From an uncultured Clostridia bacterium (GTDB lineage Bacteria; Bacillota_A; Clostridia; Oscillospirales; Oscillospiraceae), in NCBI GenBank assembly GCA_947307375.1, contig CAMZIX010000004.1, positions 1 to 38,947 on the forward strand: 38,947 nucleotides of DNA, read 5' to 3'. Below the pieces are notes generated by a model. It searched no databases, was not told where the DNA came from, and worked only from the letters and a program-made list of their open reading frames with translations. The stretch's first letter is position 1. Every line of letters starts with the position of its first letter. Shown in pieces: positions 1 to 38,947 of this stretch. A program made the translations under genes and the position numbers.

Positions 1-2
1 TG

Positions 3-1220
3 GCCAAGATCGTCAAGACTCTTGTCATGTACGGCGAGGCCTTCGGCGCCGAGCGGATGCTGCCCGTGACCAGCCAATACGGCCACACGGTCATCAGCTT
101 CGGCCTGGAGGTCATGAAGCCGATCTATGATCTCTACGATCAGCTCATTGCCGCCGGTCTCCCCAAGGGCCAGAAGTTCACCGCAGACCCCAAGCCTCTG
201 GACAGGAAGGTCCCCTCCTCCCTGCTGGAGGACCTCGTGTTCAAAAAGATCATGTACACCCAGCAGGAGCGCTACGAGGAGCAGCTGCGCAAGCTCGGCA
301 TCACCAGCGACGACGACTATACCTGCACCTGCTATCTTGACCAGGTCGGCAACCGCCCGAAGAAGGGCGACGTGCTCTCCTGGGCGGAGAGCTCCGCGGT
401 CGTATACGCCAACTCCGTCCTCGGCGCCCGCTGCAACCGGAACTCCGGCATGATCGAGCTGATGGGCTCCATCGCCGGCTTTGTTCCGGAGTTCGGTCTG
501 CTGACCGACGAAGGGCGCAAGGCGACCTGGGTGATCGAAGTCCGCTGCGAACGCAAGCCTGAGGCGCAGCTGCTGGGCTCGGCCATCGGCATGAAGGTGA
601 TGGAGGAGGTCCCCTACGTCAAGGGCCTCGACCGCTGGCTCGGGAACGAGCTCAACGAGGAGGCCTGCTCTTATCTCAAGGACTTCGGCGCCGCCACCGC
701 CTCCAACGGCGCGGTCGGCCTGTATCACATCGAGGGGCTGACGCCCGAGGCCGTCGAGCAGGGCGAGAGCCTGATCGCCGAGGGCGCGCAGGTCTATGTG
801 ATCGACGACGCCGAACTGCAGCGCGTCAAGGACGACTATCCCGTCATCTGGAAGGATCCCGAGGCGAAGCCGCAGCTGGCCTTCGTCGGCTGTCCGCATC
901 TGACCCTGCAGCAGCTGAAGGACTGGACGGACAGGCTCGGCGACGAGCTGCGCAAGAACGGCCGCAGCAAGGTGGCCGTGCCGACGGTGTTCACCGCGTC
1001 CACCCCGGTCATCAAGGCCTTTGAGCAGACGATGGACGGCTACCGGCTGAAAAAGTACGGCGTCGTGCTCAGCTACATCTGTCCGCTGATGTACATGAAC
1101 AACCCGCTCTGCAAGAAGAAGGCGGTCGTCACCTGCTCCAACAAGCTGCGCACCTACACCAGCGCCCGGTATTACACCGAGGACGAGATCCTGCAAATCA
1201 TCAGCGGAGGGAGGGTCTGA
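3..1220 (+). CDS. Aconitase X catalytic (large) subunit, 5' partial
   Basis: AcnX-family (DUF521) large subunit. The reading frame is open to the window edge, and residues before the first internal ATG (position 27) already fit the family's N-terminal helix (AKIVKTLVMYGEAFGAERM), so the true start lies about 20 codons upstream. Family hallmarks are visible: the SWAESSAVVYANSVLGARC stretch around 380-430, VGCPHLT near 888-905 and VVTCSNK near 1125-1145. The latter two supply cysteines of the kind that bind the iron-sulfur cluster. Known AcnX enzymes are dehydratases: bacterial members act on cis-3-hydroxy-L-proline and archaeal two-subunit members on phosphomevalonate. The small subunit starts 1 nt after this stop, as in split AcnX enzymes. 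Which substrate is used here cannot be told from the window; hydroxyproline is the likelier bacterial choice. Confidence 0.88.
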   Translation, partial: AKIVKTLVMYGEAFGAERMLPVTSQYGHTVISFGLEVMKPIYDLYDQLIAAGLPKGQKFTADPKPLDRKVPSSLLEDLVFKKIMYTQQERYEEQLRKLGITSDDDYTCTCYLDQVGNRPKKGDVLSWAESSAVVYANSVLGARCNRNSGMIELMGSIAGFVPEFGLLTDEGRKATWVIEVRCERKPEAQLLGSAIGMKVMEEVPYVKGLDRWLGNELNEEACSYLKDFGAATASNGAVGLYHIEGLTPEAVEQGESLIAEGAQVYVIDDAELQRVKDDYPVIWKDPEAKPQLAFVGCPHLTLQQLKDWTDRLGDELRKNGRSKVAVPTVFTASTPVIKAFEQTMDGYRLKKYGVVLSYICPLMYMNNPLCKKKAVVTCSNKLRTYTSARYYTEDEILQIISGGRV

Positions 1221-1221
1221 C

Positions 1222-1665
1222 ATGAAACAGTTTCAAGGACGCGTCGTCGTTCCCGGCGAATGCCGCGCGGAAGCGCTGGTCAGCCGCGGCGGCTTCAACA
1301 CGCTCGCCAGCTACCAGATGGCGCTGATGTTCGGCGACAAGCAGGTCAAGTGCGGCGATCAGAACAACGCCGACCTATACAAAAAGTCCATGCTGGGCAA
1401 GGCGCTCTGCCTGCCGCAGACCATCGGCTCCACCACCGGCGGCATGGTGCTCTACGCCGCCTGCGCGCTGGGCAAGGCCCCGGCCTGCATGCTTTTCTCA
1501 AAGCCCATCGATTCTCTGGCAGCCGCCGGCGCGATCCTCGGCGACGTCTGGACCGATACCCCGATGCCCGTCGTCGACAACCTGGGCGACGAGTTCCTCG
1601 ACTATGTGCAGACGGGCCAATCCGTCTCCGTCGGCGCCGACGGCGTCGTGACCGTAGAGGACTGA
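1222..1665 (+). CDS. Aconitase X swivel (small) subunit
   Basis: DUF126/AcnX swivel domain, 147 aa, normal length for the separate small subunit. The start ATG is preceded by GGAGGGAGG at 1206-1214 inside the end of the large-subunit gene, so the pair is translationally coupled. Typical features are the early GRVVVPGECRAEALVS strand region, the QTIGSTTGG loop (which forms part of the active site in this family) and a C-terminal DYVQTGQSVSVGADG strand. It should form a heterodimer with the upstream large subunit to make a cytoplasmic hydro-lyase. A strong terminator follows 12 nt after the stop. Confidence 0.88.
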   Translation: MKQFQGRVVVPGECRAEALVSRGGFNTLASYQMALMFGDKQVKCGDQNNADLYKKSMLGKALCLPQTIGSTTGGMVLYAACALGKAPACMLFSKPIDSLAAAGAILGDVWTDTPMPVVDNLGDEFLDYVQTGQSVSVGADGVVTVED

Positions 1666-1676
1666 ACGAGCGCGGC

Positions 1677-1712
1677 AAAACAAGGGGCGGCAGCGGCCGC
1701 CCCTTGTTTTTT
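1677..1712. terminator. Bidirectional Rho-independent terminator
   Basis: Perfect 11-bp stem 1681-1691 / 1696-1706 (CAAGGGGCGGC / GCCGCCCCTTG) with a 4-nt loop, flanked by AAAA on the left and TTTTTT on the right. It lies between the convergent AcnX and flavodoxin genes and can stop both. Confidence 0.9.
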
Positions 1713-1717
1713 ATGCT

Positions 1718-2200
1718 TCAGCCGAGGCCGAGGCTCTCGATCCAGTCCATGAGCTCCCGTTCGGACGCGCGGGCGGAAAAGCGCCTGCCGCGCAGCACCT
1801 TCGCGCCGACGGCGAGCTCTTCGATCCGGCCCTGGCCCTCGCCGAGCTCGCTCCCGCCGGAGGTCAGAAAGGGTACGAGCGTCTTGCCGGAGAAGTCGTA
1901 GGCCTCCAGGAAGCTGTCGATGACGCTGGGTTCCCGGTACCACCAGATGGGGAAGCCGACAAAGATCACCGCGGCGTCCGCCACCGGCGCGTCCCTGTCC
2001 GCCAGCGCCGGGCGGCAGTTCTTGTCCTGCATCTCCAGCGTGCTGCGGGACCGCTTATCCATCCAGTTCAGATCCTTCCGCGCATAGGGGACGGCGGGGC
2101 GGATCTCATACAGCCCGGCGTCCGCGGCGGCGGCGAGGCTTCTCGCCAGACGCGCGGTGTTCCCGCTCGCGCTGAAAAAAGCGACCAGTTTTTTGTTCAT
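1718..2200 (-). CDS. Flavodoxin-family protein
   Basis: 160-aa flavodoxin-like protein (Flavodoxin_4 type). The N-terminus has a beta strand followed by the FMN phosphate-binding loop SASGNT (residues 10-15), and FVGFPIWWYREP near residues 80-91 is the aromatic loop typical of this family, which covers the FMN ring. It is a cytoplasmic single-electron carrier or small FMN reductase; the partner is unknown. The start is supported by GGGAGG at 2209-2214 with 8-nt spacing and by a promoter upstream. The gene is convergent with AcnX and divergent from the carboxylesterase operon, so it is probably transcribed alone. Confidence 0.85.
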   Translation of the reverse strand: MNKKLVAFFSASGNTARLARSLAAAADAGLYEIRPAVPYARKDLNWMDKRSRSTLEMQDKNCRPALADRDAPVADAAVIFVGFPIWWYREPSVIDSFLEAYDFSGKTLVPFLTSGGSELGEGQGRIEELAVGAKVLRGRRFSARASERELMDWIESLGLG

Positions 2201-2260
2201 TGGTGATTCCTCCCGGTGATGTTTTCCGATTCCGTCGGTTTTCGCCCTTTCGGCACGGTC

Positions 2261-2289
2261 ATTCTATCATGGATCTGCCCCGGATACAA
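2261..2289 (-). promoter_or_regulatory. Promoter of the flavodoxin gene
   Basis: On the minus strand: -35 TTGTAT at 2284-2289, 17-nt spacer, extended -10 TGA-TAGAAT at 2261-2269. The start of transcription would fall near 2255, leaving a leader of about 55 nt before the ATG at 2200. Confidence 0.6.
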
Positions 2290-2293
2290 GATC

Positions 2294-2326
2294 GCAGCCC
2301 CCCGAGGGACCGGCTCGGAGGGCTGC
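2294..2326. repeat. Inverted repeat / stem-loop beside the flavodoxin promoter
   Basis: GCAGCCCCCCGAG (2294-2306) and CTCGGAGGGCTGC (2314-2326) pair over 13 bp with one mismatch and a 7-nt loop. There is no T-run on either side, so it is not a canonical terminator. It ends 4 bp from the -35 box of the flavodoxin promoter and could be a regulator site; function unknown. Confidence 0.6.
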
Positions 2327-2619
2327 GGCGAGGCGAGAGAGATCTTTTGGCCGCCCGGTGTCGGAGAGGTGAAAGAGACACGCAGTTCGGAGAAAAGCTG
2401 CGGCGGCCGCTCAAGCATCTGATCTGTAAAGAGCATAACAGATTGTCCCGCGCGGCGGAAGCCCCCCGGGGGGATAAAAATGCAAAAAAACTCCCGGACC
2501 GTGCCTTCCGTCGCAGCCGGAACGGCAGAAGCCGGGCGGCCGCCGGAGGGCGCGGCCGTCTGTGCAGGTTTTTGACAGAAGAAGACAGAATGACAACAGC
2601 TTTTTCAGGAAGAATCCCC

Positions 2620-2652
2620 TATAATTTAGATGGAAAAACATGCTGTTGGAGG
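2620..2652 (+). promoter_or_regulatory. -10 box and ribosome site of the esterase-deacetylase operon
   Basis: A perfect TATAAT lies at 2620-2625, but no good -35 box sits 16-18 nt upstream (positions 2596-2603 read ACAGCTTT). A weak -35 would fit a promoter needing an activator. The start of transcription would be near 2632, so translation should begin at ATG 2663, which has GGAGG at 2648-2652, and not at ATG 2630. Confidence 0.45.
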
Positions 2653-2662
2653 TGCAGTTTTC

Positions 2663-4270
2663 ATGAATCCGCATTCCTTCGATCCTGTCAAGCCGGTCGT
2701 CGACACGAAATTCGGCAGACTCCGCGGCGTCGGCTACGGCGGCGTGAACCTGTTCATGGGCGTCAGGTACGCCGAAGCCGGGCGCTTTCAGCTCCCCGTG
2801 GAGCAGCAGCCCTGGGAGGGCGTAAAAAACGCCTATGTTTACGGCCCGATCTCCCCGCAGATGGGCGAGCCCAGTCCCTTCCCCTTTTACCGCGGCATCC
2901 TGCTCCTGCAGAAGGAGAGCGAGGACTGCCAGAACCTGAACATCTGGGCGCCGCAGGGCGGCAGCGGGAAGAAGCCCGTCTTTGTCTGGATCCACGGCGG
3001 CGGCTTCATGGCGGGCAACGCCATGGAGGAATACTCCTTTGACGGCTTCAACCTGGCGAAGAAGGGCGACGCGGTCTTTGTCTCCATCAACCACCGCCTG
3101 AACATCCTCGGTTATATGAACCTCACGGAATACGGCGAGGAATTCGCCGAGTCCCCGAACGTCGGTCTCTGGGACCTCGTGGCCGCGCTCCGATGGATCC
3201 ACGAGAACATCGCGGCCTTCGGCGGCGATCCCGATAGTGTGACGATCTGCGGTCACTCCGGCGGCGGCGGCAAGGTGCTCTGTCTCTTCAACATGCCGGA
3301 GGCGGCCCCCTATTTCCACCGCGGCATCTGTCTGAGCGGCGCGACGCCCGCGGGTCCGGCCAGCGAGCCGGAGGACACCCGCGCCCTCGCGCGCGAGATG
3401 CTCGCGCAGCTGAAGATCACCCGGGAGAACATCCGCGAGGTCTACACGGTGCCCTTCCAGCGCCTGGTCTGGGCCTACCGGCAGGTGGCGATGCGCCTGT
3501 TCAACGAGGGGCGCTACGTGATCTTCGAGCCGCAGAAGACCGCGAAATTCCGCGGCTTCCCGCCCTTTAACGGCTTCGATCCCTGCAGTGCGCAGAAGCC
3601 TCTGATCCTGAGCTCCGTGCTCGCGGAATTCGCCGCCTTCCCGGTCAAGGCCGAGGAAAAGGCCGCCATGAGCGAGGCGGACAAGCGCGCCTTCCTGCGG
3701 AGCCGCTACGGCGAGCTCGCCGACGAGATGATCGAGCGCTTCGTCGAGGCCTACCCCGGGCACGACCTGATGGATCTGACCTGTGTGGACACGGTCTTCC
3801 GCCCGCCCACGGTCGAGGCGGCGATGGAAAAAGCCCGCAGCGGCAGCAACAACACCTATGTCCTGATGGCCGCGCTCAACACGCTTGAGGACGGCAATCC
3901 CCCGCTCTGGCACGGCGGCGAAGTCGGTTACGCCTTCCGGAACACCGACCGCGTCTTTGTGCTGTGCGACCCGGCCTGTGAGGAGCGCATGACCGACATC
4001 TTCAGCAGCATCCTGCTGAACTTCGCCAAAACCGGCGATCCCAACAATGAATTCCTGCCGCTCTGGAAGCCCTTCACCGAGGCCGAGCCCAACACCATGC
4101 TGGTCGACAGGGTCTGCGCCCTGCGGGTCGATACGGATCCCGCGACCGGAAAGAAGCTGCCCTTCGACGAGCGGATGATGGATCTGCTGATGCGCGTGAC
4201 GCCGCCCTGGCGGCTCCCGGCCATGTTCGCCGAGGAGGGCGCCACCGCCCAGATCGATATGGATCAGTAA
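2663..4270 (+). CDS. Type-B carboxylesterase
   Basis: 535-aa alpha/beta hydrolase of the carboxylesterase type B family (PF00135; includes pnbA-like esterases), which hydrolyses carboxylic esters. The N-terminus has the usual signature of a strand, LFMGVRYAE and EDCQNLNIWAP; the oxyanion loop HGGG is at residues 111-114; the nucleophile elbow is GHSGG with Ser199 (most relatives have GESAG); the catalytic His is in WHGGEVGYAF at about His417. No signal peptide is visible, so it should be cytoplasmic. Start 2663 is chosen over 2630 because of GGAGG at 2648-2652 and the TATAAT at 2620. It heads an operon with an SGNH esterase (12-nt gap) and a NodB deacetylase. Confidence 0.9.
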   Translation: MNPHSFDPVKPVVDTKFGRLRGVGYGGVNLFMGVRYAEAGRFQLPVEQQPWEGVKNAYVYGPISPQMGEPSPFPFYRGILLLQKESEDCQNLNIWAPQGGSGKKPVFVWIHGGGFMAGNAMEEYSFDGFNLAKKGDAVFVSINHRLNILGYMNLTEYGEEFAESPNVGLWDLVAALRWIHENIAAFGGDPDSVTICGHSGGGGKVLCLFNMPEAAPYFHRGICLSGATPAGPASEPEDTRALAREMLAQLKITRENIREVYTVPFQRLVWAYRQVAMRLFNEGRYVIFEPQKTAKFRGFPPFNGFDPCSAQKPLILSSVLAEFAAFPVKAEEKAAMSEADKRAFLRSRYGELADEMIERFVEAYPGHDLMDLTCVDTVFRPPTVEAAMEKARSGSNNTYVLMAALNTLEDGNPPLWHGGEVGYAFRNTDRVFVLCDPACEERMTDIFSSILLNFAKTGDPNNEFLPLWKPFTEAEPNTMLVDRVCALRVDTDPATGKKLPFDERMMDLLMRVTPPWRLPAMFAEEGATAQIDMDQ

Positions 4271-4282
4271 GAGGTGCCGGAA

Positions 4283-5470
4283 ATGAGCAAATGGATCCCC
4301 AGCTGGAGCTATGTGCCGATCGACTACGGCCTGGACGTCGCGGTGCTGGAAGACGTGAGCCAGCGCTGCCTGATCCGCAACAATCTTGCGGGCACGGGGC
4401 TGCGGGTGCGCTTCAACAACCGCGGCGGCGAGACCCCGCTGTGCATCGAGCACGCCGCGATCCAGCTCGTCAGCCGGGAGAGCGGCCGCCTGTCCGCGCC
4501 GCAGGAGCTGCGGCTGAACGGAGAGCGCCGCATCGTGCTCCCGCCCGACAGCCGCCCCTGGTCCGACCCGCTGACCCTGCCCGTCACGGCAGAGGACGAT
4601 TTCCTGCTCTGGTGCTACTTCAAAGAGCGCAGCGCGGCCCGCTCCGTCTGCGTCACCTTTACCGCGCAGAGCTGGCAGAGCACGCAGCTCAAGGGCGACT
4701 TCTTCGAGACCGAGGCCCTGGGCTACACCTTCAAGTCCGAGCTCGCGCCCCTGCTCGCCTCCGACCCCAATCACAACGAATATGCCGTCGGGATCTGCGC
4801 CGTGTCGGTACTGACCGGGGACGAGAGCCGCCTTGTCGGCGTCTTCGGCGATTCGATCACCCAGATGTCCTATTTCAGCGACGCGCTGCTGGAGCGGCTG
4901 TACCGCGCTTTCCCCGGCCGCGTCTCGCTGATCAACGGCGGGATCTGCGGCAACCGCGTCCAGAAGCCCTTCCCCGTCCTGCCCGATTTCCCGGGCGGCG
5001 GGAAGCAGTTCGGCCCGGCCGGCAGAGAGCGCTTCTTCGCCGATCTCTGCGAAGCCGGCGCGCCGGATCTCGTCTTCGTGATGGAGGGCGTGAACGACTG
5101 CACCCACTCCATCGTGTTCAACGAGGCCTCTGTCCCGACGGCGGAGGAGATCTTCGCCGCGCTTTCCGACGTGGCCGCGCAGGCACACGCGCTGGGCAGC
5201 CAGGTGTATTTGGGCACGATCCCGCCCTTCGGCGGCTTCGGAGAGAGCTGGCGGGACGAGGCGGAGGCTCTGCGCTGCGCGCTCAACGAGCTGATCCGGA
5301 CCAGGGCCCCGGCCGAGGGCGTGGTCGATCTGGACGCCCGGCTGCGCGACCCGCAGGATCCGCACCGGATGCGCGCCGACTGCCATCTCGGCGACGGCGT
5401 TCACCCCAACTGGCGCGGCGGCGAGGAAATGAGCCGGGCCGTGTTCGACGTCTGCTTCAAAGGAGAATGA
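4283..5470 (+). CDS. SGNH/GDSL-family esterase with N-terminal beta domain
   Basis: 395-aa lipase/acylhydrolase. Roughly residues 1-180 form a beta-rich, probably carbohydrate-binding-like region; the C-terminal half is an SGNH hydrolase with block I FGDSIT (Ser191), block III GVND and block V DGVH (Asp371, His374). Relatives deacetylate sugars or plant oligosaccharides, but the exact substrate is unknown. No signal peptide is present. A GTG at 4274 would add three residues, but GAGGTG at 4271-4276 is well placed for ATG 4283. It lies between the type-B esterase and the NodB deacetylase, so all three probably work on the same molecule. Confidence 0.85.
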   Translation: MSKWIPSWSYVPIDYGLDVAVLEDVSQRCLIRNNLAGTGLRVRFNNRGGETPLCIEHAAIQLVSRESGRLSAPQELRLNGERRIVLPPDSRPWSDPLTLPVTAEDDFLLWCYFKERSAARSVCVTFTAQSWQSTQLKGDFFETEALGYTFKSELAPLLASDPNHNEYAVGICAVSVLTGDESRLVGVFGDSITQMSYFSDALLERLYRAFPGRVSLINGGICGNRVQKPFPVLPDFPGGGKQFGPAGRERFFADLCEAGAPDLVFVMEGVNDCTHSIVFNEASVPTAEEIFAALSDVAAQAHALGSQVYLGTIPPFGGFGESWRDEAEALRCALNELIRTRAPAEGVVDLDARLRDPQDPHRMRADCHLGDGVHPNWRGGEEMSRAVFDVCFKGE

Positions 5471-5473
5471 GAC

Positions 5474-6331
5474 ATGGAAAAACGCTTTGATACGCTGCTC
5501 TTTCCCGGCGGGAAGAGCAAGGCCTTCACCCTGAGCTACGACGACGGCGTCGTGCAGGATCGCCGCCTCGCCCCGCTGATCCGCTCCTACGGAATGAAGG
5601 CGACCTTCAACCTCAACGCCGCGCTGCTCGGCGTGGAAGACAAGGGCGGTTTCCCCGGCAAGCCCGATCTGGATATCTCCAAGGTGTCGGCGGAGGAACT
5701 GGAAACGGTCTACGCCGGGCACGAGATCGCCGGGCACGGCCTTTATCACTCCGACCTGGCCGGCGTCGGCGCGCCGCGGGCCAGCTATGAGATCATCGAG
5801 GACAAGCGCCGCCTGGAGGCCCTGTGCGGCCAGCCGCTGCGCATGTTCGCCTATCCCTTCGGGACCTTCAGCGAGGACGTGAAGGAGGCCCTGCGCCTGG
5901 CGGGCTACCACGGCGCGCGCACGATCCGCTCGAGCTACAGCTTCAGGCTGCCGGACGAGCCGCTGCTCTGGGACCCGACCTGCCATCACAACGATCCGCG
6001 TCTGATGGAGCTGGCCCGGGCCTTTGTCGACGAGCCCATGCCCTTCCCGCTGCTGTTTTATGTCTGGGGCCACGGCTATGAGTTCGACGACTGCGGCAAC
6101 TGGCAGGTCATGGAGGAGCTTCTCGCCTTCCTCGCGCCCCACGCCGACACGATCTGGTTTGCAACGAACGGAGAGATCCTCCGCTATCTGGAGGCGCACC
6201 AGAGGCTCGAGTACGCGGCGGACGGCTCGCTGATCCGCAACCCCAGCGCGATCGACGTGATGATCGCCCCCTCCTTTGGACAGAAGCTGCTGCTGAAGGC
6301 GGGCGAAGTGACCCGCGTCCCGGAGGCGTAA
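5474..6331 (+). CDS. NodB-type polysaccharide deacetylase, cytoplasmic
   Basis: 285-aa carbohydrate esterase family 4-like protein. Motif 1 is LSYDDG (Asp23-Asp24), motif 2 is HGLYH (His88 and His92, with the metal-binding Asp of motif 1) and motif 3 is FAYPFG (about 125-130). The family removes N- or O-acetyl groups from sugars with a divalent metal. Unlike most CE4 enzymes it has no signal peptide or membrane anchor, so it should act on imported oligosaccharides and not on the cell wall. It starts 3 nt after the SGNH gene, whose last codons carry the AGGAGA ribosome site, and it ends the operon before a terminator. Confidence 0.85.
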   Translation: MEKRFDTLLFPGGKSKAFTLSYDDGVVQDRRLAPLIRSYGMKATFNLNAALLGVEDKGGFPGKPDLDISKVSAEELETVYAGHEIAGHGLYHSDLAGVGAPRASYEIIEDKRRLEALCGQPLRMFAYPFGTFSEDVKEALRLAGYHGARTIRSSYSFRLPDEPLLWDPTCHHNDPRLMELARAFVDEPMPFPLLFYVWGHGYEFDDCGNWQVMEELLAFLAPHADTIWFATNGEILRYLEAHQRLEYAADGSLIRNPSAIDVMIAPSFGQKLLLKAGEVTRVPEA

Positions 6332-6352
6332 CCGAAAACCGATCCCTGCATC

Positions 6353-6394
6353 ACAGGCAGAGCAGGCCGCCATGGCCCGCCCTGCCTGTTTTTT
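6353..6394 (+). terminator. Terminator of the esterase-deacetylase operon
   Basis: ACAGGCAG (6353-6360) pairs with CTGCCTGT (6382-6389), enclosing a further GC-rich pairing, followed by TTTTTT at 6389-6394. Confidence 0.75.
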
Positions 6395-6415
6395 GTTCCG
6401 TCCGTCCGGGCCTTG

Positions 6416-6467
6416 TTGAATCTTCCCAAACGATATGGTATAATTATTCAGAATCGTCGGCGGGAGG
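6416..6467 (+). promoter_or_regulatory. Promoter and ribosome site of the two-component operon
   Basis: -35 TTGAAT at 6416-6421, 17-nt spacer, extended -10 TGG-TATAAT at 6436-6444, then ribosome site GGGAGG at 6462-6467, 8 nt before ATG 6476. This is the best promoter match in the window. It rules out an earlier start at TTG 6413, which would lie inside the promoter. Confidence 0.75.
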
Positions 6468-6475
6468 TTTCGCCC

Positions 6476-8224
6476 ATGCGAAAGCGTCAGTCTGTAAAAA
6501 AACTGCTGATCCGTCTGTTTTGCTTAATGATCTTCATCACGCTCCTGGGCTTCAGCGTATGCGGAGGCTATTCCCTCTTTTCCATGCAGCGGGAGCTGAG
6601 CTACTGCAACGAGGCGGCGCTGGACGTGTTTTATCAGGGCCTGCAGTTCACCGCAGACGACCTGGAGAGCTTCAGCGGGCTGATTTACGACAAGGACCCG
6701 CTGTTCGGCTCGCTGGGCAGGCAAAGTATTTCAATCGACAATCGGCTCGCCGCCGAGATGAACCTGCGTCAGCTCTGCCGGAGCCGCACCACCGCCAGCA
6801 CCGGCGTTTATCTTTTTGAGCAGGACGGAGGCTTCTCCTATTACTGCTACGGGGACGCTTTCCTCGGCGGGCATCTGACGCCGGCTTTTGTGAAAACGCT
6901 CGCTGAGGTCCGCGCGCTGTGGACCGATCGGGACCCCGTCTCCATGGATCGCTGGACGGTGTACGCCTCCGACGGCACGGCGTTGTTGACGCACGCCGTA
7001 CGGCGCGACGGGCTCTACGCCTGCGTGATGATCGATCTCAACGCCTATGCGCAAACGCACCAGCCCGACGCCGGCAGCTCCGGCATCGCCTTTGCCTTCT
7101 TTGACTCGGAGCGGGTGCTGACCAACGCGGACTATGTTCAGGCCTCCGGTCTGACGCTGGCGGACATCCAGTCGACGGTCGGCGGCAGCCGCCGCGCCGT
7201 GGAAAGCACGCAGATGCTGCACTCGCGCTACTCGGAGGAACTGAACGTCGGACTTTGCGGCATGATCCCCATGACCGGCGTATGGGCAAGTCTGCGCTTC
7301 TATTCCGTACTGCTGATCGTGGCGCTGGCGGTGATCGCCATCATTTTCTGGGTGATCTATACGCTGATGAACCGCATGCTGATCTATCCGCTGGACCGCA
7401 TCTCCCTGGCCAGCCGCCGCCTCGCCTCCGGCGCGACCGAGATCGAACGGCAGAGCGAGCCGATCGTCGAGCTGGATGCGATCCAGGACGCGCTGGGCGG
7501 GCTGGTGGATCAGAAGGTCTCGCTGGAGCGGGAGTCTCTCAGCCAGACCTATCAGAAGGAGCACGCGCTGCTGCAGTACTACCAGCTTCAGATGCGCTCG
7601 CACTTCTTCCTGAACTGCCTCAAGAGCATCTACAACATGACCTCCCGCGGGGAGACGGACAAGACCCTGCGCGTGATCACGCTGTTTTCCAACCATCTGC
7701 GCTACGTCTTCCATGACAGCCTCTCCCTGATGCCGGTGCGCGCGGAGCTGGCGGAGGTGGAGGACTATTTCCATATCATCGAGTTTGAGCGCTCCGACCA
7801 CATCCTGCTGACGCAGGAGGTCGATCCCGAGCTGCTGGATTTCCCCGTGCCGCCGCTGATCATCCAGACCTTTCTGGAAAACTTCAACAAGCACAACGCC
7901 CTGTCCGACCGGATCCTGCGCTTTGTGATCCGCATCGACCGGGTGGAGATGGAGGGCCGGAGCTACGTCCGCCTGCGGCTGAGCGACAACGGCGTCGGCT
8001 ACGACCGGGAAGCCTTGAAAACGATGGAGCAGCAGGACGGACTCTTTGCCCAGTATCACGTCGGGATCCAGAACCTCCGGCGGCGTCTGGACATCCTCTA
8101 TCAGAACGATTATCAGATCGCCTTTTACAACAATCCGGGCGGCGGCGCCTGTTCGGTGATCTATCTGCCCTGGACCGGGCCCGCCGCAGAAAATGAAAAG
8201 GAGCAGGAGGGCGAAAACGAATGA
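6476..8224 (+). CDS. YesM-like sensor histidine kinase
   Basis: 582-aa membrane sensor kinase of the His_kinase (PF06580)/LytS-YesM type. TM1 spans about residues 12-34, an extracellular sensor domain about 35-273, TM2 about 275-297 (VLLIVALAVIAIIFW), then a HAMP-like linker. The phosphoacceptor motif is MRSHFFLNCLKSI with His376. The ATP-binding domain shows the N-box region (IIQTFLENFNKH) and the DNGVGYD G-box, ending in NLRRRLDILY and a final strand. Proteins of this family sense carbohydrate, often together with a solute-binding protein, and phosphorylate a YesN partner. Here the partner starts within the last codon (ATGA overlap at 8221-8224). The likely target is the neighbouring ABC importer and esterase genes. 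Confidence 0.93.
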   Translation: MRKRQSVKKLLIRLFCLMIFITLLGFSVCGGYSLFSMQRELSYCNEAALDVFYQGLQFTADDLESFSGLIYDKDPLFGSLGRQSISIDNRLAAEMNLRQLCRSRTTASTGVYLFEQDGGFSYYCYGDAFLGGHLTPAFVKTLAEVRALWTDRDPVSMDRWTVYASDGTALLTHAVRRDGLYACVMIDLNAYAQTHQPDAGSSGIAFAFFDSERVLTNADYVQASGLTLADIQSTVGGSRRAVESTQMLHSRYSEELNVGLCGMIPMTGVWASLRFYSVLLIVALAVIAIIFWVIYTLMNRMLIYPLDRISLASRRLASGATEIERQSEPIVELDAIQDALGGLVDQKVSLERESLSQTYQKEHALLQYYQLQMRSHFFLNCLKSIYNMTSRGETDKTLRVITLFSNHLRYVFHDSLSLMPVRAELAEVEDYFHIIEFERSDHILLTQEVDPELLDFPVPPLIIQTFLENFNKHNALSDRILRFVIRIDRVEMEGRSYVRLRLSDNGVGYDREALKTMEQQDGLFAQYHVGIQNLRRRLDILYQNDYQIAFYNNPGGGACSVIYLPWTGPAAENEKEQEGENE

Positions 8225-9825
8225 GGGTCATGTTTGTCGATGATCAGACCAGCGTTCTGAAGGGCATCGCCACAGGGGTGCGCTTTCAGGAGCTCGGCGT
8301 GCGCAGCGTCCGCTATGCCACCGGCACGGACAGCGCGCTCGAACTGCTGGAGAACGAAAGCGCCGATCTGCTGTTCTGCGACGTGGAAATGCCGGGCCGA
8401 AACGGCCTGGAGCTGGTCCGGGAGGTCCGTGAGCGCTGGCCGGATACGCTCGTCGTGCTGCTGACCAGCCACGCGGAATTCGAATTCGCGCAGGAGAGCA
8501 TGCGCCTCGGCTGCTTTGACTACATCCTGCAGCCCGCGCCTTACGACGTGATCGAGGCGATCATCCAGCGCGCCCGGCAGCAGTTCCAGGAGCAGAGCCG
8601 CCGCAGCCGGCTTGTCGAGATCGGAAGCCGCATGCGCACCAGCGGGATGGAGCTGCTGGACAACCTGACGCTCGGTCTGCTGAGCAGGGCGGAGGAAGAA
8701 CGGAACGAGTCCATCGAGATGCTGGCTCTGCTGGACTATCCGCTGTCGTCGGACACGCCCTCGCGGCTGCTGCTTTTCCACTTTTCCAGCTTTCGCCGGG
8801 CGGAATCCTATCTCTCGGCAGAAAAAAGCATCCACCGTGCCTTTGCGGATGCGATGAAGCGCTCCGAGCTCAGCTTTTCCTCGCTGCATCTGAGCGCGCT
8901 GGACCATCGGGGAAATTTCCTGCTGCTTCTCTTTCAGGCCGACAGCGCGCGCGAAGCGGAGCTGAGCGACGAAGACGTCCGCCGGCTCTTCGATTGCCTC
9001 TGTCTCACGCGGCCGAACGAGCCGATCCAGTGCTGTGCCGGCGGCCGGGTCCCTCTCGAGCGCCAGCACGAGGTACTGCCTCTGCTCCGGGACACGATCG
9101 ACGGGAAGCCGAGCGGTGAGGGGCTGCTGTTCATGACCAGCGATGGAGAGCGCGCCGGCTTTCAGAGTGAGCGTCTCGGCGGGGACAGCACGCGCTGGAG
9201 CACCATGCTGGCCACCGGGCAGCGCCGCTCCTTCCTCAACGAAGTGGAGGCCGCCCTGTCCGGCATCGAAAGTATGCCCACCGGCCGCGCGAAGGCCCTC
9301 TGCCTGCTGCATCAGCGCATCACCCACGTCTTTTTCAACTATTTCTATGAAAACGGCGCGGATGTCCACCGGCTCTTCCAAAGCCAGTACACCTACAACG
9401 AATACATGAGCAGCTTCTCCGACCCGGACGCCATGCGCATCGCCGTCGCCTATATGATGCGCCAGTCCGAGGAGCTGGAGCAGATGCCCGCGCCTGTCAG
9501 CAGCATCGAGAAGGCGAAGACCTTCATCTCCGAAAACCTTTCCAATCCGATCTCCGTCAAGGACGTGGCCGACCACGTATACATGAGCCCGGAATACTTC
9601 ACCAAGCTCTTCAAACGCGAGACCGGGCAGAATATCAAGGAGTACATCACGCTCTCCAAGATCGAGGCCGCCAAGGACATGCTGGAGCACACCGCCATCT
9701 CGATCGGCATGGTGGCGCTGGAGCTGGGATACAGCAGCTTCTCCCATTTCTCCCAGGTCTTCCGCAAATACGAAAACCTGTCCCCCAGCGAATACCGCAA
9801 CAAGCTGACGGGAGAAGAGGAATAA
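8221..9825 (+). CDS. YesN-like response regulator with AraC-type HTH
   Basis: 534-aa transcription factor. The N-terminal receiver domain has acidic Asp7-Asp8, phosphoacceptor Asp54 (CDVEMPGRNG) and Thr82-Ser83 (LTSHAEFEFA). A middle region (about 130-420) of unknown fold is typical for YesN proteins. The C-terminus (about 430-530) is an AraC/XylS double helix-turn-helix (ISVKDVADHVYMSPEYFTKL and ALELGYSSFSHFSQVFRKY). Oddity: the highly conserved receiver lysine of the KP motif is Gln104 here (YILQPA). It is coupled to the sensor kinase by a 4-nt overlap. It probably activates the nearby importer and hydrolase operons, though its binding sites are not identifiable by eye. Confidence 0.92.
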   Translation: MRVMFVDDQTSVLKGIATGVRFQELGVRSVRYATGTDSALELLENESADLLFCDVEMPGRNGLELVREVRERWPDTLVVLLTSHAEFEFAQESMRLGCFDYILQPAPYDVIEAIIQRARQQFQEQSRRSRLVEIGSRMRTSGMELLDNLTLGLLSRAEEERNESIEMLALLDYPLSSDTPSRLLLFHFSSFRRAESYLSAEKSIHRAFADAMKRSELSFSSLHLSALDHRGNFLLLLFQADSAREAELSDEDVRRLFDCLCLTRPNEPIQCCAGGRVPLERQHEVLPLLRDTIDGKPSGEGLLFMTSDGERAGFQSERLGGDSTRWSTMLATGQRRSFLNEVEAALSGIESMPTGRAKALCLLHQRITHVFFNYFYENGADVHRLFQSQYTYNEYMSSFSDPDAMRIAVAYMMRQSEELEQMPAPVSSIEKAKTFISENLSNPISVKDVADHVYMSPEYFTKLFKRETGQNIKEYITLSKIEAAKDMLEHTAISIGMVALELGYSSFSHFSQVFRKYENLSPSEYRNKLTGEEE

Positions 9826-9870
9826 AAAAAACGGAGCCGTTCCGTCCGGAACGGCTCCGTTTCTTTTTTT
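9824..9870. terminator. Bidirectional Rho-independent terminator
   Basis: Perfect 13-bp stem 9831-9843 / 9848-9860 (ACGGAGCCGTTCC / GGAACGGCTCCGT) with loop GTCC, an A-run on the left and TTTCTTTTTTT on the right. It serves both the response regulator (plus) and the CE2-like esterase (minus), which converge here. Confidence 0.93.
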
Positions 9871-9873
9871 GTT

Positions 9874-10959
9874 TTATGCGAGACTTTCCAGCAGAGCGGC
9901 CAGCTCCGCGCCCATCTTATAGTGGGTATCCAGCGAAGGGTGCCCGTCGGCGCCCACGCCGTCGAAGGGATGCATGGGCTTGAAGCGCAGCAGATGGACG
10001 CGCTCATCGCCCGTTTCCCGCCGATAGCGCGCGACGGTTTCGGCGATATCGGAATAGAGGTAGTAGTTCATGCTGCCGAGCGCGCAGACGATGTGGGTAT
10101 CCGGCCCATTGAGGCGGCGGATCTCCGTCAGGAAGGCCCGGTAGGCGTCCGGGAAGCGGCTGAGCTCATCCTCCGGCGAAAACTGGATGCCATAGCAGTC
10201 GTTGGTGCCCAGGTTCAGCACCACATAGTCCCGCGGATGGGCGGCAAACTCCCATTTCTCCGGCTCAAGCCCCAGCTTTTCCTGCCCGACGCGGTCGGTG
10301 TAGGCGTAGAGCTCCTCCATCGCGTAGGGCATCATCCAGCCCTGGTGCCTGACGGCCGTGATGCCGGAAATGCTGATGCAGTTCCAGTCCAGGCCGAGCT
10401 TTCTCGCCGCGATCGCGCCGTAGGCCTGCCAGCCGTCCTCGTCCTGGGAATAGAAATGGCGGGCAGGGTCCTTGACCAGATTGCCGTAGCCGCAGGTGAT
10501 GGAGTCGCCGATGACCTCCAGCGTTTTGGCGGTCTTCTTCCCGGCGGGAAGGATCTCTCCCTCCATCGTGAAGGCCGTGATGCCCAGAAAGCTCTTGTAG
10601 TTTTCCGTGAGCTTGACCAGACGGATCCGGTGGGTCTCGGGCTTCGGGCTCTGATAGAGCAGCCAGGTCTCGTTGGTCGAGGCGATCTCGAACTTGCGGA
10701 TGGGCCTGTCCATGTCGTCCAGGAAGACGGCCAGCCAGGGCCAGGTCGGGCGCGTTCCCGCGTTGGGATCGCCGGGCATTCCCTCGGGCTCCTGTCCGCA
10801 GAGGGCGCGCAGGCTGACGTTCAGATGCGTGCCGGTAAAGACGAACTCGACGGTCGAGCAGCTCCAGTTGAAATACAGGATATCCTCCCGCGGGTCGCGG
10901 AAGCTCCTCCCGCGCACCAGCAGGCGCTCGGACAGTTCGGATACGGTATAGCGTCGCAT
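9874..10959 (-). CDS. CE2-like SGNH acetyl esterase
   Basis: 361-aa protein with the two-domain plan of carbohydrate esterase family 2: an N-terminal beta-sandwich (about 1-130) and a C-terminal SGNH domain with VIGDSITCGYGN (Ser153), NLGTND and GADGHPS (His340). CE2 enzymes deacetylate xylo-, manno- and gluco-oligosaccharides at O-6. Here the residue three before the His is Ala, not Asp, giving a Ser-His arrangement as reported for some CE2 members. There is no signal peptide, although many CE2 enzymes are secreted. The ribosome site AAGGAG overlaps the end of the upstream beta-lactamase-fold gene (3-nt gap), so it is the last gene of the minus-strand operon. Confidence 0.87.
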   Translation of the reverse strand: MRRYTVSELSERLLVRGRSFRDPREDILYFNWSCSTVEFVFTGTHLNVSLRALCGQEPEGMPGDPNAGTRPTWPWLAVFLDDMDRPIRKFEIASTNETWLLYQSPKPETHRIRLVKLTENYKSFLGITAFTMEGEILPAGKKTAKTLEVIGDSITCGYGNLVKDPARHFYSQDEDGWQAYGAIAARKLGLDWNCISISGITAVRHQGWMMPYAMEELYAYTDRVGQEKLGLEPEKWEFAAHPRDYVVLNLGTNDCYGIQFSPEDELSRFPDAYRAFLTEIRRLNGPDTHIVCALGSMNYYLYSDIAETVARYRRETGDERVHLLRFKPMHPFDGVGADGHPSLDTHYKMGAELAALLESLA

Positions 10960-10962
10960 AGG

Positions 10963-12468
10963 TTACTCCTTCACTGCTTCGGCTTCGTAGGTCAGATAGT
11001 TGTCCGCCTCGTTCAGCCGGAGCTTTTTGATTTCAACATGCAGGCCGGTCCCGCTGCGCGTGAAGCGCAGCTCGGTCTCGAACCAGCCGTTGAGCCAGTG
11101 GACATGGATCCTCAGCTCGTCCTCTCCGAAGCGCGCGCTGGCCGCGTAGGCGCCCAGCGGGGCGAAGGGGGACTCGGTATAGCGTTCGCGCAGGCGCCCG
11201 TCCAGCGAGGCGCGGAGCTCCCCGCCCTCCAGGCGGAGGCAGAGCTCCTCTCCCTCCAGCCGCAGCGAGAAGCCGGTGATCGGGCGGTCCGCCGCCGGAT
11301 CGCGGAAAAGCGCGAAGAAGTCTCCGACGCCCGGGGGCGAGGCGGTGAGCCAGGGGTCGAACACGCCCGCCGTGACGCGGTAATCGCCCAGGAGAGACGG
11401 GTCCGGCGCGCCGCCCGTCGGATCGGCGGGAAGCGCGGCCTCCGCCTCGGTCCGGCGCAGCGCAGCCAGCGCCGCCGGATCCTCCGGGAGCGGATCCACG
11501 GAAAGTGCGGGAAACAGCGTGTCGTAGACGGCCTCCAGCGTGCGCTGCGGGCCGCGCGGCCCCATGGCGCCCTCGTGGATCGCGATCACCAGCTCCTGCT
11601 CCGGCCAGATCAGGCCGAACTGCCCCTGGCCGCCGTCGAAGCGGAAAAGGCCCGGGATGCTGCAGGCCCAGAGCTGATAGCCGTAGCCGCAGCGGCCGTC
11701 CTTCTGCTCGGGCGCGTCGGCCGTGCCGATCCGCACGCTGAGCGCCGCGCGCACGAAGTCCTCCGGGAGGATCTGCTCGCCGTTCCAGCGCCCGCCCTGC
11801 AGATACAGCATGGCCAGGCGCAGATTGTCCTCGGTGCGCGAGAAGGTACCGGGCTCGGCGTCGATGCCCGTGCCGCGAAACTGCCGCCAGACGAAGCGGT
11901 CCGGGTCGATGCCGATCTTCGCAAAGAGCCGCGGCGTCAGGTAGTCCTTGAGGTTCCGGCCGCTGCGCTTGAGGATCAGGGCGCCGAGCATGCACGAGCC
12001 CGCGGAGTTGTAGGTGAAATGAGTGCCCGGCTCCCAGGCGAGGGGTGTTGAGAAATAATGGGCGATGAAATCCCCGCTCAGATCGGGATGGTATGCCATG
12101 CCGTTGGTCATCGTCAGCACATGCTCCACCGTGATGCGCTCGATGCCCTCAGGCAGGTCGATCCCCTTTTCCCGGATCTCTTCGGCGAAGACGTCCGTCA
12201 TGCGCTCGTCCAGCCGGAGCAGGCCCTCGCCGAGGGCGATCCCGACGGCGGTGGCGGTATAGCTCTTGCCGAAGGAGTGGTTGGAGTGCGGCAGCTCCGC
12301 CCGGTAGGGCGCCCACCAGCACGCAGAGAAGACCTTTCCCCGACGGGCGGCCATAAAGCCGTTCATCGTGGTCTCCCCATGGCAGAGCGCGCGCAGGCAG
12401 CGCTCCACCGCCCCGGAGGGAATGCCGACCGCTTCCGGAGAGCAGCGGGGCAGAGAGAAGCCGCTCAT
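10963..12468 (-). CDS. Beta-lactamase-fold serine hydrolase (family VIII esterase-like)
   Basis: 501-aa class C beta-lactamase/AmpC-EstB type protein (PF00144, CubicO-like). The catalytic SxxK is S65-F-G-K68 in HSNHSFGKSYTA, and the second motif is Y153-N-S (family consensus Y-x-N/S). The first 350 or so residues are the catalytic fold; the last 150 are a beta-rich domain of unknown function found in longer members. Relatives are cytoplasmic or secreted esterases or D-peptidases; with no signal peptide and an all-esterase neighbourhood, esterase is more likely. Its start overlaps the MFS stop by 4 nt (ATGA) and the CE2-like gene follows 3 nt later, so the three are co-translated. Confidence 0.85.
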   Translation of the reverse strand: MSGFSLPRCSPEAVGIPSGAVERCLRALCHGETTMNGFMAARRGKVFSACWWAPYRAELPHSNHSFGKSYTATAVGIALGEGLLRLDERMTDVFAEEIREKGIDLPEGIERITVEHVLTMTNGMAYHPDLSGDFIAHYFSTPLAWEPGTHFTYNSAGSCMLGALILKRSGRNLKDYLTPRLFAKIGIDPDRFVWRQFRGTGIDAEPGTFSRTEDNLRLAMLYLQGGRWNGEQILPEDFVRAALSVRIGTADAPEQKDGRCGYGYQLWACSIPGLFRFDGGQGQFGLIWPEQELVIAIHEGAMGPRGPQRTLEAVYDTLFPALSVDPLPEDPAALAALRRTEAEAALPADPTGGAPDPSLLGDYRVTAGVFDPWLTASPPGVGDFFALFRDPAADRPITGFSLRLEGEELCLRLEGGELRASLDGRLRERYTESPFAPLGAYAASARFGEDELRIHVHWLNGWFETELRFTRSGTGLHVEIKKLRLNEADNYLTYEAEAVKE

Positions 12469-13652
12469 TGAATCTTTTCCTTTTTGACAAAGAAGAAGAA
12501 GTACACCATCAGCGCCAGCATCAGCGCCGCGCAGGTCAGGAACATGACGCGGTAGCCGGCAAGACCGGCGATGCTGGCGAGGATCGCGCCGCCGACCATC
12601 GGGCCGACGCCCTGGCCGATGTCGCCGCCGAGGAAGTAGGTGCTGGTGGCGACGCCGCTGCGCTCACGGCCGACACGGTTGATGCAGCCGGCCTGCAGGG
12701 AGGGCTGGGCAGCGCCCTGACCGAGGGCGCGGATGATGCCGGAAATGATGATGGCGGGCAGCGTGCTGGAATAGGCGAGCATCACGAGGGAGGCCGCGCA
12801 CATGATCATACCGGGGAAAACCGTGTAGCGCAGGCCCTTGCGGTCCATGAGCTTGCCGGAGATCGGGCGGATCAGGAAGACCGCGACCGCGTATATCGTA
12901 AAGTAAATGCTGACCTTGGCGATGCCGAACTGGTCGGCAAACATGACAAGGTAGCCGTTGATGATCCCGTTGGTAAAGGAGAAGGTGGAATAGGGCAGGG
13001 TAAAGGGCACTGCCTTGATATCGAAGATGTCGCTGAACACGATGCCGCGGCGGGTGTTGTTGGTGGGCAGGTTCATGCGCAGCATGAAAACCAGCATCAC
13101 AGCCGCCAGGACACACATGCCTGCGGCGACGACGAAGGTGGCGGACATGCTGAAGGCGTCCGCGATCTCGATGCCGACGGCCGGGGCGCAGGCCGAGCCG
13201 ATCAGCTGACTGATGCCCATGTAGCCGATGCCCTCCGCCGTGCGGTCCTTGGGGATGAAATGCACGGCAGCGGCCATCTGCACCGTGCCGTTGATCGAGA
13301 AGCCGATGCCGTTGATCACGCGGAAGACGATCATCATCGGCATATAGGTGGCGTAGGCAAAGCCGATCAGGCCGATAGCCATCAGGATGTTGCTGGCGAT
13401 CAGCAGCCAGATGTTGTTGAGCCGGTCTGCCATCAGCCCGCAGAAGGGGCGGCAGACCAGACTGGTGATGGAGAAAAGCCCCACCACAAAGCCGGCGAAG
13501 GCAACGGTCGCACCGAGGCCGACCAGGTACTTTGACATGATCGTGGCGACCATATAGAAGGAGAAAGAGCTGAGGGTACTGACGGTGAGGATGAGAATAT
13601 AGGAGGCGTTCCAGAGCTTGTCCGGCGTCTCAAAGACTTTTGTCTGATTCAC
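12465..13652 (-). CDS. Major facilitator superfamily transporter
   Basis: 395-aa, 12 predicted membrane helices, MFS fold. The loop 2-3 signature is GLMADRLNN (residues 72-80), with the related GKLMDRKGLR between helices 8 and 9. The start is GTG (13650-13652) with a GGAAAG ribosome site. The substrate is not recognisable: it could import a small acylated sugar or glycoside, or export an acid or alcohol released by the esterases. It is the first of three tightly coupled minus-strand genes downstream of the solute-binding protein, from which it is separated by a terminator-like hairpin. Confidence 0.88.
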   Translation of the reverse strand: MNQTKVFETPDKLWNASYILILTVSTLSSFSFYMVATIMSKYLVGLGATVAFAGFVVGLFSITSLVCRPFCGLMADRLNNIWLLIASNILMAIGLIGFAYATYMPMMIVFRVINGIGFSINGTVQMAAAVHFIPKDRTAEGIGYMGISQLIGSACAPAVGIEIADAFSMSATFVVAAGMCVLAAVMLVFMLRMNLPTNNTRRGIVFSDIFDIKAVPFTLPYSTFSFTNGIINGYLVMFADQFGIAKVSIYFTIYAVAVFLIRPISGKLMDRKGLRYTVFPGMIMCAASLVMLAYSSTLPAIIISGIIRALGQGAAQPSLQAGCINRVGRERSGVATSTYFLGGDIGQGVGPMVGGAILASIAGLAGYRVMFLTCAALMLALMVYFFFFVKKEKIQ

Positions 13653-13669
13653 GGTCTCTTTCCTTTCTC

Positions 13670-13699
13670 AAAAAAGTGGGGGCACCGGAGTGCCCCCAC
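13670..13699 (-). terminator. Terminator after the solute-binding protein gene
   Basis: Perfect 10-bp stem GTGGGGGCAC / GTGCCCCCAC at 13676-13685 and 13690-13699 with a 4-nt loop, followed on the minus strand by a T-run (13670-13675). It lies 29 nt downstream of the binding-protein stop and just before the MFS ribosome site, so partial read-through would give high binding protein and lower MFS/hydrolase levels. Confidence 0.88.
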
Positions 13700-13728
13700 A
13701 TAGGCGGTGGGATAATGGGATCTGCGAT

Positions 13729-15264
13729 TTACTTCGAAGCGAGCCAGGTGTCGAGCTGGGCCTGCTTCTCGGCGATGACGGCGTCGATGCCGGCGTCGTG
13801 CAGGGCCTTCTGGAAGACGGGCAGGGTCTCGTCAATGTTGACCTCGCCGTTGATCAGCGGGAGGTAATACTGGGCGCAGACGTTGCCGCAGGCGGTCACC
13901 TGGTCGGCGACAGGCGTGGCGTCAAACACGAAGCCCAGGGCCAGGGACGGATGCGCGTCCTTGTTGGACTCCCACATGTCGCTCCAGAGCGTGGGGGGCT
14001 GGTGGCTCCAAACGGGGCAGCCGAAGCAGTTGGGCAGGTTGTAGGAGGCGCCCAGGCCGGTCCAGCCGCAGTTGGTCATATCCTTGCCCTCGGGGAAGGC
14101 CAGGGTCCCGTCTGCGTTCACGACATAGTTCTCACCCTCGATGCCGTTGCCCAGCAGGTTGCAGAGCTCGGGCTCGGTGTAGAAGGCGGCCAGAACGTCC
14201 ATCGCGACTTCGGGCTGCTTGCAGAAGCTGGTGATGTGCCAGAGGTAGGTGCCGATGTTGCTGGTGGTGATCAGGCGATCGCTGATGTTGACGCCGACGA
14301 TGTCGCCGCCGTAGGTCTGCTGGATGTTGGCCTCATAGCAGGACTCCTCCGCGTCAAAGCCGTAGCCGGGCGTGGCGGAGACGAGACCGAACTGCAGGCT
14401 CATCAGGGTGGGGTTGGTGTTGGACATCGGGTCGGGCAGGATCAGGTCGTTCTCGGACCAGATGCGGACCTGCTCCATGAAGTTGAGGAAGTAGTCGCTC
14501 TCGTAGTAGTTCTCGACCGTAGTGCTGTTCAGAGGATCGGTCAGAACGCCGAGGAAGTTGGTGTTGTCGCCCAGGGTGTCGATGTCTTTCGGAACCCAGT
14601 AGGTCTCGGTGGCGCCGGGGACATAGTAGTGGGTCGGGTTGACGGCCTTCATCTGGAGCATGGCGTCGGTCACGTCGTTCAGGGTCTTGATCTTGCTCCA
14701 GTCGATGTTGGCGGCGTCAGCGTCTTCCTTCATGCAGAGGAAGAGCATCGGGCTGGAATAGGCGCCCATGGTGGGCAGGGCGTAGTAGTGGCCGTCGATC
14801 TTGCAGCAGTCGAGGATCTCGGGATAATCCTTCCACAGATCCGTGACTTCGGGGTGCTTCTCCAGGAGGTCGGTCAGGTCGGCGAGCTGGCCGTTGGCCT
14901 TCAGGGTGCTCATGGGCATATACCAGAAGGAGGAGAAGATGTCGATGGAATCCTGGCCGCCGGTCAGGAGCAGGTTGTACTGCTGCTGCATGTTGGAGAA
15001 GTCGATGGCAACGAGATCGATCTCCGCGTTGCACTTCTCGCGGAGGATCTTGTTCATCTCTTCCTCGACCTGGGGCTCGGAGGGAGTGGCGAACATCTTG
15101 GAATACGCGAACTTGATGACCGGATACTGACCGGAGCTGGTGTTGGCGGCTTCTCCCGCGGGAGCGGCTTCGCCGGCCGGCTTGCTGCTCTCGCTGGAAC
15201 CGCCGCAGGCGGCCAGCGCGAACACCATGAGGAGGGCGAGCATCAGCGCAAGGATACGTTTCAT
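13729..15264 (-). CDS. ABC sugar-importer solute-binding lipoprotein
   Basis: 511-aa extracellular solute-binding protein, family 1-like (LplA/YtcQ type). The N-terminus is a lipoprotein signal: charged MKR, hydrophobic stretch, lipobox L17-A-A-C20, then a Ser/Pro/Ala/Glu-rich linker. Start 15264 is preferred over 15300 because AAAGGA lies 9 nt upstream and the lipobox distance is then normal. The family binds oligosaccharides or complex glycosides and is large, like this one. It is divergent from its two permeases at 15574 and 16567. It is the only extracellular component seen in the cluster and so defines substrate entry. Confidence 0.9.
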   Translation of the reverse strand: MKRILALMLALLMVFALAACGGSSESSKPAGEAAPAGEAANTSSGQYPVIKFAYSKMFATPSEPQVEEEMNKILREKCNAEIDLVAIDFSNMQQQYNLLLTGGQDSIDIFSSFWYMPMSTLKANGQLADLTDLLEKHPEVTDLWKDYPEILDCCKIDGHYYALPTMGAYSSPMLFLCMKEDADAANIDWSKIKTLNDVTDAMLQMKAVNPTHYYVPGATETYWVPKDIDTLGDNTNFLGVLTDPLNSTTVENYYESDYFLNFMEQVRIWSENDLILPDPMSNTNPTLMSLQFGLVSATPGYGFDAEESCYEANIQQTYGGDIVGVNISDRLITTSNIGTYLWHITSFCKQPEVAMDVLAAFYTEPELCNLLGNGIEGENYVVNADGTLAFPEGKDMTNCGWTGLGASYNLPNCFGCPVWSHQPPTLWSDMWESNKDAHPSLALGFVFDATPVADQVTACGNVCAQYYLPLINGEVNIDETLPVFQKALHDAGIDAVIAEKQAQLDTWLASK

Positions 15265-15365
15265 AGTTGAAATTCCTTTCTTTTTCATTTTGTGGTGCAT
15301 CTTGTGTCGCAGGTTGCCCTGCTGAGGCTACATACATGGTAACAGATTCCGCTCCCATTCTGCTA

Positions 15366-15377
15366 TCAGTTTTCTGT
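15366..15377. promoter_or_regulatory. Operator-like palindrome, copy 1
   Basis: TCAGTTTTCTGT, one mismatch from a perfect TCAGNNNNCTGA palindrome, overlapping the predicted transcription start of the binding-protein gene. Copies 2 and 3 lie on the permease side of the same intergenic region. Confidence 0.6.
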
Positions 15378-15382
15378 CGGCT

Positions 15383-15391
15383 ATTATCGCA
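15383..15391 (-). promoter_or_regulatory. Extended -10 of the solute-binding protein promoter
   Basis: Minus strand TGC-GATAAT at 15383-15391; the -35 region is poor. Transcription would start near 15376, inside the palindrome at 15366-15377, leaving a leader of about 110 nt. Confidence 0.45.
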
Positions 15392-15459
15392 TTTCTGCGT
15401 TGCTTCTCCCGAAAATTGGTCAGCCTGTACAAAAACAGGCAGGCGCAGAAAGCGATGCT

Positions 15460-15471
15460 TCAGAAAACTGA
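15460..15471. promoter_or_regulatory. Operator-like palindrome, copy 2
   Basis: TCAGAAAACTGA with perfect TCAG/CTGA arms. It overlaps a possible -35 CTGACA (15468-15473) for the permease operon and is 10 bp from copy 3. Confidence 0.65.
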
Positions 15472-15480
15472 CAAATCCCG

Positions 15481-15492
15481 TCAGAAATCTGA
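15481..15492. promoter_or_regulatory. Operator-like palindrome, copy 3
   Basis: TCAGAAATCTGA with perfect TCAG/CTGA arms, start-to-start 21 bp from copy 2, i.e. two helical turns. It would cover the weak -10 (GATAGC at 15491-15496) of a permease promoter. Confidence 0.65.
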
Positions 15493-15573
15493 TAGCGCCG
15501 CCACGGGTTTTTTGTTAGGATTAAGGTGATGAATTCTCCTATATCAATACTGGAACACAATGGAGGTAGAATC

Positions 15574-16551
15574 ATGGCAACGCTGCAAAAAACTGCAAAG
15601 CCACCCGTCAGCGATCTGGAAAAGGCGCGCAGAAAGCAGAAGCGGAAAAAGCTGTTCATCCAGTTCCTTCCCCTCTACATCATGCTGCTGCCCGGACTGC
15701 TGTATCTGCTGCTGAACAACTATCTGCCCATGGCAGGCCTGGTCATCGCGTTCAAGAAGATCGACTATTCCAAGGGCATCTTCGCCAGCCCCTGGGTCGG
15801 CTTCGACAACTTTATTTATCTCTTCAACAACCCCGATGCCGCAAAGGCGATGCTGAACACGGTCCTTTACAACCTGGCCTTCATCATCACCGGCAACCTG
15901 ATGGCCATCATCGTCGCCATCGCGCTTGACTGCGTCAAAAAGAAATTCCTCAAAAACTTCAGCCAGGTCATCATTCTTCTCCCCTACCTGCTCAGTACCG
16001 TCATCGTCAGCTATATCGTCTATGCCTTCCTCAACCCGACCAACGGCTTCATGAACAACACCATTTTGCCGGCGCTGCATATCGACGCCATCAAATGGTA
16101 CAACGAGCCGAAGTACTGGCCGGTGATCCTGACGATCGTGTTCCTGTGGATGAGCACCGGCTACAGCTCCATCCTGTACTACTCCACGATCATCGGCATC
16201 GACAAGTCCCTCTACGAAGCCGCCGTCGTGGACGGGGCCAGCACCTGGGACCAGATCATCCACGTCACGCTGCCCGGCCTCAAGTACACGATCATCACCC
16301 TCGTGCTGCTGGCCGTCGGCCGCATCTGCTTCTCCGACTTCGGACTCTTCTATCAGATCCCGCAGCACAGCGGTCTGCTGTACTCGACCACACAGACGAT
16401 CGATACCTTCGTCTACCGCGCGCTGCTCGAGCTCAACGACGTGGGCCGTTCCTCCGCCGCCGGCTTCCTGCAGTCGATCCTCGGCTTCATCCTCGTCTTT
16501 ATCGCCAACATGCTTGTCTCCAAGATCGACAAGCAGAGCGCTCTGTTCTAA
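15574..16551 (+). CDS. ABC sugar permease, LplB/YtcP-type subunit 1
   Basis: 325-aa inner-membrane permease of the MalF/UgpA branch. A basic cytoplasmic N-terminus (ARRKQKRKK) precedes six predicted helices. The cytoplasmic EAA loop that docks the ATPase is YEAAVVDGASTWDQIIHVTLPGLK, in the 3' third of the gene. The start is ATG 15574 with GGAGG 7 nt upstream. It pairs with the second permease 15 nt downstream and with the divergent binding lipoprotein. No ABC ATPase gene lies in the window, so a shared MsmX-like ATPase encoded elsewhere is the likely energiser, as is known for this family. Confidence 0.93.
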   Translation: MATLQKTAKPPVSDLEKARRKQKRKKLFIQFLPLYIMLLPGLLYLLLNNYLPMAGLVIAFKKIDYSKGIFASPWVGFDNFIYLFNNPDAAKAMLNTVLYNLAFIITGNLMAIIVAIALDCVKKKFLKNFSQVIILLPYLLSTVIVSYIVYAFLNPTNGFMNNTILPALHIDAIKWYNEPKYWPVILTIVFLWMSTGYSSILYYSTIIGIDKSLYEAAVVDGASTWDQIIHVTLPGLKYTIITLVLLAVGRICFSDFGLFYQIPQHSGLLYSTTQTIDTFVYRALLELNDVGRSSAAGFLQSILGFILVFIANMLVSKIDKQSALF

Positions 16552-16566
16552 GGGAGGTGTCACGTT

Positions 16567-17448
16567 ATGATTAGTAACAGCAAAGGCTTCAACATCTTTG
16601 TTCACGCGCTGCTGATCTTCCTGATCCTCTGCTGCGTGATCCCCTTCTGGCTGCTGATCGCAAGCTCCTTCACCTCGGAAGATTACCTCGTCCAGCATGG
16701 CTATTCCCTGATCCCGGGCGAGACGAGCCTGGCCGCCTACAAGTACCTCTGGAGCGCGAAGGATTCCATCGGCCGCGCCTATCTGATGAGCGTGCTGATC
16801 TCCGCCGTCGGCGTGAGCTGCAACGTGCTGATGTGCATCCTCTTCGCCTACCCGCTCTCCCGCCAGGAGCTGCCCGGCCGCAACGTGTTCTCCTTCCTGC
16901 TCTTCTTCACCATGCTCTTCAACGGAGGTCTCGTGCCGACCTACCTGGTCTATACCAACATCGTGAACGTGAAGGACAGCTTCTGGGGTCTGGTCGTGCC
17001 CTACCTGCTCTTTAACCCCTTCATGGTCATCATGATGCGCACTTATTTTACCTCCAGCATCCCCAACGAGGTCATTGAGGCGGCGAAGATCGACGGCGCC
17101 AGCGAGGTCCGCTGCCTGACCAGCATCGTCGTCCCGATGAGCAAGCCCATCATCGCGACCGTGGGCCTGATGACCCTGATCGCCTACTGGAACAACTGGA
17201 CCAACGGCATCTACTTCCTGACCACCCGCACCGACCTCTACGGTATCCAGAACTACCTCAACGACTGCATGAATAAAGCGGCCTTCCTGCAGAGCCATAC
17301 CACCGGCGCCATCAACATCCGCGACATCCCGAACGTCGGCGTGCGCATGGCCGTGGCCGTCGTGGCAGTCATCCCTCTGCTGATCCTCTATCCCTTCTTC
17401 CAGAAATACTTCGTCAAGGGCGTTACGCTCGGTTCCGTCAAGGGCTGA
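16567..17448 (+). CDS. ABC sugar permease, LplC/YtcP-type subunit 2
   Basis: 293-aa permease of the MalG/UgpE branch with six helices. The EAA loop is VIEAAKIDGASEVRCLTSIVVPMSK in the second half, and the C-terminal FFQKYFVKGVTLGSVKG is the classical ending of this family. The ribosome site GGGAGG lies before ATG 16567. It forms the membrane channel with subunit 1. An 82-nt gap holding a stem-loop separates it from the first of fifteen hydrolase genes in the same orientation. Confidence 0.93.
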   Translation: MISNSKGFNIFVHALLIFLILCCVIPFWLLIASSFTSEDYLVQHGYSLIPGETSLAAYKYLWSAKDSIGRAYLMSVLISAVGVSCNVLMCILFAYPLSRQELPGRNVFSFLLFFTMLFNGGLVPTYLVYTNIVNVKDSFWGLVVPYLLFNPFMVIMMRTYFTSSIPNEVIEAAKIDGASEVRCLTSIVVPMSKPIIATVGLMTLIAYWNNWTNGIYFLTTRTDLYGIQNYLNDCMNKAAFLQSHTTGAINIRDIPNVGVRMAVAVVAVIPLLILYPFFQKYFVKGVTLGSVKG

Positions 17449-17473
17449 TCACGCTCCCATATCCTTTTGTATC

Positions 17474-17506
17474 AACCGACGTTTCCTCCAACCGGAAACG
17501 TCGGTT
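17474..17506 (+). other. Intercistronic stem-loop between importer and hydrolases
   Basis: Perfect 13-bp stem AACCGACGTTTCC / GGAAACGTCGGTT (17474-17486 / 17494-17506) with a 7-nt loop and no T-run on either strand. It is more likely an RNA processing or 3'-end stabilising element than a terminator, and could let permease and esterase levels differ. Confidence 0.65.
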
Positions 17507-17530
17507 ATACAATAAGAAGGAGAACTGATA

Positions 17531-18376
17531 ATGGCACTGTGTCAGATCGAATACTACTCCGAGGCGATGATGCAGCCCATGGGAGTCTGCGTGATCATCC
17601 CGGAGAACAAATGGGGCCACTCCCTGGCCGACCGGCCGGAGGACGCCCGCTATCCCACGCTCTGGCTGCTCTGCGGCGGCGGCTATGACCACACCGACTG
17701 GCTGCGCTATACCTCGCTCGAGCTCTGGGCCGCCAAGCGCGGCCTCGCCGTGGTGCTGCCCGGCATCTCCTACGCCGGCTACTGCAACACCGCCGAGGGA
17801 GACTACCGCTGGTGGGATCAGATCGCCTATGAGCTGCCGGACTATCTGCGGAAGCTCTTTCCCCTCGCCCGCGAGCGGGAGCGCAATTTCGTCGCCGGCT
17901 TTTCCATGGGAGGCTACGGCGCAGTCAAGCTCGCCCTGCAGCGGCCGGAGATGTTCGCGGCCTGCGGCAATTTCTCCGGCCCCGTCGGCATCATCCCCCG
18001 CGAGCCGGTGAAGCCGGACGAAAAGCTGGGCCAGCCCTGCCTGCGGGATGATTTCTGCGAGCCGCCCTTCGCCACGCTCTGGGCCGCCTTCGGCTCCGCG
18101 GCAAAGCGGCGCAACACCCCCGACGACAATCTCTTCCTGCTGGAAAAGCGCCTCCGCGAGGGCACGGAGCTGCCGCGCTTTTACATGGCGATCGGCGACA
18201 AGGACCCCGGCGCGCAGGACGGCTATGAGGTGATGGACCTGATGCGCTCGCTCGGCGTCGACCTGCACGACGTGCGCGACGAGGGCAGGCATGACTGGGA
18301 CTACTGCCAGAAGCACCTGCCCGCCTTCCTCGCATGGTTGGGCGATGTGGGCGAATTCGTGATGGAGGTGGACTGA
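17531..18376 (+). CDS. EstA-like alpha/beta-hydrolase esterase (active site intact)
   Basis: 281-aa putative esterase (PF00756, tributyrin esterase/feruloyl esterase-like). The nucleophile elbow is GFSMGG with Ser125; GDKD near residues 222-225 supplies the acid (Asp225 or Asp223); His254 is in GRHDWDY. The N-terminus IEYYSEAM, followed by a beta strand, is the EstA pattern; there is no signal peptide. AAGGAGA lies upstream of the ATG. The next gene, a homolog without the serine, begins 1 nt after the stop, so the two are made together. It is closest in plan to the gene at 26271, which has the same companion arrangement. Confidence 0.88.
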   Translation: MALCQIEYYSEAMMQPMGVCVIIPENKWGHSLADRPEDARYPTLWLLCGGGYDHTDWLRYTSLELWAAKRGLAVVLPGISYAGYCNTAEGDYRWWDQIAYELPDYLRKLFPLARERERNFVAGFSMGGYGAVKLALQRPEMFAACGNFSGPVGIIPREPVKPDEKLGQPCLRDDFCEPPFATLWAAFGSAAKRRNTPDDNLFLLEKRLREGTELPRFYMAIGDKDPGAQDGYEVMDLMRSLGVDLHDVRDEGRHDWDYCQKHLPAFLAWLGDVGEFVMEVD

Positions 18377-18377
18377 A

Positions 18378-19100
18378 ATGGCAGTGCTGAATCTGAACGC
18401 CCTGTCCGTCGCGCTCAGCGGCAGCTTTTCCGCGACGGTCATTTTCCCCGACCAGCCCTTCCTCACGGAGAAACGGTATCCGGCCCTGTATTTCCTGCAC
18501 GATGTGGGCGGCGGCCCCAACGAGCTCCGCGAGGTGGCCGGCCTGCAGCGCTTGGCCAGCGAACTCGGTCTGTTCCTCATCTGCCCCGGCGTGATGCACT
18601 CCTTCGGGCTGGATCTGCCCTGGGGCGGCAAATACGGAGACTTTGTCCGCCGGGAGCTGCCCGGCATCTGCCGCCACCTGTTCCCGCTGGACGCAGAGCA
18701 GCAGTTTATCGGCGGCACGGGCGGCGGCGCCTACGGAGCCTATCGCCACGCGTCCGAGCACCCGGAGATCTTCCGTGGCTGCGTGCTGCTCAACGGCCGC
18801 TTTGACGTGGCCTCTCTCTGCGAGGCGGCCGCGCGGGGCGCTCCCGTTCCGCATCTGACGGCCGCGAACCTTGAAGCGGTATTCGGCCCCGCCGACCGTG
18901 TGCGCGGCAGCGAGGCCGACGTCCTCCGTCCCGGCGCGCCGCGTCCGGCGGCGCTTTATCTGGGCTGTGAAGACAGCTTCGCCGCGCTGGAGGACAACAT
19001 CGCTTTTGCAACGCAGAAGAAAACCGATCTGCATCTCGCGCCGGCGCTGCCGGAGCTCTATGCCGCCGCGCTGCGCTGGGTCGCAGGCAAAACAGAATAA
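18378..19100 (+). CDS. EstA-like homolog lacking the catalytic Ser and His (pseudo-esterase)
   Basis: 240-aa alpha/beta-hydrolase homolog of the gene before it. Where active relatives have G-x-S-x-G, this has GGTGGGAYGAYRHASEHPE, with Gly115 in the nucleophile position. The His region (GRHDWDY in the neighbour) aligns with a stretch lacking His (APALPELYAAALRWV). The acid region (LGCED) is kept. The frame is intact and the surrounding fold preserved, so this is not a decaying pseudogene. It may be a structural or substrate-binding partner of the 17531 esterase; the 1-nt spacing supports a complex. A similar inactive homolog follows the active esterase at 26271. Confidence 0.8.
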   Translation: MAVLNLNALSVALSGSFSATVIFPDQPFLTEKRYPALYFLHDVGGGPNELREVAGLQRLASELGLFLICPGVMHSFGLDLPWGGKYGDFVRRELPGICRHLFPLDAEQQFIGGTGGGAYGAYRHASEHPEIFRGCVLLNGRFDVASLCEAAARGAPVPHLTAANLEAVFGPADRVRGSEADVLRPGAPRPAALYLGCEDSFAALEDNIAFATQKKTDLHLAPALPELYAAALRWVAGKTE

Positions 19101-19112
19101 AGGGAGAACAAT

Positions 19113-20285
19113 ATGTCGAACACGAAAGATCTGGATCGTCTGCTGCAGAGCTTCACGGACGGAGGCTTGCCCGGCTGCGGGCTGAAGATCACCCAGCGCG
19201 GCGAGACGATCTATGAAGGATACTTCGGCTATGCCGACTGCGAGAAAAAGACGCCGCTGACGGGCAAAAACGTATTCCGTCAGGCCTCCACCTCCAAGCT
19301 GCCGCTCTACGTCGCGGCGCTGATGCTCTATGAAAAGGGCCTCTTCCTGCTGAGCGATCCGCTCTACGAGTTCCTGCCCGAATACCGGGAGAGCCGCAAG
19401 GTGCGGCGCCTGCCCAACGGCCAGGTGGAGCTCGTAAAGACCGATCGCCCGCTGAGCGTCAAGGACGTGCTCACGATGCGCTGCGGCCTGCCCTACTGCA
19501 ACTTCCCCACCGAGACGGAGGATGTGACGCTGCGCGCGATGGTCAAGGCGATGGAGCCGCTCTGGGCCAAAGGACACTACACAAACCGCGAGCAGGTGCG
19601 CGCCATGGCCGAGGTGCCGCTGGCCTTCGAGCCGGGAACGCACTGGCTCTACGGCTTCGGCAGCGAGCTGACCTGCGCGCTGGTGGAGGCCGTGACCGGC
19701 AAGGGCGTGGACGAGGCGCTCGAGGAGCTGCTCTTCGATCCGCTGGAGATGCACGACACCCGCTCCCACTTTTTCGGCGACATTGAGGAGCGCATGGTCA
19801 AGCTCTATGCGATCGACGGGGAAAACCGGCTCAGTCCCATCCACCTGCCCTTTGAGAACACCTTCCTCCCCGGCGAGGAAAACGAGGCCGGCTGGGCCCG
19901 GCTCTTCTCCACCGTGGGAGACTACAGCAATCTGATGAGCATGCTCGCCTGCGGCGGCGTCTTCCGGGGCGAACGCGTCATGGGCCGCAAGACCATCGAC
20001 CTGATGCGCGCCAACGTCCTCACGCCGGAGCAGATGCTCGATTACACCAACCCCTACGAGGCCGGCTACGGCTACGGTCTCGGCGTGCGCACGCTGCTCG
20101 ACCGGGCGGCGGGCGGCGTGAACGGCTCGCCCGGCGCCTTCGGCTGGACGGGCGGCTACGGAAGCTGGTGCGAGGCCGATCCCGAGGACGGCACGGCCTT
20201 TGTCTATATGCACAATCTGATGCCGAACCGCGAGCGCTACTATCACCCGCGCGTGCGCGCCGCGGCCTACGGACTCATCAAATAA
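19113..20285 (+). CDS. Beta-lactamase-fold serine hydrolase (family VIII esterase-like)
   Basis: 390-aa AmpC/EstB-fold protein (PF00144). SxxK is S59-T-S-K62 in FRQASTSKLPLY; the second motif reads Y180-G-F instead of Y-x-N. FGWTGGYGSW near the C-terminus occupies the place of the KTG-like strand. No signal peptide. Family VIII esterases with this fold hydrolyse short acyl esters; a D-aminopeptidase or true beta-lactamase is less likely given the neighbours. Same length and motif spacing as the paralog at 24209. An AGGGAGA ribosome site lies just upstream and the gap to the preceding gene is 12 nt. Confidence 0.85.
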   Translation: MSNTKDLDRLLQSFTDGGLPGCGLKITQRGETIYEGYFGYADCEKKTPLTGKNVFRQASTSKLPLYVAALMLYEKGLFLLSDPLYEFLPEYRESRKVRRLPNGQVELVKTDRPLSVKDVLTMRCGLPYCNFPTETEDVTLRAMVKAMEPLWAKGHYTNREQVRAMAEVPLAFEPGTHWLYGFGSELTCALVEAVTGKGVDEALEELLFDPLEMHDTRSHFFGDIEERMVKLYAIDGENRLSPIHLPFENTFLPGEENEAGWARLFSTVGDYSNLMSMLACGGVFRGERVMGRKTIDLMRANVLTPEQMLDYTNPYEAGYGYGLGVRTLLDRAAGGVNGSPGAFGWTGGYGSWCEADPEDGTAFVYMHNLMPNRERYYHPRVRAAAYGLIK

Positions 20286-20300
20286 ACGGGAGGAAACACG

Positions 20301-21122
20301 ATGTCCATCCTGCACTACGGTTTTGAAAGCGAATATCTGGCCGGAGCCACCACCGTCGACGTGATCCTGCCGGACAAGCCCCGGGGAAAGACCCCGGCGG
20401 AATTCTACGGCAGCGGCGAAAAATTCAAGGTCCTCTGGCTGCTTCACGGCACCTCCGGGGACAGCACCGACTGGGTGCGCCGCACCAATATCGAGCTGTA
20501 CGCCGAGGAGCTCGGCATCGCCGTCGTCATGCCCTCCGCGCTCAACTCCAACTACTCCAACTGGAAGGATTTCATGCTCGGCTACCGGATGTACGACTAC
20601 CTGACCGAGGAACTGATGCCCCTGGTCTACGGCTGGCTGCCGATCTCCGACAAGCGCGGGGACAACTTCATCGCGGGCCTTTCGATGGGCGGCCGCGGCG
20701 CGATCAAATACGCGGCGAACCACCCTGATAAATTTGCGGGAGCGGCGGTGCTGTCCGCCACGCCGATGGATCTGGAGGAGATGCGCCCCGGCCATCCCTG
20801 CATCCTGCTCGATCTCGACAACGCCCGCATCAAGACGACGCTGCTGAACGCCGGCGGGCTGGAGGCCTTCAAAAACAGCGAGGAGAACGTCTGGGCGATC
20901 CTGGACGAAAAAGCTTCCACCGGCGAGCTGCCCCGTCTTTTCTTCGCCTGCGGCGAGGACGACGCGATGATCCTGCCGCAGTTCCGTGCTTTCAAACAGC
21001 ACGCGGAGGAGATCGGGCTGGACGCGGTCTTCTTCTCCGCGCCGGGCTTCCGCCACGAGTGGCGCTTCTGGGATCTCGGCATCCGAAAGGCGCTGGGCTT
21101 TTTCGGCCTCGGCGAAGTGTGA
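20301..21122 (+). CDS. EstA-like tributyrin-esterase homolog (active site intact)
   Basis: 273-aa esterase and the closest match in the window to the classical EstA (tributyrin esterase) plan: WLLHGTSGDSTDW oxyanion region, GLSMGGRG elbow with Ser128, CGEDD acid loop, and His252 in GFRHEW. EstA enzymes cleave short-chain acyl esters. Cytoplasmic by lack of a signal. GGGAGGAAA precedes the ATG. It sits between a beta-lactamase-fold hydrolase and the first of the PHB-depolymerase-like genes. Confidence 0.9.
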   Translation: MSILHYGFESEYLAGATTVDVILPDKPRGKTPAEFYGSGEKFKVLWLLHGTSGDSTDWVRRTNIELYAEELGIAVVMPSALNSNYSNWKDFMLGYRMYDYLTEELMPLVYGWLPISDKRGDNFIAGLSMGGRGAIKYAANHPDKFAGAAVLSATPMDLEEMRPGHPCILLDLDNARIKTTLLNAGGLEAFKNSEENVWAILDEKASTGELPRLFFACGEDDAMILPQFRAFKQHAEEIGLDAVFFSAPGFRHEWRFWDLGIRKALGFFGLGEV

Positions 21123-21134
21123 GGGAGCGCGCGT

Positions 21135-22640
21135 ATGAGTCAGATGCTTCTCCGTCCCGGCACGCCGGACGACGATAACCGCGACTACCTGCCCGAGCGC
21201 ATCAAGGGCAGCGACATCGTGGTCAATGAAAACGGAAACAACTCCATCCCCTATCCCGCGCGGCTGCGGGAATGCCGCGGTCCGCTGACGGACGACGGCC
21301 GGGAGGATCTCTGGTACGAGTACATCCCCGAGAGCTATGACGGCTCCGAACCCCTGCCCCTGGTGGTGTCCCTGCACGGCGGCCTGATGACCGGCTGGGG
21401 CCAGGCGATCTACACCTCCTGGACCCTCGTGGCCGAGGCCAACGGCTTCCTGCTGGCTCTGCCGAACGCCAGCGAGGACCGGATCTGGCAGGTGCAGTGG
21501 GGCTCCTGGGATTTCCACGACGGCGAGCCCGAGCCGCCTCCCCCCGGCGCGCAGGCCTGCCCCGAAAACGCGGCGGATGGCCGGGACGTGCAGCTCGTGC
21601 TCGGCATGGTCGAGCACATGAAGAAGCAGTACAAGGTCGATCCCGAACGCGTCTATCTCCAGGGCATGAGCATGGGAAACCTGATGACCGCGCTCGTGGC
21701 CCGGAACTACAGCAGCATTTTCGCTGGAGCCGCCGGCTCGGGCTGTTCCAGCTTCCTGGACCGGCTCTTCACGCCGGACGGCCGCGTCAAGGGCGCGGGC
21801 TGTCTGCCCGTCTGGCAGTCGCGCCCGGAAAACAACGACATCCCGCCCGAAAAGTCGGTCTCCCTGCGCGTCAACAAATATAACCGCTACTACTGGCTGA
21901 AGCGCAACGCCTGCGAAGGGCTGCCGGAGATCTCGATCGTCGGGGAAAACAATCTCGCCTTTTATCACGGGGCGCTGGCCGACCAGGTCTATCTCGACAT
22001 CAAGAACCGCGACCACGGGCAGACCCTGGACGACGCGGCCCTGATCTGGGGCTATCTCTTCTCCGGCTGCCGGAGACTGGCGGACGGCTCCATCGTTCAC
22101 GAAGAGAGCCTTCTGCCCCGCAAAGGCGACGCCTTCGCCTTCGCCCTCGCGGAGGGCGAGCGCTGGGCCTGGCGCCAGAACCGCGTCGTGCCGCTCCCGA
22201 CTCCGGCGCGTCCCTGGCAGAAGCTCAAATACCACGGCCTCAACGGCGGCACGAAGGTGCGCGGCGAATACTGCATGGCCCCGCTGCGCTTCCTCGCGGA
22301 GGTCTTCGGCGCGGCGCTGGAGGAGCTGGAGGACGGCGCCCGCGCGCGGCTGACCCTCCCCGACGGACGGCGGCTGCAGTTTGCCCGCGGCAGCATCGGC
22401 TGCGTGATCGACAATGATCTGCGCTCGATGTACTGCGAGGCGCTGCACCGCGACGGACAGCTGCTCGTAAGCGTGGAGTGGTTCTGCCGCTATCTTTTCA
22501 ACCTGACCGTCACCGCCTGCGACGGCGTGACCTATGTGACCGATCATTTTGCCGAGCTCTCGGAGAACATGGCGGATCTGCTGCGCGACCTGCTGCGCGA
22601 CGGCGGCAGGCTGCCGGACTACGAAGCCTTGAAACTGTAA
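21135..22640 (+). CDS. PHB-depolymerase-like esterase with C-terminal CuAO-N-like domain, paralog 1
   Basis: 501-aa protein, first of five paralogs here. The N-terminal signature is RPGTPDDDNRDYLPE, then VVNENGNNS; residues about 55-320 are an alpha/beta hydrolase of the LpqC/PHB-depolymerase type with oxyanion HGGLMTGWG, elbow GMSMGN (Ser179) and His294 in KNRDHGQT. Residues about 365-490 resemble the copper amine oxidase N-terminal (stalk) domain: a VRGEY..PLRFLAEVFGA strand-helix unit, then GSIGCVIDNDLRSMYCEAL and a second such unit (SVEWFCRYLFNLTV). That domain normally occurs outside the cell, yet no signal peptide is present. Probable intracellular esterase; substrate unknown. It carries the longest insert after strand 4 (Pro-rich, near 21530-21550). 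Confidence 0.82.
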   Translation: MSQMLLRPGTPDDDNRDYLPERIKGSDIVVNENGNNSIPYPARLRECRGPLTDDGREDLWYEYIPESYDGSEPLPLVVSLHGGLMTGWGQAIYTSWTLVAEANGFLLALPNASEDRIWQVQWGSWDFHDGEPEPPPPGAQACPENAADGRDVQLVLGMVEHMKKQYKVDPERVYLQGMSMGNLMTALVARNYSSIFAGAAGSGCSSFLDRLFTPDGRVKGAGCLPVWQSRPENNDIPPEKSVSLRVNKYNRYYWLKRNACEGLPEISIVGENNLAFYHGALADQVYLDIKNRDHGQTLDDAALIWGYLFSGCRRLADGSIVHEESLLPRKGDAFAFALAEGERWAWRQNRVVPLPTPARPWQKLKYHGLNGGTKVRGEYCMAPLRFLAEVFGAALEELEDGARARLTLPDGRRLQFARGSIGCVIDNDLRSMYCEALHRDGQLLVSVEWFCRYLFNLTVTACDGVTYVTDHFAELSENMADLLRDLLRDGGRLPDYEALKL

Positions 22641-22655
22641 CAGGAGGACAAAAGA

Positions 22656-24227
22656 ATGGAACAGGAAATCATCCTTCGCGCGGGAACGCCCAACGACGAA
22701 AACCGCGACTATCTGCCCGAGGCCATCAAGGGCAGCGACATGGTCGTCAACGAAAACGGCAACAACTCCCAGCCCTATCCCGAGCGTCTGCGGGAATTCA
22801 CCGGCGTGCTGGCCGACGGGCTGGAGGACCGCTGGTATGAATACGTTCCCGCGAGCTACGACGGCTCGAAGCCGGTGCCGCTGGTGGTGGGCAACCACGG
22901 CGGTCTGATGACCGGCTGGGGCCATGCGATCTACACCTCCTGGACGCTGCTTGCCGACCGCGAGGGCTTCATCTGCGTCTTCCCCGACGCGCACCAGGCG
23001 CGCATCTGGCAGGTGGAAGGCATGTTCGACGATCACACGCCCACCTTCTTCAACAGCATGGAGCTGGCGAAGGTCCCGAAGGACTACCGTCAGAACCACG
23101 ACATGAACTTCGTCAAGGCCCTGATCGGTCTGATGGAGGAGAAATACAGCATCGACAAGGGCCGCGTGTTCATGCAAGGCATGAGCGCCGGCAACCTCTT
23201 CACCGCGCAGTTCTGCCGCTACTACGGCGATCTGCTCGCCGGCGCGGCGGGCTCCGGCGGTCCGACCCAGCTGGATCAGCTCTTCACCGACGAGGGCGAT
23301 TTCAAGAACGTGGCCGGCCATCTGCCCGTCTGGCAGGCCCGGCCCGAGACCAACGGCACCCCGCCGGGACGCCCCTACGGCGAAAAGCTGCTCAACCGCT
23401 TCAACCGCTTCTACTGGATGGCGCTCAACGAGTGCGAAACGCTCCCGAAAATCAGCGTGATCGGCGAGAACAACTTTGCCTTCTACGAGGGTAAAAAGGG
23501 CGGCGTCGTGTATCACGACATCAAGAACCGCGACCACGGCCAGACTCTGGACGAGGCCTTCCTCTACTGGGATTACTTCTTCTCCGGTCTGCGCCGCAAC
23601 GAGGACGGCAGCATCAGCCAGACGGAGACCCGCCTCAGCCGCGACGGCGACGCCTACGCCTTCGCCGTCACCGAGGGTGCGGACAAGGCCTGGTTCCGCA
23701 ACCAGGTCGTCCCGATGAGCGTTCCCGCCGTCAAATGGCAGAAGCTCAAATACCACGGCCTCAACGGCGGCACGAAGGTGCGCGGCGAATATCTCTGCGT
23801 GCCCCTGAGCTTCCTGGCCGAGGTCAGCGGGGCTGCGCTCACTTATGGAGAAGACGCGCTCACCGCCGTCATGGTCCTGCCCGACGGGCGGCGGCTGCAG
23901 TTCGCCCGCGGCAGCATCGGCTGCGTGATCGATAACGACCTGCGCTCGATGTACTGCGAGGCGCTGCACCGCGGCGGTGAACTGCTGGTGGGGATCGAGT
24001 GGTTCTCCCGCTTTCTCCTTGGCCTGCAGGTCAGCGAATGCAACGGCACCGTGTATGTGACCGACCATTTCAGCACGCTCTCGGCCAACCTCGCCGACGT
24101 ACTGCGGGAGCTCCTCTTCGGCAAGCTCTGGCCGGACAGCTTCCGCTACATGGACTACCGCGAGGTGGACGGCAGCTTCTGCGCGCCCGATGAGGAGGAG
24201 GTCAAAAAATGGGATTCGAAAGACTGA
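22656..24227 (+). CDS. PHB-depolymerase-like esterase with C-terminal CuAO-N-like domain, paralog 2
   Basis: 523-aa paralog with Ser177 (GMSAGN) and His294 (KNRDHGQT). It differs from the others in Ala after the nucleophile and in a C-terminal tail of about 30 residues (KLWPDSFRYMDYREVDG and an acidic end). Its C-terminal domain shares a perfect 56-bp DNA match (23736-23791) with paralog 1 (22215-22270) and further near-identity around 23887-23972, showing recent duplication or gene conversion. AGGAGG lies before the ATG. The last 19 nt overlap the next gene, whose ribosome site (GAGGAGGAGG) is inside this one. Confidence 0.82.
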   Translation: MEQEIILRAGTPNDENRDYLPEAIKGSDMVVNENGNNSQPYPERLREFTGVLADGLEDRWYEYVPASYDGSKPVPLVVGNHGGLMTGWGHAIYTSWTLLADREGFICVFPDAHQARIWQVEGMFDDHTPTFFNSMELAKVPKDYRQNHDMNFVKALIGLMEEKYSIDKGRVFMQGMSAGNLFTAQFCRYYGDLLAGAAGSGGPTQLDQLFTDEGDFKNVAGHLPVWQARPETNGTPPGRPYGEKLLNRFNRFYWMALNECETLPKISVIGENNFAFYEGKKGGVVYHDIKNRDHGQTLDEAFLYWDYFFSGLRRNEDGSISQTETRLSRDGDAYAFAVTEGADKAWFRNQVVPMSVPAVKWQKLKYHGLNGGTKVRGEYLCVPLSFLAEVSGAALTYGEDALTAVMVLPDGRRLQFARGSIGCVIDNDLRSMYCEALHRGGELLVGIEWFSRFLLGLQVSECNGTVYVTDHFSTLSANLADVLRELLFGKLWPDSFRYMDYREVDGSFCAPDEEEVKKWDSKD

Positions 24228-25372
24228 CCGAGTATATGGATTCGCTGGCGGAGCGCTACGGCGTTCCGGGCGCGGATCTGAAGATCACCCGCGGCTACGA
24301 GACGGTGTACCGCTACAGCGTGGGCTATAAGGACTATGACAAGACCGTCCCCGTCTCCGCGGACGATATGTACAATATCTACTCCGGTTCCAAGCCCATC
24401 ACGATGGCGGGCGTCATGCAGCTCATCGAGAGCGGCCGGCTGTCGCTGGACGAACGGCTGGACAAGTATCTGCCGGAATTCGCTCACATGCGCTGGGCGA
24501 CGGATTTCAAGTTCGGCTTTCCCCTTGCCTGGCCGGATGAGCACTCCGCGCTGGCCGAGGCGAAGAACCCGATGCTGATCCACGACCTGATGAGCATGAC
24601 CGCCGGCATGAGCTACGACCTCAACGCCGCGCCGATCCGCAGGGTCCTGGAGAAAAACCCGAAGGCCGGGACGCGCGAGATCGTGGCCGCGATGGCCGAG
24701 ATGCCGCTGCTGTCCGAGCCGGGCACGAGCTATTCCTATTCGCTGAGCCACGACGTGCTGGCCGCGGTGGTGGAGGTCATCACCGGGCAGCGCTTTGCCG
24801 ACTACATGCGCGAGCATGTCTTCGAGCCCCTGGGCATCGAGCGGATGTACTACCACGTCCCCGCCTGCGAAGAAAAGCATCTGGCCGCGCAGTACGCCTC
24901 GGACTGGGACACGGGGGAGATCAAACGCGACGGCAGCATGGCCTACCGCTTCACCGAGAATTACGACAGCGGCGGCGCCGGCCTGTGCACCAGCGTGGAC
25001 GAATACAGCAAATTTGCCGCCGCCATGGCAAACGGCGGCGTGGGCGCCACGGGCCGCCGCATCCTGAAGTCCGAATCCATCGACCTGATGCGCCGCAACT
25101 GGCTGAACGAAAAACAGCTTGCGGACTTTTCGCTCTCCGGCAAGGTGGGCTATGGCTACGGCCTCGGTGTGCGCACGCTGATCGACGCGAGCAAGTCGAA
25201 AAGCCCGGTGGGTGAATTCGGCTGGGACGGCGCGGCCGGCTGCTACGTCGCCATCGACCCGGACAACCGCGTCGGCATTTTCTACGCGCAGGAGATCCTC
25301 GGCATGCTGATCGCCTACAACGAGATCCATCCCACGATCCGCGATCTGGCCTACGAGGCCATGGAGCTTTGA
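24209..25372 (+). CDS. Beta-lactamase-fold serine hydrolase (family VIII esterase-like)
   Basis: 387-aa AmpC/EstB-fold protein, paralog of the gene at 19113: SxxK is S59-G-S-K62 (NIYSGSKPITM), identical position; the second motif is Y177-S-L. The HDLMSMTAGMSYD helix and FGWDGAAGCY strand are family-typical. No signal peptide. The start overlaps the preceding gene by 19 nt, with its ribosome site inside that gene. Likely a cytoplasmic acyl esterase. The variation at the third position of the Y-x-N motif, seen in both copies, may reflect esterase rather than lactamase function. Confidence 0.85.
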   Translation: MGFERLTEYMDSLAERYGVPGADLKITRGYETVYRYSVGYKDYDKTVPVSADDMYNIYSGSKPITMAGVMQLIESGRLSLDERLDKYLPEFAHMRWATDFKFGFPLAWPDEHSALAEAKNPMLIHDLMSMTAGMSYDLNAAPIRRVLEKNPKAGTREIVAAMAEMPLLSEPGTSYSYSLSHDVLAAVVEVITGQRFADYMREHVFEPLGIERMYYHVPACEEKHLAAQYASDWDTGEIKRDGSMAYRFTENYDSGGAGLCTSVDEYSKFAAAMANGGVGATGRRILKSESIDLMRRNWLNEKQLADFSLSGKVGYGYGLGVRTLIDASKSKSPVGEFGWDGAAGCYVAIDPDNRVGIFYAQEILGMLIAYNEIHPTIRDLAYEAMEL

Positions 25373-25375
25373 GCT

Positions 25376-26263
25376 ATGGGCTTTTTCCGCTTCAACTACC
25401 GCAGCGAGCTGCTCAACCGCTATGTGGACGTGTCGGTGGTCCTCCCGACCGACGGCTACCGGCTCCCCGCGGGCGCTCACCCGGTCGAGCGCTGTCACCG
25501 CGCGCCCGCTCCGGCGGATGCGCCGGCGTGGCGGCCCGGGATGAAATTCCAAACCGTGTATCTGATCCACGGCGGCGGGGACGACGACACGCTGACCTAC
25601 CGCTACAGCAATATTGAGGAGGCCGCGCAGCGCGATCACGTGATGCTCGTCACGCCCGACATCGCCAACAGCCTCGGCCTGGACACGGCCTACGGCGTGC
25701 CCTACCTGAGCTTTCTCACCGAGGAGCTGCCCACGGTGATCCAGTCGCTCTTCCCCTCCTCGCCGAGGCGGGAGGACAACTTTATCATGGGCTACGCCAT
25801 GGGCGGCAACGTCGCCCTCGGCGCGGCGGTCAACCGCCCCGACCGCTATGCGGTGTGCGTGGACATCTCCGGCGGCATCGGCATGACCTTCCGGGCGGAC
25901 ACGCTGCAGAGCGAGCTTGACGGGCCGGTCTTCCGGGACATGTTCCCGCTCTACAATCACAGCTTCGGCCCTGCCTCCGGTATCCCCGGCAGCCGCTCGG
26001 ATCTGAAAAGCGAGCTGCTCCGTCACCGGGAGGCCGGCGACCCGGAGTGCCGCTTCCTGCTGATCTGCGGGAGCAAAGAATTCATCCGCGAGCGCGTGGA
26101 GGGCGACGTGGCAGCGATGCGCGCGCTGGATATGGACGTCTGTTATTTCTGCGCCGAGGGCTATGACCACGATTTCCGGCTCTGGAACCGCGCGATGGAG
26201 CTCTCGCTGGACCGCCTGCTGCCGCTGAAGCGGCGGCCGATCTACCCCGACGAAAAGGAGTGA
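25376..26263 (+). CDS. EstA-like homolog with Ala at the nucleophile position
   Basis: 295-aa alpha/beta-hydrolase homolog. The elbow reads MGYAMGGNVAL: Ala141 (codon GCC at 25796-25798) replaces the catalytic serine. The histidine motif (GYDHDFRLW) is kept; the acid loop reads CGSKE, with no obvious Asp. An insert near residues 33-57 (GAHPVERCHRAPAPADAP) is Pro/Ala-rich. The frame is intact. It begins 3 nt after the previous stop with only a weak ribosome site, and an active esterase follows 7 nt downstream. Probably a non-hydrolytic binding or assembly partner; an unusual nucleophile elsewhere cannot be excluded. Confidence 0.8.
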   Translation: MGFFRFNYRSELLNRYVDVSVVLPTDGYRLPAGAHPVERCHRAPAPADAPAWRPGMKFQTVYLIHGGGDDDTLTYRYSNIEEAAQRDHVMLVTPDIANSLGLDTAYGVPYLSFLTEELPTVIQSLFPSSPRREDNFIMGYAMGGNVALGAAVNRPDRYAVCVDISGGIGMTFRADTLQSELDGPVFRDMFPLYNHSFGPASGIPGSRSDLKSELLRHREAGDPECRFLLICGSKEFIRERVEGDVAAMRALDMDVCYFCAEGYDHDFRLWNRAMELSLDRLLPLKRRPIYPDEKE

Positions 26264-26270
26264 ACGAATC

Positions 26271-27104
26271 ATGGCAAATTTCCGACTCTACTACTACTCC
26301 GAGGTGCTCAAGATGAAGGTGGGGGTAAACGTCATCCTGCCGGAGAGCACCTGGGGCACCTCCCTGGCCGACCGGCCGCGGGATTACCGCTATCCGGTGC
26401 TCTGGCTCCAATCCGGCGGAGGCTTTGACTACACCGACTGGCAGCGCTACACCTCCCTCGAGCTCTACGCCTCCGAGGTCGGCGTCGCGGTGGTCTGCTC
26501 GGGCACCTACTGCTCCGGCTACATGGACACCGTGCGCGGCAACTTCAAGTACTTCTCCCAGCTTTCCATCGAGACGCCGAAGGTGGTGCGCCACCTCTTC
26601 CCGCTCTCGGAAAAACCGGAGGAGAACTTCATCGCTGGTTTTTCGATGGGCGGCTACGGCTCGCTCAAATGGCTGGTGCGCGACCCGGAGCAGTTTGCGG
26701 CGATCGGCCTCTTCTCCGGGCTCAAGAATCTGGCGGACCTGCCGCTGGACGACGAGAACGCCATGCTGATGGGCAACGACGAATTCTACATGTTCCGCTC
26801 CGCCTTCGCCGGAAGCAAGTATATCGTCAACACCGAGAACGACATCTGCTATATGATCGACAAGCAGATGGCCGCGGGCAAAAAATTCCCGCGCGCCTAT
26901 ATGGCCACCGGCGTGGAGGACACCCACTATGAGGACAACCGCTTCTTCATGGACAAGTACGCCTCCCAGGGGCTGGACATCTACCGCGTCATCGACCACG
27001 GCTACCACAACTGGGAGTACTGCGACAAGCATGTGAAGCTGTTTCTGGACTGGCTCGCCGCCGAGGGGAAGATCAAAAACACCTTCGTGCGGGCAAGCGA
27101 ATGA
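26271..27104 (+). CDS. EstA-like alpha/beta-hydrolase esterase (active site intact)
   Basis: 277-aa esterase, clear paralog of the gene at 17531: the same opening (LYYYSEVLKMKVGVNVILP), the same TSLADRP segment, elbow GFSMGGYG with Ser125, and His246 in GYHNWEYCDKH. It is followed, like 17531, by a homolog without the nucleophile, and preceded by another such homolog (Ala141). No signal peptide. It probably hydrolyses short acyl or aromatic esters on an imported compound. Confidence 0.88.
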   Translation: MANFRLYYYSEVLKMKVGVNVILPESTWGTSLADRPRDYRYPVLWLQSGGGFDYTDWQRYTSLELYASEVGVAVVCSGTYCSGYMDTVRGNFKYFSQLSIETPKVVRHLFPLSEKPEENFIAGFSMGGYGSLKWLVRDPEQFAAIGLFSGLKNLADLPLDDENAMLMGNDEFYMFRSAFAGSKYIVNTENDICYMIDKQMAAGKKFPRAYMATGVEDTHYEDNRFFMDKYASQGLDIYRVIDHGYHNWEYCDKHVKLFLDWLAAEGKIKNTFVRASE

Positions 27105-27119
27105 GAGGGGGACGTAAGC

Positions 27120-27896
27120 ATGGCAAGCATTGAAATGAACATGCTGTCGGTCATCACCTGCGGCTCGATCTCCGTGCGGGTCTTCTGCCCCGGCATGGAC
27201 AAGCTCGCCCTGGACGACCGGGAGCACAAGGTCCGCTATCCGGTGCTCTGGCTGCTGCACGACGACGGCGGCGCCGCGCTGGACTGGCTGTCCACGCCGG
27301 CCGACCGGCTGGCCGAGCAGTACGGCGTCTTCCTGATCGCGCCGGATCAGCACCACGCCCTCTGCACCGACATGAAATTCGGTCCCCGCTACGAATACTT
27401 CCTCAACACCGAGCTGACCGCCATCTGCCGCAACTGCCTTCCCATCTCCGACGACCCGGCGCTCAACTGGATCGCCGGCGTCGGCACCGGCGCCTACGGC
27501 GCGGTCAAGATGGCGCTGAAGCACCCCGAGACCTTCTCCCGCGCCGCGGCGCTGGACGGCGTGCTCGACCTGGAGGCCGTCATTCAGAAGGCTCTCCGCG
27601 GCGAGGACACCGGCATCCCCCACGACAAGGCCTCCCTCGAGGCCGTCTTCGGCGAGCTCGACGCCTTTCCCGGCAGCGCGAACGATCTCTTCGCTCTCGC
27701 GGAAAAGAAGACCGACGGCCGCGTCCTCTTCGTCTGGGAGGACGGCTCGCCGCGCGCGGCGGAAAGCCTGCGTCTGGCGGAGAAGCTGGGCGAGGCCGCC
27801 GAGACCGCGGTGCTGACGGCCGGCGCCGATCTCCACGCCTGCCAGAGCTCGCTTCCCGCGGCGCTGGCCTGGATGATGAAGGAGGCGCGCGCATGA
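27120..27896 (+). CDS. EstA-like homolog lacking the catalytic Ser and His (pseudo-esterase)
   Basis: 258-aa paralog of the gene at 18378. The elbow is GVGTGAYGA, with Gly122 in place of Ser. The C-terminal helix (CQSSLPAALAWM) aligns with CQKHLPAFLAWL of the active 17531 protein, but the catalytic His position just before it holds Ala. Retention of the same loss in two copies, each directly after an active esterase, argues for a selected role. A GAGGGGGA ribosome site lies upstream; the ATGA overlap with the next gene (27893) gives translational coupling. Confidence 0.8.
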   Translation: MASIEMNMLSVITCGSISVRVFCPGMDKLALDDREHKVRYPVLWLLHDDGGAALDWLSTPADRLAEQYGVFLIAPDQHHALCTDMKFGPRYEYFLNTELTAICRNCLPISDDPALNWIAGVGTGAYGAVKMALKHPETFSRAAALDGVLDLEAVIQKALRGEDTGIPHDKASLEAVFGELDAFPGSANDLFALAEKKTDGRVLFVWEDGSPRAAESLRLAEKLGEAAETAVLTAGADLHACQSSLPAALAWMMKEARA

Positions 27897-29410
27897 AGCT
27901 GAAGCTCCGCCCCGGCATCCCGGACGACGCCAATCGGGAATACCTGCCCGAATCGCTGCGCGGCAGCGAGATCGTGGTCAACGAAAACGGCAACAACTCC
28001 CTGCCCTACCCCACGCGCCTGCGGGAAGTCACGGGCGTGCTGGCTGACGGGCTGGAGGACCGCTGGTACGAATATGTGCCCGAGAGCTATGACGGCTCAA
28101 AGCCCGTGCCGCTGGTCGTCGGCTGCCACGGCGGCCTGATGACCGGCTGGGGCCACTCGGTCTATACTTCCTGGACGATGGTGGCCGACCGCGAGGGCTT
28201 CATCTGCGTCTTCCCGGACGCGCACAGCCAGCGGATGTGGACGGTCGAGGGCATCTTCGACAACTGGGATCCCGCAAGCGCCCCGACCCTGCCCATCCAG
28301 CGCGCGCCGAAGGACTGGCGCGAAAACCACGACATGAAATACCTGGAGGCCCTGATCGGCCTCATGGAAGAGAAATACAACATCGATCCGGGCCGGATCT
28401 TCATGCAGGGCATGAGCATGGGCAACTTCATGACCGGCATGTTCGCCCGCTACCGCGGCCAGCTCCTGGCCGGCGCGGCGGGCTCCGGCGGCCCCGCCCG
28501 CCCGGAAATGCTCTTCGACGCGGAGGGCCGCGTCAAAAACATCGGCGGCCCGCTGGCCGTCTGGCAGTCCCGCCCCGAAAAGAACGGCCTGCCTCCCGGC
28601 GCGAGCTACGACGAGGCGGTCATCAACAAATACGCCCGCTTCTACTGGATGCTCGTCAACGAGTGCGACCCGGTGCCGCAGATCCGAATCGAAGGCGAGG
28701 ATAACTTCGCTTTCTACAAAGGCAAGAAGGCCGACCTCGTGTATCTCGACATCAAAAACCGCGATCACGGTCAGACCCTGGACGAGGCCTTCCTCTACTG
28801 GGACTTCCTGTTCTCCGGCGTCCGGAAGGGGCCGGACGGCCGCGTGATCATGGGCGAGACCCTGCGGCCCCGCACAGGCGACGCCTTTGCCCTGGCCTTT
28901 GCCGAGGGGCGGCACGCCTGCTGGTTCAAAAACAGTGTGCAGGCCCTGCCCGCGGCCCCGGTCTGGTGGCAGAAGCTCAAATACCACGGCCTTGACGGCG
29001 GGCAGCTTGTGAGAGGCGAATACCTCTGCGTGCCGCTGCGCTTCCTGGCCGAGGCCTTCGGCGCGGAATACCGGACCGCGGACGGCGGCGCGAGCGCGGC
29101 GCTCCTGTTGCCCGGCGGGCGCGAGGCGCAGTTCGCCCGCGGCAGCATCGGCTGCCTTGTGGACGACACGCTGCGCTGCATGTACTGCGAGGCGCTCGAG
29201 CGAGAGGGTGAGCTGCTGGTCAGCGCGGAGTGGTTCTGCAAATATCTGTTCAACTGTCAGGTCTCCGTCTGCAACGGCGTGGTCTATATCACCGACCACT
29301 TCGTGGATCTCTCCTTCTTCCTGGCGGATCTGATCCTCGACCTGCTGGACGGCAGGGCGCTGCCGACGGATTTTTCCCACATCGACACCGGAGAAAACAA
29401 AGAAACTTAA
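27893..29410 (+). CDS. PHB-depolymerase-like esterase with C-terminal CuAO-N-like domain, paralog 3
   Basis: 505-aa paralog. Opening LRPGIPDDANREYLPE and VVNENGNNS; Ser175 (GMSMGN) and His292 (KNRDHGQT). The C-terminal domain (about 370-495) has VRGEYLCVPLRFLAEAFGA, GSIGCLVDDTLRCMYCEAL and SAEWFCKYLFNCQV. The ATG overlaps the stop of the pseudo-esterase gene by 4 nt, so this hydrolase is tied in expression to the EstA-like trio just upstream. No signal peptide. Confidence 0.82.
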   Translation: MKLKLRPGIPDDANREYLPESLRGSEIVVNENGNNSLPYPTRLREVTGVLADGLEDRWYEYVPESYDGSKPVPLVVGCHGGLMTGWGHSVYTSWTMVADREGFICVFPDAHSQRMWTVEGIFDNWDPASAPTLPIQRAPKDWRENHDMKYLEALIGLMEEKYNIDPGRIFMQGMSMGNFMTGMFARYRGQLLAGAAGSGGPARPEMLFDAEGRVKNIGGPLAVWQSRPEKNGLPPGASYDEAVINKYARFYWMLVNECDPVPQIRIEGEDNFAFYKGKKADLVYLDIKNRDHGQTLDEAFLYWDFLFSGVRKGPDGRVIMGETLRPRTGDAFALAFAEGRHACWFKNSVQALPAAPVWWQKLKYHGLDGGQLVRGEYLCVPLRFLAEAFGAEYRTADGGASAALLLPGGREAQFARGSIGCLVDDTLRCMYCEALEREGELLVSAEWFCKYLFNCQVSVCNGVVYITDHFVDLSFFLADLILDLLDGRALPTDFSHIDTGENKET

Positions 29411-29424
29411 AGGAGAACTAAGCT

Positions 29425-30525
29425 ATGAGAATCGTGATCCATACCCTGATGGACGACTTCGGCCAGATGGTCGACGGCATCCGCCTCGAGCTGGACGCCA
29501 CCGCCCCCGCCCTGAAGCCGGAGGATTTCACCTGCAAAGACTGCTATTATAACCTCGGCGCGACCAAGACCATCCCCGGCGTGAAGACCGTGACGGCGGA
29601 AGGCAATACCCTCGCCCTCAGCTTCAAGCCCTTCCTCTTCCGCGTCGACTTCGCCGTGGCCTGCCCCGCCCTGGGCGTCACGGTCACGAAGGAGAACGCC
29701 GACGCGGTGGAGCTCTATCACGAGGATATGTTCCGCCCGGTGGCGGAGCGCGGCGTGATCTACCGCATCTACGAGCCGGACGCCTTCGGCCCCCGTCCCC
29801 TGGTCCTCTTCCTGCACGGCGGCGGCGGCTGCGGCGACGACAACCTCCTGCAGCTGACCGATACCATCGGCGCGATCAAGCTCGCCGAGCGCGTGCCCGA
29901 TATGTACGTGATGGCGCCCCAGGCCCCCGCGGGCGGTCTGAGCATGGAGGAGATGTTTGCCAAGATGTGCTCGAAGGGCGACCCGCACAAGGTCATCCTC
30001 GGCGCGGACACCTGCAACGAGAAGATCGACCGCGGCTGGACGCGGGAGTACCTCGGCCGCGTGATCGACGAGATCCGGCTGATGATCGCCGCCGGCAAGG
30101 TCGACCCCCACCGCGTCTATGTCATCGGCATGAGCATGGGCGGCTTCGGCACGCTCAAGGCCGTGTCCATGGCGCCGGAGCTCTTCGCCGCCTGCGCGCC
30201 GATCTGCCCGAGCCTGAACAACGAGACCTATCCGATCCTGGAGAATTTCCCCGAGGTCCCGGCCTATATCTCCACCGCCTATATCGATCACCAGGTCAGC
30301 CGTCACGCCTATATCCTCCGCGCCGTGCAGAAGCTCTGGGAGAAGGGCCGCCGCGACGTGCGCTTCACCATTTTCTCCGCCGAGGAGCTGGCCGAGTACG
30401 GCATCGGCGTCACCGAGGGCATCAGCGCCAAGCAGCTCTATGAGGAAAACCACAACAGCTGGATCCTCGCGCTGCACAACGAATACTGCATCCTCGACTG
30501 GATGTTCTCCCACGTCAAGGGCTGA
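29425..30525 (+). CDS. Phospholipase/carboxylesterase-like hydrolase with N-terminal beta domain
   Basis: 366-aa protein. The first 115 or so residues are beta-rich and Ig-like (DFGQMVDGIRLEL opening), resembling the N-terminal domain of some peptidase/esterase hybrids; the rest is an alpha/beta hydrolase with oxyanion loop LHGGGGCGDDN, elbow GMSMGGFG (Ser237) and His343 in ENHNSW. This two-domain plan matches esterases annotated as prolyl-oligopeptidase-like or carboxylesterases. No signal peptide, so cytoplasmic. An AAGGAGA ribosome site lies before ATG 29425. The gap to the next gene is 3 nt. Confidence 0.82.
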   Translation: MRIVIHTLMDDFGQMVDGIRLELDATAPALKPEDFTCKDCYYNLGATKTIPGVKTVTAEGNTLALSFKPFLFRVDFAVACPALGVTVTKENADAVELYHEDMFRPVAERGVIYRIYEPDAFGPRPLVLFLHGGGGCGDDNLLQLTDTIGAIKLAERVPDMYVMAPQAPAGGLSMEEMFAKMCSKGDPHKVILGADTCNEKIDRGWTREYLGRVIDEIRLMIAAGKVDPHRVYVIGMSMGGFGTLKAVSMAPELFAACAPICPSLNNETYPILENFPEVPAYISTAYIDHQVSRHAYILRAVQKLWEKGRRDVRFTIFSAEELAEYGIGVTEGISAKQLYEENHNSWILALHNEYCILDWMFSHVKG

Positions 30526-30528
30526 GCG

Positions 30529-32016
30529 ATGGCACAGATCAGACTGCGCCCCGGCGATCCGAACGACGAGAATCGGGACTATCTGCCGGAGGCGATCAAG
30601 ACCAGTCAAATGGTGGTCAACGAGAACGGCAACAATTCCCGGCCCATGCCGCCCCGGCTGCAGGAGTTCCGCGGCGACCTGGCGGGCGACGGGCTCGAAG
30701 ACGTCTGGTATGAGTACGTTCCCGAAAGCTACGATCCCGCGAAAAAGACGCCCCTGGTCTTTTCCATGCACGGCGGCCTGATGACCGGCTGGGGCCAGTG
30801 CATCTACACCAGCTGGACCTACGTGGCCGACCGCGAGGGCTTCATCTGCGTGTTTCCCAGCGCGCACAGCCGCCGCTTCTGGCAGATCATGTGCGAGGAG
30901 GAGCTGAAGGACCTGCTCTCCGCGGAGAACCCGGAGGGCATCTACCTCAACCCCTTCCCCGCCGATATCCGCGAGAATCACGACGCCAATTTTGTGCTGG
31001 CCTTGCTGGAGCGCATGAAGGCGCGCTACAACATCGACGAGGGCCGCGTCTACATGCAGGGCATGAGCCTCGGCAACGCGATGACGCAGATGATGGCGCG
31101 CTTCTATTCCTCGCGCTTCGCCGCGATGGCCGGCTCCGCCGGTCCGGCGCGCAAAACGCTGCTCTTCCGTCCGGACGGCACGCCCGAGCACGAGAGCCTT
31201 CCCGTGGACGCCTGGCAGACCCGCATGGAGCTGGATCAGCCCGCGCCCGCCTGCTCGGACGACTACGAGGACGTAGTCGCCTACAACCGGGACTACTGGC
31301 TGAAGATCAACGGCTGCGAGGAGCTGCCCCGCATCCGCCTCTTCGGGGAAAACGGCTTTGCCTTCTATCACGGCAAATACGCCGACTACGTCTTCCGGGA
31401 CGTGAAAAACCGCGACCACGGCCAGACCTTCGACGACGCGGAGCTGGTGTGGGACTATCTCTTCTCCGGCGCGCGCCGCGCGGAGAACGGCCGCATCGTC
31501 CATGAGCCGACGGCCATCCCCGCGGAAAACGACCGGGAGGCGGTCGCCTGCGTGGCCGGCTGCCGCCGCGCCTGGGTGAACGGTGCGATCGTCCCGCTGA
31601 ACGGAGAGGCCTTCCTCTGGCAGAAGCTCAAGTATCACGGGCTGCAGGGCGGCGCTCTGGTCCGCGGCGAGTATCTGATGCTGCCGCTCCCCTTCCTGGC
31701 CGGCGTGACGGGCGCGCTCTGTGTCCCCGGCGACGGGGGCCGCACGGCCGAGCTTCGGCTGGCGGACGGGCGCTGCGCCCAGTTTGCCCAGGGCTCGATC
31801 GGCGCGGTCGTGGACAACCGCATCCGCAGCATGGACTGCGAGGCCGTGCTGCAGGACGGGCAGCTCTATGTCTCCGGCGAGTGGGCGCTGCGCGAGCTGG
31901 CGGGCCGTCAGGTTTCCCGCAGCCGCGACGGGCTCTACGCCACCGACCACGAGACCCGTCTTTCCACCCACATGACCCGGCTGCTGCGCGATCTTCTCAC
32001 AGAGGAGCCGGTGTAA
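30529..32016 (+). CDS. PHB-depolymerase-like esterase with C-terminal CuAO-N-like domain, paralog 4
   Basis: 495-aa paralog: LRPGDPNDENRDYLPE opening, Ser180 (GMSLGN), His297 (KNRDHGQT). It is the most diverged of the five in the C-terminal domain (GSIGAVVDNRIRSMDCEAVL; SGEWALRELAGRQV) and lacks the Trp-Phe-Cys pair of the others. It has its own segment after strand 4 (DLLSAENPEGIYLNPFPADI), so substrate range probably differs. It is followed by the DUF624 gene with an AAGGAGG ribosome site. Confidence 0.82.
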   Translation: MAQIRLRPGDPNDENRDYLPEAIKTSQMVVNENGNNSRPMPPRLQEFRGDLAGDGLEDVWYEYVPESYDPAKKTPLVFSMHGGLMTGWGQCIYTSWTYVADREGFICVFPSAHSRRFWQIMCEEELKDLLSAENPEGIYLNPFPADIRENHDANFVLALLERMKARYNIDEGRVYMQGMSLGNAMTQMMARFYSSRFAAMAGSAGPARKTLLFRPDGTPEHESLPVDAWQTRMELDQPAPACSDDYEDVVAYNRDYWLKINGCEELPRIRLFGENGFAFYHGKYADYVFRDVKNRDHGQTFDDAELVWDYLFSGARRAENGRIVHEPTAIPAENDREAVACVAGCRRAWVNGAIVPLNGEAFLWQKLKYHGLQGGALVRGEYLMLPLPFLAGVTGALCVPGDGGRTAELRLADGRCAQFAQGSIGAVVDNRIRSMDCEAVLQDGQLYVSGEWALRELAGRQVSRSRDGLYATDHETRLSTHMTRLLRDLLTEEPV

Positions 32017-32031
32017 AGGAGGGATCCGTTC

Positions 32032-32649
32032 ATGCTTCGGCCTGAATCGCCGATCGGCCAGGCGCTCACCTGGGCCTGCAATCTGCTGCTTCTGAGTCTG
32101 CTCTATCTGGTCTTTTCTCTTCCCGTCTTTACGGTCGGGGCCGCGGCGATCACGCTCTACGAGGAGGTCTTCGCCGTCAGGGAAGGCCGGGACGGCATCC
32201 TGATCAAGGACTATTTCGACGCCTTCCGGCGGAATTTCCGCAAGGGGATGGGGATGCTCGCGGTCTACGCCGCGGCGGTCCTGCTGATCGGCGGCGTCAC
32301 CGGCGCGCTGATCCTGGTCGGCATGGCGGTACGTCCGGCCGTGCTGATCTCCCTGGCCCTGATCGGCGGTCTCGTCTGCTGGGTACCGATCCTCGCCGGT
32401 CGCTACGAGCAGAAGCTCGGGATCACAGTGCGCAATTCCTATCTCATCGGCATCCGCAATCTGCCCCTTACCCTGCTGCTCGCGCTGCTGAACTTCGGTC
32501 TGCCGGCTCTGATCTGGCTGATGCCGGAGGATCTGCTGCGCTGGTATCTGTTCCTGCTGCTGTTCTTTCTCCCCGCCGGCTGCGCCTTCCTGTCTGCGGA
32601 GCTGGTGCTGCGCGTACTGAAGAAGCAATACCCCGATCAAGCTGACTGA
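32032..32649 (+). CDS. DUF624 (YesL-like) membrane protein
   Basis: 205-aa integral membrane protein with four to five predicted helices (about 17-40, 75-100, 102-120, 145-162, 168-190). The opening with a conserved hydrophobic helix followed by VFTVGAAAITLY is the DUF624/YesL signature; these genes are regular companions of YesMN-regulated oligosaccharide importers in Firmicutes. The molecular role is unknown. Its place in the middle of the hydrolase operon supports the view that the whole operon serves uptake and processing of one kind of glycan or glycoside. Confidence 0.88.
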   Translation: MLRPESPIGQALTWACNLLLLSLLYLVFSLPVFTVGAAAITLYEEVFAVREGRDGILIKDYFDAFRRNFRKGMGMLAVYAAAVLLIGGVTGALILVGMAVRPAVLISLALIGGLVCWVPILAGRYEQKLGITVRNSYLIGIRNLPLTLLLALLNFGLPALIWLMPEDLLRWYLFLLLFFLPAGCAFLSAELVLRVLKKQYPDQAD

Positions 32650-32663
32650 AAGGATGAGGCTCC

Positions 32664-33530
32664 ATGCTGAAAAAGTACATATACCACGACGTGAACTTCC
32701 GCGGAACCATCGACCGTGTGACCTACACGACCCACAATCCCGAGGGCGAGCTGCGGCAGAAGTACGCCAATATCTATCTCCCTTACGGCTATGACCCGGC
32801 AGGCGAAAAGAAATACGACATCCTCTATCTGATGCACGGCGGCGGCGGGAATCCCGACGCCTGGCTGGACTGCAGCATGGTCAAGAATATGCTGGACTAC
32901 TGCTTCGCGGAAAAGGAGGCCGAGCCCTTCATCGTCGTCTTCCCGAGCTTCTACAAGGAGCAGATCAGCCGCATCGGCGCGCCGGTGGCGGAGGTCGAAC
33001 AGCAGAAGGTCCTCGACTTCATCCCCGAGGTCGTCAGCGAGCTGCTGCCCGCGGTGGAAGCGCATGTTCGCGGCTACGCCGAGACTTTGGACCCGGAGGG
33101 CTTCCGCGCCAGCCGCGCCCACCGTGCCTTCGGCGGCTTCTCCATGGGCTCCTGCACGACCTGGTATCAGTTCATCGAGAATCTGCCCTGTTTCTCCGTC
33201 TTCCTGCCCCTGAGCGGCGACTGCTGGGCCGTAGAGCCGCGCGGCGGCGGCACCAAGCCCGCCGAGACGGCGGAGATCCTGGCCCGGGCGGCCCTGGACG
33301 GGCTCAAGGCGGGCTACGATTTCCGCATCTACGCCGCGACCGGCAGCCTCGACCCTGCCTTTGGCAGCATGGAGCCGCAGATCGAGCAGATGAAACGCCA
33401 CCCGGTCTTCGCCTTCAACGAGGATCCTGCGGCAGGCAACTGCCACTTCGAGGTGGCCGAGGGAGAGCGCCACGCCTACGAATGCGTGTACAACTATCTC
33501 TACAGCTACCTCCCCTATCTCTTTCAGTGA
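32664..33530 (+). CDS. CE1-like feruloyl/acetyl-xylan esterase homolog
   Basis: 288-aa alpha/beta hydrolase (PF00756) with the plan of carbohydrate esterase family 1: YLPYGYD entry, YLMHGGGGNPDAW oxyanion loop, elbow GGFSMGS (Ser160) and His270 in GERHAYECVYNYLY. CE1 enzymes release ferulate or acetate from plant cell-wall sugars. The absence of a signal peptide means it would act on imported fragments. It differs from the six EstA-like proteins in having the catalytic His very near the C-terminus. It lies between DUF624 and the fifth PHB-like paralog, with gaps of 14 and 9 nt. Confidence 0.87.
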   Translation: MLKKYIYHDVNFRGTIDRVTYTTHNPEGELRQKYANIYLPYGYDPAGEKKYDILYLMHGGGGNPDAWLDCSMVKNMLDYCFAEKEAEPFIVVFPSFYKEQISRIGAPVAEVEQQKVLDFIPEVVSELLPAVEAHVRGYAETLDPEGFRASRAHRAFGGFSMGSCTTWYQFIENLPCFSVFLPLSGDCWAVEPRGGGTKPAETAEILARAALDGLKAGYDFRIYAATGSLDPAFGSMEPQIEQMKRHPVFAFNEDPAAGNCHFEVAEGERHAYECVYNYLYSYLPYLFQ

Positions 33531-33539
33531 GGTGAGACG

Positions 33540-34997
33540 ATGGAACTGAAGCTGCGTGCGGGTACGCCGAACGACGCCAACCGCGATTATGTGCCGCTCG
33601 GCATCCCCGGGACCGATATGACGGTCAATGAAAACGGCAACAACTCCCAGGTCTATCCCGAAAAGCTGCGCGAATTTTCCGGCGTGCTGGCCGACGGGGA
33701 GACGGACCTGTGGTACGAATACGTCCCCGCGAGCTACGACGGCTCAAAACCCGTGCCGCTGGTGGTCAGCAACCACGGCGGCCTGATGAGCGGCTGGGCT
33801 CAGGCGGTCTACAGCTCCTGGACGCTGCTGGCCGAGCGCGAGGGCTTCATCTGCGTGTTCCCCAACGCCCATGCCCTGCAGATGTGGACGCTCCAGGGCA
33901 TGACCGACAAGGTGCGCGCCAATCCCGAGCTGGTGCTGCCGATCCCCGCCGATCCCGAGGACTGGCACGACAACCACGATGTAAAATTCGTCAAGGCGCT
34001 GATCGAGCGCATGCAGGAGAAATACCGGATCGACGCCGGCCGCATCTACATGCACGGCATGAGCATGGGCCATATGATGACCGATCAGTTCGCCCGCTTC
34101 TACGGCTATCTGCTGGCCGGGGCCGGCGGCTCCGGCGCAAGCTGCATGCCGGGTCAGCTCCGTACGCCGGACGGCGAGCTCCGCAACTGGGGCGGCCCGG
34201 TGCCGATGTGGATCTCTCACCCCGAGCTCAACGGCATGGACGGCCCTCTGGACGAGGAGCAGCGGCTCCAGCAGCTCAGCCGGGACTACTGGTCGCAGAT
34301 CAACGGCGTTTACGGCGCCCCGCAGATCCGCATCATCGGCGAGAACAACCTCGCCTTCTACAAGGGCGAAAAGGCCGACCTGGTCTGGCTTGACATCAAG
34401 AACCGCGATCACGGTCAGACTCTTGACGAGGCCTTCCTGATCTGGAACTACCTGTATTCCGGCTTTCGCCGCCTGCCCGATGGCACGCTGCAGTACGAGG
34501 GCAGCCGCCTCGCTGCGGAGGGCGACGCGCAGGCGCTGGCCTGCTCCGCAGGATGCCGGAAGGCCTGGTTCTGCAACGGCACGGTGGAGCTCCCCGCCGT
34601 CCCCGTCCTCTGGGACAAGCTGAAATACCACGGCCTCGACGGCGGACAGATGGTGCGCGGGTCCTATCTCTGCGTCCCGCTGCGCTTCCTCGCCGCGGCC
34701 TTCGGCGCCTCCTACGAGACGAATCTGGAGGGCAGCGAGGCGACGCTCCGCTTCCCGGACGGCCGCCGGGCGCAGTTTGCCCGCGGTGTGATCGGCTGCC
34801 TGGTGGACGAGGAGCTCGTCTCCATGTACTGCGAGACCCTGCAGCGCGAGGGCGAGCTGCTGGTCAGCGTCGAGTGGTTCTGCCGCGCGCTGCTGAATCT
34901 GCACGTCTCCGTCTGCAACGGCACGGTCTACGCCACCGACCACTTTGCCGAGCTGTCTTACTTCATGGCGGAACTGATCAAAGACCTGATCCGATGA
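33540..34997 (+). CDS. PHB-depolymerase-like esterase with C-terminal CuAO-N-like domain, paralog 5
   Basis: 485-aa paralog, the shortest: LRAGTPNDANRDYVP opening, TVNENGNNS, Ser175 (GMSMGH; His replaces the Asn seen in the other four), His291 (KNRDHGQT). The C-terminal domain has VRGSYLCVPLRFLAAAFGA, GVIGCLVDEELVSMYCETL and SVEWFCRALLNLHV. A GGTGAG ribosome site abuts the previous stop. It is the last hydrolase of the operon, followed by a short stem-loop and the sugar kinase. Confidence 0.82.
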   Translation: MELKLRAGTPNDANRDYVPLGIPGTDMTVNENGNNSQVYPEKLREFSGVLADGETDLWYEYVPASYDGSKPVPLVVSNHGGLMSGWAQAVYSSWTLLAEREGFICVFPNAHALQMWTLQGMTDKVRANPELVLPIPADPEDWHDNHDVKFVKALIERMQEKYRIDAGRIYMHGMSMGHMMTDQFARFYGYLLAGAGGSGASCMPGQLRTPDGELRNWGGPVPMWISHPELNGMDGPLDEEQRLQQLSRDYWSQINGVYGAPQIRIIGENNLAFYKGEKADLVWLDIKNRDHGQTLDEAFLIWNYLYSGFRRLPDGTLQYEGSRLAAEGDAQALACSAGCRKAWFCNGTVELPAVPVLWDKLKYHGLDGGQMVRGSYLCVPLRFLAAAFGASYETNLEGSEATLRFPDGRRAQFARGVIGCLVDEELVSMYCETLQREGELLVSVEWFCRALLNLHVSVCNGTVYATDHFAELSYFMAELIKDLIR

Positions 34998-35006
34998 GCC
35001 ATCAAA

Positions 35007-35031
35007 CACGGCGGACGAATCGGCCGCCGTG
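35007..35031 (+). other. Intercistronic stem-loop before the sugar kinase
   Basis: CACGGCGG (35007-35014) pairs perfectly with CCGCCGTG (35024-35031), 9-nt loop, no T-run. It begins 9 nt after the stop of the last esterase and ends 9 nt before the kinase ribosome site (AGGAGG at 35040-35045). It probably protects or separates transcript ends and does not terminate. Confidence 0.6.
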
Positions 35032-35052
35032 CGATATACAGGAGGAAACGAA

Positions 35053-36024
35053 ATGAGCGAAAAACAGTTTGACGTCGTCGCGCTGGGCGAGCTGCTGATC
35101 GATTTCACGGAAAACGGGACCAGCGAACAGGGCAATCCGCTGCTGGAGGCCAATCCCGGCGGCGCGCCCTGCAATGTGCTGGCCATGCTGACCCGACTTG
35201 GAAAACGGACGGCCTTCATCGGCAAGGTCGGCCGGGACATGTTCGGCGACCAGCTCCGGCAGGCCGCCGCGGAGGTCGGGATCTGCATGGACTATCTGCT
35301 GGAAGACCGCGAGGTCCACACGACGCTCGCCTTTGTCAAGACCTTCCCCAACGGAGACCGCGACTTTTCCTTTTATCGGGAGCCGGGCGCCGACATGATG
35401 CTGCGCGCGGACGAGCTGCCGAAGGAAGCGCTGCTCCACACGAAGATCTTTCACTTCGGCACCCTTTCGATGACGCATCCGGAGGTCCGCTTTGCCACGC
35501 GCAAGGCCGTCACTCTGGCGAAGGAGGCCGGCGCGCTGATCTCCTTTGATCCCAATCTGCGCCCGCCGCTCTGGTTCAGCCTCGACGAAGCCAAGGAGCA
35601 GATCGCCTGGGGCCTGAGCCGCTGTGACATCCTCAAGATCGCCGACAATGAGCTGCTGTTCATGACCGGCGAGGCCGATTTTGACCGCGGCGCCGCGATC
35701 CTGCGCAGGGACTATCCCAACATCCGCCTCCTGAACGTTACGGCGGGCTCGGAGGGCAGCATCTGCTATTACGGGAACAAGCGCGTGTCTGTTCCGGCCT
35801 TCCGCCTGGGCGGAACGATCGAGACCACCGGCGCGGGCGACACCTTCTGCGCCGGCGTGCTGAACTACGTTCTGGAAAACGGCGTCGCCAGGCTGAGCGA
35901 GAAGCAGCTCGCAGACATGCTCCGCTTCGCCAACGCGGCGGCCTACCTCGTCACGACGAAAAAAGGCGCGCTCCGCGTCATGCCGGAGCGCGGGGATGTG
36001 GAACGGATCCTCGCCTCTCATTGA
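35053..36024 (+). CDS. PfkB-family sugar kinase, probable fructokinase
   Basis: 323-aa ribokinase/PfkB-fold kinase. The N-terminal VVALGELLIDF and NPGGAPCNVLAMLTRLG are the fructokinase-type PfkB signature 1 region, and TTGAGDTFCAGVL carries the catalytic Asp263 and the anion hole. Likely reaction: ATP-dependent phosphorylation of fructose, or another keto- or aldo-sugar, released in the cytoplasm. ATG 35053 is chosen over the upstream ATG 35029 because AGGAGG at 35040-35045 is well spaced. As the only sugar-metabolising gene of the operon it is the best hint at the core sugar, but PfkB specificity cannot be settled by eye. Confidence 0.88.
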   Translation: MSEKQFDVVALGELLIDFTENGTSEQGNPLLEANPGGAPCNVLAMLTRLGKRTAFIGKVGRDMFGDQLRQAAAEVGICMDYLLEDREVHTTLAFVKTFPNGDRDFSFYREPGADMMLRADELPKEALLHTKIFHFGTLSMTHPEVRFATRKAVTLAKEAGALISFDPNLRPPLWFSLDEAKEQIAWGLSRCDILKIADNELLFMTGEADFDRGAAILRRDYPNIRLLNVTAGSEGSICYYGNKRVSVPAFRLGGTIETTGAGDTFCAGVLNYVLENGVARLSEKQLADMLRFANAAAYLVTTKKGALRVMPERGDVERILASH

Positions 36025-36057
36025 CGAAAAGCCGAAGCAGAGCCGTCCGACACAAAG

Positions 36058-36110
36058 AAAAAGCACACCCCACCGAGAGCGGTCCGCTCCTCGGTGGGGT
36101 GTGCTTTTTG
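36058..36110. terminator. Strong bidirectional terminator closing the big operon
   Basis: 16-bp perfect stem AGCACACCCCACCGAG / CTCGGTGGGGTGTGCT (36062-36077 / 36090-36105), flanked by an A-rich run on the left and TTTTT on the right. It ends the kinase transcript and, in the other direction, the iron-uptake transcript. Confidence 0.93.
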
Positions 36111-36116
36111 CTTTGT

Positions 36117-36332
36117 TCAGCTTTTCTTTGCTGCATTCGATAGCTGCGCGGCTTTCATCGCGGCACACTTGCTGCAGCCGCCGCAGGCGCCGCAGCTTGC
36201 GCAGTTGCCGCCGCAGGAGGGTTTCCCCGCCTTTTTATCGCGGATCATGCTGCGAATCAGAAAACCGACGGCCAGCACGAGCACGGCGACCAGCACGATA
36301 TTGATGAGATTGGCGGATAACCACGCCAGCAT
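36117..36332 (-). CDS. FeoB-associated Cys-rich membrane protein
   Basis: 71-aa protein of the FeoB_associated family (PF12669). One N-terminal helix (about residues 8-28) is followed by a basic stretch and a Cys-rich tail with seven cysteines (CGGNC, CGACGGCSKC). It is found beside feoB in Firmicutes; a role in iron handling at the FeoB exit is assumed but unproven. The ribosome site AAGGAAG lies 7 nt before the ATG. It is the last gene of the iron-uptake operon. Confidence 0.9.
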   Translation of the reverse strand: MLAWLSANLINIVLVAVLVLAVGFLIRSMIRDKKAGKPSCGGNCASCGACGGCSKCAAMKAAQLSNAAKKS

Positions 36333-36359
36333 AGGATCACTTCCTTTAACGAGGGCGGG

Positions 36360-36391
36360 GCTGTGAGGCCGGAGGTATGAAGCCTCACAGC
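36360..36391 (-). other. Stem-loop between feoB and the FeoB-associated gene
   Basis: GCTGTGAGGC (36360-36369) pairs with GCCTCACAGC (36382-36391), 10 bp, 12-nt loop. No T-run follows on the minus strand, so the downstream gene is probably still co-transcribed but at a different level. Confidence 0.6.
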
Positions 36392-36422
36392 GCCGCCAAA
36401 TGGAGAGAGAGAAGAGAGACTG

Positions 36423-38711
36423 TTACTTTACCGTCAGCTTCTGCGCTTCCTTGTAGGGCTTGAAGAGCTGCCAGAGCAGAACGGCGAGCATCACCAGCGC
36501 CAGGATCAGACCGACGACGTTCATACCGCCCGCGAAGAGACGGCCCAGCTGCCAGACGATAAAGGCCATGACCCAGGCAAAGCAGCACTGGTAACCGATG
36601 GCGAACAGAGTCCACCTGGCGCTGTTCATCTCGCGCTTGATGGCGCCCATGGCCGCAAAGCACGGCGCGCACAGGAGGTTGAAAATCATGAAGGCGAAAG
36701 CGGCCAGCTTGCCGTGCCCGCCGGAGAAGGCGTTGAAGTCCTCGGCTACGCGATCCCAGATCTGATCGCCGTTCTCCTCCAGCTCTTCCTCGCCGTCTGC
36801 GTCGTCATAGGCGTACATGATGCCGAAGTTCGCGACGACCTCTTCTTTGGCGACAAGACCGGTGACAGTCGCGGCGGTGGGCTTCCAGTCGCCGAAGCCC
36901 AGGGGTTTGAACACGATGGAGACGGGCTGCGCCACACGGGCCAGGATCGAGTCGTCCATCGGCTCGACCTCGTCCTCGGGGATACCCATGCGGTCGGCCA
37001 CGACAGCAATATATTCATCCGTCACAACCGTGTCGTCTTCGTAGAGATCATCGACCATACCAAACTTGCCGTTGACGGAGCCGAAGCTGGTCAGGAACCA
37101 GATGATGATGGAGGAGATCACGATGACCGTGCCGGCGCGCTTGATGAAGGACCAGCCGCGCTCCCAGGTGCCGCGCAGGACGTTGCCCCAGGCGGGCAGA
37201 TGGTAGGCGGGCAGTTCCATGACGAAGGGAGCAGGATCTCCGGCAAATCTCTTTGTCTTTTTCAACATGACGCCGGAGATGATGATCGCGGCCACGCCGA
37301 TGAAGTAGGCAGAGGTGGCGACCCAGGTGGAGCCGCCGAAGAGAGCGCCGGCGATCAGACCGATGATGGGCATTTTCGCGCCGCAGGGCATGAAGGTAGT
37401 CGTGGTGATCGTCATACGGCGGTCGCGCTCGTTTTCAATGGTACGTGAGGCCATGACGCCGGGAATGCCGCAGCCTGTGGCCACGAGCATCGGGATGAAG
37501 CTCTTGCCGCTCAGGCCGAAACGGCGGAAGATACGGTCCATGATGAAGGCGATACGGGCCATGTAGCCGCAGTCTTCGAGCAGGCAGAGCATCATGAACA
37601 GGACCAGCATCTGGGGCACGAAGCCGAGCACCGCGCCGACGCCCGCGAGGATACCGTCGGAGATGAGGCCGATCAGCCAGGGCGCGACGCCCCAGCCTTC
37701 GAGGATCGCACGGGAGCCGTCGGTCAGCCAGGCGCCGCCCAGCACGTCGTTCGTCCAGTCGGTGAGGAAGGTGCCAATGGAAACGCCGCCGTCCGCAATG
37801 GAAGTGCCCATCGACAGCGCATAGACGAGGAACATGACGACCACGAAAATCGGCAGAGCCAGGATGCGGTTGGTGACGATCCTGTCGATCTTGTCGGAGG
37901 CCGAGAGCTGGCCCTTCCCTTTTTTCTTATAGATACCCTTGAGCATCTGGCCGATATAGATGTAGCGCTCGTTGGTGATGATGCTCTCGGCGTCGTCGTC
38001 CAGCTCCTTCTCGGCCGCCTGGATGTCATTCTCGATGTGCGCGCGCACATCGGCCGGGATGCTGAGCTGTTCGAGCACCTTCTCGTCGCGCTCGAAGAGC
38101 TTGATGGCGTACCAGCGCTGCCGTTCCTCGGGCAGATTATGTACGGTGACCTCCTCGATGTGGGCCAGCGCGTGCTCCACCGGGCCGGAGAAGCTGTGCT
38201 GCGGGATCGTTTTTCCGTGCTTCGCGGCCTCGATCGCGGCCCTGGCCGCGTCGGCCACACCGTCGCCCTTCAGGGCGGAGATCTCCACGATCGGGCAGCC
38301 GAGCTGACGGCTCAGTTCCTTGACGTTGATGCTGTCGCCGGCCTTCTTCACCAAGTCCATCATGTTCAGCGCGATCACGACGGGGATGCCGAGCTCGGTA
38401 AGCTGAGTGGTCAGATAGAGGTTGCGCTCGAGGTTCGTGGCGTCCACGATGTTCAGGATAGCGTCCGGCTTCTCCTCAATCAGGTAATTCCGGGCCACGA
38501 CTTCTTCCAAAGTATAGGGGGACAGCGAGTAGATGCCGGGCAGGTCGGTCAGGATGACCTCCTTGTCGACGATCAGCTTGCCTTCCTTCTTCTCCACGGT
38601 GACGCCGGGCCAGTTGCCGACGAACTGGTTGGAGCCGGTCAGCTTGTTGAACAGGGTCGTTTTGCCGCTGTTCGGGTTGCCCGCAAGCGCAATGCGCAGT
38701 TGTTTGTCCAT
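36423..38711 (-). CDS. feoB: Ferrous iron transporter FeoB
   Basis: 762-aa inner-membrane Fe(II) transporter. The N-terminal G domain has G1 GNPNSGKT (residues 11-18), G2 Thr38, G3 DLPG (56-59), G4 NMMD (116-119) and G5 SAL (145-147). A helical guanine-dissociation-inhibitor-like region follows (to about 270), then the two Gate domains with the pore motifs around LVATGCGIPGVMASRTIENERDRR and LLCAPCFAAMGAIKRE. Length is usual. AAGGAGG lies 7 nt before the ATG, 12 nt after the feoA stop. The two small accessory genes flank it. It supplies iron under anaerobic conditions and is unrelated to the esterase locus. Confidence 0.97.
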   Translation of the reverse strand: MDKQLRIALAGNPNSGKTTLFNKLTGSNQFVGNWPGVTVEKKEGKLIVDKEVILTDLPGIYSLSPYTLEEVVARNYLIEEKPDAILNIVDATNLERNLYLTTQLTELGIPVVIALNMMDLVKKAGDSINVKELSRQLGCPIVEISALKGDGVADAARAAIEAAKHGKTIPQHSFSGPVEHALAHIEEVTVHNLPEERQRWYAIKLFERDEKVLEQLSIPADVRAHIENDIQAAEKELDDDAESIITNERYIYIGQMLKGIYKKKGKGQLSASDKIDRIVTNRILALPIFVVVMFLVYALSMGTSIADGGVSIGTFLTDWTNDVLGGAWLTDGSRAILEGWGVAPWLIGLISDGILAGVGAVLGFVPQMLVLFMMLCLLEDCGYMARIAFIMDRIFRRFGLSGKSFIPMLVATGCGIPGVMASRTIENERDRRMTITTTTFMPCGAKMPIIGLIAGALFGGSTWVATSAYFIGVAAIIISGVMLKKTKRFAGDPAPFVMELPAYHLPAWGNVLRGTWERGWSFIKRAGTVIVISSIIIWFLTSFGSVNGKFGMVDDLYEDDTVVTDEYIAVVADRMGIPEDEVEPMDDSILARVAQPVSIVFKPLGFGDWKPTAATVTGLVAKEEVVANFGIMYAYDDADGEEELEENGDQIWDRVAEDFNAFSGGHGKLAAFAFMIFNLLCAPCFAAMGAIKREMNSARWTLFAIGYQCCFAWVMAFIVWQLGRLFAGGMNVVGLILALVMLAVLLWQLFKPYKEAQKLTVK

Positions 38712-38723
38712 TTTCCTGCCTCC

Positions 38724-38945
38724 TTACTCGACTTCAATCATCTCGGCGTCCGCCTTGCGGATCGAGAGCTCGTAGTTTCTCACGTTGACCTCGACGGGGT
38801 CGCCCAGCGGGGCGAGCTTGCGGACATAGACCTCCACGCCCTTGGTGATGCCCATGTCCATGATGCGGCGCTTGACCGCGCCCTCGCCGTGGAGCTTCAC
38901 GACCTTGACGGTCTCGCCGACCTTTGCGTCTCTGAGTGTTTTCAT
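38724..38945 (-). CDS. feoA: FeoA, SH3-like partner of FeoB
   Basis: 73-aa FeoA-domain protein: GETVKVVKLHGEG, RRIMDMGITKG, LGDPVEVNVRNYELSIRKADA are the standard SH3-like strands. It binds or tunes the FeoB G domain. It starts 2 nt from the window edge, so the operon promoter and any iron-responsive operator are outside. Confidence 0.93.
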   Translation of the reverse strand: MKTLRDAKVGETVKVVKLHGEGAVKRRIMDMGITKGVEVYVRKLAPLGDPVEVNVRNYELSIRKADAEMIEVE

Positions 38946-38947
38946 CC

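Follow-up and report, generated by a model that had tools for sequence, protein, structure and literature searches.

An esterase-rich importer locus of an uncultured Clostridia bacterium, probably for the utilisation of acylated alpha-glucosides

Background

Gram-positive bacteria possess utilisation loci in which a YesMN system accompanies a DUF3502-type importer, the yes locus for rhamnogalacturonan being an example, while loci for acetylated xylan or mannan combine several carbohydrate esterase families with many glycosidases. The locus described here lies on a stretch of 38,947 nucleotides (hereafter the window) from an uncultured member of the Clostridia. It shares YesM/YesN, a lipoprotein with two permeases, and a DUF624 protein with the yes-type loci, and the combination of several esterase families with the xylan and mannan loci. 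Unlike either, it includes no sugar-cleaving enzyme: nearly all of its enzymes have esterase folds, and a phosphorylase is the one recurrent sugar-cleaving enzyme of its relatives. Such a locus was not found in the titles and abstract openings of the CC0, CC BY and CC BY-SA literature in PubMed Central, a scope outside which subscription papers fall.

Gene content and organization

A sequence-only reading had proposed twenty esterase- or deacylase-fold genes together with one ABC importer and a YesMN system. Pfam analysis of the ORFs between 2630 and 36024 bears out this inventory: one COesterase, two SGNH proteins (one with CE2_N), one Polysacc_deac_1, three members of the beta-lactamase fold, six EstA-like and one CE1-like protein of PF00756, one abhydrolase with an N-terminal extension, and five PHB-like fusions, all in open reading frames. 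The importer (PF00528 twice, and a binding protein with DUF3502), YesM and YesN are likewise present. The region also encodes an MFS protein, DUF624 (32032–32649) and a PfkB kinase (35029–36024), none of which had been mentioned. The features are as follows.

2630–4270, +, type-B carboxylesterase (COest; PF00135, E=6.7e-73)
4274–5470, +, SGNH/GDSL hydrolase (PF13472, 4.5e-18)
5474–6331, +, NodB-type polysaccharide deacetylase (PF01522, 1e-16)
6413–8224, +, YesM-type sensor kinase (PF06580)
8221–9825, +, YesN-type response regulator with AraC DNA-binding domain (PF00072, PF00165)
9874–10959, −, CE2-like SGNH esterase (CE2_N PF17996, PF13472)
10963–12468, −, beta-lactamase-fold esterase 1 (PF00144, 2e-26)
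12465–13652, −, MFS transporter (PF07690, 2.1e-62)
13729–15300, −, solute-binding lipoprotein (SBP) of the ABC importer (DUF3502, 3e-25; SBP_bac_1; hydrophobic N-terminus)
15526–16551, +, ABC permease 1 (PF00528)
16567–17448, +, ABC permease 2 (PF00528)
17474–17506, no strand, hairpin with perfect arms of 13 nt, separating permease 2 from the esterases (sequence repeats)
17531–18376, +, EstA1, EstA-like esterase with serine (PF00756)
18378–19100, +, EstB1, EstA-like protein lacking the nucleophile serine, probable pseudoenzyme (PF00756, 6.6e-5; GTGGG motif)
19113–20285, +, beta-lactamase-fold esterase 2 (PF00144; the same slot holds the phosphorylase in Gemmiger)
20301–21122, +, EstC1, EstA-like esterase with serine (PF00756)
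21135–22640, +, PHB-like/CuAO-N-like fusion 1 (PF10503, alignments)
22656–24227, +, PHB-like fusion 2, PHB2 (alignments, NCBIfam, structure model)
24209–25372, +, beta-lactamase-fold esterase 3 (PF00144, 1.6e-58)
25376–26263, +, EstC2, EstA-like with Ser replaced by Ala, probable pseudoenzyme (PF00756; GYAMG)
26271–27104, +, EstA2, EstA-like esterase (PF00756; PDB relatives EstA/FphF)
27120–27896, +, EstB2, probable pseudoenzyme (PF00756; GVGTG; model pLDDT 93)
27893–29410, +, PHB-like fusion 3 (alignment to PHB2)
29425–30525, +, hydrolase with N-terminal extension, proposed as Ig-like at first reading (PF00326/PF00756)
30529–32016, +, PHB-like fusion 4 (PF10503)
32032–32649, +, DUF624 membrane protein (PF04854)
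32664–33530, +, CE1-like esterase (PF00756, 9e-6)
33540–34997, +, PHB-like fusion 5 (alignment to PHB2)
35029–36024, +, PfkB sugar kinase, probably a fructokinase (PF00294)

No glycosidase or lyase family was matched among the window ORFs scanned with Pfam, and the window gave no Rfam match at gathering scores. The earlier strand assignment at 9874–15300 had to be reversed, as the genes for the CE2-like protein, beta-lactamase-fold esterase 1, the MFS protein and the SBP are all on the minus strand; plus-strand frames at 9922–15270 are shadow ORFs without a Pfam match. From permease 1 to PfkB (15526–36024) the intergenic gaps do not exceed 31 bp, with a single exception of 82 bp, which is consistent with one long operon. 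None of the twenty hydrolase-fold proteins has a signal-like N-terminus, and all of them look cytoplasmic.

At E values up to 0.001 Pfam recognizes Esterase_PHB in two of the five fusions and nothing in the other three; on alignment to PHB2 the fusions are 53–62% identical. PHB2 has NCBIfam matches of the PHB-depolymerase type below the cut-off, PF07833 (CuAO-N) is precomputed for 3 of the 120 homologues listed, and the predicted structure resembles acetylxylan and feruloyl esterases. For the PfkB protein the top NCBIfam model is fructokinase, at 195 bits against a cut-off of 450, and of its five PDB matches with E no higher than 1e-30 four carry the name fructokinase. The NCBIfam matches of the MFS protein are also below cut-off, the top one being of the drug-efflux type.

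EstA-like proteins with and without the nucleophile serine

The GxSxG nucleophile motif is present in EstA1, EstA2 and EstC1 and in all of their relatives (9/9, 18/18 and 41/41, respectively), and the CE1-like esterase (32664–33530) has GFSMG in 11 of 11. The motif is absent from EstB1, EstB2 and EstC2, where the nucleophile position is occupied by Gly (18378), Gly (27120) and Ala (25376), and the loss of serine persists in relatives. EstB adjoins EstA in 20 of 21 cases. The EstA/FphF-type esterases (4rgy, 4rot, 2uz0, 6vh9) resemble EstA2 in sequence and EstB2 in fold, the EstB proteins and EstC2 of the window differing from them in the missing serine. Twenty is consequently a correct number of genes and too high a number of active enzymes, since at least three of the products are, to judge from their motifs, probably not hydrolases.

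Operator-like elements

Related loci share an operator-like element of 36 bp, located at the importer. In the window three sites were scored.

15460–15495, +, probable operator of two 12-bp half-sites 21 bp apart, facing the permease/esterase operon (matrix score 56.3; in the matrix training set)
15363–15398, −, probable copy of the operator, directed towards the SBP operon (matrix score 42.4; outside the training set)
2564–2599, +, weak operator-like site upstream of COest (matrix score 17.8)

The site at 15460 agrees with the consensus at 27 of 27 positions and was equalled in 0 of 200 shuffles; that at 2564, scoring far below those at 15363 and 15460, may be a chance match. The window has the make-up of a utilisation locus, with importer, regulator and enzymes co-located and a putative operator in common, which YesN may recognize.

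Related loci and a linked phosphorylase

A scan with the PHB-like fusion as query gave 58 loci in the Bacillota, Chloroflexota and Actinomycetota, many of the carriers being from gut or rumen according to the record titles. At least five hydrolase families together with a permease (35% identity or more) occur in 22 of the 58; no such permease was present in 21 of the fetched stretches, a number of which are short or ended by contig ends. The proposed linkage of esterases to an importer stands for many relatives. Together with the cytoplasmic appearance of the proteins, it fits the removal of acyl groups from an imported molecule, as had been suggested, if by fewer hydrolases than the twenty envisaged.

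The absence of glycosidases holds for the window and fails for its relatives: 34 of the 58 fetched stretches encode a GH13_18 protein at least 45% identical to that of locus L015. This suggests a particular small sugar as the core. The L015 protein, the one scored, reaches 617 bits on TIGR03852 (cut-off 334), and its top PDB hit bears the name sucrose phosphorylase. All but one of the 34 (L046, with a canonical loop) are of an esterase-linked kind, which in the tree occupies one side of a branch with 100/100 support and spans three phyla. The gene lies within the operon in L003/L004; in Gemmiger the operon that contains it is similar to that of the window, and a GH32–PfkB pair is found 4.5 kb from the gene set. 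Two long frames considered as phosphorylase–esterase fusions were rejected, that of L031 being over-extended upstream and that of L029/L118 a disrupted phosphorylase running on into its neighbour; the gene caller performed poorly at very high G+C (L131–L134).

Among 245 genomes of the family of Paenibacillus oryzae the phosphorylase is present in 8 of 9 fusion carriers, at most 2.3 kb from the fusion, versus none of the 236 others (P=3e-14). Leaving out the centre genome, picked for having the fusion, gives 7 of 8 and P=9e-13; neither P value allows for kinship. In the order of Actinomyces ruminicola it occurs in 3 of 3 fusion genomes (2 of 2 minus the centre) versus 2 of 245 without the fusion; the G486 copy is on a separate contig. 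The family of Mediterraneibacter massiliensis lends no independent support, since the one positive among three fusion genomes is the chosen centre. Counted by contig names, the gene was not shown in 11 of 50 assemblies. No phosphorylase was found by Pfam among the ORFs of the window, and the genome of its nearest relative found (G001) gave only weak GH13 matches. Of the 59 families of 49 unassigned in-locus genes, the 25 listed include no glycosidase. Pfam at E up to 1e-13 on 49 unassigned in-locus genes gave none either, a weak negative because GH13_18 proteins themselves score only 3e-9 and 6e-5 on Pfam.

The linked enzymes align closely over their full length with GH13_18 sucrose phosphorylases (7qqj; B. 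adolescentis 1r7a), from which they differ in forming a separate clade and in having lost NLD from acceptor loop A, canonically NLDxYQ as read from 7qqj, 7qqi and Paenibacillaceae relatives. Excerpts of PMC7178133 give this loop as Asp342-Leu343-Tyr344-Gln345 and state that in the B. adolescentis enzyme the Asp binds O4 of fructose. Of 44 phosphorylases compared, 40 have loops in which NLD is found in L046 only, L065–L067 have no NLD either, and the fragmentary L036 sequence does not include the loop; the Tyr and Gln are retained in the clade. With the fructose-binding Asp gone, the second sugar could be something other than plain fructose.

Loci L009 and L036 also encode a strict sucrose-6F-phosphate phosphorylase (SPP), both copies with the KxxYYQ loop that is the SPP motif in excerpts of PMC7178133; the L009 copy, the one searched, has IcSPP 6s9u as its best PDB match. 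That review links SPP with a kinase gene, and no passage on a kinase beside SPP was found in excerpts of PMC6521584.

Function of the locus

We consider it probable that the locus serves the YesMN-controlled utilisation of an acylated alpha-glucoside, which would be imported, deacylated inside the cell and phosphorolysed. A sucrose-phosphorylase-like enzyme among the genes of relatives suggests acylated sucrose, the likeliest cargo, or a similar acylated glucoside. The same mechanism may act on a core other than sucrose, for instance an acylated glucosyl-polyol or glucosyl-phenolic, which the altered clade would fit; this we regard as unlikely. Loop A of the clade is unlike the GH13_18 motifs in excerpts of PMC7178133 and PMC6720575, and a second, strict SPP-like or canonical SP-like gene near the clade enzyme in L009 (G025) and L135 suggests that the latter may do a different job. 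Sucrose is favoured by the ample margin over TIGR03852, the name of the top PDB match, the retained Tyr and Gln, and the fructokinase-like PfkB of the window.

Import of xylo- or manno-oligosaccharides that lose their acetyl and feruloyl groups here and are then cut by glycosidases encoded elsewhere appears improbable. CE1, CE2 and NodB-like families do act on hemicellulose-type glycans, YesMN/DUF3502 importers often serve oligosaccharides, and the PHB2 model has its acetylxylan and feruloyl esterase likeness, but no glycosidase came up in the Pfam searches of the window or among the 25 listed families of the 49 in-locus genes, and the recurrent enzyme of the relatives is an alpha-glucoside phosphorylase. 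Least probable is detoxification or salvage, in which antimicrobial acyl compounds would be broken down by the esterases, with the sugar moiety incidental: many loci contain MFS proteins and some contain MATE proteins, and the sub-threshold drug-efflux match of the window MFS agrees with it, but the importer, the operator-like element common to the esterase operon and the linked phosphorylase point to nutrition.

On the preferred reading, utilisation of an acylated alpha-glucoside, the cargo could be a plant acylsugar or a sucrose ester of phenylpropanoids. The ester would be taken up intact by the lipoprotein and its two permeases, cytoplasmic esterases of several folds would strip different acyl groups, and most relatives would then rely on a dedicated GH13_18 phosphorylase to split the core to glucose 1-phosphate and another sugar. 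The window organism keeps the fructokinase-like PfkB, and its cleaving enzyme would have to be encoded elsewhere. A more specific proposal, which we rate as unlikely, is acyl-sucrose catabolism in at least three phyla, the altered-loop GH13_18 enzymes cleaving sucrose with acyl groups on the fructose ring and the EstA–EstB pairs, active and inactive, forming heteromeric sugar-ester hydrolases.

Conclusions

The fusion gene, the phosphorylase clade and the operator-like element together provide a marker for finding more loci, and the conserved, nearly always paired pseudo-esterases are further material from the locus. If our interpretation is right, these bacteria would possess a pathway for the sugar esters of plants, and perhaps for sucrose-ester food emulsifiers too; the GH13_18 clade would probably represent a new acceptor specificity, and the loci would supply several candidate sugar-ester hydrolases.

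Gene layout of the window

The twenty hydrolase-fold genes counted in the sequence-only reading are real, and all proved intact in ORF and family checks. The locus is bordered on the left by an aconitase-X operon and a flavodoxin and on the right by feoB; these flanks (27-2200 and 36423-38711; two-gene aconitase X, Flavodoxin_4 and FeoB) have no evident tie to it. Its genes form three groups, the second of which contains a hairpin:

9874-15300, minus strand: importer lipoprotein (SBP), MFS, beta-lactamase-fold protein and CE2-like SGNH
15526-36024, plus strand: permease 1 through PfkB kinase
17474-17506: hairpin with perfect 13-nt arms, lying after permease 2 and ahead of the first esterase gene
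Third group: type-B carboxylesterase (COest), SGNH, NodB, YesM and YesN

Intergenic gaps in 15526-36024 are at most 31 bp, except for one of 82 bp; this contains the hairpin, which perhaps plays a role in setting transporter and enzyme expression levels. A hydropathy scan (12-residue means over the first 50 residues), which is a simple measure and not a trained predictor, found a strongly hydrophobic N-terminus in none of the twenty hydrolases. Their top mean was 1.84, against 3.16 for SBP; only two 19-residue windows anywhere in them exceeded 1.6, both in PHB4, one of the five PHB-like/CuAO-N-like fusions.

Related loci and the GH13_18 phosphorylase

With the five fusions as queries, a scan of genome contigs yielded 58 loci from 50 assemblies (by contig names), eight of which contributed two each. 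Neighbour maps show that the relatives carry the gene families of the window. Because some fetched stretches are short contigs, the following counts are lower bounds: five or more hydrolase families occur in at least 26 of the 58 loci; the search proposed in the sequence-only reading, for such loci with a permease (≥35% identity), returned at least 22; and at least 16 of these have the phosphorylase as well.

This phosphorylase, which belongs to GH13_18 and is about 486 residues long, is the most frequent gene of the relatives that is missing from the window; 34 of the 58 loci have it, at ≥45% identity, within their fetched stretch. A genome search covered 22 of 23 loci without the gene, all but L013, in 19 genomes. 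Matches of 61-76% identity turned up in nine of these genomes and a full-length match of 51% in another one; in the remaining nine, all matches were distant or partial. L009, which lay outside this search, has on its contig a GH13_18 gene (76% identity) beyond the first fetched stretch. In the Gemmiger loci (L003 and L004) the phosphorylase gene lies directly before EstC1 and after EstB1 or EstA1; the operon is otherwise much like that of the window, where a beta-lactamase-fold gene fills this slot. Locus map and genome search show the phosphorylase to be missing from L001, the closest relative found, and from its genome.

Each genome sample was assembled by taxonomy around one centre that had been picked for carrying the fusion, and each genome was scored on its best six or seven first-look candidates. 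The Paenibacillus oryzae family (245 genomes) has the fusion in 9 genomes and the phosphorylase (68-73% identity) in 8, all fusion carriers (P=3e-14, a value which, like those below, treats genomes as independent, the sampled genomes coming without completeness figures). The two genes are 41-2290 bp apart in these eight, of which G451 has a disrupted phosphorylase frame; minus the centre, 7 of 8 fusion genomes carry it (P=9e-13). The remaining matches reach at most 56% identity, and 22 that were fetched have the loops NNLDIYQ (11), DVHQ, which is TtSPP-like (6), or one unread by the pattern (5). Among 200 genomes of the Mediterraneibacter massiliensis family the fusion occurs in three, and the phosphorylase (77%) in one of them, the centre, 4.4 kb from the fusion; twelve others have matches of at most 54%. 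From this sample the clade is seen to be missing in the 197 others; taken alone, the sample does not confirm the link. In the Actinomyces ruminicola order (248 genomes) the fusion is present in three, and the clade phosphorylase (57-61%) in all three and two others (P=4e-6; minus the centre, 2e-4). No window-type esterase was seen beside the clade phosphorylase in these two fusion-free genomes and in G486 (gene calling is poor there). L131, L132 and L133 (G566, G594 and G486) are high-G+C actinobacterial loci with a clade phosphorylase and no window-type esterase seen alongside.

In a tree of 65 GH13_18 proteins (74 minus duplicates and short rows), one branch, with support of 100/100, separates the 41 linked ones from the rest; labels came from the loci, those of L060 and L063-L065 from the fusion-carrying genome and not from a window-type esterase seen in the flank. 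Wherever the loop could be read in a linked row, the NLD before YQ is missing. According to the available text of PMC7178133, Asp342 of the enzyme described there binds fructose O4; Tyr344 and Gln345, in the same numbering, are retained in the linked clade. The glucose half of the clade substrate is thus well supported, and the other half is not. L135 carries canonical-loop (NLDLYQ) and clade-loop (KQYQ) phosphorylases (4901-6409 and 6868-8421) less than 0.5 kb apart, which suggests different jobs.

Esterase active sites

All 20 aligned EstB members (18 relatives and two from the window; three more frames, from L003, L004 and L052, were omitted) lack the nucleophile serine, having Gly (19) or Asn (1) in its place. 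Among the relatives EstA adjoins EstB in 20 of 21 cases. For EstC2, 18 relatives were compared: 14 read GxAMG, and the motif pattern left four unscored. GxSxG was found in every relative examined of EstA (27), EstC1 (41) and CE1 (11), and in 19 of 21 of IgEst (29425-30525), with two unscored. The products of three window genes, conserved EstA-like proteins that lack this serine, are probable pseudoenzyme partners:

18378-19100: EstB1
27120-27896: EstB2
25376-26263: EstC2

The predicted structure of EstB2 (mean pLDDT 93) resembles EstA-type esterases, and that of PHB2 (pLDDT 88) CE1-type acetylxylan/feruloyl esterases and PHB depolymerases; Ser177 and His294 of PHB2 are invariant among 29 sequences.

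An operator-like element

Within the 225-bp intergenic region of the window, a 36-bp element occurs twice, in divergent orientation; each copy consists of two half-sites 21 bp apart. Of 23 such regions (the window and 22 relatives, including two duplicate pairs), 19 exceeded all 200 mononucleotide shuffles. The regions of L001 and L021 were clipped by gene calls, their sites being seen in the matrix scan, and the identical region of L027 and L038 was weak. The matrix was built from 15 sites, which score high by construction; most of the copies that it finds are at the SBP/permease region, EstB2, PHB, bLac3 or CE1 genes have some in front of them, and a few lie elsewhere (L002, L008, L018), with none in shuffled DNA (one shuffle for each of the 58 loci). 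The window has an extra weak site upstream of COest. We infer that YesN binds this element.

Sucrose as the probable core of the substrate

An importer, YesMN and enzymes together make up a locus type that is already known. A search of a limited set of open papers, covered mostly at listing level, turned up neither a deacylation-only locus of this kind, nor the linked GH13_18 clade, nor acylsugar catabolism by bacteria. In favour of sucrose are the GH13_18 phosphorylase family itself, the fructokinase-like PfkB of the window, a pair of GH32 and PfkB genes that has its own regulator and importer genes and lies 4.5 kb away from the L003 gene set of Gemmiger, and a strict sucrose-6F-phosphate phosphorylase (SPP)-like gene adjoining a P-loop protein within two esterase loci:

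L009:15908-18591: SPP-like gene and P-loop protein
L036:13103-15731: SPP-like gene, split over two overlapping frames, and P-loop protein

The sole Pfam match of the P-loop protein is Zeta_toxin, under its cut-off. Many sucrose esters are made by plants. PMC10301492, for instance, describes 24 phenylpropanoid sucrose esters from one species, which differ in their acetyl patterns; such variety would suit a battery of esterases.
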